NCBI GenBank assembly: GCA_025200525.1
Contig: CM045760.1
Span: forward strand, 47,387,932 to 47,451,931
Source of the DNA: Camellia lanceoleosa
Taxonomy: Eukaryota > Streptophyta > Magnoliopsida > Ericales > Theaceae
Direction of reading: 5' to 3'
DNA: 64,000 nt
Shown here: positions 1 through 64,000 of the stretch, piece by piece
How positions within the stretch are numbered: position 1 is the first letter of the stretch
Layout of the letters: every line of letters starts with the position of its first letter
The notes under the pieces: generated by a model
Seen by the model: the letters and a program-made list of their open reading frames with translations, nothing else
Databases searched by the model: none
Told to the model about the DNA's origin: nothing
Position numbers and translations under genes: made by a program

Positions 1-160
1 GGATAGACCCTATGCAGACCTTAAAACTCACCAAAAAAGGCCTAAAATATGGCTTTGAAACATGCAAATAGGAGCCCCTTTGGAAGGCCAAAAATGCTAG
101 AAAACAAGACAACAAGGGAGAGGGTCACCCCTCTCCTTCTTAGGACCTCAAAACACCATC

Positions 161-196
161 CTCACCACTGAAATCCCTTTGGATTTCAGTGGTGAG
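161..196. repeat. LTR hairpin, perfect 16-bp arms
   Basis: Arms 161-176 and 181-196 (CTCACCACTGAAATCC and its complement) enclose a 4-nt loop. The same hairpin occurs in all five LTR copies of the window. Confidence 0.85.
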
Positions 197-654
197 AAGG
201 CCAATACAAGGTGGTCCCGAAGCTCACAAAAAAGACACAAAAATGAGGCCAAACAAGGCCTAAGAGGGGGTAAACAACCCCAAACACAAAAGTGATCTTA
301 AAAAACTTAAAAAGGAGCTCAAAATAAGACTTTTTTTAGTTTATTACAAAGCTCAAAAATTCTTACAAGTAAGGCTAAAATATGAAGCAAAATAAAGACC
401 AAAAGAGGGTAACGTGTGTTACCCTTGTAGCCAAAAGGGGACAACAGCTTCTTGGTCCAGAAAACCAGTCCCTTAGCCTCTAAAAATGGCTTCCAAGATC
501 CTTAGGTTGATGATGGAGGTGTTAGGCTAAGAGTTGGTGTGCAAAGGGGCCAAGAACTATGGACTTTGGAGCTCAAAGTAGTGAGATATGTATGGTTTTT
601 GCCTTAGCAAAATTTTTGGAACCCTTGCAATGGAAGAGGAGCTCTTATTTTATA

Positions 655-985
655 GAGGAACAAAGGTGCAAGCTTCTCTTAGAAGCTTGAGCAAAGGGGC
701 CAAGCTTCTCTTAGAAGCTTGGAGCAAAAGGGTCAAGCTTCTTGAGGAAGCTAGAGCAAAGGGGTCAAGCTTCCTCAAGAAGCTAAGAAAGGGTCAAGCT
801 TCTCTTAGAAGCTTGGAGCAAAGGGGCCAAGCTTCTTGGAAAAGCTAGGCAAAGGGTTCAAGCTTCTTGGAGAAGCTAAAAAGGTTCAAGCTTCTTCAAG
901 AAGCTAAAACCGAGGGTTCAAAAGGTTCAAGCTTCCTCAAGAAGCTAAAACCAAGGTTTAAAAGGTTCAAACCTCCCCAAGACAG
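655..985. repeat. AAGCTT inverted-repeat minisatellite inside the L1 LTR
   Basis: About nine units of 25-40 bp, each with a small palindrome such as CAAGCTTCTCTTAGAAGCTT, separated by AGCAAAGGGG-type spacers. Each unit can fold into a short hairpin. The repeats generate apparent ORFs on both strands that I do not regard as genes. Confidence 0.8.
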
Positions 986-1313
986 GGTCTCGGCCAGAAA
1001 AAGTGGCCAGTTGACCAAAATTAGTGGTCGGCCGACCAAACATAATGCCGACCGGCCAACACCTTTGGTCGGTAGCAAGAAAACAGGGCCGGTGGCCTCA
1101 AACCATGGCCGGTGAGGTGTGGGGATGGCCAACAAGCTATTTCCCACCCTCAGAAGCAAAACAACAAGTATTTGGTGCAAAACCAAACACAAAACAAATA
1201 AGTCGAGAGATCTTAAGGCAAGGCGTGCGGCCGAAACCTCCGAGAACTCAAGACGAACACAAACATGGATGATCATTGAGTGTTCAAACGATGACGTCCA
1301 GGTCTTGAGGACG

Positions 1314-1415
1314 GTCAAAAATGGGGTGTCTATAGTTGCCTCTCTTTGACAGAACTCGAAAGTCATAACAATGACGAGAGTGAATGTCAAAGCCCAGAGA
1401 CGACCCATTTTTGGC
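1314..1415 (-). promoter_or_regulatory. PPT and LTR junction of L1 within nested inverted repeats
   Basis: The minus-strand polypurine tract is at 1335-1350 (complement of GTTGCCTCTCTTTGAC). Outer arms 1314-1331 and 1398-1415 pair across it, and inner TTTGACA/TGTCAAA arms flank it. The PPT primes plus-strand DNA synthesis in LTR elements. Confidence 0.65.
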
Positions 1416-1634
1416 AAGGCCGAAGACTTAGACAAAGCATACAAGCTACAGACAAAGATATGCGCCCGAGGGCAGGGGCGAAATACAAGAACAATGCACA
1501 AAGCCGAGCATAAATTATGATCATGCAAAGAAAGCTGTAACGAAGCGTAGCAATGCAACAGTTTTAAGCAAGTAGAAACCAAGCTACATTACAATGCAAA
1601 AAAAGATGTAAGAGAATTACTGCAATTCTCACTG

Positions 1635-3355
1635 CGAATATAGTGTGCATGTGTGATAGATACACAAAGCGAACGTGTGATAGATATACAAAGTGAGCAT
1701 GTGTGGTAGATACACAAAGCGAATGTAGTGTGATGGATACACAAAAAAAGTGAACACAAAGTGTGACAGATGCACTAAGTGAACAAGGTATGATAGATAC
1801 ACAAAGCGAGAGTATATGATTGATACACAAAGCGAATGTGATGAGCATAGTGTGATGGACACAAAAAGCGAATGTGTGATAGATACACAAAGTGAGCATG
1901 TGATAGATACACTATATGAAGCAAAATGTGATAGATACAGTAGCTGAGCGCGTGATAGATACACTAAGCGAGTGTGGTGAGCACAGTGTGATAGGCACAA
2001 AGCGAGTGTGTGATAGATACAGTATATGAACAAAGTGTGATTGATACACTAAATGAATGAAGTGAGCAAAGTGTGATGGATACACAAAAGGCAAACACAA
2101 AGTGTGATAGATGCACTAAGTGAACAAGTGTGATGGATACACAATAGGTGAACACGAAGTGTGATCGATGCACTAAGTGAACAAGTGTGATGGATACACT
2201 AAAGGTGAACACAAAGTGTGATAGATGCACTTAGTGAACAAAGTATGATTGATATACTAAATGTGAACACGAAGTGTGATAGATGCACTTAGTGAACAAG
2301 TATGATTGATATACTAAATGTGAACACGAAGTGTGATAGATGCACTTAGTGAACAAGTATGATGGATATACTAAAGGTGAACACGAAGTGTGATAGATGC
2401 ACTTAGTGAACAAGTATGATGGATATACTAAAGGTGAACACGAAGTGTGATAGATGCACTTAGTGAACAAGTATGATAGATATACTAAAGGTGAACACGA
2501 AGTGTGGTAGATGCACTTAGTGAACAATTATGATTGATATACTAAATGTGAACACGAAGTGTGATAGATGCACTTAGTGAACAAGTATGATTGATATACT
2601 AAATGTGAACACGAAGTGTGATAGATGCACTTAGTGAACAAGTATGATTGATATACTAAAGATAATGAAGTGTGATGGATACACTAAAGTAAATGACGTG
2701 TGTGATGGATACACTAAAGTAAATGAAGTGTGTGATGGATACACTAAAGTAAATAAAATGTGTGATGGATACACAAAATGAGAATGTGTGTGATAGATAC
2801 AGAAAAATGAATATGTGCGTGATAGATACACAAAATGAGAATGTGTGTGATAGATACACAAAAGTGAGAATGTGTGTGATAGATACACAAAATGAATGAA
2901 ACGTAATTGATATACTAAGCGAATGAAGTGTGATTGCTACACTAAATGAATGATAGTGTAATTGATACACTAAGCGAATGAAGTGTGATGAAGTGTGATT
3001 GATACACTAAATAAATGAGTGTAATTGATACACTAAGTGAATGAAGTGTGATTGATACACTAAATAAATGAGAGTGTAATTGATACACTAAATAAATGAG
3101 AGTGTAATTGATACACTAAGTGAATGAAGTGTGATTGATACACTAAATGAATGAGAGTGTAATTGATACACTAAGTGAATGAAGTGTGATTGATACACTA
3201 AATAAATGAGAGTGTAATTGATACACTAAGTGAATGAAGTGTGATGGATACACAAAAATAAATGAAGTGTGATTGATACACTAAAGTAAATGAAGAAAGT
3301 GCGATAGATACACTAAGGGTGAATGAGGTGTGATTGATACACTAAATAAATGATC
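1635..3355. repeat. 3' UTR minisatellite of L1 (GTGTGATAGATACAC family)
   Basis: Tandem array of at least three sub-families: about 22-28 bp units around GTGTGATAGATACAC (1635-2100), a regular 57-bp unit (about 2230-2650), and about 27-bp units around GTGTGATTGATACACTAA (2650-3355). The unit core is an imperfect inverted repeat. Minus-strand ORFs across it translate to repeated peptides only because 57 and 27 are multiples of three; I do not treat them as genes. The position next to the 3' LTR matches the hypervariable tandem repeats known from Tat/Ogre 3' UTRs. Confidence 0.9.
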
Positions 3356-4060
3356 TTAAACGGAACTTCTTTGAATGAACCATACAGACAATATCGTGCA
3401 TGAACGGGAAAGAGACGAGATAGGTACAATGCATTACAATGCATGATGCTTAAGGAAAGCAATAAATGGACAAAGCGGCGCTTTAGAAAGCACCTCATGG
3501 GGTGAGTGGCGATGAACTGCTCTACTCTGATGGGGATCTCGCCTCGTGCTCTTCGAACACTTACCTTCAACTTGCAGTACAAAGGGTCTGAAATGCTGAC
3601 AAGGGTTCTTCACGTAGAACACTTTGGATGCTGCCTTTCTTCCTGATCATATTCATAACTTTCCTTATTCTCCAACGGGGTGACAGACTAGGTTGGTTCA
3701 GTATCCAGAATTGAGGTGCATACATGCTATCTCAACCTATGGGGCTTCCATACAAATTTTAAGCCGAGGACATGCCTCTGGATATTTAAACCAGACTTTA
3801 GTCTCGGAAATCCCGAACCTTTGTGTTCTAGATAACAGCCATTCGAACTCTAGTTTCCACCATCGCAGTTGGTCTCCTAGGAACTCATCGCGAACACAGC
3901 CAAGATGCCTCTGGCAGGGAATGGTACTCAGGGAGAGCACTTTTGATCGCCATTCTGGCTTGAAGCAGACTTGATCTTGAGGTAGAGGCACACTCATACA
4001 TCAGAGCATTGGTAAGACCTGAAGGGGTACATGCGAAATGTAATCTCGGAACTTACTAAA
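3356..4060 (-). other. Conserved 3' UTR block of L1, noncoding
   Basis: About 3380-3410 matches the ACAATATCGTGC block found at 17415 in A and 49575 in B. About 3655-3900 matches A at 18536-18790 (shared phrases GGTTGGTTCAGTATCCAGAA and AGACTTTAGTCTCGGAAAT). No coding signal is convincing. Confidence 0.6.
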
Positions 4061-7000
4061 GTTGAAACAAACTCAGATACCCGACATTTTCCCTCTTTTC
4101 TTTTGCTTTGCAGTCTGGAACCTATATAGCTTCAGATAGGTCCTGGTTTTACTGTTCCCACATGACCCGGGTTGAACCCTGCGGTTTTTGAAAGAACAAA
4201 TTCTTGTTTTGCACAAATGTGGAGAACGGCACGGCACTCTGAGTACAAAACGATTTTTTGAAATTGAGAGTGAGAATAAGTTCTCAACTAGGTATTGAGC
4301 CTACGACTGAACACAGCACACCACGACTCAACAACAAAGAGAAAGACAAGGTAAGACGACCTAAACACAAACACAGACACTTGAAATGACTCAAAACAAG
4401 AATCGAGACAAACAAAATGACTGACATGACACACAGACGTGTTCCAATGGCAAGAGACCTCTTAGTGCACAAGGAGCCAGTTTCTTCGGGTATCATTCCC
4501 CACCCTTTCTTATTTGTGATTCTCACATCACTCGGCTCTCAAGCTCGGTTTTTCTGAAAAAGCCCTTTTCCTCACTTTTTCTCTCAGCGCACATCTCTCT
4601 ATTCTTCAATCTCTCATTTTTTATCCCTCCCCTGGGTGGTTGATGGATAAACAAGAAATTATGGGCTCTTATCCCTAGCTTGCCGCTAGATTCTTTTTCT
4701 TCCGCTCACAACTAGTGAGTTCCTCCCACAGAGGGGTTGTGCTACAACTGGGTGTATAGCAAATCTGTAGTTGACATCGGTTGATGATGCTCTGCTGGGG
4801 AGTTTGGACGTGATCAGATCTATCCAGATGATGGAGTGGAATATCTTACCCCATTCCAGTTCGTGCTTCGCACTTGGCTTGATACCTCGTTGCTTGAAGG
4901 ATGTGAGAGCTTTCTGCCCTTTACTGACAGCTTCAGCTGTGCCCTTTCTGGCAGGTAGAGTGCCCTTCTTGGCAAGTATGGTGCCCTTTCTGCCAAATGC
5001 ATTGACAACAGGGAAAAGACAGGAAGCCTGACTTAACTGTGCCCCTAGTTCATCATTTTGACCATTTTTTGTTTTGGTTTTCTACTAAAACAATTTTGAT
5101 CAGCATAAGAGTTTGATTAACATGCTTTTTCAACTTTCTGATTTAAAATCATGCAAGTTAGGTTATGAGCACTGAAAATTTTCCTTTTTTGGGTCCAAGA
5201 AAAAGGTTCAGTTTTGGAAAAAATGAAATAATTTTCGAGAAAATTAGTCAACCTTAGTAAAAATTCTTAAAAACTATTTTTGCAAATGGCCAATGCTCAA
5301 CAAGCACGGAACCTACTCTTGAGATGCACAACCTCGAATTTGGAGGAAAATTGCCCCTTGCTCGAAGAGAGCTGTATGGCAACATAAAGTTTCCCCTTGT
5401 TTGAACGGTACTGCAGTGCATTGAATGGCAATGGAAAGTTGCCCCTTGTTTGGATAGCGCCGTGGCACACTGCAATCAATCCTCAGAGTGACGATCACAA
5501 CCGAACTCTTGGATACAGAGAAGGCAAAGACAATCAAAACCATTACATGGACACAATCGATTTTAGAGGTGTTTGTGGCTGAACTTCAGAATGAAGTTGC
5601 TTACGTATCCCAAACATGGGAATCAAGCCTTACGTAGTTCAGGGGTAAGGTACACTCGGGTATTTTCGCTCTCCTTTTTGCGCTCTAATTTTCGCCAAGG
5701 CCGCCCTTTCTGGGTTTTCAACCTTGCGAGCTGTGTTTTTTTTTGCATTTTTTTTTTGTTCTTTTTGTTCTTTTTCTTGCTCTAACTTTTGACTGGGTCG
5801 CCCTTCCGGGTTTTCGGCCCAGGGAGCCTCTCAAGGGTAAAAGTGTAGCTTTGTCCATGCGTCCATGCCAAATGGTCTTGAGATCCTGAAGTCATTTGAA
5901 TCCAGGAGAATGGCTGCTGTTTGCTGACGATGCAGAAGTCTATCCAATGGGGGCTGAATTTGCCCCTAGTGTTGTGGATAGGAACTCGGTTGTCCTTCAG
6001 CAATGTCTTCTTCTTTCTTCCCTTCTGGGATTTGGCATTTTTGTTGATCTTCATTAGCTTGAGAAACATCCCAATTTTTTTGACTCGTCGAGCACCTTTG
6101 ACACTTTTGTCCCTAGTTCGAGGGGTGCTTCTGCACTAGTTTTGCAAGCTTCTTTTGACGACATCTGATCTTCTTGATCTGGCTTTTCTTGCCCCTAGTT
6201 CACGGGCTGCTTTGAATCTGGCCACATAGGCCTCACATCATGATTGGCCTTGGAACATTCTGAATCCAAGTTCGACGTTTGAAATCAAAAGGGGTCGAGT
6301 CTCGAGGCTGAGAGCGATCCTAAGCTGCACAATCTCAAGAGCGATTCCACACAGGTCTTCACAAGACCGCGCAAAACATTTTGTTTTTGAAATTTTTACT
6401 GGCGAAAAAATCGTCATACCAAGATAGTGTGGAACCAATCTGGATCAAGCCAGGGTCCTTCTCAGTACTCATATTAACAAACATGATTTCATTCATTAAG
6501 GGCTTAGCACGCGTCTCTTTCTCTCAATTGATCAAACTTTGCAAAACCTGAGAAATTCCTCCCTCTTTGTTTTCACCGCAGTGTTCAAAAAGTTTTGAAA
6601 AACTTAGGTCAATGCAATGGCTTCAAGGCACAGAAAAGACAAAGTTTTTAGTCAAATACCGCCACCTCATTCAGAACTTCTGGCACAACTGGCATACGGC
6701 AGAAGCAAACACAAGAGTGTGAAAAAATCATTGCTGTTCCATTCAAAACTGTTGGCACAACTGGCTCCAAGGCAGAAACAGACTCAAAAGAAAACGAAAA
6801 GACAAACACAAAACAAAATAGTGAAATCTGAGGTAACATCCCCAGAATCACTCGACTCCTATACAACAGGACTGACTCGATACGCCAAGACAGACCCCAA
6901 CTGACTCAGTATGAAAAGACTGACTCAAAACAAAGAGATAGACTCAAAACAAAACAACAGAACTGACTCAACACATAAGTCAGAAACTACAAAACTAGCA

Positions 7001-7137
7001 TTCGCAAATGCTCAAAACAGTGCGTGCCAAACGCTACATCCGTAATAAACTGAGCGCCATCCGCTGGTGGTTCATCCCCTAATCACATAATCACATTATC
7101 CCCCACAAGTTCACTGATCCAATGACGATAGACTTTG
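4061..7137 (-). other. Noncoding spacer of L1 between Gag and 3' UTR
   Basis: Colinear with the spacers of L2, A, B and C. Landmarks are a CTACGTA-type hairpin (5602-5637), GGGGCAAC-type PPT-like hairpins (about 5390-5450), a pyrimidine-rich tract bracketed by approximately 50-bp direct repeats (5672-5827), and a cluster of TGACTCA motifs (6850-6980). It lies where pol would lie in an autonomous element, but I recognise no pol motif in any frame. Confidence 0.6.
5672..5827. repeat. Pyrimidine tract flanked by approximately 50-bp direct repeats (L1)
   Basis: Two imperfect direct repeats, each with CTCTAACTTTTG or similar and a GGTTTTC motif, bracket a T-rich tract at about 5730-5777. The same arrangement is found in all five spacers. 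Confidence 0.7.
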
Positions 7138-8510
7138 TTAGACTGGTGCGGTAATGACCTTGTTGTCAAACAAATCTTGTACATCATGGCGCAGACGAAA
7201 GCAGCTATCGGTCTCATGACCGGTTTGTTGATGGTACACACAGTACTTAGTCTGGTCATGCTTTGGAGGGAGTGGGTCAGGTAAAGGCCGTTGTTCCAAT
7301 AGTTTCAGATGTCCTTTCTGGATTAAGACCGCTAGAGCCTTTGACAAAGGCATATAAAGTGGGGTAAAAACCCTCTTGACTCGAGGTGGATATTTGGTTT
7401 TTTGTGAGCTACTTCCGGACGCACCGATAAATGGGGTAGCTTTTTTTGATGTGGTGGTGGTGACTATGCCCACTTCAGGAGATCTTGCAGCTGCATCACC
7501 ACTGGTGGTCGCATTTGAACTGCAGGAAAACGCCCGCCTAGGTTTCTCTTTCTCCTGGTCAATAAGGCCCTGCTTTATGGCATCCTCGATCTGTACTCCC
7601 ATCTCATGCAAATCTGAAAAGGTAGGGAAGGGAAGCACGATCATTTTTTGCATTAGTTTGGGTTGGAGGTTGCGTACAACCATCCGTATTTGATCCTTAT
7701 CTGTTGGCCTAATGGTCATCGTTGAGGCCTTGGCCCTCCAGTGGGCTACGAATTCAAAAAAGTTCTCCTTAGGCTCCTGCCTTGTCGTCTCAAGATCACG
7801 GGTCGTAATCTCGATTTGCGTATTATACGAGTATTGTGCAACGAAGGCCTCGACCATCTCATCCCAATTCCTCTTGACATCGTCTTCCAATTTTGCATAC
7901 CAGATGGCCGCCACACCCGACAGGGTCCGGCCGAATAATGAAATCTTCTGTAGTCTGGTGAGGCCCATCGGCCGTAGTATGTCTGAGAACAACCGTAGAT
8001 TTGCCATGGGATTCCCGGATCTGTCAAAGCGGTCAATTTGTGGCATCTTGAACCTATCCGGCAATGTCATAACTGCGTCAGTGTACCTATCCTCAATGTC
8101 CGAGATGGACTTTACACCTTGAGATTTCTTGAACAGCTTTTCAAGCTTGCTCACTTTTAATGCCATGGGTCCACCTCGAACTTGAAGGGAGAGTCTGGTT
8201 GATTGACAAGCGTAGGTGCCTTGGATAGTTGAGGTAGAATCGGGGGCGGAGCCAGCCCTGTTGGGATGTCTATATCCTCCTGGACATTCTGGACATTTGC
8301 CGTCTCCCCGAGTATTGGAACTCTTGGTGGGGGAGGAGCTTGGTGTGAAGCTGATGCTCCGGCTTGCTGCTGTAGCCGGGTAATTAGCTCTGCCTATTGG
8401 GCCATGACGGCGGCTTGCTGTTTGGCAAATTCTGCTTGACGAGCAGCGTCCTCCTGCATGGTTCTCATGCTCTCCTGGAGCGGACGGATCATTTCTTCGA
8501 TTCCTGCCAT
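7138..8510 (-). pseudogene. gag: Ty3/gypsy Gag pseudogene of L1 (capsid-like core plus zinc knuckle)
   Basis: Gag forms the particle that packages element RNA. The longest intact piece is 342 aa (8166-7138). Residues about 75-180 carry a retrotransposon Gag core (FGRTLSGVAAIWY at 78-90, then WDEMVEAFVAQY and EFVAHWRAKA), followed by a Ser/Thr-rich linker. A variant knuckle C309-x2-H312-x4-H317-x4-C322 follows, with His replacing the second Cys of a usual CCHC. Upstream, a coiled-coil-like segment from a Met at 8510 (MAGIEEMIRPLQESMRTMQE) belongs to the same protein, but a TAG near 8392 and a one-base frameshift just before 8166 separate it. L2 has two knuckle modules; L1 has one, apparently fused, and ends soon after. 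No protease follows. Family assignment is secure; the exact start is inferred. Confidence 0.85.
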
Positions 8511-9097
8511 ACTGCCTTGATCTAACCGATCTATCGGTATATCTGTCTCTGTGGTAAAAGTAGATATCTTAACCCAATTGCACACAGGTGAGATGGATAA
8601 TGACTGCTGATCCGAAGACTGTTGAATTGATGATCTGTGCCTGACTAGCCTTTTTACCCTACCTCTGGCAAAGGAATATGGATTGCCCTTGAACTGAATC
8701 TCTGACCTGACAAAGTCTATCAGCACAAGTCCGATGAACCTCGGGGGATATTGGAGCCCTCTGAAGCTATGGTTCCCTGACTACCTAGCAAAAGAGAAAA
8801 CATGCAACATTTCAGCCCAATTTCGCCAAAATAGATATGAGCATAACAGGATGATTGTGCCCTCCACTGAATTCTGCCTGTAAACTACTACTCTCAGGTA
8901 AAACTGATTCCCTAAATACTAATGCCCTCAGGCCTGATACCCAGACTTGCAAACTGATACATGCATTCCAGTAGAGACGCACTCTAAAAGCACATAATAA
9001 GCAAGTGAGAGCCAAAACACCCCTATGTTGGAGTAGGGTTTCCCTGTCCTATTTTGTCAGAAGCTAGGGTTTCACTACGCACACAGCGTTTTAAAAC
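8511..9097 (-). other. 5' leader of L1
   Basis: Matches the leaders of A (28449-29155) and L2 (33988-34654), for example GGGTTTCCCTGTCCTATTTT and CTAGGGTTTCACTA. The match stops at about 9097, before the PBS, so the leader is truncated. No gene is seen. Confidence 0.6.
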
Positions 9098-10225
9098 ACT
9101 CCGGCACTCAATCTCTTTTTCTTTGAAAAAGATCTTTTCTCACTTTTTCTCTTAGCGCACATCTCTTGATTCTTCAATCTCTCTTCTTTTTTATCCCTCC
9201 CCCTGGGTGGTTGATGGATAAACAGGAAATCGTGGGCTTGTGCCCCTGGCATTCTGCTAGATTCTCTTTCTTTCACTCACAACTAGTGAGCTCTCCCACA
9301 AAGGGGTTGCGCTACAACTGGATGTGCAGCAGATCTCCAATCGACATTGATTGATGATGCCCTTGGCTTGGCTTGAATGTGATCAGACCTGTCCAGATGA
9401 GGGAGTGGAATACCCTGCTCCATTCTAGCTTGTGCTTCGCACTTGGTTTGATACCTCGTTGCTTGGAGGTCGAGAGAGCTTTCGGCCTTCTGTTGTTAGC
9501 TTCAGTTGTGCCCTTTTCTGGTGAATATGGTGCCATTTTTCCGGCAAGTACGGTGCCCTTTCTGGCAAGTATGTTGACAACGGGGAAAAGACGGAAAACC
9601 TGACTCAACTGTGCCCCTAGTTCATCATTTTGACCATTTTTTGTTTTGACTTTCTGCTAAAACAATTTTGACCAAAATGAAAGTTAGATTAACATGCTTG
9701 TTCAATTTTCTGATTCAAAATCATGCAAGTTAGGCCATGAGGACTGAAAATTTTCCTTTTTGGGGTCCAAGAAATGGTCCAGTTTTGGAAAAAATGGGAT
9801 AATTTTTGAGAAAATTAATCAATCTCATTAAAAAAAAAATCCCAAAAACTGTTTTTGCAAATGCCCACTGCTCGACCAACACGAAATTTACTCTTGAGAT
9901 GCACAACCTCAGATCCAAAACAATGGAAAATTGCACCTTGTCTGAACAGCGCCGCATGGTAACAAATCCAGCAACGGAAAGTTGCCCCTTGTCTGAATGG
10001 CACCACAACGCACTGGAATCAGTCTTCAAAGTGAAGATCACAACCGAACTCTTAGATACAGAAATGACAAAGATGACCCGTTCAATCTCATGCATGGGAC
10101 CGTTGAATTTGAAGTGTTTACTACTGGACTTCAGAATGAAGTTGCCTACGTATCCCACAAATGAGAATCAAGCCTTACGTAGTTCGGGGTTAAGGTACAC
10201 TCGGGTATTAACCTCTCCTTTTGCG

Positions 10226-10448
10226 CTCTAACTTTTGCCAAGGCCGCCCTTCTGGGTTTTCAACCTTGCGAGCTCTGTTTTTCTTTTCTTTTCTTTTCAT
10301 TTCTTTTTTTTTTCTTCTTTCTTTTTCTCTTTTCTTTTCTTCTTTTTTTTTTCTTTTTCTTTTCATATTTTCATTTTCTTTTCATTTTTTCATTTCTCTG
10401 CCCTAACTTTTGCCTAGGTCGCCCTTCCGGGTTTTCAACCCAGCGAGC
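10226..10448. repeat. Pyrimidine tract flanked by direct repeats (L2)
   Basis: A T/C-rich tract (about 10277-10398) lies between two imperfect direct repeats carrying CTAACTTTTGCC and GGGTTTTCAACC. It gives rise to Phe/Ser-rich spurious ORFs. Confidence 0.75.
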
Positions 10449-11743
10449 CTTTCAAGGGTAGAGAAGTTCAACTTGTCCATGTTGATTGGTTTTGAGATCT
10501 GAAAGCTATCTGAATCCAGGAGAATGGCTGATGTTCACTGATGATGTAGGAGCCCATCCAATGGGGTTTCAATTTGCCCCTAGTGTAGTGGATAGCAGCT
10601 CGATTGTCCTCCAGCAAAATTTTTCTTCTTTTAGCTGCTCGAATTTGGCTTTTTAACCTGTCTTCAATAGCTTGAGAAATGTCTCATCTTTGACTCTTCG
10701 AGCACATCTGACATTTTTGCCCCTAGTTCAAGGGTTTCTTCCGATCTAGCTTTGCAAGCTTCATTTGATGACATCTAATCTTCTTGATCTGGCCTTCTTG
10801 CCCCTAGTTCAAGGGCTGCTTCAAATCTGGCCTGCAGGCCTCCTTTGATGTCACATGACCTTATTGCCTCTAGTTCATGGGCTGCTTCAAATCTGGCCAT
10901 ACAAGCCTCCCATTGGTTGATAGTTGAACATTCTGAATTCAAGTTCAAGGTTTGAAAGCAAAGGGGTCGGGTTTCGAGGCCGAGAGTGATCCTATACTGC
11001 ACAATCTCAAGACCGATTCCATACATGTCTTCGTAAGACCACGCAAAACATTTTTGAAATCTTTTAAGAAAGCGACTAGTTGCTTGCGTTGAAGACAATA
11101 TAGAACCAATTTGGATCAAGCTAGGATCCTTCCCAGTACTCACATTAATAAACATGATCTCATTCATTAAGGGCTTAGCATGCCTCTCTTTCTCTCAATT
11201 GATCAAATTTTTGCAAATCCCGAGGAATTCCTCCCTCTTTGTTTTCATCACAGTGTTGAAAAAGTTTTGAAAAACTTAGGTCAATGCAATGATTTCAAGG
11301 CACAGAAAAGTAGGTGAAAAGCACCGCCGTTTCATTTAGATCTTCTGGCACAACTGGCTCAATGGCAAAAACGGACGCAAAAGGGTGAAAATTACTGTTG
11401 TTTCATTCAGAACTTTTGGAGCAACTGGTTCCATGGCAAAAACAGACTCAAAAGAAAGAGTGTAAAAGACAAACGCAAAACAAGAAAATGATGCCCGAGG
11501 TAACACTCATAAAATCACCTGACTCCAACATAACAGCACTGACTCGATACAACAAGACAGACTCAACTGATTCAATACAAAAAGACTGACTCAATACAAC
11601 ACAAAAAGACTGACCCAACACCCAAGTTAGAAAGTAAAATAACCAACATTTGCACATTGCTCAAAACAGTGCGTGCTATCTCCACATCTGGAGTAAACTG
11701 AACACCATCAACAGGTGGTTCATCCCCCGATCATATAATCACA

Positions 11744-13242
11744 TTATTCCCCCAAGTTCACTAATCCAGTGCCGATAGACTTTGCGGAGCCTGGTGCAAC
11801 AATGACCTTGTTATCAATCAGATCTTGTATTTCATGGCGAAGATGAAAACACATGTTAGTGTCATGGCTAGCTTGTTGATGGAAGTCACAGTAGTTAGCT
11901 GGGTTATGGGAGAGAGGAAGGTGTTTTGGTAATGGTCGTGGCTCCAGGGGTTTTAGATGCCCCTTTTCTATAAGGATTTAGAGAGCTTTGGACAAAGTCA
12001 TGTGGAGGGGATTGAAGAACCTCTGGCCTCGAGGTTGATGGCTTGAGGTTTGTGCAATCGTGTTGGATGTACCAGCAAAGGGATTGGCAGGTGCTGACTG
12101 GGTTTGATGATCCCTTCTGAGTGTAGGATTGGAGCTGAAAGGAACATTTCTGGCACGACATCCCTTTTCCCGGCTTGCCCCTTGATTCAAACTGCCCCCA
12201 ACTTGAGTGACAAAAGTGTCATCCACAGTCTTTGCAACAACTGCGAGAACTTACTGTTTGTTCAGTCCTTCGGCTTTCAAAGCCTCAACAGCCCACTGAA
12301 GATGTTCATGGGGACCAATGCCTACCCCGGCCTTTCTTTTGCCACTTGCCTCCACTTTGTCAAAGGATCGGGTCCCTATATCAGAGCGGAGCCCAGTTGT
12401 TGTCGACATGCCACCACCTAGACCTGGGATGACTTCAGGTTGGCCCTTTTCAATTACAGCTTGCCCCAAGATAGAGGAGCCTTTTGGATTGAAACTTCTA
12501 GCCTACGATGTGGTCGATGATGGAGCCAAAATTCCAAAGGCTAGATCTGCCACAGTTCTCTGAAGATCTTCAATCATTCTCATTAGCTCAGAAGTAGTGG
12601 GCTCAGGGGTTTGAGATGATTGAGGTTCAGGTGCACCCATCATGCATAAGTCCATACTGACTGGAATGAACACCTCAGGCTTGGGTAAATGGGTTGGAGT
12701 GATATATATACCGGGATCAAACGGGTTGGCTGTTGTTTGGATGAAGTTTACCTGCCTCGGTGGAGGGTTTTGATTGACATTTGGTTTTTTTGGAGGTGCT
12801 ATTACCTTGTTATCAATGAGATCTTGAATTTCATGATTTAGTCTGAAGTAAAAGTCGGTATCATGCCCGTGCTGCTGATGGAAAGCATAATATTTAGCCA
12901 GGTCATGCTTTAAAGGGAGAGAATCGGGTAGAGGCCGCTGTTCTAACGGTTTCAGATGTCCTTTCCTAAGTAGGACCCCTAGAGCTTTGGACAAAGACAT
13001 ATAAAGTGGGATGAAAACCGTCTTGCCTCGGGGTAGATAGTTCAAAGTTTGGGGGATTGGATTGGACGTACCAACAAAGGGGGTGGCAGCTTTCGGAATG
13101 GTGGTAGCCATTCCAACTTCAGAGGATCTTGCAGCTGCATCACCACTGGTGGTCGCATTCGAACTGCGTGCAAAAACCCTTCTTGGGTGACTCCTTCTCG
13201 TGGTCAATCAAACCTTGTTTCATAGCATCTTCTATTTGTACT
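11744..13242 (-). pseudogene. gag: Gag pseudogene of L2, C-terminal part with two zinc-knuckle modules
   Basis: Continues the Gag interrupted at 32881: the frame reads EIGV to 32881 and resumes with QIEDAMKQGLIDH at 13242. Module 1 (about 13030-12790) has PLYMSLSKALGVLLRKGHLK, a decayed knuckle (first and last Cys replaced by Tyr) and LIDNKVIAPP. A Pro-rich linker and an EPTTSELMRMIEDLQRTVAD segment follow. Module 2 (about 12030-11744) repeats the same layout: PRGQRFFNPLHMTLSKAL, YCDFHQQASH, IDNKVIVAP. Stops and frameshifts lie between about 12503 and 12226. The duplicated module appears to be the ancestor of the single-module proteins of L1, A, B and C. The reading ends at 11744 without a protease. 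Confidence 0.8.
13238..13242. repeat. Left target-site duplication of element A
   Basis: GTACT here and GTACC at 32881-32885 flank A. Joining the flanks restores the L2 Gag sequence (GGGGTACAAATAGAAGATGC on the minus strand), which confirms the insertion point. Confidence 0.8.
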
Positions 13243-14515
13243 TGTAGCACGTCCGCGGGGGGACCTCGGCTACAGTTCGGACTCCTTTTTGTGTCGCGGT
13301 TCTAAATCTGAACCAAAGAGTCCAAATCCGGCAAATCGTTTGAGAAAACAGATTTTTGAAAAAGTAGTGCCAAACATGGACTGCTTTGCCAGATTACAGA
13401 GTCGCCACCTAAATATTTTTAATTGGGAAATTTAGGAAACCCTGACTCAGTGCCGAAGGCCACACGTCCGTCATCACCAAAGTGGTCTTGGCTCGGGAGC
13501 TTGGGTACGATAGGGGAAGGTCAGCTATGAGCACCCCCTTTCGCCCGGTTCGAAAACCGGCCTCTACTAACCATGATATCCGTTTTTAAAAACTTTATGC
13601 GTTCTTATTCCGGTTATTAACCTAGAATTACTATGTGATGCGCACAACACAAAAGTATAGACCAGATCGCCTAACTTGGAAGCAAACATTGCATATCTGT
13701 TTTGTCTCGAAAAACGTGTTAGATTTTGCTACTCGCAAGTAGGCTAAAATACGGATTTCAACGAGTTGTTCCAACTCAGGCAATCCAACCTCTACCCACA
13801 GGCATTCAAACAGTTTATCACATAAGCAACTAGCCGCACGGTAAACCTACTGTCATGCTAACATTCACACGCATGCGATATGCTAAAGCGTAAATACTTA
13901 CATCGTACTCCGTGCCAAAACAAAAAGCTAGTTAGCAAACATGCATGACCTAGTTCATGTTAAGATGACTAATGCGACGCATACAGAGTGCAATTAGACA
14001 GGCTCGGCTATCCAAAACATGGCATGTGAAATGCACGAGTAACACATATTCAATTTTGGAATTGAAAATACAATGCAGTTTGTATGATGTACCGAGCCCG
14101 GTGTATGTAAACAAATGCATGAATGCACGCATGCATTGCATAAGGTATGCTAAAATAGACGTGCCCTAATCTACCACCGAAAGCGGGTAAATAAAAGGGT
14201 TAGAAAGAAATGGGGGTTGGAAGACATACACCCACTCACGCACACTTATTACATTTTTGCCCTCGCTCGGAGGGGCCGGAAGAATATACAAATTAACTAC
14301 ACAAGCTAATTAAATATTACAAATTGACTAAATTAATTAAACAGATTAATTAATCTAATTAAAGCAATAAAACGCCTCGGGATGAGGGCCGGATGCAGTG
14401 CATGCTCGGGACTGGCTCGGAATCGCACTGCCATGCATGGATTGCCTCTGTTTTCCCTGCTCTCCTCCTCTGAAGACTGCCAAAGTCTCAGGGATGCCTC
14501 TCTGGACATTGGGGG

Positions 14516-14628
14516 TCACCACCGGCTGGGGTAGAACACCACCGGATGAAGGAGGTGAGCACCGGCACAAAATGAAGCTATCGGCTATCAATTGACTGCC
14601 GGTCGGCACTAAATACTACCGGCCGGCA
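14516..14628 (+). promoter_or_regulatory. CCGGC/GCCGAC module, inner LTR copy (antisense orientation), element A 3' LTR
   Basis: Order on the plus strand is CACCACCGGCTGG, CACCACCGG, GCACCGGCAC, then TGCCGGTCGGCA and CCGGCCGGCA. This orientation is the same as the PMD promoter of A and opposite to the U3 module of this LTR. Confidence 0.55.
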
Positions 14629-15950
14629 ATATGTTCCTGCAGAACCTGCAACTCACAGCAGCAGAGGGCAAAACTTGCATGGCAATGTAATTCAAGGTAT
14701 TTATGCACCAAACACACTCCCTATCATGTCATTGACTCAAGGGGGCATGTGCCTCGGTTCCCGGACCACCAATCGCGCATTTCCATGCGTGATGGCTCGG
14801 AGAACCAAGCATGCAACTTTGATTTCAAATGCAATACGATGCAAACAAGCAAACAAGGGTGTTAAACCTCTATCGTGACTTGATCAAGAGGCCTAACATG
14901 CATGCCAATGTGGTGCATTCCTAGACATGGCAACTAGCATGTAATAGGGCAATACAATGCAAACCTAAGTAAGCACACAAGGCAAGCATGCAAACCACAT
15001 GGAGGATGGGCTTAGACATGAATTAGGCAACTCAAAAGGGCCCAAAATCAGTGGCCAAAGTGCCTAGAAATAGAGACTAAACACGCACACACATGCACAT
15101 GTTAAGGTCCAAACCCAAGGCATACAAAGTCAACTCTCATGCACACTTAAGAGACACAAACATGGGCTAATAGCATGCATGAAAAGCTCTGAAATCCATG
15201 TTAAGCATGATGCCAAAACATGCAATGAAGCAAGCCAAATATACAACAAATGGCCCAAGTCTTGAAACAAGCCATGAAGGCTTAAACCAAGGGCAAGTCC
15301 ACCAAGCCTCACAAGGCTAAGGGGACTCAAAACAGGTCACAAGCAGACCTAAACAAAGCCTAAGGAGCACCTAGATGGCATCTAAGAGGCTCAAGTACAA
15401 AGGCATGCAACATGACCAAAACATGGAGCATTCAACACATGCTTTTAAAGCATTAAAGAAGCAACTAAAGCATGCATACAAGCACACCAAAAAGTCTGAA
15501 ATAACATGCTAGATGGTTCCAAACTATCAAAAATGAAGTAAGCATGGCATGCTATACACTCATACTCTCAAGGCCAACAAGCCAAATGCAAAGGAGCCAC
15601 ATAATGCATGATGGGATAGACCCAAATGGCTATGGACAGAGTTAAATCATGGAAAAATAAGTACACAAGCTTCACAAACACAAGTCTAAAACATGTTAGA
15701 AGCTAAGGCTAACAAGCTAGTCATGTTAAGGCAATGTTAAGGCATTACAAAGTAACTATGCAAATCATGCAAAGAGTACTAAAACCAACTTGAAATCATG
15801 TTATAACATGGCAATATAAGCATGGAAAACAAGTCAAACATGCTCAACACACACTCAAGCATGGTGCTCCATAAGAGGCAAAACTTGCCCTTTTCAAGGA
15901 CATCAAGGAGAGGGGGTGGCCCTCCCCTTTTGGAGACTTCAAGGCATGCT

Positions 15951-15988
15951 CTTCACCACTGAAATCCCTCAAGATTTCAGTGGTGAAG
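15951..15988. repeat. LTR hairpin (A 3' LTR)
   Basis: Perfect 16-bp arms CTTCACCACTGAAATC and complement with a 6-nt loop CCTCAA. The loop differs from the L1 loop (CTTT). Confidence 0.9.
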
Positions 15989-16496
15989 AGATCCTATCAC
16001 CAAAATCTCGGATCTCAACCAAAATGGCACAAAAGGGGCCCTTTTCAAGGCCTAAAGGGGGTCAAACTTCCCCAAACCACAAAACACTCTTAATATACAA
16101 TAAAGAGGGTCAAAAATCAGAACTTTTATGTGCCAAACACTAAGCCCAAAAACTGTTTTAAAGCAAGCAAAAAGAAGGTGCAAGAATGGGGTAAAAAGAG
16201 GGTTAGTGTCTTACCCTTGAAGCCTCTTCAACAAAGATGATGTATTGACTTCCTTAAGCACCAAACCAGCTCCAAAGCTTCCAAAATAAACCTCTGGACC
16301 CTTAAGAACCAAAGGAAGGTGAAACACTAGGTGTTGATGGGCAATAGTATGACCAAAACACCTAGTGTACTAAATAAGCAAGAAAAGAGAGAGATAAGAT
16401 AGATATATTATCTAACCTAAAACCAGAGCTTGGTTTCTCTCTAGAATGGCTGAAACCTCTCAAGAATCCAACCCTTGAGTCAAGAGAAGAGAGTTC

Positions 16497-16506
16497 TCTT
16501 GTATAG
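16497..16506 (-). promoter_or_regulatory. Putative LTR TATA box (A 3' LTR)
   Basis: The minus strand reads TTGCCTATACAAGAG, aligned with TTGCCTATAAGAGG in the B/C LTRs. It lies downstream of the CCGGC module, as expected for the U3 promoter. Confidence 0.45.
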
Positions 16507-16660
16507 GCAACCAAACTTACAAGTTAAGTTACCAAACAAGCTCATCCCTCCATACACGTGTATCGAGGGGAGAAAAAGGCTGAACAGCTGTGAGAAAATA
16601 TCTCAAAAAGCAACTGAACAGTGCCCAGCTGGCAAAGAGTGTCACTTGACAAAATTTAGT

Positions 16661-16750
16661 GCTGACCGGCACAAAATAATGCCGACCGGCACAATATAGT
16701 GCCGGTGGCAACCACAGCCAGCCGGTGGCCTCTAGCCACAGCCGGTGGTG
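16661..16750 (-). promoter_or_regulatory. CCGGC/GCCGAC module, U3 copy (A 3' LTR)
   Basis: Carries GCTGACCGGCAC, GCCGACCGGCAC, GCCGGTGGCAACC and GCCGGTGGCC, repeated with about 20-bp spacing upstream of the TATA-like site. GCCGAC is the core of the plant DRE/CRT element; that link is inference. Confidence 0.5.
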
Positions 16751-16949
16751 TGTGGGAATGCCTCACAAAGCATTCCCTGCCCCTCTAAGGCAAAACACAG
16801 GTGTCTGGTGCAAAACCGGACACAACACGGTCAAGTTCGGGGGTCCTGAGGCAAGGCGTGCGAGCCGAGAACTCCGGGAACTCCGAACGAACACACACAC
16901 ATGGATGATCACCGAGTGTTCAAACGGTGACGTCCAAGTCTTGAGGACG

Positions 16950-17051
16950 GTCAAAAATGGGGTGTCTACAGTTGCCCCTCTTTGACAGAACTTGGAAGTC
17001 GTAATAATGACGGGAGTGAATGTCAAAGCCCAGAGACGACCCATTTTTGAC
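16950..17051 (-). promoter_or_regulatory. PPT/LTR junction of A within nested inverted repeats
   Basis: PPT on the minus strand at 16986-16971 (ends AGAGGGGCAAC). Outer arms 16950-16967 (in the LTR) and 17034-17051 (in the 3' UTR) match at 16 of 18 positions. Inner arms CTTTGACA and TGTCAAAG flank the PPT. L1 and B show the same layout. Confidence 0.75.
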
Positions 17052-17835
17052 AAGGCCGAAGACTTGGACAAACATACAAAGCACAAATGGTTGAACTCGC
17101 AAGCTGCCTACGTATCCCTTTAGGAATCAAACCAGCGTAGTTCAAGCACAGGCACACATGCCAAGGATAAGATATGCCCGTGAGGGGCAAAATGCAACTG
17201 AAAATGCAAGAAGCCGAGCATAACTTATGATCATGCAAAGAAAGCTGTAATGAAGCATATATGCGACAGTTATAAGCTAACATGCGCCAATCTACACTAC
17301 AATGCAGAAAGGATGTAAGAGAATTATGCAATTCTCAAAACGTCTCACGCGGAGGATACAATACCTGTGCGGCTCGTCCGGTTGCACCGGCCTCAAATGA
17401 GCCGTACATACAATATCGTGCCTGCAAAGAAAGTAAACTTAACAGGTGCAATATTGTTAGCAAAATGCATGACATATGCAAATGCGAATGATGAATGATA
17501 TGCACTATATACAAAACTATGTATGAATAATGCAAATGAAAATGTAGTGCAATTAAAACTAATGCGAACTATATGCAAAGCAATTGAATCATGATTCAAA
17601 CCGGAACGGTTCGAAACCACACAAATGTCAAATAGGTTGATGGAAGTAACAAGTCCGTCTACCATGGAAAAGGTGTCGAAGCCCTCAAGGCGCGAGCGCA
17701 CACAGAACTATGAGTAGTGTAGACAGACACAAGAACAAGTATTGGGTGGATTGACATAAGTGGGGAAACGACCCGCTGGGGAGAGAATAATGATCCTAAT
17801 GCCGGATGCAACAATTACACTACAATGTAATATGT

Positions 17836-18290
17836 ACAATGGACATGGCGCCCGGGCCAAACCGTATCTCGCCTAGGAAAGGCATGCACACGTACAAGTC
17901 ATGTCTAACACAGAAAAGGGTGCCGCAACCTCAAACCAACATACCAACGTGGAGTAGGCGCGATACATGAGCAGAACTATGCTTTAACATGAGAAGTATA
18001 GGCACATACCAGACCAAGCTCAACAAGGAAATGCGCAAGCCATGGATGGAAGATGATGCAGTGGAATGCATGCGATGGAATAGATACAATGGATATGGCA
18101 CGCGGGCCAAACCCAGTCTTGCCTAGGAAGGGAATGTACGCATACAAGCCATGTCTAGCACAGAACTTCTGCATACAGAACTGTGCTTCGACGTGAAAAG
18201 TATAGGCACATACCAGACCAAGCTCAACAAGGAAAGGCGCAAGCCATAGATGGAAGACGATGCAGTGAAATGCATGCAACTATAATGCAA
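17836..18290. repeat. Two-copy tandem duplication in A 3' UTR
   Basis: Copy 1 is at 17836-18086 and copy 2 at 18087-18290. They share ACAATGGAYATGGC, CAAACC, GCCTAGGAA, and the block GTATAGGCACATACCAGACC. Copy 2 is internally shorter. Confidence 0.75.
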
Positions 18291-18819
18291 TGGAAATGGA
18301 TATCTACAGAAAATGCATGACATATGCACTATACTACAATGATATGCATGACAAATGCATGTTTTTTTTTTGTTTTTGTTTGTTTTTAAATTTTGTAATG
18401 CATGACATATGCAATATTATTGATGCATGAAATGCATGTGTTTTTTTTGTTTTTGTGTTTTTTTTTGAAAATGCATGACATATGCAATAGTATTAATGAT
18501 GCATGAGATGCATGTTGCAATGGCTGCGATTGCAGTTTTCCCTATTCTACCAACGGGGTGATATACTAGGTTGGTTCAGTATCCAGAATTGAGGCGTAAA
18601 CACGCCGCCTCAACCTATGGGGCTTCCATACAGATTTCAAGCCGAGGGTACACCCCCTGGGTATTTAAACCAGACTTTAGTCTCGGAAATTCCGAACCTT
18701 TGCGTTCTAGGCATAAGCCGTTTAAACTCTAGTTTTCACCGTCCCCCTTGGTCTCCTAGGAACTCACCACAAACACAAACGGGTGGCTTTACCAGACCAC
18801 CGAAAGTCGTTCGAGCACG

Positions 18820-19690
18820 ACAAACACCGAAGGAATTGCACCTTCAGAGGATTTAAGGTCTCCTAGACCGTGCGTGTTTAAGGTCTCGCCCGGACCAGTG
18901 GGCAATCGAGATCTTGCGCGGATGCAAGCAGGCGGATGAGGCAGCGTGTCTCAAAAGATGGAAAATGGAGTGCAATGGGGGTGTCGTAAGCAGTAGCGAT
19001 GAAATGCATGCCGAATGCAATGAGGGGTAACTTTAATGCACCGAAGGTCTTGCTCCTCCCGAGGATTTAAGGTCTCCTAGACCGTGCGTGTTTAAGGTCT
19101 CGCCAGACCCGTACGGGTGCATGGTTTCAAAATGCGCGGCAATGCGCGGCTGCCGAGATGATGATACATGATAATGCATGCGCAAAAGGTTTTGCACCTT
19201 CGAAGGATTTAAGGTCTCCTAGACCGCGCGTGTTTAAGGTCTCGCCAGACCGGTATGGGGCAACCATGCGAATGTGACACGCGTGCCACAAGGGGTGCAG
19301 AACAATGCAAATGAGAATGAAATGAACCATGATGAGGCGCGCATACCTCATTGGTGGAAAATGGAATGCAAAACGAGGCACGCGTACCTCGAAATGCGAT
19401 GAAATGCGAAATGAGGCACACGTACCTCGTTTGATGGAAAATGAAATGCAAAACGAGGCACGCGTACCTCGAAATGCGACGAACTGCGAAATGAGGCACA
19501 CGTACCTCATTTGATGGAAAATGAAGTGCAAAACGAGGCGTACGTGCCTCGAGATGCAATGAAATGCGAAATGAATGTAACGAGGTGCACCTTAATGCAC
19601 CGAAGGTCTTGCACCTCCCGAGGATTTAAGGTCTCCTGGACCGCGCGTGTTTTTGGTCCCGCCGGACCGTGCGTGTTTTCGGTCCCGCCG
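18820..19690. repeat. Dispersed AGGATTTAAGGTCTCC repeats
   Basis: Four copies (about 18845, 19070, 19200 and 19618) of a 60-70-bp block: CCGAGGATTTAAGGTCTCCT, AGACCG, GCGTGTTTAAGGTCTCGCC. Each contains the inverted pair GGTCTCCTAGACC. Spacing is about 130-400 bp, the gap at 19320-19560 being filled by another minisatellite. Confidence 0.8.
19320..19560. repeat. GAGGCACGCGTACCTC minisatellite (A)
   Basis: Five to six units of roughly 40 bp with a quasi-palindrome GAGGCACRCGTACCTC followed by AAATGCGATGAAATGC or TGGAAAATGAAATGC. The same palindrome is the core of the large arrays in B and C. Confidence 0.85.
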
Positions 19691-19714
19691 GACCCGCTGG
19701 CAAAATGAAATGCA

Positions 19715-20165
19715 CATGAGGCACGCGTACCTCATTGGATGGAGAATGAAATGAAAAACGAAGTACGTGAGGTAGTACACCTCACGTGACTCAAGGTGAA
19801 ATGCAAAATGAAGCACGTGAGGTAGTACACCCCACGTGAATCAAGGTGAAATGCGAAATGAAGTACGTGAGGTAGTACACCTCACGTGGCTCAAAATGGA
19901 ATGCAAAATGAAGCACGTGAGGTAGTACACCCCACGTGACTCAAAATGAAATGCAAAATGAAGCACGTGAGGTAGTACACCCCACGTGAATCAAGGTGAA
20001 ATGCAAAATGAAGCACGTGGGGTAGTACACCCCACGTGAATCAAAATGAAATGCGAAATGAAGCACGTGAGGTAGCACACCGCACGTGAATCAAAATGAG
20101 ATGCAAAATGAAGCACGTGAGGTAGCACACCGCACGTGAATCAAAATGAGATGCAAGATGAGAGA
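19715..20165. repeat. 50-bp CACGTG minisatellite (A)
   Basis: About eight units of 50 bp, each with CACGTGAGGT - AGTACACC - CCACGTG arms, that is a 9-10-bp inverted repeat with a CACGTG (G-box) at each end, followed by AATCAAAATGAAATGC-type spacer. Confidence 0.9.
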
Positions 20166-20474
20166 GTATGACACGCATGCCACACCACAATGCAAAATGG
20201 TGCAAGTCGCAAGGGACGTGCAAGATGGCGCGATACGATGCGCGCGGACAATGTGATGGATGCACGTGACGCACACGGGGCAACTTTTGAATCTTGTAAA
20301 AGATAAAAGGGTACAAAAGGATACAGTCCTTGCTTGAATTTGAGTGCCACACAGAGAAGACATCATCTGAGGTCGAAACAGAGGCCGGTTAAGCATCGGG
20401 GATGCATTTTCTTGCACTTTCTTGAGCTATGAAGACCAAAGACCCATCATATTGCCTAAAAACACCCTTGGGAA

Positions 20475-20619
20475 CACCACCGGCTGGGTGGGGTGGCCAC
20501 CGGCTGCATAAACTCATTCATCGGCACAAAAAAGTGCCGACCGGCAGAAAATGCCTGATCGGGGGCAGAACTGCCATTTCACTCCGGGCTTTATAAAATA
20601 GGGTTTTAAACCCTATTTT
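20475..20619 (+). promoter_or_regulatory. Putative promoter of PMD gene copy A
   Basis: CACCACCGGCTGG, GGCCACCGGCTG, TCGGCAC and GTGCCGACCGGCA (20475-20571), then a TATA-like TTTATAAAATA (20590-20600) overlapping a palindrome AAAATAGGGTTTT / AAACCCTATTTT (20595-20619), then a CT-rich leader up to the ATG at 20962. The same grammar is found upstream of PMD copies B and C and in the LTRs. The palindrome holds AAACCCTA in both orientations, the plant telo-box. Confidence 0.6.
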
Positions 20620-20961
20620 CCTTACTTTTCTTCCGCCGAAATCTCCTCCTCTCTCTCTCTAAAGTGTTTTCCCTTCAATTTTTCGCCGATTTCTTGGCGT
20701 TTCACGCCCATTTTCTCGTCGGATTCGCGATATTCTTCGCGTTTCGGACATTTTCAACCGAACAAATCTTCGTTTCGGTGCATTTTTCGCCATTTCCGCC
20801 TTTTCGGGACTTGTTCCCCTTGATATTCTCTACACTTCCGTGCATTTTCCTCTTCCGGCCTTCCCGGCCATTTCCGACCCTCGCGGGGTTGACTTCCCAG
20901 TTGACTTTTCGTATTCAGGCCTATTTTTCTTCTTCCGGCTATTTTTCTCATCTCCATTGCT

Positions 20962-23900
20962 ATGGCCGATGATATTCCACATGTCGGGACTCCCCCGGAC
21001 CACGAGATGGATCCCGGGGTCGAGCTCCTGCCACTGAGCGAGCGCCCATTCGACCCGGCGACTTACCAGCCGGCCATCCACGTGCTTCCGCCAGACGGAC
21101 TCCGCCACTTCCGCGGCTTCGACAGAGTTTTGGACCCGAGCCTGGCTGCGAGCCGGCCACTCATTTGTCCTCTGCCGCTTTCGAGGTAACACCCTTATCT
21201 TTGCTTTATTTTCTGTAATGTAGGATTTCCTGTCAACTGCCGTAGCTAACTGAACCCATTACTTGTTTAGTTCTGATGCACTGTACTGTAGTTAATTGTA
21301 GACAAATTCATAACTGACATCTGTGATGTACCAACGCACATGCACACACACTGTACTAGTCGGAATCACCCCCATATACACGGCACACCGTATTTCACTG
21401 CAAATTCACCGACACCCGGTACTTATTTGAATCTGAAAGCATATTGTATGCCGTATTTAACCTGAACCACACAAAGCACGTTGACACATCATACGTTGTA
21501 GTTCACCTACTGGCACATTATAACCCGATATCTGCTTGAGTCTGAGAAATGTACACACATGTACCGTATCTGTATGCTGACCCTCACAAACACACTGACA
21601 CATCACAGGCCGTAGTCCACCGCAGTACACTGAAACCCGATATCTGCTTGAATCTGAAAAATGTGCACACATGCACCGTGTTTATACAGATTTGTACCGA
21701 CTGCATATCTTCATATGGCTTTGCAATTTCTTGACTACAGGGAGACTCCCATACTCTCCGCGGGTATGGGAACGTTTTGGCTCGCGATTGGTACGCTGAG
21801 CTGCCTGACGCCGTTAGCCGCATTGTAGATCGGGCCGGCTTTGGCACCTTCTGCAGGGGACTCTCCAGGCTCTCTGCTTGCAGACCTCTTCTTGCCGCCC
21901 TGGCAGAGAGGTGGTGGGACACCACCGATTCTTTTCACTTATCAGCGACCGGGGACATGACGATGACCCCTTTCGACTTCTCGATGCTCACTGGCATCGG
22001 GGTGGGGGGTGATCCGATCCCCTTTGATACAGACATGGACGAGTGGATTGCCGCTCAGGTTCACTTACTCGGCGAGGCGCCGCCACTTGCTCGTCCAGGG
22101 TTCGTCCGCTACTCCTGGTTCGAGTGCGATTTAGTCGCGGCCGTCTTTGGTGGATCAACTCGATGACCCAGAGGCGGCGAAGATATGCACGCGGCTTTCT
22201 CATGTTTTTGCTGGGGACCACCCTGTTTGCCGACCGGGCGAACACAGTGCCCCTCTGCCTGCTCAGCGCCTTGGTGGACGTCGAGAGGATTGTGTAGTAT
22301 GACTGGGGGGGCGCGGCTTTGGCCACCCTTTACGGTTATATGAGCTCAGTCTCTTGTGGCAGTGGACAGCTGCTAGGAGGCTACTGGCGAGCCTGGGAGG
22401 TATGTCTTCTTCTCTGCTTTTCATTTACATTACAGACTTTACGTACTCTGTACCTTTGCACCTGCTTGTTATGCATATCTGTACCCAGACACACATATAC
22501 GCTTTATCTTGTTGTACCTTCGTTCTGCTTGTACACCTGCTCAACACAATACACAACCTGACTCTGTTATTTACGCTTTACGCATCTGCTTGATCGATAG
22601 TCATCTTGACGTCTGTTTTGCACTGTGGGTGTCGCCTACTTCCCAGACTAGAGCGATCTGGGAGGCGGAGACCCTCTGGTCCCCTTCTTTCGCCCGTTCA
22701 CGATGGGCGATGTGTCCGAGACTCGGGACACTTTTAGCTTCTTCCGTCGTTTCTTGACACCACCACCCCATCGAGGTATGTTTTACTTACATCCGTTTTA
22801 AGCTTCGCTTTCATGCGTACATTTCTATATCGATAGATAATCAATCGTATTTCATTTGGTCACTGGCGGTAGTGGGCTCCACTCCCGTGATGATCTGAGA
22901 TCGGTATCGGCGCCATCGAGACCTCGCGCTACGGATTCTCTGGAGGCGATGCGGTCTGTCGAACTGGTACTGGTGGCGTTTCATCGCCGAACCCTAGGAT
23001 TGCGGGAAGCGAATAGTTCGATCCATCCTCCCGGCGCATGAGGGAGGCGAGGGTACAACTTCCAGCAGATGGAGGACTATACCCTTGGCTGGGCCGTGGA
23101 CATTGACGCTGACAGGGGCGAGGGCGACTATTCAGAGTACGTCCGGACCTTCATCATGCGGCCTCTGAGCAGGGGCTCCCGGGCTGATCGGCGAGACTGC
23201 TGCTAGCGGCCCGGCAGAGACGAGGCGAGGCGGGGCCGTCCAGAGGGCTCGAGCTCGCGGGAGGAGTCTGAGAGGGGACGAGGCTGGCCCGCTCTACCTA
23301 CTATGTTGACTTATAGGGGGCAGAGTGGGGAGACCTACCAGATCCCTTTTGCTCCTCCTCCGGCTGGTCACGAGTTGGCCGGCATTCCCGACTTGCCTCC
23401 GGTATGTATTACTTTATTTCTGCAGTTTGCATTGTTATTTCATTTCAGTTCATTCAGATATCCCACAGAATACTGATGTATTTAATACTTTTGCAGGCTT
23501 CCTCCGAGTATACCCGTCAGTCTGTGGAGTTGAATGCCTCCCTGCTGGGGATGCTGCAGCGGAATCTCGACGCCTTGGCCGTCTACAGCCTGCCGGTATG
23601 TTTTACTAACCACAGTCTCGAATCATACTCTGTTTCGCACAATCTGCTACACTGCACAAAAATCTGATAAAATGCTCACGGCTTTCATACATTGTACTCA
23701 TACTGCGCATTACTGTCGATAAAGCGCTCACGGCATTCGCTGACATCAGCCATACTGCATTACGCATTGATAAAGCGCTCACGGCTTTCATACATTGTAC
23801 TCATACACCGTGCATTGTCTTGATAAAGCGCTCACGGCATTCGCTGACATCAGACTCATACATCGCATTCTGCATTGATAAAGCGCTCACGGCTTTCACA

Positions 23901-24291
23901 CTTATACTCATACACTCGCATTCTACATTGATAAAGCGCTCCGCAGTTTTTTCTTACTCTACTCGCGTGCGCTCTACATTGATAAAGCGCTCGACGTGTT
24001 TGTTCTTTGTATTTTCAGCCTCCTTTCCCGATCCCTCCAGTGGGTGACACTGTTCCAGCTGGGCCTCCCGTCTCAACTTGGGATGGCAGGATATTCCCTC
24101 GTACCAGAGGGGGACGTGGTCACGAGGGGAGCAGCTCACGAGCTCCAGTTCCAGGAGACGGTGAGTCGGAGGCGGGGACTGAGTCATTTGCGGAGGAGGC
24201 CGGGGATAGCTCGGGCTCGGGCTCCGATAGTGACGGCTCCGACGACGCTTTTGTGCTTTTGCCCAGGAAGAGGGCGAGGACAGATCCTTAG
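20962..24291 (+). pseudogene. Plant mobile domain (PMD) gene, copy A, six exons, antisense to its element, decayed
   Basis: PMD proteins are plant proteins related to MAIN/MAIL1 and to transposon-borne copies; a nuclear role is inferred. Exons by GT/AG and comparison with B: 20962-21185, 21741-22399, about 22622-22775, about 22858-23401, 23497-23595, 24019-24291. Exon 2 holds the domain: RWWDTTDSFHLSATGDMTMT, then FDFSMLTGIGVGGDPIPFD, ARGFLMFLLGTTLFADRANT, YDWGGAALATLYGY. Exon 6 ends in an acidic Ser-rich tail and PRKRARTDP, a possible nuclear signal. Damage: one base lost near 21138; exon 2 frameshifts and a TAG in place of a codon after VDVERIV; the exon 3 and 4 acceptors changed; exon 4 badly broken. 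The start ATG (MADDIP) is chosen because B shares it. Not functional as read. Confidence 0.8.
23655..23995. repeat. Minisatellite in PMD intron 5 (copy A)
   Basis: About six units of 50-60 bp beginning GATAAAGCGCTCACGG and containing CATACATTGTACTCATAC or TTCGCTGACATCAG. It lies between exon 5 and exon 6. The matching intron of B and C holds a related but different repeat. Confidence 0.85.
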
Positions 24292-27200
24292 GCATGAGAC
24301 CTGTTGCTGATGATGATGATTTTGTTGCTTCTTTTCTTTATTTCTTTTCTTGTACTTTTCTCTTTTTGGTAGATAGAGTACTATGTACTGCCGCAGGCAG
24401 GTTTTTGCTTTCCTCAAACTATGTATTCGAAAAAAATGATATGAAACGAACTTTTGCTTGAAAAGAATGTTACATTTGTCTATCTTTGCGTATTTCATAC
24501 TTCGCACTGCACTGCATCATTCTACACCTCAAATGTAAATGACATTGATCTGTTGTCTGACAATTGAACACTTGCACTGTAATAATCAAATAACCAATCA
24601 ACTAAACAGCAAAACAACTTATACGAACCACTGCTCAAAAACTGGGTTCACAACCCATACTCTGCTAAGGACTAATCTGCTGGGGATTGATCTGCATTTA
24701 GCGCAACTCAAGATTTGGTTCATTACGCACCTGACAAACTACGAGCAGATAGCCCTAATCGATGAGACAGATCACAAAGCCCGACGGTTGCAGTTGAAAC
24801 ACACTCGGAGGTCCCAAATTTTTCCCTTCCTTCTCCTACTTTGCACGGATGTAGAGAATGGTAAAGCATTCTGAGCACAAGCGATTACCTTTTTGGAAGA
24901 AGACGGGTTTTCAACCGGGGTGTCGAGCCTACCACATAACACGACGAGACAGACTCGAACAGAGAAGCAAAAGGCACACATCCTATCACAACGAGACACG
25001 TTCGGAAAAGACTTCAAGGCCAAAATTGAGATCGACAAATCAAAAGACACGACACACAGACGTGTTTAAAAGAAGAGACCTCAAATTTCGAGGAGCCAGT
25101 TCCTCCGGGTATACCTCCCACCCTTTCTGATTTGTGATACTCGCATCGCTCGGCCCTCAGGCTCGGTTTTTCTCTCAAAAAACCCTTTTCTCACTTTTCT
25201 TTCAACTTACTCCTCTCTATTCTTTATTCTCTCGTTTTGCATCCCTCCCCAGGGTGGATGACAGATGAATAGGAAGTTGTGGGTTCACGCCCGATATAGC
25301 TAGCTTGCAACCACTCCTTCTGGCGGATAAAGTGTCTCTCGGACAATCAGATTAACGGGGGGAAGACAGAGGACCCGACTCAATCGTGCCCCTAGTTCGT
25401 CATTTTGACCATTTTTTGTTTTCTTCCTAAAACAGTTTTGACCAAAATGAGAGTTAGATTAACACACTTATTCGATTTTTGATTTGAAAATCATGCGAGT
25501 CAGGCTGTGAGCACTGAAGAGTTTCCTTTTGTTGGGTCCAAACATGGTCCAATTTTGGAAGATGAGATAGTTTTCGAGAAAATAAATCAACCTCAGTAAA
25601 AATTTTCAAAAACTATTTTTGCAGACAATCAATGCTCAACGAGCGCGGAACTTACCATCGAGATGCGCAACCTCGGATCGGAGGTAATGGAAAAATTGCC
25701 CCTGGCTTAAAAAGGGGGGGAAGGCAACGGAAAGTTGCCCCTGGTTTGAACGGTAACTCAGGGCAGCTTATTGCAATGCATGGCAACGGAAAGTTGCCCC
25801 TTGTTTAGATGGTGCCGCGGCATGTTGTAAGCCAGTCTTTGTTGATGACTATCAGACCCTCGGACGCGGAGGAGTCGAAGATGGTTTGAATCAATATATG
25901 GACACAGTCACCCGGAAGGTGTTGGTGGTTTGGCTTCAAGAGGAAGTTAATCACGCGGCTCCGGGTTACTGCAATCAAGATATTGGATTCGGAGTAGACG
26001 AAAATGATCAAAACCATGACATGGCCTGAGACGCTATGGAAGCGTTGGGGGCTGGACTTCAAGATGAAGTTGCCTACGTATCCCAAACATGGGAATCAAG
26101 CCTTACGTAGTTCCGGTTAAGGTACTCTCGGGTATTTTAACCTTCACTGTTTAGGCTCTAACTTTTGCCAAGGTGCCCAATGCGGGTTTTCGACCTTGCT
26201 AGCTTTGTTCTTTCTTTTTCTTATTTTCTATTCTTTTCATTCTTTTCTTTTTTTTTCTCTCTTTTTTTTGCATTTTCATCTTTTATTATTATTTTTGCAT
26301 TTTCTTTTCTCTTTTGTATTTTTTTTTTTTTTTTTTTTTTTGCTCTAACTTTTGCCTGGGCCGCCCTTCCGGGTTTTCAGCCCAGCGAGCCTCTCAAAGG
26401 GTAAAAGTGTAGCAAGTCCATGCCAAATGATTTTGAGATTGAAGCCTCTCCGTATCCAGGAGAGTGGCCATCGCGCTGATTTGCAGAAAGGTCCATCACA
26501 GTTACTTCTCGAGCTTGGCTTGGTGGGATCTGATCTCCTCGATCTAATTTTGATGCCTCTTGCTCGAGGGCTGCCCCAAAATGAGCCACACAGGCATTTC
26601 ATGGTACTGATCACTTTGAACGGATCTAGTTTGTGACGGATGAATTGAAGCTTGAGACCGAGAGCGATCCCGGGCTGCACAATCTCAAGAGCGGTTCCAC
26701 ACAGGTCTTCGCAAGATTGCACAAAATGCTTTGTTTTTTTTGAAAGTTTTCAAGAAGGCGACGAATCGCTCGTGCCGAAGACAGTGTGGAACCAATCTGG
26801 ATCAAAGCTAGGGTCCTTCTCAGTACTCACACTGACAAGCATGATTTCACTCATTAAGGGCTTAGCATGCCTCTCTTTCTCTCAAAATGGCCAAAATTTT
26901 GCGAAAACCCGAGAGATTCCTTCCTCTTTGTTTTTATCACCGCAGTGTTCAAAAGGGTTTTATGAAAAACTTAGGTCAAAACAATAATTTTTAAGGCACA
27001 AAAGAGCAGACGGAATGTGTTACCACCTCATTCGAGTTCTCTGGCACAACTAGCCCAATGCCATCAATAAACAAGGAAACATGGTAGCCACGGCTGTTTC
27101 ATTCAGATTTTCCCGGGTGTAAACTGGCTCCACAGCAGAGGGAGACCCAAAAAGAAAGCAGTGAAATAATTACAAAACGGTGCTTGAGGTAACAACCCCG

Positions 27201-27431
27201 AAGTCGCCTAGTATTCTTATGCACAAGAGGGGCTGACTTATTACAATTAGACAGACCCTTAAACAAAAGGACTGACTCAAAACAATGAGACAGACTCAAG
27301 ACAAAACAAAAGACTAACTCGACACCCAAGTCAGGATTTACAAAAATAGCATCGACAGGTGCTCAAAAATGCGTGCCAAACGCCATATCCAAAAATGTGC
27401 CAGATATTGCCCGCAGGCAGTTGAATCCCAA
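24292..27431 (-). other. Noncoding spacer of element A
   Basis: Colinear with the spacers of L1, L2, B and C. Landmarks: GGGGCAAC-type hairpins (about 25680-25802), CTACGTA hairpin (26074-26110), pyrimidine tract with direct-repeat flanks (about 26155-26392), TGACTCA motifs (27225-27320). The few ORFs are short, frame-inconsistent between copies and best read as chance. No pol motif found. Confidence 0.65.
26155..26392. repeat. Pyrimidine tract flanked by direct repeats (A)
   Basis: Flanks of about 48 bp (26155-26203 and 26341-26392) share GCTCTAACTTTTGCC and CGGGTTTTC. The tract between is almost pure T/C and ends in a long T run. Confidence 0.8.
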
Positions 27432-28448
27432 TTACATACTCGCAGTATCGGTGTCCTCGGTATCTGTGTCCTCACAATCCAAGAACTCTGTAGTGACTGA
27501 TTTGGCCGAGGTAGGCGGGAGGATAACCTTGTTATCAATCAAATCCTGTACCTCATGACGGAGGCGGAAGCAATTATCAGTGGCATGGCCAGTCTGTTGA
27601 TGGTACGCGCAGTACTGAGTGGCATCATGGCCTGCTGGAAGGGGTTTGGGGAGCGGCCTAGGATCGAGGGGTGTAAGATGTCCCTTTTTAGCCAAAATCA
27701 GAAGTGCCCTAGACAAAGGCATGTAGAGAGGATGGAAGGCCCTGCGCCCTCGGGGCAGGTACTTCGGAACCTGAGCACTCTTGCCAGATGCACTAGCGAA
27801 CGGGTCAGCGGGTGCGGCCCTGGGTTTCTGATCCTTTCCGGATGCAAGGCTGGGAGTGGGAAGAACCTTTTTGGCATGACGGGGCCTATCCCGGTTCTCT
27901 GATTGACTGGAACTGCCCTCAGGCGGAGTAGGGAAAACATCATCCACAATTTTGGTTACAATCGTGGATATCTGTTGTTTGCTCATTCCTCTGGCTTTCA
28001 AAGCCTGGACTGCCCACAGCAGTTATTCCACGGGGTCGGCATTGGCCTTCACTTTGTCTTCGTCTCCGGCCTCAGCCTGATGAGAGGTTTGGGTTGGTAC
28101 TGGTACGTCACTGTTGTGGGTGGAGGTCATTTCCGACTGATTGAGCTCGATCACAATCCGCCCCAGCAGCAGGGGCTCTTGGAGTTCGAAATTTCCGGCA
28201 TATGGTGCAACCGGTGGCGAGGTTGACATTCCGTAAGCGAGATCCGCCACGGACCTCTGGAGATCGCCTATCATTCCCATTAACTCAAATGTAGTGGGCT
28301 CGCGAGACTGATAGAATTGAGGGGTCCAGATTGGGTGTGCAGCGGGCGACCTAGGCGGGTGCGGCATATCAACAGTAGCTTCATCTTGTGGGGTGGTTCC
28401 TTGACTCAGCGCGGCCGTCATGACCACAATCTCTTCTGAGTTCTGCAT
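27432..28448 (-). pseudogene. Gag-derived zinc-knuckle ORF of element A, one internal stop
   Basis: Starts MQNSEEIVVMTAALSQ at 28448 and reads in one frame to 27432 apart from a TAA near 28021; B and C have CAA (Gln) there. It lacks the capsid-like Gag core seen in L1 and L2. It corresponds to the linker (EPTTFELMGMIGDLQRSVAD), an LLWAVQALKARGMSKQQIS segment that is helical in appearance, a basic Ser-rich stretch, PRGRRAFHPLYMPLSRAL, and a knuckle C-x2-H-x4-H-x4-C in YCAYHQQTGHATDNC, then LIDNKVILPP and an acidic end. If made it could bind RNA but not build a capsid; that is inference. About 340 codons. Confidence 0.8.
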
Positions 28449-29155
28449 TATGTTCGGTCCTGCCTCAGCGAGGAGAAGACACTAGCTGTTCTGACTTAAC
28501 TCTCTGAATCTCTGAACTGAAACGGAAAACAAGCAGCATTTCAGCCCCAAACAGATCAAACACGGGTGTAGTCAAACAACTGCACTCTACTACTGAACAC
28601 TGTTCCCCGAAGTCACTGTCCCAAATCTGAATCTGATACCCGCAGATATAACTGATTCACAACAAAACTGATACTGGTGCCCTCAGGCCGGATACCCGGA
28701 CTTGCAAACTGGTGTATGCATTCCCTGTAGAGATACACTCTAAAGGCACATAGCATGTAAAATGAGAGCCAATACACCCCTATGTTGGGGTAGGGTTTCC
28801 CTGTCCTATTTTTGTCAGGAGCTAGGGTTTCACTATGCACGCAGCGGTTTCAAACAACCTATATCGGGTAAGCAACCTGTCCTAGTTTGGAATAGTCACT
28901 ATGGATCCGAATACGCACTAGGTCGAATGGTCAAAAAGGGTGCCCCGGTAAAACCGGGGTTTGTGTTCTACATCTTGGCGAGCCATAACCGTCACCTTAT
29001 GGTCATGCCTTGACAAGACAAGCCTCCGGCAAACCGCTCGAGAATAGCAGATGGCCAACACGGTGTCCTAGGCGCACCAATGCACATGCAATGCAAAGAA
29101 ACACACAAGTGTAGTCAAAAACGGATATCACGAGTTCGAGTCAAGCTCTCTAAAA
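28449..29155 (-). other. 5' leader of element A
   Basis: About 700 nt between PBS and the ORF, matching the leaders of L1, L2, B and C. It presumably holds packaging signals. No gene is seen. Confidence 0.65.
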
Positions 29156-29173
29156 TCCCCAGTGGAGTCGCCA
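29156..29173 (-). promoter_or_regulatory. Primer-binding site of element A
   Basis: The minus strand reads TGGCGACTCCACTGGGGA, a few bases inside the LTR end. The implied tRNA 3' end, TCCCCAGTGGAGTCGCCA, is one I believe to be a plant tRNA-Arg, the primer reported for Ogre elements. The tRNA match is from memory. Confidence 0.7.
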
Positions 29174-29177
29174 GAAA

Positions 29178-32100
29178 GCATGCGTCTGCGGGGACTCTGC
29201 CATTCGGACTCCTTTTGTGTCGCGGTTCATCTGAACCAAAGAGTCCAAATCCGCAAATCGTTTGAGAAAAAGATTTTGAAAAAGTAGTGCCAAACACATC
29301 GCTTTGCGGATCTGAGTCGCCACCTAAATATTTTTAATTGGGAAATTTAGAAACCACGACTCGATCAAGGCCACACGTCCGTCATCACCAAAGTGGTCTT
29401 GGCTCGGGAGCTTGGGTACGATCGGGGAAGGTCAGCTATGAGCACCCCCTTTCGCCCGGTTCGAAAACCGGCCTCTACTAACCATGATATCCATTTTTGA
29501 AAACTTTATGCGTTCTTATTCCGGTTATTAACCTAGAATTACTATGTGATGCGCACAACACAAAAGTATAGACCAGATCGCCTAACTTGGAAGCAAACAT
29601 TGCATATCCGTTTTGTCTCGAAAAACGTGTTAGATTTTGCTACTCGCAAGTAGGCTAAAATACGGATTTCAACGAGTTGTTCCAACTCAGGCAATCCAAC
29701 CTCCACCCACAGGCATTCAAACAGTTTATCACATAAGCAACTAGCCGCATGGTAAACCTACTGTCATGCTAACATTCACACGCATGCGATATGCTAAAGC
29801 GTAAATACTTACATCGTACTCCGTGCCAAAACAAAAAGCTAGTTAGCAAACATGCATGACCTAGTTCATGTTAAGATGACTAATGCGACGCATACAGAGT
29901 GCAATTAGACAGGCTCGGCTATCCAAAACATGGCATGTGAAATGTACGAGTAACACATATTCAATTTTGGAATTGAAAATACAATGCAGTTTGTATGATG
30001 TACCGAGCCCGGTGTATGTAAACAAATGCAAGAATGCACGCATGCATTGCATAAGGTATGCTAAAATAGACGTGCCCTAATCTACCACCGAAAGCGGGTA
30101 AATAAAAGGGTTAAAAAGAAATGGGGGTTGGAAGAGATACACCCACTCACGCACACTTATTACATTTTTGCCCTCGCTCGGAGGGGCCGGAAGAATATAC
30201 AAATTAACTACACAAGCTAATTAAATATTACAAATTGACTAAATTAATTAAACAGATTAATTAATCTAATTAAAGCAATAAAACGCCTCGGGATGAGGGC
30301 CGGATGCAGTGCATGCTCGGATCTCGGGTGCTCGAATCGCCATGCATGGATTGCCTCTGTTTTCCCTGCTCTCCTCCTCTGAAGACTGCCAAAGTCTCAG
30401 GGATGCCTCTCTGGACATTGGGGGTCACCACCGGCTGGGGTAGAACACCACCGGCTGAAGGAGGTGGCCACCGGCACAAAATGAAGCTATCGGCTATCAA
30501 TTGACTGCCGGTCGGCACTAAATACTACCGGCCGGCAATATGTTCCTGCAGAACCTGCAACTCACAGCAGCAGAGGGCAAAACTTGCATGGCAATGTAAT
30601 TCAAGGTATTTATGCACCAAACACACTCCCTATCATGTCATTGACTCAAGGGGGCATGTGCCTCGGTTCCCGGACCACCAATCGCGCATTTCCATGCGTG
30701 ATGGCTCGGAGAACCAAGCATGCAACTTTGATTTCAAATGCAATACGATGCAAACAAGCAAACAAGGGTGTTAAACCTCTATCGTGACTTGATCAAGAGG
30801 CCTAACATGCATGCCAATGTGGTGCATTCCTAGACATGGCAACTAGCATGTAATAGGGCAATACAATGCAAACCTAAGTAAGCACACAAGGCAAGCATGC
30901 AAACCACATGGAGGATGGGCTTAGACATGAATTAGGCAACTCAAAAGGGCCCAAAATCAGTGGCCAAAGTGCCTAGAAATAGAGACTAAACACACGCACA
31001 CACATGCACATGTTAAGGTCCAAACCCAAGGCATACAAAGTCAACTCTCATGCACACTTAAGAGACACAAACATGGGCTAATAGCATGCATGAAAAGCTC
31101 TGAAATCCATGTTAAGCATGATGCCAAAACATGCAATGAAGCAAGCCAAATATACAACAAATGGCCCAAGTCTTGAAACAAGCCATGAAGGCTTAAACCA
31201 AGGGCAAGTCCACCAAGCCTCACAAGGCTAAGGGGACTCAAAACAGGTCACAAGCAGACCTAAACAAAGCCTAAGGAGCACCTAGATGGCATCTAAGAGG
31301 CTCAAGTACAAAGGCATGCAACATGACCAAAACATGGAGCATTCAACACATGCTTTTAAAGCATTAAAGAAGCAACTAAAGCATGCATACAAGCACACCA
31401 AAAAGTCTGAAATAACATGCTAGATGGTTCCAAACTATCAAAAATGAAGTAAGCATGGCATGCTATACACTCATACTCTCAAGGCCAACAAGCCAAATGC
31501 AAAGGAGCCACATAATGCATGATGGGATAGACCCAAATGGCTATGGACAGAGTTAAATCATGGCAAAATAAGTGCACAAGCTTCACAAACACAAGTCTAA
31601 AACATGTTAGAAGCTAAGGCTAACAAGCTAGTCATGTTAAGGCAATGTTAAGGCATTACAAAAAAACTATGCAAATCATGCAAAGAGTACTAAAACCAAC
31701 TTGAAATCATGTTATAACATGGCAATATAAGCATGGAAAACAAGTCAAACATGCTCAACACACACTCAAGCATGGTGCTCCATAAGAGGCAAAACTTGCC
31801 CTTTTCAAGGACATCAAGGAGAGGGGGTGGCCCTCCCCTTTTGGAGACTTCAAGGCATGCTCTTCACCACTGAAATCCCTCAAGATTTCAGTGGTGAAGA
31901 GATCCTATCACCAAAATCTCGGATCTCAACCAAAATGGCACAAAAGGGGCCCTTTTCAAGGCCTAAAGGGGGTCAAACTTCCCCAAACCACAAAACACTC
32001 TTAATATACAATAAAGAGGGCCAAAAATCAGAACTTTTATGTGCCAAACACTAAGCCCAAAAACTGTTTTAAAGCAAGCAAAAAGAAGGTGCAAGAATGG

Positions 32101-32880
32101 GGTAAAAAGAGGGTTAGTGTCTTACCTTTGAAGCCTCTTCAACAAAGATGATGTATTGACTTCCTTAAGCACCAAACCAGCTTCAAAGCTTCCAAAATAA
32201 ACCTCTGGACCCTTAAGAACCAAAGGAAGGTGAAACACTAGGTGTTGATGGGCAATAGTATGACCAAAACACCTAGTGTACTAAATAAGCAAGAAAAGAG
32301 AGAGATAAGATAGATATATTATCTAACCTAAAACCAGAGCTTGGTTTCTCTCTAGAATGGCTGAAACCTCTCAAGAATCCAACCCTTGAGTCAAGAGAAG
32401 AGAGTTCTCTTGTATAGGCAACCAAACTTACAAGTTAAGTTACCAAACAAGCTCATCCCTCCATACACGTGTATCGAGGGGAGAAAAAGGCTGAACAGCT
32501 GTGAGAAAATATCTCAAAAGCAATCAGCGAAGGCCCGGTTGGTAAAGAGTGTCACTTGACAAAATTTAGTGCTGACCGGCACAAAATAATGCCGACCGGC
32601 ACAATATAGTGCCGGTGGCAACCACAGCCAGCCGGTGGCCTCTAGCCACAGCCGGTGGTGTGTGGGAATGCCTCACAAAGCATTCCCTGCCCCTCTAAGG
32701 CAAAACACAGATGTCTGGTGCAAAACCGGACACAACACGGTCAAGTTCGGGGGTCCTGAGGCAAGGCGCGCGAGCCGAGAACTCCGGGAACTCCGAACGA
32801 ACACACACACATGGATGATCACCGAGTGTTCAAACGGTGACGTCCAAGTCTTGAGGACGGTCAAAAATGGGGTGTCTACA
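29178..32880 (-). mobile_element. 5' LTR of element A
   Basis: About 3.7 kb, near-identical to 13243-16970. It has the same landmarks: CCGGC modules at 32571-32660 (U3) and 30425-30539 (opposite orientation), TATA-like site about 32410-32418, hairpin 31862-31899. The inner end (29178-29356) is full of small deletions relative to the 3' LTR, mostly at CAG, CTG and CCGG, so its exact left boundary is uncertain. Confidence 0.88.
31862..31899. repeat. LTR hairpin (A 5' LTR)
   Basis: Identical to the hairpin at 15951-15988: 16-bp arms, 6-nt loop. Confidence 0.9.
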
Positions 32881-33987
32881 GTACCCCAATCTCGTGGAGA
32901 TCAGCAAAGGTGGGAAGGGGTAAGACAATCATCCTTTGCATCAACTTCGGTTGCATATTCCGCACGACCATCCTTATCTGGTCTTTCTCAGCTGGCCTAG
33001 TGATCATCACAGAAGCCTTGGCTCTCCAACGGGTTACAAAATCAGAGAAACCCTCCTTCGGCTCTTGTCTAGTTGTCTTGAGATCACGAGTTGTGACCTT
33101 AATTTACATGTTGTACGAATATTGGGCGACGAAAGCCTCGGCCATCTCTTCCCAATTCCTTTTCACTAAATCTTCGAACATGGCATACCATATAGCTGCA
33201 ATGCCCGACAGGGTCCGGCCAAAAAGTGATAGTTTCTGGAGTCTCGTCAAGCCCATCGGGCGCAAAATATTCGAGAACAACCTCAGATGAACCGTAGGAT
33301 CGCCAGAACTGTCAAAGCGATCGATGTGTGGCATTTTGAACCTATTCGGCAAATTCACAGCCGAATCAGTGTACCCATCTTCTATATGGGGGATCAAGTT
33401 AACTCCCTAGGCCCGTTTAAACAGCTTTTCAAGCTTACTCATCTTCAGAGCGGTTGGATCCATCTCAAATTCAAACGGTGTATCTGTTGGATTAGCCGGT
33501 GCCTTAGATATCTGAGGTGGAGTTGGAGGTGGAACTGGCCCTATTAGAATGTCGGTAAATTCACAGCCGAATCAGTGTACCCATCTTCTATATGGGGGAT
33601 CAAGTTAACTCCCTAGGCCCGTTTAAACAGCTTTTCAAGCTTACTCATCTTCAGAGCGGTTGGATCCATCTCAAATTCAAACGGTGTATCTGCTGGATTA
33701 GCCGGTGCCTTAGATATCTGAGGTGGAGTTGGAGGTGGAACTGGTCCTATTAGAATGTCGGTATTTTTCTGGACGTTTGCTGTTTCCCCGAGTGTTGGAA
33801 CTCTAGGTAGGGGTGGGGATGGGGGTGGGGGTGGATGCGAAGTAGACGCTCCGGCTTACTGTGGTTGCTGCTGTTGTTGAAGCCAAGCAATCAGTTCTAC
33901 CTGTTGAGCTACAACCTCTGCCTAACGAGCAGCGTCCTGCTGCATGGACTGCATGGTCTCTTGGAGTTGACGCATCAAGTCTTCCAT
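32881..33987 (-). pseudogene. gag: Gag pseudogene of L2, N-terminal part
   Basis: From MEDLMRQLQETMQSMQ (33987), a coiled-coil-like N-terminus, through a Pro-rich linker to the Gag core (FGRTLSGIAAIWYAMFEDLV, WEEMAEAFVAQYSYN, RWRAKASVM) and PTFADLHEIGV at 32881. The rest is at 13242-11744. In-frame stops occur (a TAG after LFKRA, a stop after QYSYNM), and a 205-bp tandem duplication (33347-33756) shifts the frame. Together with the 3' part this is the only copy showing core plus two knuckle modules, so it is the best guide to the ancestral Gag. Confidence 0.8.
33347..33756. repeat. 205-bp tandem duplication in L2 Gag
   Basis: Copies 33347-33551 and 33552-33756 differ at only about three bases and share TCGG at the junctions. 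205 is not a multiple of three. Confidence 0.9.
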
Positions 33988-34872
33988 ACTGACTGACTAA
34001 GGGGTGCTGATCTATCGATTTCGGTATATTCTCTCTTTCTGAGATGGAAGCGGGAATCTGAGCCCAACTACGCACAGGTGAGGTAGTTAATGACCGCTGG
34101 ACTGGAAACTATTGAACTGGTGATCCGTGCTTGACTGACATTTTTTTGCCTTGCCTCGGTGAGGAAAACACTGATTGCCCTTGAACTGAATCTCTGACCT
34201 GACAAAGTCTATCAACACAAGTCCAATGTACTCGGGGGATAATGGAGCCTTCTGAAGCTATGGTTCCAAGACTACCTTGCAAAAGAGAAAACAGACAGCA
34301 TCTCAGCCTGATTTCACCAAAACAGATATGAGCATAGTTGAACGACTATGCTCTCTACTGAATTCTGCCCTAAAATTTTCTACCACAAACTGATACCCCC
34401 AAATACTGATGTCCTCAGATTGATACCCAAACTCGCAACTGATACATACATTCCTGTAGAGACACATGCCTAAAAGCACATATCAAGCAAGTAAGAGCCA
34501 AAACACCCCTATGGTGGGGTAAGGTTTCTGTGTCCTAGTTTGGTCAGGAACTAGGGTTTCATTATGCACGCATGCAGTTTGAAACAACCTATAATCGGGT
34601 AAGTAACCTATCCTAGTTTGGAAAGGTCTCTATGGATACCGATATGCAACTAGGTGTAGACACCCCATTTTTGACCGTCCTCAAGACTTGGACGTCACCG
34701 CTTGAACACTCGTTGATTATCCATGTTTGTGATTGTTTGGAGTTCCCGGAGTTCTCGGCTACGCGCCTTGTCTCAGGATCTCTGAACTCGACTGTTTTGT
34801 GTCTGGTTTTGCACCAAACACTTGTGTTTTGCCTTGGGAAGGCAGGGAATGCCTTGTGAGGCATCCCCACAC

Positions 34873-34962
34873 ACCACCGGCAGTTGCTAGAGGCCACCGG
34901 CTGGTTTTTGTTGCCACCGGCAATATATGTTGCCGGTCGGCACTCTTTATTGCCGGTCGGCA
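34873..34962 (+). promoter_or_regulatory. CCGGC/GCCGAC module, U3 copy (LTR1)
   Basis: CACCACCGGCAG, GGCCACCGGCTGG, GCCACCGGCAAT, then TGCCGGTCGGCA twice. It lies about 160 bp upstream of the TATA-like site. Confidence 0.55.
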
Positions 34963-35123
34963 GTCATTTTTGTCAAAATGACATTTTTGGCCAGCCGACT
35001 ACTGTTCATCTGCTTTTTCAGATATTTTAGGACAGCTGTTTGGCATTTTGTTCTCCTCCATACACGTGTATGGAGGGATGCTCTTCTTGTTAGCTTTCTT
35101 GACAAGCTTTACAAGATTGGTTG

Positions 35124-35133
35124 CCTATAAGAG
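35124..35133 (+). promoter_or_regulatory. Putative TATA box of LTR1
   Basis: CCTATAAGAG within TTGCCTATAAGAGGAGCCC; transcription would start shortly downstream, near GCATTAGGGTTAG. Confidence 0.5.
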
Positions 35134-37014
35134 GAGCCCTCCTCTCTTGGCATTAGGGTTAGATTTTTAGAGAGAAAAACATTGCTGAAGCTCTGGTTCT
35201 AGGGTTAGAACTCATATACATTCTATCTCTATCTATTCCTCTTTTGAGTGTTCTAGGTTTTTTTGTTCATAGTATTGCATACAAACACCTACCATTACAC
35301 CTTTCCTTGGCTATTGAGGTTCTAAGGGATTATTTTCAGAGTTTTGGGGCTGGTTTAAGTTCAAGGAGGCAGCTGGTCCTCCCTTTGTGAAGAAGGTCAA
35401 CAAGGGTAAGAAACTAGTCCTTTTTACCCCATTTTTGCATCCTATTTCTACCTATCTTAGAGCTGTTTTTGTGTTTAGTGTATAACATAAAACAGTTCTA
35501 TTTTTGGGCCCTCTTGATTGTTTGTTAAGAGTGTTTTGTGGTTTGGGGGCTGTTTGACCACCCTTAGGCCTTGAAAGTCCTCATTTTGTGCTATTTTGTG
35601 CAAGTTTTGAGACTTTGGTGTTTGGGCCTCTTCACCACTAAAATCTTGAGGGATTTCAGTGGTGGAGATGGTGCCTTGAAGTCTCCAAAAGGGGAGGGCC
35701 ACCCCCTCTCCTTGTTGTCCTTGAAAGGGACCATTTTTGGTCTCTTAAGGAAGCCTTTGTTCAAGTATGTGTTGAGCATGCCATGACTATTTTTCATGCT
35801 TATTATGCCATAATATAACATGGTTTTAGGTTGGTTTTGGTACACCATGCATGCTTAGCATACCTACCATGTAATGCCTTGTAATTGCCTTAATATGCCT
35901 TAGGTAGTTAGCCATTGTTCGAGCATGTTCTAGGCTTAGCCTTGTGAATGTTTTATGCTTATTTTGTGATGCTTTAGGTCTGTCCATAGTTGTTTGGATC
36001 GATTTTGGCATGCTTAGTATAGCTCCTTTGCATTTGTGGCTTGTCGGGCTTGTATGCCTCAAGTATGTGAATGTGTAGCATGTGTTGATTGCATCATTTT
36101 GGTGGTTTGGAACCATCCAACATGTAATTTCAGTCCCTTTGGCATGCTCATATGCTTGCCTTAGTTGCCTCTTTGTTGCTTTGAGGGCATGTGTTGTATG
36201 CCCTATGTTTTGACCATTGTGCATGCCTTTGAATTTGAGCCACTTAGATGCCATCTAAGTAGTCTTTTGGCCTTGTTTTAACATGCTAAAAATCTGTTTT
36301 TAGTTGTTTAATGCATGCGATGTTTGTTATGCTAAATGTGCTTCAAAGCTTCATGACTTGCCTCAAGTACTTGGACCATGCTTGCATGCTTATGCTTGTC
36401 TCATTTGGGTTGGTTTGGCACCACATTTCGACATGATTTTAAAGCTTTTCATTCCATGCCAATTGTCCATGTTTAGCCTCTTTCAAGTGTGTTTGAGAGT
36501 TGCTTGTTTAATGCTTAGGTTTGTGCCTTAACATGTGTATGCGCGTGTGTGTGCTTAGCCTTCATATTTGGGCACTTTGGCCACTGTTTTAGGCCTATTT
36601 AGAGTTGCCTAATTCATGTTTAAGTCCCTCTTTTATTTGGTTTGCATGCTTGCCTTGCATGCTTGCTTGTATGTTTGTATAAGTGCCTTGCATTGCCCAT
36701 ATTGCATGCTAGCCAACATGTCTAGGATTGCATTGCATTGTGCATTCTTGGCCTCTTGAAATGAGTGTGATAGAGGTTAGGCTTCCTTGTGTGATTATAT
36801 GGTTTGCATTTCATTTGAAATTGAAGTGCACACTTGATTCTTTAGGCCATCATGCATGGAAATGCGTGATTGGTGGCCCGAGAATCGAGGCACATCCTCC
36901 CTTGAGTCGCAAACATGATAGGGGGCATGATTGGTGCATACATAGCTTGAATAGCATTGCCATGCAAGATTCTGTCCTCTGCTGCTGTGAGTTGCAGGTT
37001 CTGCAGGCATTCTT

Positions 37015-37123
37015 TGCCGACCGGCAACATATTGTGCCGGCCGGCAGTAAATCAACAGCCGATGGATGAATTTTGTGCCGGTGACCACAATTCACTGCCG
37101 GTGGTAATTCTATTTAGCCGGTG
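37015..37123 (-). promoter_or_regulatory. CCGGC/GCCGAC module, inner inverted copy (LTR1)
   Basis: TGCCGACCGGCA, GCCGGCCGGCA, GTGCCGGTGACCAC and CTGCCGGTGGT: the U3 module in reverse order and orientation. It points in the same direction as the PMD promoter of the element. Confidence 0.55.
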
Positions 37124-38432
37124 CTATTCTCCAGTGTCCAGAGAAGCATCCTTGAGACTTTGGCAGTCTTCAGAGGAGCAAAGCAGGGAAAACAGAGGCA
37201 AACTATGCATGGCAGTGCGATTCCGAGCAAGTCCCGAGCATGCGCTGCATCTGACCCGCTTCCCGAGGGCTTTACTGTTTTAATTAGATTAATTAATTTG
37301 TTTAGTTAATTTAATTAATTTGTAATATTTAATTAGCTTGTTTAGTTAATTTAATATCTGTATTATTATTTTGGTCCCTCCGAGCGAGGGCAAATCTGTA
37401 ATAAGCGTGTGTGAGTGGTGTGCATGTCTTCCAACCCCCACTTCTTTCTTCCCTTTTATTTACCAGCTTATGATGGTAGATTAGGGCACGTTTATTTTAG
37501 CATACCTTATGCAATGCATGCGTGCATCCATACATTTGTCTCACATGCACCGGGCTCGGTACATCATACAAACCGCATTGTATCTTCAAATCTAACTTGA
37601 ATACGTGTCAATGATTGCATTTCACATGCCATTTTTAGGGTTAGCCAAGCCTATCCTAATCACATTCTGTATGCGATGCATTAGTCACTCTAACATGAAC
37701 TAGGGACATGCATGTTTGCTAACTAGTTTATTGTTTTGGCACGGAGTACGATGTAAGTATTTATGCTTTAGCATCTCGCATGCGTGTGAATGTTAACATG
37801 ACAGCATGATTACCATGCGGCTAAATGCTTATATGAAATAAACTGTTTGAATGCCTGTGGGTGGAGGTTGGATTGTTTGAGTTGGAAAAACTCGTTGAAA
37901 TATGTGTTTTAGCCTACTTGCGAGTAGCAAAATTCCAAAGCCTTTTCAAAACGAACGGATATGCAATGCTTACTTCCAAATTAGGCAATCTAGTCTATAC
38001 TTGTTTTCCATGCGCATAACATAGTAATTCTAGGCTAATAACCGGAATAAGAACACGTAATGTTTTCAAAATCGGATATCACGGTTAGTAGAGGCCGGTC
38101 TTCGGACCGGGCGAAAGGGGGTGCTCATAGCTGACCTTCCTCGATCGTACCCAAGCTCCCGAGCCAAGACAACTTTGGTGATGACGGATACGTGGCCTTT
38201 GGCACCGAGTCAGGGTTTCCTAAATTTTCCATTTTTTTCAAAATATTTAGGTGGCGACTCTGTATCTGGCAAAGTAGTCCCTGTTTGGCATTTCTTTTCA
38301 AAAAACAATATGTTTTTCTTCAAAACGATTCGCCAGAGTTGGACTCTTTGGTTCAGATTAAGAACCGCAACAAACAAAAAGGGGAGTCCGAACAGTAGCA
38401 CCGAGGTCCCACGCGGGCGCGGTTACAGTTTC

Positions 38433-38450
38433 TGGCGACTCTGCTGGGGA
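38433..38450 (+). promoter_or_regulatory. Primer-binding site of internal B
   Basis: TGGCGACTCTGCTGGGGA starts 5 nt after the LTR end; same type as in A with three base changes or fewer. Confidence 0.75.
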
Positions 38451-39155
38451 TTTTAGACAGCTTGACTCGAACTCGTGATATCCTGTTTTGACTACACTTA
38501 TATGTTTCTTTGCATTGCATGTGCATTGGTGCGCCTAGGATACCGTGTTGGCCATCTGCTATTCCTGAGCGGTTTGCTGGAGGCTTGTCTTGTCAAGGCA
38601 TGACCATAAGGCTGACCGGTTGCGGGCTCTGCCAGTATGGGATCACAAACCCCAGTTTTACTGGGGCACCCTTTTTGACCATTCGACCTAGTGCATATTC
38701 GGAATCCATAGTGACCATTCCAAACTAGGACAGGTTTCTTACCCGATATAGGTTGTTTGAAGACACTGCGTGCATAGTAAAACCCTAGCTCCTGACAAAA
38801 TAGGACAGGGAAACCCTCCCCCAACATAGGGATGTATTGGCTCTCTTTTACCTGCTATGTGCTTTTAGAGTGTATCTCTGCAGCGAACGCATATATCAGT
38901 TTGCAAAGTTTGAGCATCAGGCCTGAGGGCACTAGTATCAGTGTTGTTGAGAATTAGTCATGTCTGCGGGTATCAGTTCAGTTTTGAACAGTGATTTTGA
39001 GGAATAGTGATCAGTAGTAGAGTGCAGTTGTTCGGCTACACCCGTGTTTGATCTGTTTGGGGCTGAAATACTACTTGTTTTGCGTTTCAGTTCAGAGATT
39101 CAGAGAGTTGATCCAGAACAGCTAGTGTCTTCTCCTTGCTGAGGCAGGACTGAGC
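38451..39155 (+). other. 5' leader of internal B
   Basis: Matches the A leader. No gene is seen. Confidence 0.6.
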
Positions 39156-40153
39156 ATGACACAGAATTCAGAAGAGATCGTGGTCATGACGGCCGCATTG
39201 AGTCAAGGAATCACCCCGTAGGGTGAGGCTAATATTGATATGCCGCATCCGCCCAGGTCGCCTGCTGCACACCTAATTTGGACCCCTTAACTATATCAGG
39301 CTCGCGAGCCTACTACATTTGAACTAATGGGAATGATTGGTGATCTTCAAAGATCGGTGGCGGATCTCGCCTATGGGATGTCTGCTTCGCCACCAGCCGC
39401 ACCATATGCTGGAGGCTTTATACCCCAGGAGCCCCCACTATTGGGATGAATAGTAATTGAACTCAGCCAACCGGAGATGGCCTCCAGCTATGGCAACGAC
39501 ACATCAACCCAAGTTCTAGATCAGGCTGAGGCCAGAGACAAAGGCAAGATGAGGGTAGATGCCGACCCTATCGAACAACTGCTGTGGGCAGTGGAGGCTT
39601 TGAAAGCCGGGGGAATGAACAAGCAACAAATATCTGCAGCTGTGTCGAAAGCTGTGGAGGATGCTTTCCCCACTCCGCTTGAGGGCGCTTCCAAATAATC
39701 GAGAATCGGATAGGCCCCGCCATGCCAAAACAGCTTCTTCCCGCTCCCAACCTTGCATCCGGAAAGGATCAGAAATCCAAGGCCGCACCCGCCGATCCGT
39801 TCTCTAGTGCATCTAGCAAGAGTGCTCAGGCTCCAAAGTACCTGCCTCGGGGGCGCAGGGTCTTCCATGCCTTCTACATGCCATTGTCCAAGGCACTTCA
39901 AATCCTTGCCGAGAGGGGACACCTTAAACCCCTGGAGCCTCGGCCTCCCCCGAAGAATCTCCCTGCTACTCATGACCCCGCTCAGTACTGTGCGTACCAC
40001 CAGCAGACTGGTCATGCTACTGATAATTGCTTCCGCCTCCGTCATGAGGTACAGGATTTGATTGACAATGAGGTAATCCTCCCCCCCACCTCAGCAAAGT
40101 ACGTCACCACCCAGTTGTTGGATTTTGAGGACACAGACATTGCGAGTATGTAG
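39156..40153 (+). pseudogene. Gag-derived zinc-knuckle ORF, copy B
   Basis: Starts MTQNSEEIVVMTAALSQ. Relative to copy A it has three in-frame stops in the first half (TAG for CAA, TAA for CAA, TGA for CGG/CGA-type), then an open stretch from 39477 with LLWAVEALKAGGMNKQQIS. A frameshift at about 39690 (CGCTTCCAAATAATCG against CAGTTCCAGTCAATCAG in C) breaks it; the knuckle YCAYHQQTGHATDNC and LIDNEVILPP follow in another frame (39722-40153). The frameshift sits in a lesion cluster and may be a consensus error. There is no Gag core. The three stops are shared with copy C, so both descend from one damaged copy. Confidence 0.8.
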
Positions 40154-41168
40154 TCAGAAGGTTAACCGCCTGTGGGCAAAGGTGCGGGCGCAGTTTTGGA
40201 TGTGGTGTTTGGCACGCATTTTTGAGCATTTGTTAATGTTAGTTTTGTAAATTCTGACTTGGGTGTCGAGTCAGTCTTTTGTTTTGTTTTGAGTCTGTCT
40301 TATTGTCTTGAGTCAGTCCTTTTGCTTACAGGGTCTGTCTTGTTGTAATGAATCAGTCCCTCTTGTATAGAATACCAGGCGATTCCGGGGTTGTTGCCTC
40401 AAACACCGTTTTGTAATTATCCTTTTGCTTTTCCTTTTAAGTCTGTCTCGGTTGAGGAGCCAGTCACAATCAGGGCATCTGAATGAAACAGCTGTGGCTA
40501 TCACGTTCCGTACTTGTTGCTATTTGAGTCAGTCGTGCCAGAGGATGTGAATGGAACGACAGTGCATACCACCTACTCTCTTGTGCCTTAAACATCGTTG
40601 TAATGACCTAAGCTTTTCATAAAACCCCTTTTCGAACACTGCGGTGATGAAAACAAAGAGGAAGTAATTCCTCGGGTTTTGTAAAATTTTGATCATTTTG
40701 AGGGAAAGGGAGGCATGCTAAGCTTTTAATAAATGAAATCATGCTTGTCTGCATGAGTACTGAGAAGGATCCTGGTTTGATCTAGACTGGTTCCGCACTA
40801 TCTTCAGCACGAGCGATTTTTCGCTTTCTTAAAAACTTTCAAAAACAAAATGTTTCGCGCAGTCTTGCGAAGACCTGTGTGGAATCGCTCTTGAGATTGT
40901 GCAGCCCAGGATCGCTCTCAGCCTCAAGATTCAATTTATCATTTAAACCGAACTGCTCAAAACATTCAGTGCCATGACACGCCTGTGTGGCCCATTTCGA
41001 GGCAGCCCCCGAGCAAGAGGCGCCAAAGTCAGATCAAGGAGATCAGATCCCACCAAGCAAGGCTCGTGAAGCAACCGTGATGGACTTTTCTGCAAATCAA
41101 CACAATACCATTCTCCGGATACGTAAAGGCCTCAATCTCAAAACCATTTGGCATGGGCTTGCTACACT

Positions 41169-41434
41169 TTTACCCTTTGAGAGGCTCATTTGGGCCGAAA
41201 CCCTAAGGCGCCCAGGCAAAAGTTAGAGCAAAGAAAAAGAAAAGAAAAAAGAAAAGAAAAAAGAAAAATACGAAGATGCAAAAAAAAAAAAAAGAAAAGA
41301 AAAGAACAAAGAATAGCAAAAGAAAAGAAAGAAAAGAAATGAAAATGCAAAAGAAAAGAAAAAGAAAGAAAAAGAAAAACATAGCTCCCAAGGTCGAAAA
41401 CCCGCATTGGGCACCTTGGCAAAAGTTAGAGCCT
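41169..41434. repeat. Purine tract flanked by direct repeats (B)
   Basis: A/G-only tract (about 41226-41382) between two copies of GGCAAAAGTTAGAGC-type sequence; the mirror of the pyrimidine tracts in the minus-strand elements. Confidence 0.8.
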
Positions 41435-41786
41435 AAACAGTGAAGGTTAAAATACCCGAGTGTACCTTAACCGGAACTACGTGAGGCTTGATTCCCATGT
41501 TTGGGATACGTAGGCAACTTCATCCTGAAGTCCAGCCCCCAATGCTTCCATAGCGTCTCAGTCCATGTCATGGTTTTGATCACTTTTGCCTCCTCCGAAT
41601 CCAATGTCTCGATTGCAGCAACCTGGAATTACGTGACCAACTTCATCTTGAAGTCCAACCACCAACACCTTCCAGGTGACTATGTCCATATATTGATTCA
41701 AACCGTCTTCGTCTCCTCCGCGTCCGAAGGTCCGATCGTCATCAACGAGGACTTGCTTACAGAATGCCGCGGCATCATCTAAACAA

Positions 41787-41905
41787 GGGGCAACTTTTCG
41801 TTGCCATACAGTGCCATAAGTTGCCCTGAGTTACCATTCAAACCAGGGGCAACTTTCCGTTGCCTTATCCCCCTTTAAGCCAGCAGCAATTTTCCATTGC
41901 CTCCG
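41787..41905 (+). repeat. Three PPT-like hairpin repeats (B)
   Basis: GGGGCAACTTTTCGTTGCC (41787-41805), GGGGCAACTTTCCGTTGCC (41846-41864) and a diverged AGCAATTTTCCATTGCC. GGGGCAAC equals the last bases of the true PPT. Confidence 0.7.
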
Positions 41906-43269
41906 ATCCGAGGTTGCATATCTCGAGGGTAAGTACCGTGCTCGTTTGAGCACTGACTGTTTGCAAAAATAGTTTTTGAAAATTTTCACTGAGGTTGACT
42001 TATTTTCTCGAAAACTATTTCATTTTTTAAAATTAGACCATGTTTGGACCCAAAAAGGAGAATTTTCAGTGGTCACAGCCTGATTTGCATGATCTTCAAA
42101 TCAAAAAATCGAATAAGTGTGTTAATCCAACTCTCATTTTGATCAAAACTATTTTAGAAAACAAAAAAATGGTCAAAGTAACGAACTAGGGGCACAATTG
42201 AGTCAGGTCTTCTGTCTTTCCCCCGTTAACATACTTGCCAAGAGGGCGCTCTATTCACCAGAAGGAATAGCCGTGAGCTAACAAAGGTTAGGCGTGAACC
42301 CACAACCTCTCGTTTACCTATCAACCACTCTGGGGAGGGATGAAAAATGAGAGAATAAAGAATAGAGAGGAGTAAGTTGAGAGAAAAGTAAGAAAAGGGT
42401 TTTGAGAGAAAAACCGAGCCTGAGGGCCGAGTGATGTGAGTATCACAAATCAGACAGGGTGGGAAATTATACCCGGAGGAATTGGCTCCTCGAGTTCTGA
42501 GGTCTTTTTGTAAACATGTCCGTGTGTCGTGTCTTTCGATTTGTTGGTCTCGATTTCGGGTTTGAGTCTTTTTCAAGCATGTGTTGTTATGATAGGTCAC
42601 GTGCCTCTTGTTTCTTTGTCTGAGTCTGTCTCGCTGTGTTCTGTGGTAGGCTCGATACCCCGGTTGAAAACCCTTCCTTATTTCAAACAAAAAATCGTTT
42701 GTGCTCAGAATGCTGTGCCATTCTCTACATTCATACGACGCAAGAGAAGACAGAAAATTTGCGACATCCGAGTGTGTTTCAACCGCAAATCGTGTTAGTT
42801 TTGTGATCCGCCTTGTCGATTGGGTTATTTGTTCGGTTTCTTTGTGTGCAGAATGAACCAAGTGTCTTTGGTTATGGGTATCTGCGCATCAATCCCCAGT
42901 AGAGTATGGGCTGTATTATTCAGTTTGAGTAGTGGTTTGTATGAGTTGTTTGCTATTGGTCGGTTGGTTATCCGATTATCATAGTGCAAGTGCTCAATTT
43001 ACGAGTGTTCATTTTTCAGACAACAGATCAATATCATTTACATTTGAGGTGTAATATGATGCAATACAGTGCAAGGTATGAAATATACACAAATGTAAAC
43101 ACTTTTTCAGACAAAAAGTTTGCTTCATTTCATATCATCTTTTCAAGTACATAGTTTCGAAGGAAATAAAATTTGCTCATGACAGACAAAAAGTACCCTA
43201 ACTACTAACCAAAAAGGAAAATGCAAAAAGGAAAAGAAAAGAAAACAAAGAAAATCAGATCAAATGTCA

Positions 43270-46200
43270 AAATGGCTCGGGCCGTCAACTGCTCTGGTCC
43301 TCTTCTGGACGAAGGTCCAGAGCGCCATCAACAGGGCACCACCAGGCATCGCCCGCGAGCTCGAGTCCGAGCCATCACCGGTCTCCTCCGCTCTCTCTCT
43401 CTGCCTCGAGACTTCGTTATCGAGCTCATGAGTCGCCCTCCTCGGTGCGGAGATATACTCTGCCATCCCGGGTAGAAATGAGAGGTCCAGTCGGAGCGCC
43501 ACCCACCGGAGGAATCGGGAAGGAAGGCTGAAAAGCAAGAAAGGCGAATGCATCAGAATACTGTAAGCAGTGAATCAGTACAAAATACAGTGTATGAATA
43601 AAGTGTGTGTATGCCGTGAGCAGTGAATCAGTGCAAAATAAAGTGTATGAGTACAGTGTATGTATACTGTGAGCAGTGAATCGCTGCGTAATACTGATTG
43701 TGTCGATGTCGAGCGCTTTATCGATATTGCGATTATGCATCAGATTATGTAAAGCAGTTTGTATGTGGTTTGAGGTCGTGGTCGAAGAACATACCGTATC
43801 GTCAGAGGGCTAGGAGGTCGAATGTCCGCATTGAAGGCCCTATCATGGAGGCATTCATCTCCAATGACTGCCGGGTGTACCCGGAAGATGCCTGCAAAAG
43901 TATCAGATGCATCAGTATTCTGTGGAATATCAAATAAACTGAAATGAAATGACTATACAAAAATGCAGTAACGCATACCGGAGGCAAGTCGGGGACACCG
44001 ACAAGCTCGTGATCAGCCGGTGGAGGAGCAAAGGGGATCTGGTAGGTCGCCCCATCCTGCCCTCGGAAAGTCAATGAAGCGGGCAGAACAGGCCAACCGG
44101 ACCCCCGCCCTCGCTGAAATCCACCCTTGCCATGGACTCGAGCCCTCCTCAGCGCTCCCCCTCCAGCCCCTCCTGCTCCCGCTCCAGCCGCTGGTGCCGC
44201 AGGTCTCTCTCTCTTTGCTCGGTGGCCGCCGCTCAGAGGTCGCATGATGAAGGTCCGGACGTACTCCGAGTAGTCGCCCTCGCCTCTGAAGTCGTCTGCC
44301 TCCCAGCCAATGGTGTAGTCCGCCATCAGCTCAGCAGTGAACCTCTCAGTATCCCGCATGTGCTCAGGAGGGTGCACCGGGACTATCTGCTTCGGTAAAC
44401 CCAAGGTCTGACGCAAGAAACGCTCACCCAGGTACCAAGCCCGACAGACCGGGCCCTCGAGCAGAATCCGATAATGTGAGGTCTCATCGGCACCGGCGAA
44501 TCGATCCCGCATCATCGCTGGCAGTGGAGCCCACGGCCGCCAGGTGATCTGAAATTGAAATACAGTTTGTTACCTACTGATATTGCAAATATACAATGGA
44601 AAGACGAAGCTTAAATTAACTGCAAGTAAAACATACCTCGGCAGGGGTGATGGTGTCGAAGTAGTGGCGGAAGAAGCTGAATGTCTCCCGCGGCCTCCGA
44701 GTGCATCTCCCGTCAAAGCGACGCGAAAAAGGGACGACCAGAGGGGTCTTTGCATCGGGTACGAGAGCGAGCCTAGGAAAGTAGGCATGAACCCACAACT
44801 GCAAGATAAATACTAGTGCATTTATCAGATAAAGCTGAATACAGAACAAAAGGCAAAAATAGCAAAGCCGTGTGTTGTGCAGTGTATTGTGCAGAGTGTA
44901 TGCAGAGCAAGATACGAGAAGTGTAAAGCGAGTATGTGTGTGCGTGTACAAGATATCAAAGAATTGAAAAGCAGACTACAGTGTGTGCAGTGTGCAGAGT
45001 ACAGAAAATATAGAACTGAAATGAAAGGCAGAAAAAGAAATGTACCTCCCAAGCACGCTAGTAACCCCCGAGCAACTGTCCGCTGCGACGGGAAGCCGAG
45101 CTCATATACCCATAAAGAGTGGCCAGAGCGGCGCCACCCCAGTCATAATGTAATATGTCCCTGACGTCCACCAGTGCGCTGAGAAGGCAGAGAGGCACTG
45201 TGTTCGCCCGGTCGGCGAAGATGGTCATCCCAAACAGGAATATAAGGAAGCCGCGTGCGTATCTCTCCACGGCCTCTGGGGTCATCGGCCGTCGACGAGG
45301 AGGGCTCGACCGAACTACACCTCGAACCAGGAGTATCGAACGAAGCCGGGACGCGCGAGAGGCGGTGCCGCGCCAAGCAAGTAGACCTGAGCCGCGGTCC
45401 ACTCATCCATATCAATGTCAAAGGGGATCGGATCACCCCCTACCCCGATGCTGGTGAGCATCGAGAAATGTAAGGGGTCATCGTCATGTCCCCGGTCGCA
45501 GACAAATGAAACGAATCGGTGGTGTCCCACCACCTCTCCACCAAAGTGGCAAGGAGAGGTCTGCAAGTTGTAAGCCGGGAGAGTCCCCTGCAGAATGCGC
45601 CAAAGCCGGCCTGGTCCACAATACGACGAACTGTGTCGGGAAGCTCGGCGTACCACTCGCGAGCGACAGTGTTCCCATACCCGCGAATGGTATGGGAGTC
45701 TCCCTGTTTTCAAACAAATAATTGCGAAGTAATATAAAATGTACAGCTTTGAGGAAACAGTAAATCAATGCAAATTTGGCATGCGTGCAAGTTTATCAGA
45801 TTCAAACAGATACCGGGTGCCGGTGTGCTTACAGTGAACTACAACGTGTGATGTGTCAACGTGTTTGAGTGGTTCAGTGCAAATTTGGCATGCGTGCAAG
45901 TTTATCAGAGTCAAACAGATACCGGGTGCCGGTGTGCTTACAGTGAACTACAACGTGTGATGTGTCAACGTGTTTGAGTAGTTCAGTGCAAATTTGGCAT
46001 GCGTGCAAGTTTATCAGATTCAAACAGATACCGGGTGCCGGTGTGCTTTTAGTGAACTACAACGTGTGATGCGTCAGCGTGTTTGTGTGGCTCAGTGCAA
46101 ATGTGGCATGCGTGCAAGTTTTTCAGATGCAAACAGGTATCGGGTGTCGGTGTTTGCAGTGAAATACGGTGTGTGCCGTGGTTTGAGTGGTTCGAGGCTA

Positions 46201-46610
46201 GTGCAGTGTGTGCGCGTGTGAGTCTTAAACAGATAATCAGTTGCGAATGCGTTTGTAATCAACTACAATATACAGTGTATCAGTGTATCGGCACTAAGCA
46301 GTTAAAGACTGTAATCAGTTATGGCAATTGACAGTTTAAAGCATCCTACATTGCAGAAAGTAAAGCAGAGAAAGAAGGTTACCTCGGAAGCGCCGGAGGA
46401 TAGGTGGGAGACAGGCTCACGTAGCAGGAGCTCGGGATCCAACGCCATGTCGAAGCTCCTGAACTGGCGTAGTCCGTCGGGTGGCAGAACGTGAATCGCC
46501 GGCCGGTAGGTCGCCGAGTCGAACGGGCGCTCGCTCAAAGGGAGGAGCTCGACCTCAGGATCCATCTCGTGATCCGAGGGAGTCCCACCGTGCGGAATGT
46601 CGTCGGCCAT
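43270..46610 (-). pseudogene. PMD gene, copy B, six exons, antisense to its element
   Basis: Exons on the minus strand: 46610-46383 (76 codons, ATG MADDIP, donor GAG/GTAACC), 45703-45046, 44798-44637 (54 codons), 44548-43979 (190 codons), 43891-43795, 43527-about 43270. Exon 2 carries AELPDTVRRIVDQAGFGAFC, RWWDTTDSFHLSATGDMTMT, then a one-base loss before FSMLTSIGVGGDPIPFD; exon 3 LWVHAYFPRLALVP; exon 4 ITWRPWAP and the late PMD motif VCRAWYLGERFLRQTLGLPK followed by IVPVHPPEHM, then a Gly/Ala-rich linker. Further damage: a TAG after RYSWFEV and a TAG in GGY(W)RAWE. Exon 5 is 97 nt against 99 in A and C. Introns start GT and end AG. Exons 1, 3 and 4 are open. Function is not claimed. Confidence 0.85.
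45780..46240. repeat. Minisatellite in PMD intron 1 (copy B)
   Basis: Four units of about 110-115 bp beginning GTGCAAATTTGGCATGCGTG and including CAGATACCGGGTGCCGGTGT and AACTACAACGTGTGATG. Copy A's intron 1 has a different repeat around ATCTGCTTGAATCTGA. Confidence 0.85.
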
Positions 46611-46952
46611 GTCAAGAGAGATGAGAAAATGGTTGGAGAATGAAAATCGGGTCGGAATACGAAGAGTCAACCGAAAAGTCAACCCCCGGGAAGGTGAAAA
46701 ATGGCCGGAAAGGTCGGGATGGGAAAAAGGCGCGAAACTCGAGAGAAACTCGAGGGGAATGAGCCTCAAAAGGCGGAAATGGCAAAGGATGTGCTGAAAT
46801 GAAATTTCAATCGGTCAAAAATGTTCGAAACGCAATAAACTTCGCGAATCAAACGATATAACGGGTGTAAAACGCGAGAAAATGGAGTGATCAAGGAAGG
46901 AAAAGAACTCTAGAGAGAGAGAGTGTGATTTTCGGCAAAGGAGAAGTGAAAG

Positions 46953-47128
46953 AATAGGGTTTAGAAACCCTATTTTAAAAGACCCGAGGTGAAAAGTCGA
47001 ATCTGCCCCGACTCAGCAACTTTTTGCCGGTCGACAAAATTTTGTGCCGGCCGGCAGAATATTGTGCCGATGGAATTCTTTTCTAGCCGGTGGATAGCCG
47101 GTGGCCTCCTAACCCGGCCGGTGGTGTA
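46953..47128 (-). promoter_or_regulatory. Putative promoter of PMD gene copy B
   Basis: On the minus strand: CACCACCGGCCGG, GGCCACCGGCT, CCACCGGCT, ATCGGCAC, CTGCCGGCCGGCAC, GTCGACCGGCA (47128-47017), then TTTTAAAATA and the palindrome AATAGGGTTT / AAACCCTATT (46976-46953), then a CT-rich leader to ATG at 46610. Same order as copy A. Confidence 0.6.
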
Positions 47129-47582
47129 CCCGCAGCCTTGTTTAGGCAATATGAGTGGTTTTTGGTCATCATAGCTCGAGAAAGTGCAAGAAAGTGCATC
47201 TCCGATGCTCAACCGGCTTCCGTTTTGACCTCGGACCGTGTCTTCTGTGCGTGGCACTCAAATTCATGCAATGTTGTATCCTTTTGTATCCTTTTGCCTT
47301 TTAAAAGATTTAAAAGTTGCCTCGCGTGCGTTGCATGCATTTATCACGTTGTCTGGTGCGTTGCGTCGCGTCGTCATGCACATCCCTCATGCATTGTCAT
47401 GCATTTTATTACAAGCGTTGTCATGCATTGTCATGCACCTTAATACATATGTCACCTCGCACATCATTCGTGTTGTCGTTGCCCCGCACATCATTTGTGT
47501 TGCCGTGCATCTCCTTGTTTTGCATTATCATGCATTTCAAAAAGGAAAAAAAAAAAACGTGCGTTGTCGCGCATTCGAGTAC

Positions 47583-47940
47583 ACTTGCATTGTTTTATAT
47601 TTCGTGTGGCATGCGTGTCACACTTGCATTGTTTTACATTTCGTGTGGCATGCGTGTCACACTTGCATTGTTTTACATTTCGTGTGGCATGCGTGTCACA
47701 CTTGCATTGTTTTACATTTCGTGTGGCATGCGTGTCACACTTGCATTGTTTTACATTTCCTGTGGCATGCGTGTCACACTTGCATTGTTTTACATTTCCT
47801 GTGGCATGCATGTCACACTTGCATTGTTTTATATTTCGTGTGGCATGCGTGTCACACTTGCATTGTTTTACATTTCGTGTGGCATGCTTGTCACACTTGC
47901 ATTGTTCTGCATCTCCGTGTGACATGCGTGTCACACTTGG
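47583..47940. repeat. 39-bp minisatellite (GTGTGGCATGCGTGTCACAC)
   Basis: Nine units, period exactly 39 bp, spacer ACTTGCATTGTTTTACATTTC; the core is a near-palindrome. Because 39 is 13 codons, several frames stay open and give false ORFs of 200-240 codons across the array. Confidence 0.95.
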
Positions 47941-49100
47941 CTGCATTTTGCATCCTTTGAGGCACGCGTACCTCATTGGCAGCATTTTGCATCCTTTGAG
48001 GCACGCTACCTCATTGGCAGCATCTTGCATTCCTTTGAGGCACGCGTACCTCATTGGCAGCGTTTTGCATCCTTTGAGGCACGCGTACCTTATTGGCAGC
48101 ATTTTGCATCCTTTGAGGCACGCGTACCTCATTGGCATCACTTTACATCTCCGTGAGGCATGCGTACCTCACTTGCATCATTTTTGCATCCTTTGAGGCA
48201 CGCGTACCTCATTGGCATCATTTTACATCTCCGTGAGGCATGCGTACCTCACTTGCATCATTTTGCATCCTTTGAGGCACGCGTACGTCACGCGTACGTC
48301 ATTGGCATCATTTTACATCTCTGTGAGGCATGCGCCTCACTTGCATCATTTGCATCCTTTGAGGCACGCTGCCTCATTGGCATCATTTACATCTTCGTGA
48401 GGCATGCGTGCTTCACTTGCATCATTTTTGCATCCTTTGAGGCACGCATACCTCATTTACATCATTTTACATCTCCGTGAGGCATGCGTACCTCACTTGC
48501 ATCTTTTTTGCATCCTTTGAGGCACGCGTACCTCATTTACATCATTTTACATCTCCGTGTGGCATGCGTGTCACACTTGGCTTCATTTTGCATCCTTTGA
48601 CGCACGCGTACCTCATTGGCTGCATTTTGCATTCCTTTGAGGCACGCGTACCTCATTGGCAGCGTCTTGCATTCCTTTGAGGCACACGTACCTCATTGGC
48701 AGCATTTTGCATCCTTTGAGGCACGCGTACCTCATTGGCATCATCTTGCATTCCTTTGAGGCATGCGTACCTCATTGGCAGCATCTTGCATTCCTTTGAG
48801 GCACGCGTACCTCATTGGCAGCATTTTGCATCCTTTGAGGCACGCGTACCTCATTGGCAGCATCTTGCATTCCTTTGAGGCACGCGTACCTCATTGGCAG
48901 CATTTTGCATCCTTTGAGGCACGCGTACCTCATTGGCATCATCTTGCATCCTTTGAGGCACGCGTACCTCATTGGCTTCATCTTGCATTCCTTTGAGGCA
49001 CGCGTACTCATTGGCTTCATCTTGCATTCCTTTGAGGCACGCGTACCTCATTGGCATCATTTTACATTCCGTGTGACATGTGTGTCACACTTACATCATT
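47941..49100. repeat. 39-41-bp minisatellite (GAGGCACGCGTACCTC)
   Basis: About 28 units of GCATCCTTTGAGGCACGCGT and ACCTCATTGGCAGCATTTT. A sub-array at 48140-48580 alternates this monomer with a GTGAGGCATGCGTACCTCAC monomer (dimeric, about 78 bp). The core is a 14/16 palindrome. Confidence 0.95.
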
Positions 49101-49530
49101 TTGCATTCTTATGAGGCATGCGTGTCTCATTTGTTTCATTTGCATCATTTGTATTATTTTACATTCCGTGTGACATGTGTGTCACACTTACATCATTTTG
49201 CATTCTTATGAGGCATGCGTGTCTCATTTGTTTCATTTGCATCATTTGCATCATTTTCCATTCCGTGTGGCATGCGTGTCACACTTGCTTCGTTTATCAT
49301 TCCCATTGGCAGGTGTGCCTCATTTGCATTGGCCCGTGCGCCTCATTTCCATTGGCACGTGTGCCTCACTTTCATCGGCATGCGTGTCTCATTTCCATGG
49401 GCATGTGTGCCCCATTTGCATTGGCATGTGTGCCTCAGTTCCATTGGCATGCGTGTCACATTTTCGTTAGCATGCGTGTTGTCATTTGCATTTAGCATGC
49501 GTGCCTCATTTGCATTGTCATGCATGTTGC
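49101..49530. repeat. Diverged minisatellite tail (GTGTGACATGTGTGTCACAC and GGCATGTGTGCCTC units)
   Basis: Includes a duplicated approximately 100-bp block (49070-49165 and 49168-49262) and about ten irregular units of 20-25 bp with TTGGCATGTGTGCCTCATT. It fades into unique 3' UTR at about 49530. Confidence 0.85.
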
Positions 49531-49942
49531 TAACGACATTGTACCTGTTAAGTTTATTTTCTTTTCAGGCACGATATTGTATGTACGGTTCATTTGAGGC
49601 CGGTGCAACCGGACGAGCCGCACAGGTATTGTATCCTCCGAGTGAGACGCTTTGAGAATTGCATAATTCCCTTACATCCTTTCTGCATTGTAGTGTAGTT
49701 TGGTGTATGCTAGCTTAAAACTGTTGCATGTGTGCTTCGTTACAGCTTTCTTTGCATGATCATAAGTTATGCTCGGCTTCTTGCATTTTCGGTTGCATTT
49801 TGCCCCTGCCTTCGGGCGCATACCTTGTTTGTCTTGCATGTTTGCCCAAGTCTTTGGCCTTGTCAAAAATGGGTCGTCTCTGGGCTTTGACATTCACTCC
49901 CTTCATTGTTATGACTTCCGAGTTCTGTCAAAGAGGGGCAAC
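49531..49942 (+). other. Conserved 3' UTR end and PPT of internal B
   Basis: Contains the CACGATATTGTATGTACGG and GGCCGGTGCAACCGG block, and the PPT AAAGAGGGGCAAC (49930-49942) directly before LTR2. Outer inverted arms 49862-49879 and 49946-49963 and inner arms 49885-49892 and 49926-49933 enclose the PPT. Confidence 0.75.
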
Positions 49943-52900
49943 TGTAGACATCCCATTTTTGACCGTCCTCGAGACTTGGACGTCACCGCTTGAACACTTG
50001 GTGATTATCCATGTTTGTGATTGTTTGGAGTTCCCGGAGTTCTCGGCCACGCGCCCTGTCTCAGGATCTCTGAACTCGACTGTTTTGTGTCTGGTTTTGC
50101 ACCAAACACTTGTGTTTTGCCTTTGTTAAGGCAGTGAATGCCTTGTGAGGCATCCCCACACACCACCGGCAGTTGCTAGAGGCCACCGGCTGGTTTTTGT
50201 TGCCACCGGCAATATATGTTGCCGGTCGGCACTCTTTATTGCCGGTCGGCAGTCATTTTTGTCAAAATGACATTTTTGGCCAGCCGACTACTCTTCATCT
50301 GCTTTTTCAGATATTTTAGGACAGCTGTTTGGCATTTTGTTCCCCTCCATACACATGTATGGAAGGATGCTCTTCTTGTTAGCTTTCTTGACAAGCTTTA
50401 CAAGATTGGTTGCCTATAAGAGGAGCCCTCCTCTCTTGGCATTAGGGTTAGATTTTTAGAGAGAAAAACATTGCTAGAAGCTCTGGTTCTAGGGTTAGAA
50501 CTCATATACATTCTATCTCTATCTATTCCTCTTTTGAGTGTTCTAGGTTTTTTTGTTCATAGTATTGCATACAAACACCTACCATTACACCTTTCCTTGG
50601 CTATTGAGGTTCTAAGGGCTTATTTTCAGAGTTTTGGGGCTGGTTTAAGCTCAAGGAGGCAGCTGGTCCTCCCTTTGTGAAGAAGGTCAACAAGGGTAAG
50701 AAACTAGTCCTTTTTACCCCATTTTTGCATCCTATTTCTACCTATCTTAGAGCTGTTTTTGTGTTTAGTGTATAACATAAAAAAGTTCTGTTTTTAGGCC
50801 CTCTTGATTGTTTGTTAAGAGTGTTTTGTGGTTTGGGTGTGTTTGACCACCCTTAGGTCTTGAAAGGCCTCATTTTGTGCTATTTTGTGCAAGTTTCGAG
50901 ACTTTGGTGTTTGGGCCTCGTCACCACTGAAATCTTGAGGGATTTCAGTGGTGGAGATGGTGCCTTGAAGTCTCCAAAAGGGGAGGGCCACCCCCTCTCC
51001 TTGTTGTCCTTGAAAGGGACCATTTTTGGTCTCTTAAGGAAGCCTTTGTTCAAGTGTGTGTTGAGCATGCCATGATTGTTTTTCATGCTTATTATGCCAT
51101 AATATAACATGGTTTTAGGTTGGTTTTGGTACACCATGCATGCTTAGCATACCTACCATGTAATGCCTTGTAATTGCCTTAATATGCCTTAGGTTGTTAG
51201 CCTTTGTTTGAGCATGTTCTAGGCATAGCCTTGTGAATGTTTTGTGCTTATTTTGCCATGCTTTAGGTCTGTCCATAGTTGTTTGGATCGATTTTGGCAT
51301 GCTTAGTATAGCTCATTTGCATTTGTGGCTTGTCGGGCTTGTATGCCTCAAGTATGTGAATGTGTAGCATGTGTTGATTGCATCATTTTGGTGGTTTGGA
51401 ACCATCCAACATGTAATTTCAGTCCCTTTGGCATGCTCATACGCTTGCCTTAGTTGCCTCTTTGTTGCTTTGAGGGCATGTGTTGTATGCCCTATGTTTT
51501 GACCATTGTGCATGCCTTTGAATTTGAGCCACTTAGATGCCATCTAAGTAGTCCTTTGGCCTTGTTTTAACATGCTAAAAATCTGTTTTTAGTTGTTTAA
51601 TGCATGCCATGTTTGTTATGCTAAATGTGCTTCAAAGCTTCATGACTTGCCTCAAGTACTTGGACCATGCTTGCATGCTTATGCTTGTCTCATTTGGGTT
51701 GGTTTGGCACCACATTTCGACATGATTTTAAAGCTTTTCATTCCATGCCAATTGTCCATGTTTAGCCTCTTTCAAGTGTGTTTGAGAGTTGCTTGTTTAA
51801 TGCTTAGGTTTGTGCCTTAACATGTGTATGCGCGTGTGTGTGCTTAGCCTTCATATTTGGGCACTTTGGCCACTGTTTTAGGCCTATTTAGAGTTGCTTA
51901 ATTCATGTTTAAGTCCCTCTTTTATTTGTTTTGCATGCTTGCCTTGCATGCTTGCTTGTATGTTTGTATAAGTGCCTTGCATTGCCCATATTGCATGCTA
52001 GCCAACATGTCTAGGATTGCATTGCATTGTGCATTCTTGGCCTCTTGAAATGAGTGTGATAGAGGTTAGGCTTCCTTGTGTGATTATATGGTTTGCATTT
52101 CATTTGAAATTGAAGTGCACACTTGATTCTTTAGGCCATCATGCATGGAAATGCGTGATTGGTGGCCCGAGAATCGAGGCACATCCTCCCTTGAGTCGCA
52201 AACATGATAGGGGGCATGATTGGTGCATACATAGCTTGAATAGCATTGCCATGCAAGATTCTGTCCTCTGCTGCTGTGAGTTGCAGGTTCTGCAGGCATT
52301 CTTTGCCGACCGGCAACATATTGTGCCGGCCGGCAGTAAATCAACAGCCGATGGATGAATTTTGTGCTGGTGACCACAATTCACTGCCGGTGGTAATTCT
52401 ATTTAGCGGTGCTATTCTCCGGTGTCGAAGAAGCATCCTTGAGACTTTGGCGGTCTTCAGAGGAGCAAAGCGAGGAAAAGCGAGCAAACTATGCATGGCA
52501 AGGCGATTCCAAAGCAAGTCCCGAGCATGCGCTGCATCTGACCCGCTTCCCGAGGGCTTTACTGTTTTAATTAGATTAATTAATTTGTTTAGTTAATTTA
52601 ATTAATTTGTAATATTTAATTAGCTTGTTTAGTTAATTTAATATCTGTATTATTATTTTGGTCCCTCCGAGCGAGGGCAAATCTGTAATAAGCGTGTGTG
52701 AGTGGTGTGCATGTCTTCCAACCCCCACTTCTTTCTTCCCTTTTATTTACCAGCTTATGATGGTAGATTAGGGCACGTTTATTTTAGCATACCTTATGCA
52801 ATGCATGCGTGCATCCATACATTTGTCTCACATGCACCGGGCTCGGTACATCATACAAACCGCATTGTATCTTCAAATCTAACTTGAATACGTGTACTGA

Positions 52901-53710
52901 ATGATTGCATTTCACATGCCATTTTTAGGGTTAGCCAAGCCTATCCTAATCACATTCTGTATGCGATGCATTAGTCACTCTAACATGAACTAGGGACATG
53001 CATGTTTGCTAACTAGTTTATTGTTTTGGCACGGAGTACGATGTAAGTATTTATGCTTTAGCATCTCGCATGCGTGTGAATGTTAACATGACAGCATGAT
53101 TACCATGCTGCTAAATGCTTATATGAAATAAACTGTTTGAATGCCTGTGGGTGGAGGTTGGATTGTTTGAGTTGGAAAAACTCGTTGAAATATGTGTTTT
53201 AGCCTACTTGCGAGTAGCAAAATTCCAAAGCCTTTTCAAAACGAACGGATATGCAATGCTTACTTCCAAATTAGGCAATCTAGTCTATACTTGTTTGCCA
53301 TGCGCATAACATAGTAATTCTAGGCTAATAACCGGAATAAGAACACGTAATGTTTTCAAAATCGGATATCACGGTTAGTAGAGGCCGGTCTTCGGACCGG
53401 GCGAAAGGGGGTGCTCATAGCTGACCTTCCTCGATCGTACCCAAGCTCCCGAGCCAAGACAACTTTGGTGATGACGGATACGTGGCCTTTGGCACCGAGT
53501 CAGGGTTTCCTAAATTTTCCATTTTTTTCAAAATATTTAGGTGGCGACTCTGTATCTGGCAAAGTAGTCCCTGTTTGGCATTTCTTTTCAAAAAACAATA
53601 TGTTTTTCTTCAAAACGATTCGCCAGAGTTGGACTCTTTGGTTCAGATTAAGAACCGCAACAAACAAAAAGGGGAGTCCGAACAGTAGCACCGAGGTCCC
53701 ACGCGCGCTG
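49943..53710 (+). mobile_element. LTR2 of the B/C array (shared, apparently recombinant)
   Basis: About 3768 bp, TGTAGACATCCC to about 53710. Landmarks: CCGGC modules 50161-50250 and 52304-52410 (inverted), TATA-like 50413-50422, hairpin about 50922-50956 (arms restored relative to LTR1). To about 51940 it differs from LTR1 at roughly 1.7 percent of positions; beyond that it is nearly identical outside lesion clusters. The last bases before the PBS are damaged. Confidence 0.88.
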
Positions 53711-53714
53711 ATTC

Positions 53715-53729
53715 TGGCGACTCTGGGGA
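53715..53729 (+). promoter_or_regulatory. Damaged primer-binding site of internal C
   Basis: TGGCGACTCTGGGGA: three bases shorter than in B (CTG lost). The loss lies in a lesion cluster. Confidence 0.6.
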
Positions 53730-54432
53730 TTTTAGACAGCTTGACTCGAACTCGTGATATCCTGTTTTGACTACACTTATATGTTTCTTTGCATTGCATG
53801 TGCATTGGTGCGCCTAGGATACCGTGTTGGCCATCTGCTATTCCTGAGCGGTTTGCTGGAGGCTTGTCTTGTCAAGGCATGACCATAAGGCTGACCGGTT
53901 GCGGGCTCTGCCAGTATGGGATCACAAACCCCAGTTTTACTGGGGCACCCTTTTTGACCATTCGACCTAGTGCATATTCGGAATCCATAGTGACCATTCC
54001 AAACTAGGACAGGTTTCTTACCCGATATAGGTTGTTTGAAGACACTGCGTGCATAGTAAAACCCTAGCTCCTGACAAAATAGGACAGGGAAACCCTCCCC
54101 CAACATAGGGATGTATTGGCTCTCTTTTACCTGCTATGTGCTTTTAGAGTGTATCTCTGCAGCGAACGCATATATCAGTTTGCAAAGTTTGAGCATCAGG
54201 CCTGAGGGCACTAGTATCAGTGTTGTTGAGAATTAGTCATGTCTGCGGGTATCAGTTCAGTTTTGAACAGTGATTTTGAGGAATAGTGATCAGTAGTAGA
54301 GTGCAGTTGTTCGGCTACACCCGTGTTTGATCTGTTTGGGGCTGAAATACTACTTGTTTTGCGTTTCAGTTCAGAGATTCAGAGAGTTGATCCAGAACAG
54401 CTAGTGTCTTCTCCTTCTTGGCGGAGGTGAGC
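53730..54432 (+). other. 5' leader of internal C
   Basis: Near-identical to 38451-39155 apart from a lesion cluster near 54415. No gene is seen. Confidence 0.6.
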
Positions 54433-55431
54433 ATGACACAGAATTCAGAAGAGATCGTGGTCATGACGGCCGCATTGAGTCAAGGAATCACCCCGTAGGG
54501 TGAGGCTAATATTGATATGCCGCATCCGCCCAGGTCGCCTGCTGCACACCTAATTTGGACCCCTTAACTATATCAGGCTCGCGAGCCTACTACATTTGAA
54601 CTAATGGGAATGATTGGTGATCTTCAAAGATCGGTGGCGGATCTCGCCTATGGGATGTCTGCTTCGCCACCAGCCGCACCATATGCTGGAGGCTTTATAC
54701 CCCAGGAGCCCCCACTATTGGGATGAATAGTAATTGAACTCAGCCAACCGGAGATGGCCTCCAGCTATGGCAACGACACATCAACCCAAGTTCTAGATCA
54801 GGCTGAGGCCAGAGACAAAGGCAAGATGAGGGTAGATGCCGACCCTATCGAACAACTGCTGTGGGCAGTGGAGGCTTTGAAAGCCGGGGGAATGAACAAG
54901 CAACAGATATCTGCAGCTGTGTCGAAAGCTGTGGAGGATGCTTTCCCCACTCCGCTTGAGGGCAGTTCCAGTCAATCAGAGAATCGGGATAGGCCCCGTC
55001 ATGCCAAAACAGTTCTTCCCGCTCCCAACCTTGCATCCGGAAAGGATCAGAAATCCAAGGCCGCACCCGCCGATCCGTTCGCTAGTGCATCTAGCAAGAG
55101 TGCTCAGGCTCCAAAGTACCTGCCTCGGGGGCGCAGGGTCTTCCATGCCTTCTACATGCCATTGTCCAAGGCACTTCAAATCCTTGCCGAGAGGGGACAC
55201 CTTAAACCCCTGGAGCCTCGGCCTCCCCCGAAGAATCTCCCTGCTACTCATGACCCCGCTCAGTACTGTGCGTACCACCAGCAGACTGGTCATGCTACTG
55301 ATAATTGCTTCCGCCTCCGTCATGAGGTACAGGATTTGATTGACAATGAGGTAATCCTCCCCCCCACCTCAGCAAAGTACGTCACCACCCAGTTGTTGGA
55401 TTTTGAGGACACAGACATTGCGAGTATGTAG
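54433..55431 (+). pseudogene. Gag-derived zinc-knuckle ORF, copy C
   Basis: Same three early stops as copy B, then an uninterrupted 225-codon stretch from 54754 (MASSYGNDTSTQVLDQ) to 55431. In that stretch: LLWAVEALKAGGMNKQQIS (35-53), a basic Ser-rich region (70-120), PRGRRVFHAFYMPLSKALQI (124-143), knuckle C172-x2-H175-x4-H180-x4-C185, LIDNEVILPP, acidic C-terminus. This is the most complete knuckle module in the window. The Gag core is absent. If an internal start were used, a 25-kDa RNA-binding protein is conceivable; no sequence signal shows that it is. Confidence 0.8.
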
Positions 55432-58400
55432 TCAGAAGGTTAACCGCCTGTGGGCAGTGCCTGGCGCATTTTTGGATGTGGTGTTTGGCACGCATTTTTG
55501 AGCATTTGTTAATGTTAGTTTTGTAAATTCTGACTTGGGTGTCGAGTCAGTCTTTTGTTTTGTTTTGAGTCTGTCTTATTGTCTTGAGTCAGTCCTTTTG
55601 CTTACAGGGTCTGTCTTGTTGTAATGAATCAGTCCCTCTTGTATAGAATACCAGGCGATTCCGGGGTTGTTGCCTCAAACACCGTTTTGTAATTATCCTT
55701 TTGCTTTTCCTTTTAAGTCTGTCTCGGTTGAGGAGCCAGTCATAATCAGGGCATCTGAATGAAACAGCTGTGGCTATCACGTTCCGTACTTGTTGCTATT
55801 TGAGTCAGTCGTGCCAGAGGATGTGAATGGAACGACAGTGCATACCACCTACTCTCTTGTGCCTTAAACATCGTTGTAATGACCTAAGCTTTTCATAAAA
55901 CCCCTTTTCGAACACTGCGGTGATGAAAACAAAGAGGAAGTAATTCCTCGGGTTTTGTAAAATTTTGATCATTTTGAGGGAAAGGGAGGCATGCTAAGCT
56001 TTTAATAAATGAAATCATGCTTGTCTGCATGAGTACTGAGAAGGATCCTGGTTTGATCTAGACTGGTTCCGCACTATCTTCAGCACGAGCGATTTTTCGC
56101 TTTCTTAAAAACTTTCAAAAACAAAATGTTTCGCGCAGTCTTGCGAAGACCTGTGTGGAATCGCTCTTGAGATTGTGCAGCCCAGGATCGCTCTCAGCCT
56201 CAAGATTCAATTTATCTGTTGCAAACTGGAATCCGTTCAAAACATTCAGTGCCATGAAACGCCTGTGTGGCCCATTTCGAGGCAGCCCTCGAGCAAGAGG
56301 CGTCAAAGTCAGATCAAGGAGATCAGATCCCACCAAGCAAGGCTCGTGAAGCAACCGTGATGGACTTTTCTGCAAATCAACACAACAGTCATTCTCCTGG
56401 ATACAGAAAGGCCTCAATCTCAAAACCATTTGGCATGGGCTTGCTACACTTTTACCCTTTGAGAGGCTCGCTGGGCCGAAAACCCGGAAGGCGGCCCAGG
56501 CAAAAGTTAGAGCAAAGAAAAAGAAAAGAAAAAAGAAAAGAAAAAAGAAAAATACGAAGATGCAAAAAAAAAAAAAAGAAAAGAAAAGAACAAAGAATAG
56601 CAAAAGAAAAGAAAGAAAAGAAATGAAAATGCAAAAGAAAAGAAAAAGAAAGAAAAAGAAAAACATAGCTCCCAAGGTCGAAAACCGCATTGGGCACCTT
56701 GGCAAAAGTTAGAGCCTAAGCGTGAAGGTTAAAATACCCGAGTGTACCTTAACCGGAACTACGTGAGGCTTGATTCCCATGTTTGGGATACGTAGGCAAC
56801 TTCATCCTGAAGTCCAGCCCCCAATGCTTCCATAGCGTCTCAGTCCATGTCATGGTTTTGATCACTTTTGCCTCCTCCGAATCCAATGTCTCGATTGCAG
56901 CAACCTGGAATTACGTGACCAACTTCATCTTGAAGTCCAACCACCAATACCTTCCAGGTGACTATGTCCATATATTGATTCAAACCGTCTTCGTCTCCTC
57001 CGCGTCCGAAGGTCCGATCGTCATCAACGAGGACTTGCTTACAGAATGCCGCGGCATCATCTAAACAAGGGGCAACTTTCCGTTGCCATACAGTGCCATA
57101 AGTTGCCCTGAGTTACCATTCAAACCAGGGGCAACTTTCCGTTGCCTTATCCCCCTTTAAGCCAGCAGCAATTTTCCATTGCCTCCGATCCGAGGTTGCA
57201 TATCTCGAGGGTAAGTACCGTGCTCGTTTGAGCAGCATTTGTTTTGCAAAAATAGTTTTTGAAAATTTTCACTGAGGTTGACTTATTTTCTCGAAAACTA
57301 TTTCATTTTTTAAAATTAGACCATGTTTGGACCCAAAAAGGAGAATTTTCAGTGGTCACAGCCTGATTTGCATGATCTTCAAATCAAAAAATCGAATAAG
57401 TGTGTTAATCCAACTCTCATTTTGATCAAAACTATTTTAGAAAACAAAAAAATGGTCAAAGTAACGAACTAGGGGCACAATTGAGTCAGGTCTTCTGTCT
57501 TTCCCCCGTTAACATACTTGCCAAGAGGGCGCTCTATTCACCAGAAGGAATAGCCGTGAGCTAACAGTGTTAGGCGTGAACCCACAACCTCTCGTTTACC
57601 TATCAACCACTCTGGGGAGGGATGAAAAATGAGAGAATAAAGAATAGAGAGGAGTAAGTTGAGAGAAAAGTAAGAAAAGGGTTTTGAGAGAAAAACCGAG
57701 CCTGAGGGCCGAGTGATGTGAGTATCACAAATCAGACAGGGTGGGAAATTATACCCGGAGGAATTGGCTCCTCGAGATCTGAGGTCTTTTTGTAAACATG
57801 TCCGTGTGTCGTGTCTTTCGATTTGTTGGTCTCGATTTCGGGTTTGAGTCTTTTTCAAGCATGTGTTGTTATGATAGGTCACGTGCCTCTTGTTTCTTTG
57901 TCTGAGTCTGTCTCGCTGTGTTCTGTGGTAGGCTCGATACCCCGGTTGAAAACCCTTCCTTATTTCAAACAAAAAATCGTTTGTGCTCAGAATGCTGTGC
58001 CATTCTCTACATTCATACGACGCAAGAGAAGAACAGAAAATTTGCGACATCCGAGTGTGTTTCAACTGCAACTGTGTTAGTTTTGTGATCCGTCTTGTCA
58101 GATTGGGTTATTTGTTCAGGGTTTGCTGTGTGCAGAATGAACCAAGTCTTTGTGTTATGAACGTATGCGAATCAATCCCGATGAGAGTATGGTTTGTATT
58201 ATTGTTTGAGTAGTGGTTTGTATGAGTTGTTTGCTATTGGTCGGTTGGTTATCCGATTATCATAGTGCAAGTGCTCAATTTACGAGTGTTCATTTTTCAG
58301 ACAACAGATCAATATCATTTACATTTGAGGTGTAATATGATGCAATACAGTGCAAGGTATGAAATATACACAAATGTAAACACTTTTTCAGACAAAAAGT

Positions 58401-58562
58401 TTGCTTCATTTCATATCATCTTTTCAAGTACATAGTTTGAAGGAAATAAAATTTGCTGCGACATTACAAAAAGTACCCTAACTACTAACCAAAAAGGAAA
58501 ATGCAAAAAGGAAAAGAAAAAAAACAGAAAATCAGATCAAATGTCAAAAAATGGCTCGGCCG
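55432..58562 (+). other. Noncoding spacer of internal C
   Basis: Colinear with the B spacer: GAGTCA motifs (55535-55810), purine tract with flanks (56463-56718), CTACGTA hairpin (56759-56795), GGGGCAAC hairpins (57068-57190). Lesion clusters occur near 58080-58200 and 58440-58620. Confidence 0.6.
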
Positions 58563-61500
58563 TCAATACATCTGGTCCTCTTCACGGACGAAGGTCGAGG
58601 CGTCATCAACAGGGGCACCACCAGGGGCATCGCCGCCTGAGCTCGAGTCCGAGCCATCACCGGTCTCCTCCCTCTCTCTCTCTGCCTCAGACTCGTTATC
58701 ATCCGGGCTGGAGCCCATTGCTCCCGACATGAGTGCGCCCTCCTCTGGTGCGGAGATATACTCTGCCATCCCGGGTAGAAATGAGAGGTCCAGTCGGAGC
58801 GCCACCCACCGGAGGAATCGGGAAGGAAGGCTGAAAAGCAAGAAAGGCGAATGCATCAGAATACTGTAAGCAGTGAATCAGTACAAAATACAGTGTATGA
58901 ATAAAGTGTGTGTATGCCGTGAGCAGTGAATCAGTGCAAAATAAAGTGTATGAGTACAGTGTATGTATACTGTGAGCAGTGAATCAGTGCAGAATACAGT
59001 GTGTGAGTACAGTGTATCAGATGCCGTGAGCAGTTTATCAGATATTGCGATTATGCATCAGATTATGTAAAGCAGTTTGTATGTGGTTTGAGGCTGTGGT
59101 CAGGAAGAACATACCAGAATGCTGTAGAGGGCTAGGAGGTCGAATGTCCGCTGTAGCGTCCCTATCATGGAGGCATTCATCTCCAATGACTGCCGGGTGT
59201 ACCCGGAAGATGCCTGCAAAAGTATCAGATGCATCAGTATTCTGTGGAATATCAAATAAACTGAAATGAAATGACTATACAAAAACGCAGTAACGCATAC
59301 CGGAGGCAAGTCGGGGACACCGACAAGCTCGTGATCAGCCGGTGGAGGAGCAAAGGGGATCTGGTAGGTCGCCCCATCCTGCCCTCGGAAAGTCAATGAA
59401 GCGGGCAGAACAGGCCAACCGGACCCCCGCCCTCGCTGAAATCCACCCTTGCCATGGACTCGAGCCCTCCTCAGCGCTCCCCCTCCAGCCCCTCCTGCTC
59501 CCGCTCCAGCCGCTGGTGCCGCAGGTCTCTCTCTCTTTGCTCGGTGGCCGCCGCTCAGAGGTCGCATGATGAAGGTCCGGACGTACTCCGAGTAGTCGCC
59601 CTCGCCTCTGAAGTCGTCTGCCTCCCAGCCAATGGTGTAGTCCGCCATCAGCTCAGCAGTGAACCTCTCAGTATCCCGCATGTGCTCAGGAGGGTGCACC
59701 GGGACTATCTGCTTCGGTAAACCCAAGGTCTGACGCAAGAAACGCTCACCCAGGTACCAAGCCCGACAGACCGGGCCCTCGAGCAGAATCCGATAATGTG
59801 AGGTCTCATCGGCACCGGCGAATCGATCCCGCATCATCGCTGGCAGTGGAGCCCACGGCCGCCAGGTGATCTGAAATTGAAATACAGTTTGTTACCTACT
59901 GATATTGCAAATATACAATGGAAAGACGAAGCTTAAATTAACTGCAAGTAAAACATACCTCGGCAGGGGTGATGGTGTCGAAGTAGTGGCGGAAGAAGCT
60001 GAATGTCTCCCGCGGCCTCCGAGTGCATCTCCCGTCAAAGCGGCGAAAAAGGGCGACGGAGGGTCTTTGCATCGAATGCAGAGCGAGCCTAGGAAAGTAG
60101 CCATGAACCCCACAACTGCAAGATAAATACTAGTGCATTTATCAGATAAAGCTGAATACAGAACAAAAGGCAAAAATAGCAAAGCCGTGTGTTGTGCAGT
60201 GTATTGTGCGAGTGTCTGATGTGGCGATATCTGACAAGTGTAAAGCAGAGTATGTGTGTGCCGTGTGTATGCAGTATCTGACAATTGGCGGACTACGATT
60301 GTGTGCGGTGTCGAGTACGTAAAATATAGAATGAAATGAAAGCGAGAAAAAATGTACCTCCCAAACACGCTAGTAACCCCGAAACAGCTGTCATTGCGGC
60401 GAAGCTCATATACCCATAAAAGTGGCGAGCGGCGCCACCCGATCATAATGTAATATGTCACAGCGTCCACAGTCTGTTGAGAAAGCGAGAAACCTTGTGT
60501 TCGCCCGGTCGGCGAAGATGGTCATCCCAAACAGGAATATAAGGAAGCCGCGTGCGTATCTCTCCACGGCCTCTGGGGTCATCGGGGCTGCATCGACGAG
60601 GAGGGCCTGGACCCGGAACTACACCTCGAACCAGGAGTATCGAACGAAGCCGGGACGCGCGAGAGGCGGTGCCGCGCCAAGCAAGTAGACCTGAGCCGCG
60701 GTCCACTCATCCATATCAATGTCAAAGGGGATCGGATCACCCCCTACCCCGATGCTGGTGAGCATCGAGAAATGTAAGGGGTCATCGTCATGTCCCCGGT
60801 CGCAGACAAATGAAACGAATCGGTGGTGTCCCACCACCTCTCCACCAAAGTGGCAAGGAGAGGTCTGCAAGTTGTAAGCCGGGAGAGTCCCTGAGAATCG
60901 CCAAAAGCGGCACAGTCCCTGTCTGACGAGCGTGTCGGGAAGCTCGGCGTACCACTCGCGTGCGACAGTGTTCCCATACCCGCGCTTGGTATGGGAGACT
61001 CCCTGTTTTCAAACAAATCATTGCGAAGTCATATAAAATGTCCAGCTTTGAGGTAACAGTAAATCAATGCAAATTTGGCATGCGTGCAAGTTTATCGATT
61101 CAAGCAGATCTGGTGCGGTGTGCTTCTGATGAACTACAACGTGTGATGTGTCAGCGTGTTTGAGTGGTTCGGGCAAATTTGGCATGCGTGCAAGTTTATC
61201 GAGTCAAGCAGATCTGGGGTGCGGTGTGCTTCTGATGAACTGGCGTGTGATGTGTCAGCGTGTTTGAGTAGTTCATTGCAAATTTGGCATGCGTGCAAGT
61301 TTATCGATTCAAAGCGGTCTGAAGTGCGGTGTGCTTTTAGTGAACTACAAGCGTGTGATGCGTCGGCGTGTTTGTGTGGCTCGGTGCAAATGTGGCATGC
61401 GTGCAAGTTTTCGGATGCAAGCAATTATCGGTGTCGGTGTTTGCGGTGAAATACGGTGTGTGCCGTGGTTTGAGTGGTTCGAGGCTAGTGCGGTGTGTGC

Positions 61501-61872
61501 GCGTGTGAGTCTTAAAGATGTCGATTCGCGAATCGTTTGTAATCAACTACAATATCTGATGTATCGATGTATCGGCACTAGCGATTAAAGCATGTCGATT
61601 ATGGCAATTGGCGGTTTAAAGCATCCTACATTGCGAAAGTAAAGCGAGAAAAAGGTTACCTCGGCGCCGGAGGATAGGTGGGAAACGAGCTCACGTGAGC
61701 TCGGGATCCAACGCCATGTCGAAGCTCTGGCTGGCGTAGTCCGTCGGGTGTGACGTGAATCGCCGGCGGTAGGTCGCCGAGTCGAGCAGGCGCTTCGCTC
61801 AAAGGGAGGAGCTTCGACCTCGGGATCCATCTCGTGATCAGGGAGTCCCCGTCTTGAATGTAAATCGGCCAT
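58563..61872 (-). pseudogene. PMD gene, copy C, six exons, antisense to its element
   Basis: Start codon 61872 (MAD, then damaged). Exon 1 about 61872-61660, exon 2 about 61010-60357, exon 3 about 60112-59958, exon 4 59870-59301 (190 codons, open, same as B), exon 5 59213-59115 (99 nt, as in A), exon 6 58830-58563. It shares with B the one-base loss in exon 2 before FSMLTSIGVGGDPIPFD, showing common descent. Exons 1 to 3 carry many extra small deletions not in B, most of them at CCGG, CAG or CTG. The exon 6 tail is acidic (SPDDNESEAEREREETGDGS) in one frame, parallel to the acidic tail of copy A. Confidence 0.8.
61070..61500. repeat. Minisatellite in PMD intron 1 (copy C)
   Basis: Counterpart of 45780-46240 with the same four units, each shortened by recurrent losses (for example ATCAGATT to ATCGATT). 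Confidence 0.8.
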
Positions 61873-62203
61873 GTCAAGAGATGAGAAAATGGTTGGAGAA
61901 TGAAAATCGAATTGAATCTGAAGAGTCAACCGAAAAGTCAACCCGGGAAGGTGAAAAATGGCGGAAAGGTCGGGATGGGAAAAAGGCGAAACTCGAGAGA
62001 AACTTCGAGGGAATGAGCCTCAAAAAGGCGGAAATGGCAAAGGATGTCTTTGAAATGAAATTTCAATCGGTCAAAAATGTTGAAACGCAATAAACTTCGC
62101 GAATCAAAGCGATATAACGGGTGTAAAAGCGAGAAAATGGAGTGATCAAGGAAGGAAAAGAACTCTAGAGAGAGAGTGTGATTTTTGAAAGGAGAAGTGA
62201 AAG

Positions 62204-62368
62204 AATAGGGTTTAGAAACCCTATTTTAAAAGACCGAGGTGAAAAGTCGAATCTGCGACTTCGACAACTTTTGCGGTCGACAAAATTTTGTGCGGCGGCG
62301 AATATTGTGCCGATGGAATTCTTTTCTAGCGGTGGATGGCGGTGGCCTCCTAACTTGACGGTGGTGTA
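62204..62368 (-). promoter_or_regulatory. Putative promoter of PMD gene copy C
   Basis: Same layout as copy B, but nearly every CCGG reads CGG. The AATAGGGTTT / AAACCCTATT palindrome (62204-62227) is intact. Confidence 0.5.
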
Positions 62369-62814
62369 CCCGCAGCCTTGTTTAGGCAATATGAGTGGTT
62401 TTTGGTCATCATAGCTCGAGAAAGTGCAAGAAAGTGCATCTCCGATGCTCAACCGGCTTCCGTTTTGACCTCGGACCGTGTCTTCTGTGCGTGGCACTCA
62501 AATTCATGCAATGTTGTATCCTTTTGTATCCTTTTGCCTTTTAAAAGATTTAAAAGTTGCCTCGCGTGCGTTGCATGCATTTATCACGTTGTCTGGTGCG
62601 TTGCGTCGCGTCGTCATGCACATCCCTCATGCATTGTCATGCATTTTATTACAAGCGTTGTCATGCATTGTCATGCACCTTAATACATATGTCACCTCGC
62701 ACATCATTCGTGTTGTCGTTGCCCCGCACATCATTTGTGTTGCCGTGCATCTCCTTGTTTTGCATTATCATGCATTTCAAAAGGAAAAACGTCGTTGTCG
62801 CGCATTCGAAATAC

Positions 62815-63170
62815 ACTTGCATTGTTTTATATTTAGGTGTGGCATCGTGTCACACTTGCATTATTTACATTTCGTGGCATCGTGTCACACTTGCATTATT
62901 TACATTTAAATGTGGCATCGTGTCACACTTGCATTATTTTACATTTAGGTGTGGCATCGTGTCACACTTGCATTGTTTTACATTTCTGTGGCATCGTGTC
63001 ACACTTGCATTGTTTTACATTTCTGTGGCATGCATGTCACACTTGCATTGTTTTATATTTCGTGTGGCATCGTGTCACACTTGCATTGTTTACATTTCGT
63101 GTGGCATGCTTGTCACACTTGCATTGTTCTGCATCTCCGTGTGACATCGTGTCACACTTGGCTGCATTGC
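62815..63170. repeat. 39-bp-type minisatellite of internal C
   Basis: Counterpart of 47583-47940. Most units read GTGTGGCATCGTGTCACAC instead of GTGTGGCATGCGTGTCACAC, so the period drops to about 36-38 bp. Confidence 0.9.
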
Positions 63171-64000
63171 ATCCTTTGAAGGCAGCGTGCCTCATTGGCG
63201 ACATTTTGCATCCTTTGAGGCACGCTACCTCATTGGCAGCATCTTGCATTCCTTTGAGGCACGCGTACCTCATTGGCAGCGTTTTGCATCCTTTGAGGCA
63301 CGCGTACCTTATTGGCAGCATTTTGCATCCTTTGAGGCACGCGTACCTCATTGGCATCACTTTACATCTCCGTGAGGCATGCGTACCTCACTTGCATCAT
63401 TTTTGCATCCTTTGAGGCACGGGTACCTCATTGCCATCATTTTACATCTCCGTGAGGCATCGTACCTCACTTGCATCATTTGCATCCTTTGAGGCAGCGT
63501 CGTCCGCAGCGTCGTCATTGGCATCATTTTACATCTCGTGAGGCATCGTACCTCACTTGCATCATTTGCATCCTTTGAGGCACGCGTACCTCATTGGCAT
63601 CATTTACATCTTCGTGAGGCATCGTACCTCACTTGCATCATTTTGCATCCTTTGAGGCACGCATACCTCATTTACATCATTTTACATCTCCGTGAGGCAT
63701 GCGTACCTCACTTGCATCTTTTTTGCATCCTTTGAGGCACGCGTACCTCATTTACATCATTTTACATCTCCGTGTGGCATGCGTGTCACACTTGGCTTCA
63801 TTTTGCATCCTTTGACGCACGCGTACCTCATTGGCTGCATTTTGCATTCCTTTGAGGCACGCGTACCTCATTGGCAGCGTCTTGCATTCCTTTGAGGCAC
63901 ACGTACCTCATTGGCAGCATTTTGCATCCTTTGAGGCACGCGTACCTCATTGGCATCATCTTGCATTCCTTTGAGGCATGCGTACCTCATTGGCAGCATC
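63171..64000. repeat. 39-41-bp minisatellite of internal C, cut by window end
   Basis: Counterpart of 47941-48785; becomes base-identical to B after about 63660. Confidence 0.95.

Follow-up and report, generated by a model that had tools for sequence, protein, structure and literature searches.

Does a family of LTR-retrotransposons without its own copying enzyme maintain an intron-containing gene for a plant mobile domain (PMD) protein, and what could such a gene do for the element? The question is raised by a window of 64,000 nucleotides (the whole stretch of DNA analysed), which matches the genome assembly of Camellia lanceoleosa. The units in the window have the order LTR, primer binding site, capsid-less Gag-derived ORF, spacer, antisense six-exon PMD gene, tandem repeats, polypurine tract, LTR. 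The evidence supports a family of non-autonomous LTR-retrotransposons whose units carry an antisense PMD gene with introns, and a non-autonomous plant Ty3/gypsy LTR-retrotransposon is the best explanation of its type.

Unit A (13243-32880, minus orientation) is a complete LTR element. Its primer binding site (TGGCGACTC..GGGGA) is located immediately inside the 5' LTR and its polypurine tract (AAAGAGGGGCAAC) immediately before the 3' LTR. The 5-bp target duplication has one mismatch (GTACT at 13238-13242, GTACC at 32881-32885). The flanks match adjoining bases (7597/7593) of a related element, indicating a genuine insertion of A into an older element. The primer binding site presumably matches tRNA-Arg. 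The Ogre primer binding site is given as tRNA-Arg in PMC9289625. The features of A are as follows.

13243..16970, minus: 3' LTR (LTR comparison; K2P 0.019 to the 5' LTR)
16971..16983, minus: polypurine tract AAAGAGGGGCAAC
18309..20161, no strand: tandem-repeat region upstream of the PMD gene, units of 77, 80, 26 and 50 bp
20962..21185, plus: PMD exon 1, with a frameshift close to the end in comparison with B
21741..22400, plus: PMD exon 2, core of the PMD domain; last third frameshifted relative to B; open part matches PF10536 (1.3e-8, 34.8 bits)
22624..22776, plus: PMD exon 3, altered splice acceptor, small deletions
22858..23401, plus: PMD exon 4, altered splice acceptor, frameshifts
23496..23595, plus: PMD exon 5
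24019..24300 (end approximate), plus: PMD exon 6, by likeness to predicted Camellia PMD proteins; acceptor TTTTCAG
26300..26830, minus: stretch with a remnant of the pre-RT pol linker; weak protein match (E 0.002); its DNA recurs in other copies
27432..28481, minus: Gag-derived ORF without capsid, one internal stop (residues 1-45, then 477-729 of Gag P0134)
29156..29173, minus: primer binding site TGGCGACTCCACTGGGGA
29178..32880 (inner end approximate), minus: 5' LTR (LTR comparison; target duplication)

An earlier note had listed A, B and C as three elements. A stands as a complete insertion, but B and C are units of one array and have one LTR in common (49943 to about 53.7 kb). In the DNA 3.5-6 kb past the window, LTR sequence runs into another leader and gag, indicating, together with the common LTR, a tandem array of at least three units. 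The differences between B and C come in bursts of about 8-10% beside difference-free runs, which suggests patchy assembly quality or gene conversion.

34655..38427, plus: first LTR of B
38433..38450, plus: primer binding site of B TGGCGACTCTGCTGGGGA
39291..40153, plus: Gag-derived ORF of B without capsid, interrupted
43356..46610, minus: PMD gene of B, exons 46610-46382, 45703-45044, 44798-44637, 44548-43979, 43892-43794 and about 43527-43356 (last)
47581..49522, no strand: tandem repeats of B upstream of the PMD gene, 39/40-bp and other units
49930..49942, plus: polypurine tract of B
49943..53706 (right end approximate), plus: LTR common to B and C (K2P 0.016 to the first LTR)
54574..55431, plus: Gag-derived ORF of C without capsid
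58705..61872, minus: broken PMD gene of C, exons 61872-61659, 61002-60356, 60115-59959, 59870-59301, 59214-59113 and about 58830-58705
62813..64000, no strand: tandem repeats of C, running to the end of the window; the array goes on beyond

In each of A, B and C the antisense PMD gene has the same arrangement, with six exons separated by five introns at corresponding positions. Exon 6 was placed by likeness to predicted Camellia proteins (118 proteins compared, among the matches listed). The joined exons of B, with X at the breaks, match PF10536 with E 3e-27 (96.1 bits, cut-off 34.9), in line with the check that the earlier note had proposed. Exon 2 of A alone scores just below the cut-off (34.8 bits), and the other exon pieces, searched singly with the profile, gave no PMD match. 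The best relative of the joined B exons is a Camellia PMD protein, 81% identical over 98%. The gene had been described as complete. Its layout is, but frameshifts or stops break every one of the three copies in the window; exon 2 of B has both frame breaks and stops. An AlphaFold model of P0001 has a mean pLDDT of 33. We considered the PMD gene as a later, separate insertion (a host gene or MULE) and rejected this, as the gene sits at one and the same position in all three units and adjoins the same spacer in the copies inspected elsewhere in the genome.

Copies elsewhere in the genome were picked by protein similarity to PMD. Thirteen of 15 are collinear with the window units and have the same pol-less order over the part fetched, contrary to the possibility, raised in the earlier note, of a PMD gene found only here and inserted separately; with the PF10536 match, this recurrence bears out the claimed family. 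The order PMD side, spacer, pre-RT linker, Gag remnant, leader, LTR is seen in all five copies with 10 kb of downstream DNA and in eight of ten further copies with 4-kb pieces. The remaining two of the 15 (L049 and L051) are interrupted, and no pol frame was seen in them. The copy on C15 has its own LTR pair (97.3% identical) and a perfect 5-bp target duplication, CCTGC, on both sides; A combines LTR pair, primer binding site, polypurine tract and target duplication. A further copy, on C10, showed no left LTR within the 3 kb fetched. L044 and L045, from another PMD group, have flanks without a match to the pol-less PMD family.

In A, the N-terminal 45 residues of Gag are fused to its C-terminal half, and the capsid is gone. 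The deletion junction (Gag residues 45|477) is present in A and in two of five loci searched (L039 and L040), and neither these five loci nor A, B or C gave a capsid match. From copy to copy the spacer is collinear. The claim that pol is absent holds for RT: the RT piece of a pol-bearing relative has a single match in the window, at E 0.37, and among the loci available for that search it has no match at E <= 0.001. It does not hold for the pre-RT linker, the sole part of pol found. Within the interval of A that the earlier note took to be free of pol (24.3-27.4 kb), the linker of the pol-bearing relative finds a weak match near 26.6-26.8 kb (E 0.002), and in the older element at 11.0-11.2 kb it is 49% identical over 55 aa. 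The remnant lies in short frames only, of at most 231 aa (150 places scored of 44,090 candidates). Eight ORF pieces of the window, searched with Pfam profiles, gave no match to protease, RNase H or integrase.

Unlinked copies have the same layout and, where visible, the same capsid deletion, which supports a common ancestor whose Gag was already without its capsid part and whose pol had lost RT. The pol-bearing relative, on C8, has a Gag 72% identical over residues 90-475, a leader 85% identical over about 390 bp and an RT piece matching PF00078 (3e-25). Two other candidates were set aside: the long-frame RNase H match of L063, read as a LINE, and P0229, a Gag fused to integrase, taken as a chimeric gene model.

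Large pol-less elements mobilised by a relative with similar termini are known from Dasheng/RIRE2-type pairs and LARDs, and these are described as non-coding. The camellia family differs from such descriptions in having kept two genes with a selection signal. A PMD gene inside a Ty3/gypsy element is a likeness to Ogre/Tat elements and PMD-A, as are very long LTRs, tandem repeats and large non-coding regions to the Ogre/Tat group; the difference is the loss of RT and capsid. The distinctness that had been claimed is reduced to this extent, since PMD genes in Gypsy elements were already published: 57% of Ogre elements carry PMD (PMC6317226), and PMD-A1/A2 are Gypsy-encoded clades (PMC5418596). 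Antisense ORFs in Gypsy-type elements are published as well: in Retand, tandem repeats and a gene in antisense lie between pol and the 3' LTR, and some of its clusters are non-autonomous, but its antisense ORF is TRP28, not PMD, and its defective clusters lack GAG, GAG and AP, or RH and INT (PMC11963269). MAIN and MAIL1 of Arabidopsis share the PMD domain (PMC5418596, PMC7156037, PMC8616336) but are host genes of the PMD-C clade with a tested silencing role, whereas the role of element-borne PMD is putative. In the literature searched, no family came up that lacks both pol and capsid and carries an antisense PMD gene with introns and under selection. The present analysis contributes tests by codon position, the finding of the capsid deletion, and a relative that has pol and a similar leader.

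Between the exons of A and B, differences at codon positions 1, 2 and 3 number 94/508, 86/505 and 200/498 (p 7e-21), and in exons 1 and 2 the first two codon positions are conserved. For exon 2 in 32 copies, shared variants are distributed 71/45/220 over the codon positions and singletons 72/56/84 (contrast p 5e-9); synonymous/nonsynonymous counts are 211/115 for shared variants and 67/144 for singletons. In the 13 fetched pol-less copies plus A and B, the PMD counts are 147/48 shared and 63/104 singleton. The Gag remnant, which played no part in the choice of copies, gives 141/112 and 93/180 in 13 of 16 copies (C excluded; L040 and L043, the L014 and L020 copies, without usable Gag alignment). 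C was left out of the codon tests, the exon-4 test covered 14 of 15 copies (A missing), and the counts exclude alignments of less than 45 or 55% identity as well as sites represented in too small a number of copies.

A mutation artefact would account for these contrasts if methylated CpG sites were hit again and again and so gave the impression of shared variants, with hardly any selection on the protein or none. When transversions alone are counted, the difference between shared variants and singletons reaches significance in the 32-copy PMD set (p 0.007) and not in the other three (p 0.09, 0.32 and 0.16), so recurrent CpG changes may inflate it. Most of the contrast comes from transitions, and in two small sets the singletons themselves are slightly enriched at third positions (p 0.014 and 0.047). 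However, the singletons of the 32-copy set have little such excess (84/212, p 0.06), the non-coding spacer is flat by position (253/267/250) and positions 1 and 2 are conserved between A and B in the first two exons. We consider such an artefact decidedly unlikely as the whole explanation. It is extremely unlikely that the antisense transcript, rather than the protein, is what matters, as dsRNA or phased siRNAs regulating the family. Tea has 175 phasiRNA loci at PMD genes, most of which are barely expressed (PMC10673657), but a function in RNA only would leave the amino-acid sequence unconserved.

The distances bear on where the constraint was earned. Mean third-position distances are 0.29 for PMD and 0.30 for Gag, about twice the 0.15 of the spacer, and the correlation between PMD and Gag distances is weak (Spearman 0.32; 13 of 15 copies, L040 and L043 missing). 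This pattern is compatible with a higher mutation rate or with recombination, and it allows for a derivation of the PMD alleles from pol-bearing elements. The PMD gene could then be passive baggage, constrained in pol-bearing PMD elements, acquired in segments by template switching and immaterial to the pol-less copies. The distances are compatible with such mosaics, a pol-bearing relative exists, and PMD is common in Ogre elements. However, the copies have a common layout, and the capsid-less Gag remnant, which intact Gag cannot supply whole, shows the same signal. Passive baggage is possible but doubtful. Taken together, the counts support protein-level selection within the pol-less lineage, with CpG mutation and recombination as less probable sources of the pattern.

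The reading that we prefer starts from the ancestral loss of capsid and RT. Statistically, the data support purifying selection on the capsid-less Gag piece and the antisense six-exon PMD gene during diversification of the pol-less family. Mobility would be provided to the copies in trans by a relative that has pol, a common 5' leader and a related Gag. Because PMD is antisense, its splice signals would be unreadable in the packaged sense RNA, and its introns would thereby survive reverse transcription. The gene would be transcribed from a putative promoter of its own near the tandem repeats. Its product may be a nuclear factor favouring expression of the element or its escape from host silencing, with a benefit preferentially for the encoding copy or family; a counter-silencing role of element-borne PMD was suggested in a review (PMC8616336). 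We regard the account as a whole, from ancestral loss through two selected genes and mobilisation in trans to an element-serving nuclear factor, as moderately probable. The evidence against it includes the breakage of all three PMD copies in the window. A more specific version is rather unlikely: either a two-part system, in which pol-bearing elements provide particles and enzymes and pol-less ones PMD, or a PMD acting strongly in cis, in both cases an anti-silencing or expression factor that serves the element as a counterpart of the host MAIN/MAIL1 pathway. If the cis action is strong, even a pol-less parasite must carry its own copy.

In a family without a copying enzyme but with a selection-marked PMD gene, what PMD is worth to the element can be told apart from what the rest is worth, and the many natural copies of the family offer a comparison through which to ask what PMD does for the parasite. 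ORF-length surveys could overlook spliced antisense genes in retrotransposons. The survey of PMC6317226 classes elements by pol domains and counts ORFs of at least 250 codons, so that an element without pol whose PMD gene is spliced could go unnoticed.

Element A is bounded by LTRs at 13243-16970 and about 29178-32880, which can be aligned over 3.7 kb (K2P 0.019). Its termini are TGT..ACA, and its PBS and PPT are both at the expected places. The bases bordering A are GTACT on one side and GTACC on the other, and, in a related element, the sequences matching its two flanks adjoin each other (7597/7593). Therefore, A is an insertion into an older relative, with a 5-bp target duplication that has undergone one later change. 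The Gag region of this interrupted older element carries a 206-bp tandem duplication (33346-33763; 98% matches).

Units B and C have a single LTR in common (49943 to about 53.7 kb), and the order LTR, leader, gag occurs again in the DNA 3.5-6 kb past the window end (L065). From 34655 to 64000 and onward into L065, at least three LTR-internal units are arrayed in tandem; the right end of the array was not reached. When 43300-47200 of B is compared with 58600-62450 of C, difference-free runs of hundreds of bases adjoin bursts of about 8-10% divergence, which hold many small gaps and belong mostly to C alone and here and there to B alone. We read this patchiness as either uneven consensus or assembly quality or gene conversion.

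The antisense genes of A, B, and C correspond in six exons and five introns, with exon 6 placed by similarity to predicted Camellia proteins. Their assignment to the plant mobile domain (PMD) family, proposed in the earlier note, is borne out by a profile search, in which the B copy, with X at the breaks, matches PF10536 with 96.1 bits. Exon 2 of A by itself scores 34.8 bits, slightly below the cut-off; the remaining exon pieces that were searched singly give no PMD match. Of 7,993 candidates scored, 118 relatives are listed; a Camellia protein heads this list (81% identity, 98% of the query aligned), and the single source noted from outside Camellia is Rhododendron molle (34%). None of the three copies is intact: relative to B, exons 1 to 4 of A are frameshifted and the acceptors of its exons 3 and 4 are altered, and exon 2 is interrupted by stops and a frame break that B and C share.

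Aligned with a 738-residue Camellia Gag (P0134), A retains residues 1-45, then 477-729. The capsid part is absent from A, B, C, and the five other loci searched, two of which (L039 and L040) make the 45|477 junction visible. The sole portion of pol found is the linker preceding the reverse transcriptase (RT). An RT query taken from a pol-bearing relative (itself matching PF00078 at 3e-25) finds one match in the window (E 0.37); the loci retrieved at that stage yield none at E 0.001.

A genome search with the PMD protein P0001 returned 43,025 first-look candidates, which do not represent a copy number; 72 were scored, and matches are listed on contigs C1, C2, C4 to C15, and five small contigs. 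The layout was sampled in the downstream DNA of 15 PMD copies. Over the fetched part, all five copies with 10 kb each are collinear and pol-less, as are 8 of the 10 with 4 kb each, for which up to about 0.8 kb adjoining the PMD gene lies outside the part read. Short unmatched stretches occur in one otherwise collinear copy (L047), and two copies are interrupted (L049 and L051). The copy on C15 has LTRs 97.3% identical to each other with CCTGC at either side; for the copy on C10, a left LTR was not found within the 3 kb fetched.

The Gag of the older element led to a match on C8 with an 874-residue open frame. Two related elements are as follows.

Elements related to A, B, and C
G000:C8:50046201-50052500 (L066, L067, L068): relative with pol and a similar leader; stops break its pol within the piece read
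7138-8568, minus strand: related, more diverged element with a 476-residue open Gag frame; capsid domain kept (PF03732, 7e-8)

In the C8 relative, the pre-RT linker and RT are seen in small pieces, and the upstream leader shares 85% identity with the leaders of A, B, and C over about 390 bp, which shows that pol-bearing kin with a corresponding leader exist. A frame ahead of its RT contains a glycine-rich stretch that resembles a G-patch but has no Pfam match. The element at 7138-8568 is partly collinear with the pol-less spacer in the stretch down to the tandem repeats, and, among the PMD-protein matches listed, only a single short one lies nearby (3651-3770). It may represent a second non-autonomous family.

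Exon differences between A and B at codon positions 1, 2, and 3 number 94/508, 86/505, and 200/498. In a set of 32 PMD copies (30 from the search plus A and B), variants in two or more copies fall at the three positions 71/45/220, and single-copy variants 72/56/84. The spacer (15 copies) is even across three positions (253/267/250).

Synonymous/nonsynonymous variants
32-copy PMD set: shared 211/115, private 67/144
13 fetched pol-less copies plus A and B: shared 147/48, private 63/104
Exon 4 (14 copies): shared 108/68, private 70/136
Gag remnant (13 copies): shared 141/112, private 93/180

With moderate confidence, we attribute this pattern to source lineages under purifying selection, with single insertions decaying freely. 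The confidence is moderate mainly because third-position divergence is high in PMD (0.29) and Gag (0.30), about twice that of the spacer (0.15), and the distances of PMD are weakly correlated with those of Gag (0.32), a combination that fits CpG-driven mutation or inter-lineage recombination. When transversions alone are counted, the contrast between shared and private variants reaches significance for the 32 copies (p 0.007) and is non-significant in the other three sets (p 0.09, 0.32, and 0.16). In two small sets, the single-copy variants themselves are slightly in excess at third positions (p 0.014 and 0.047). The copies were picked by PMD similarity, a choice that does not affect the Gag test.

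By analogy with known non-autonomous families, a helper would package and copy the sense RNA of the pol-less element. The PMD introns, as their conservation suggests, would persist through this RNA stage because the gene is antisense and the spliceosome would meet only their complement. The host PMD relatives MAIN and MAIL1 are described as acting in silencing (PMC5418596, PMC7156037), and a counter-silencing role for element-borne PMDs is a published proposal (PMC8616336). Among the papers listed by the literature searches, judged by titles and abstract openings and by fuller text for the PMC entries cited here, none describes a family that lacks pol and carries an antisense PMD gene under selection. 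According to the cited entries, PMD is carried by 57% of Ogre elements (PMC6317226) and by Gypsy-type consensuses from ten plant species (PMC9289625), and PMD-A1/A2 are Gypsy-only clades (PMC5418596); antisense ORFs are also described (PMC7264820). A similar arrangement is reported for Retand elements, which carry an antisense TRP28 and form some non-autonomous clusters (PMC11963269).
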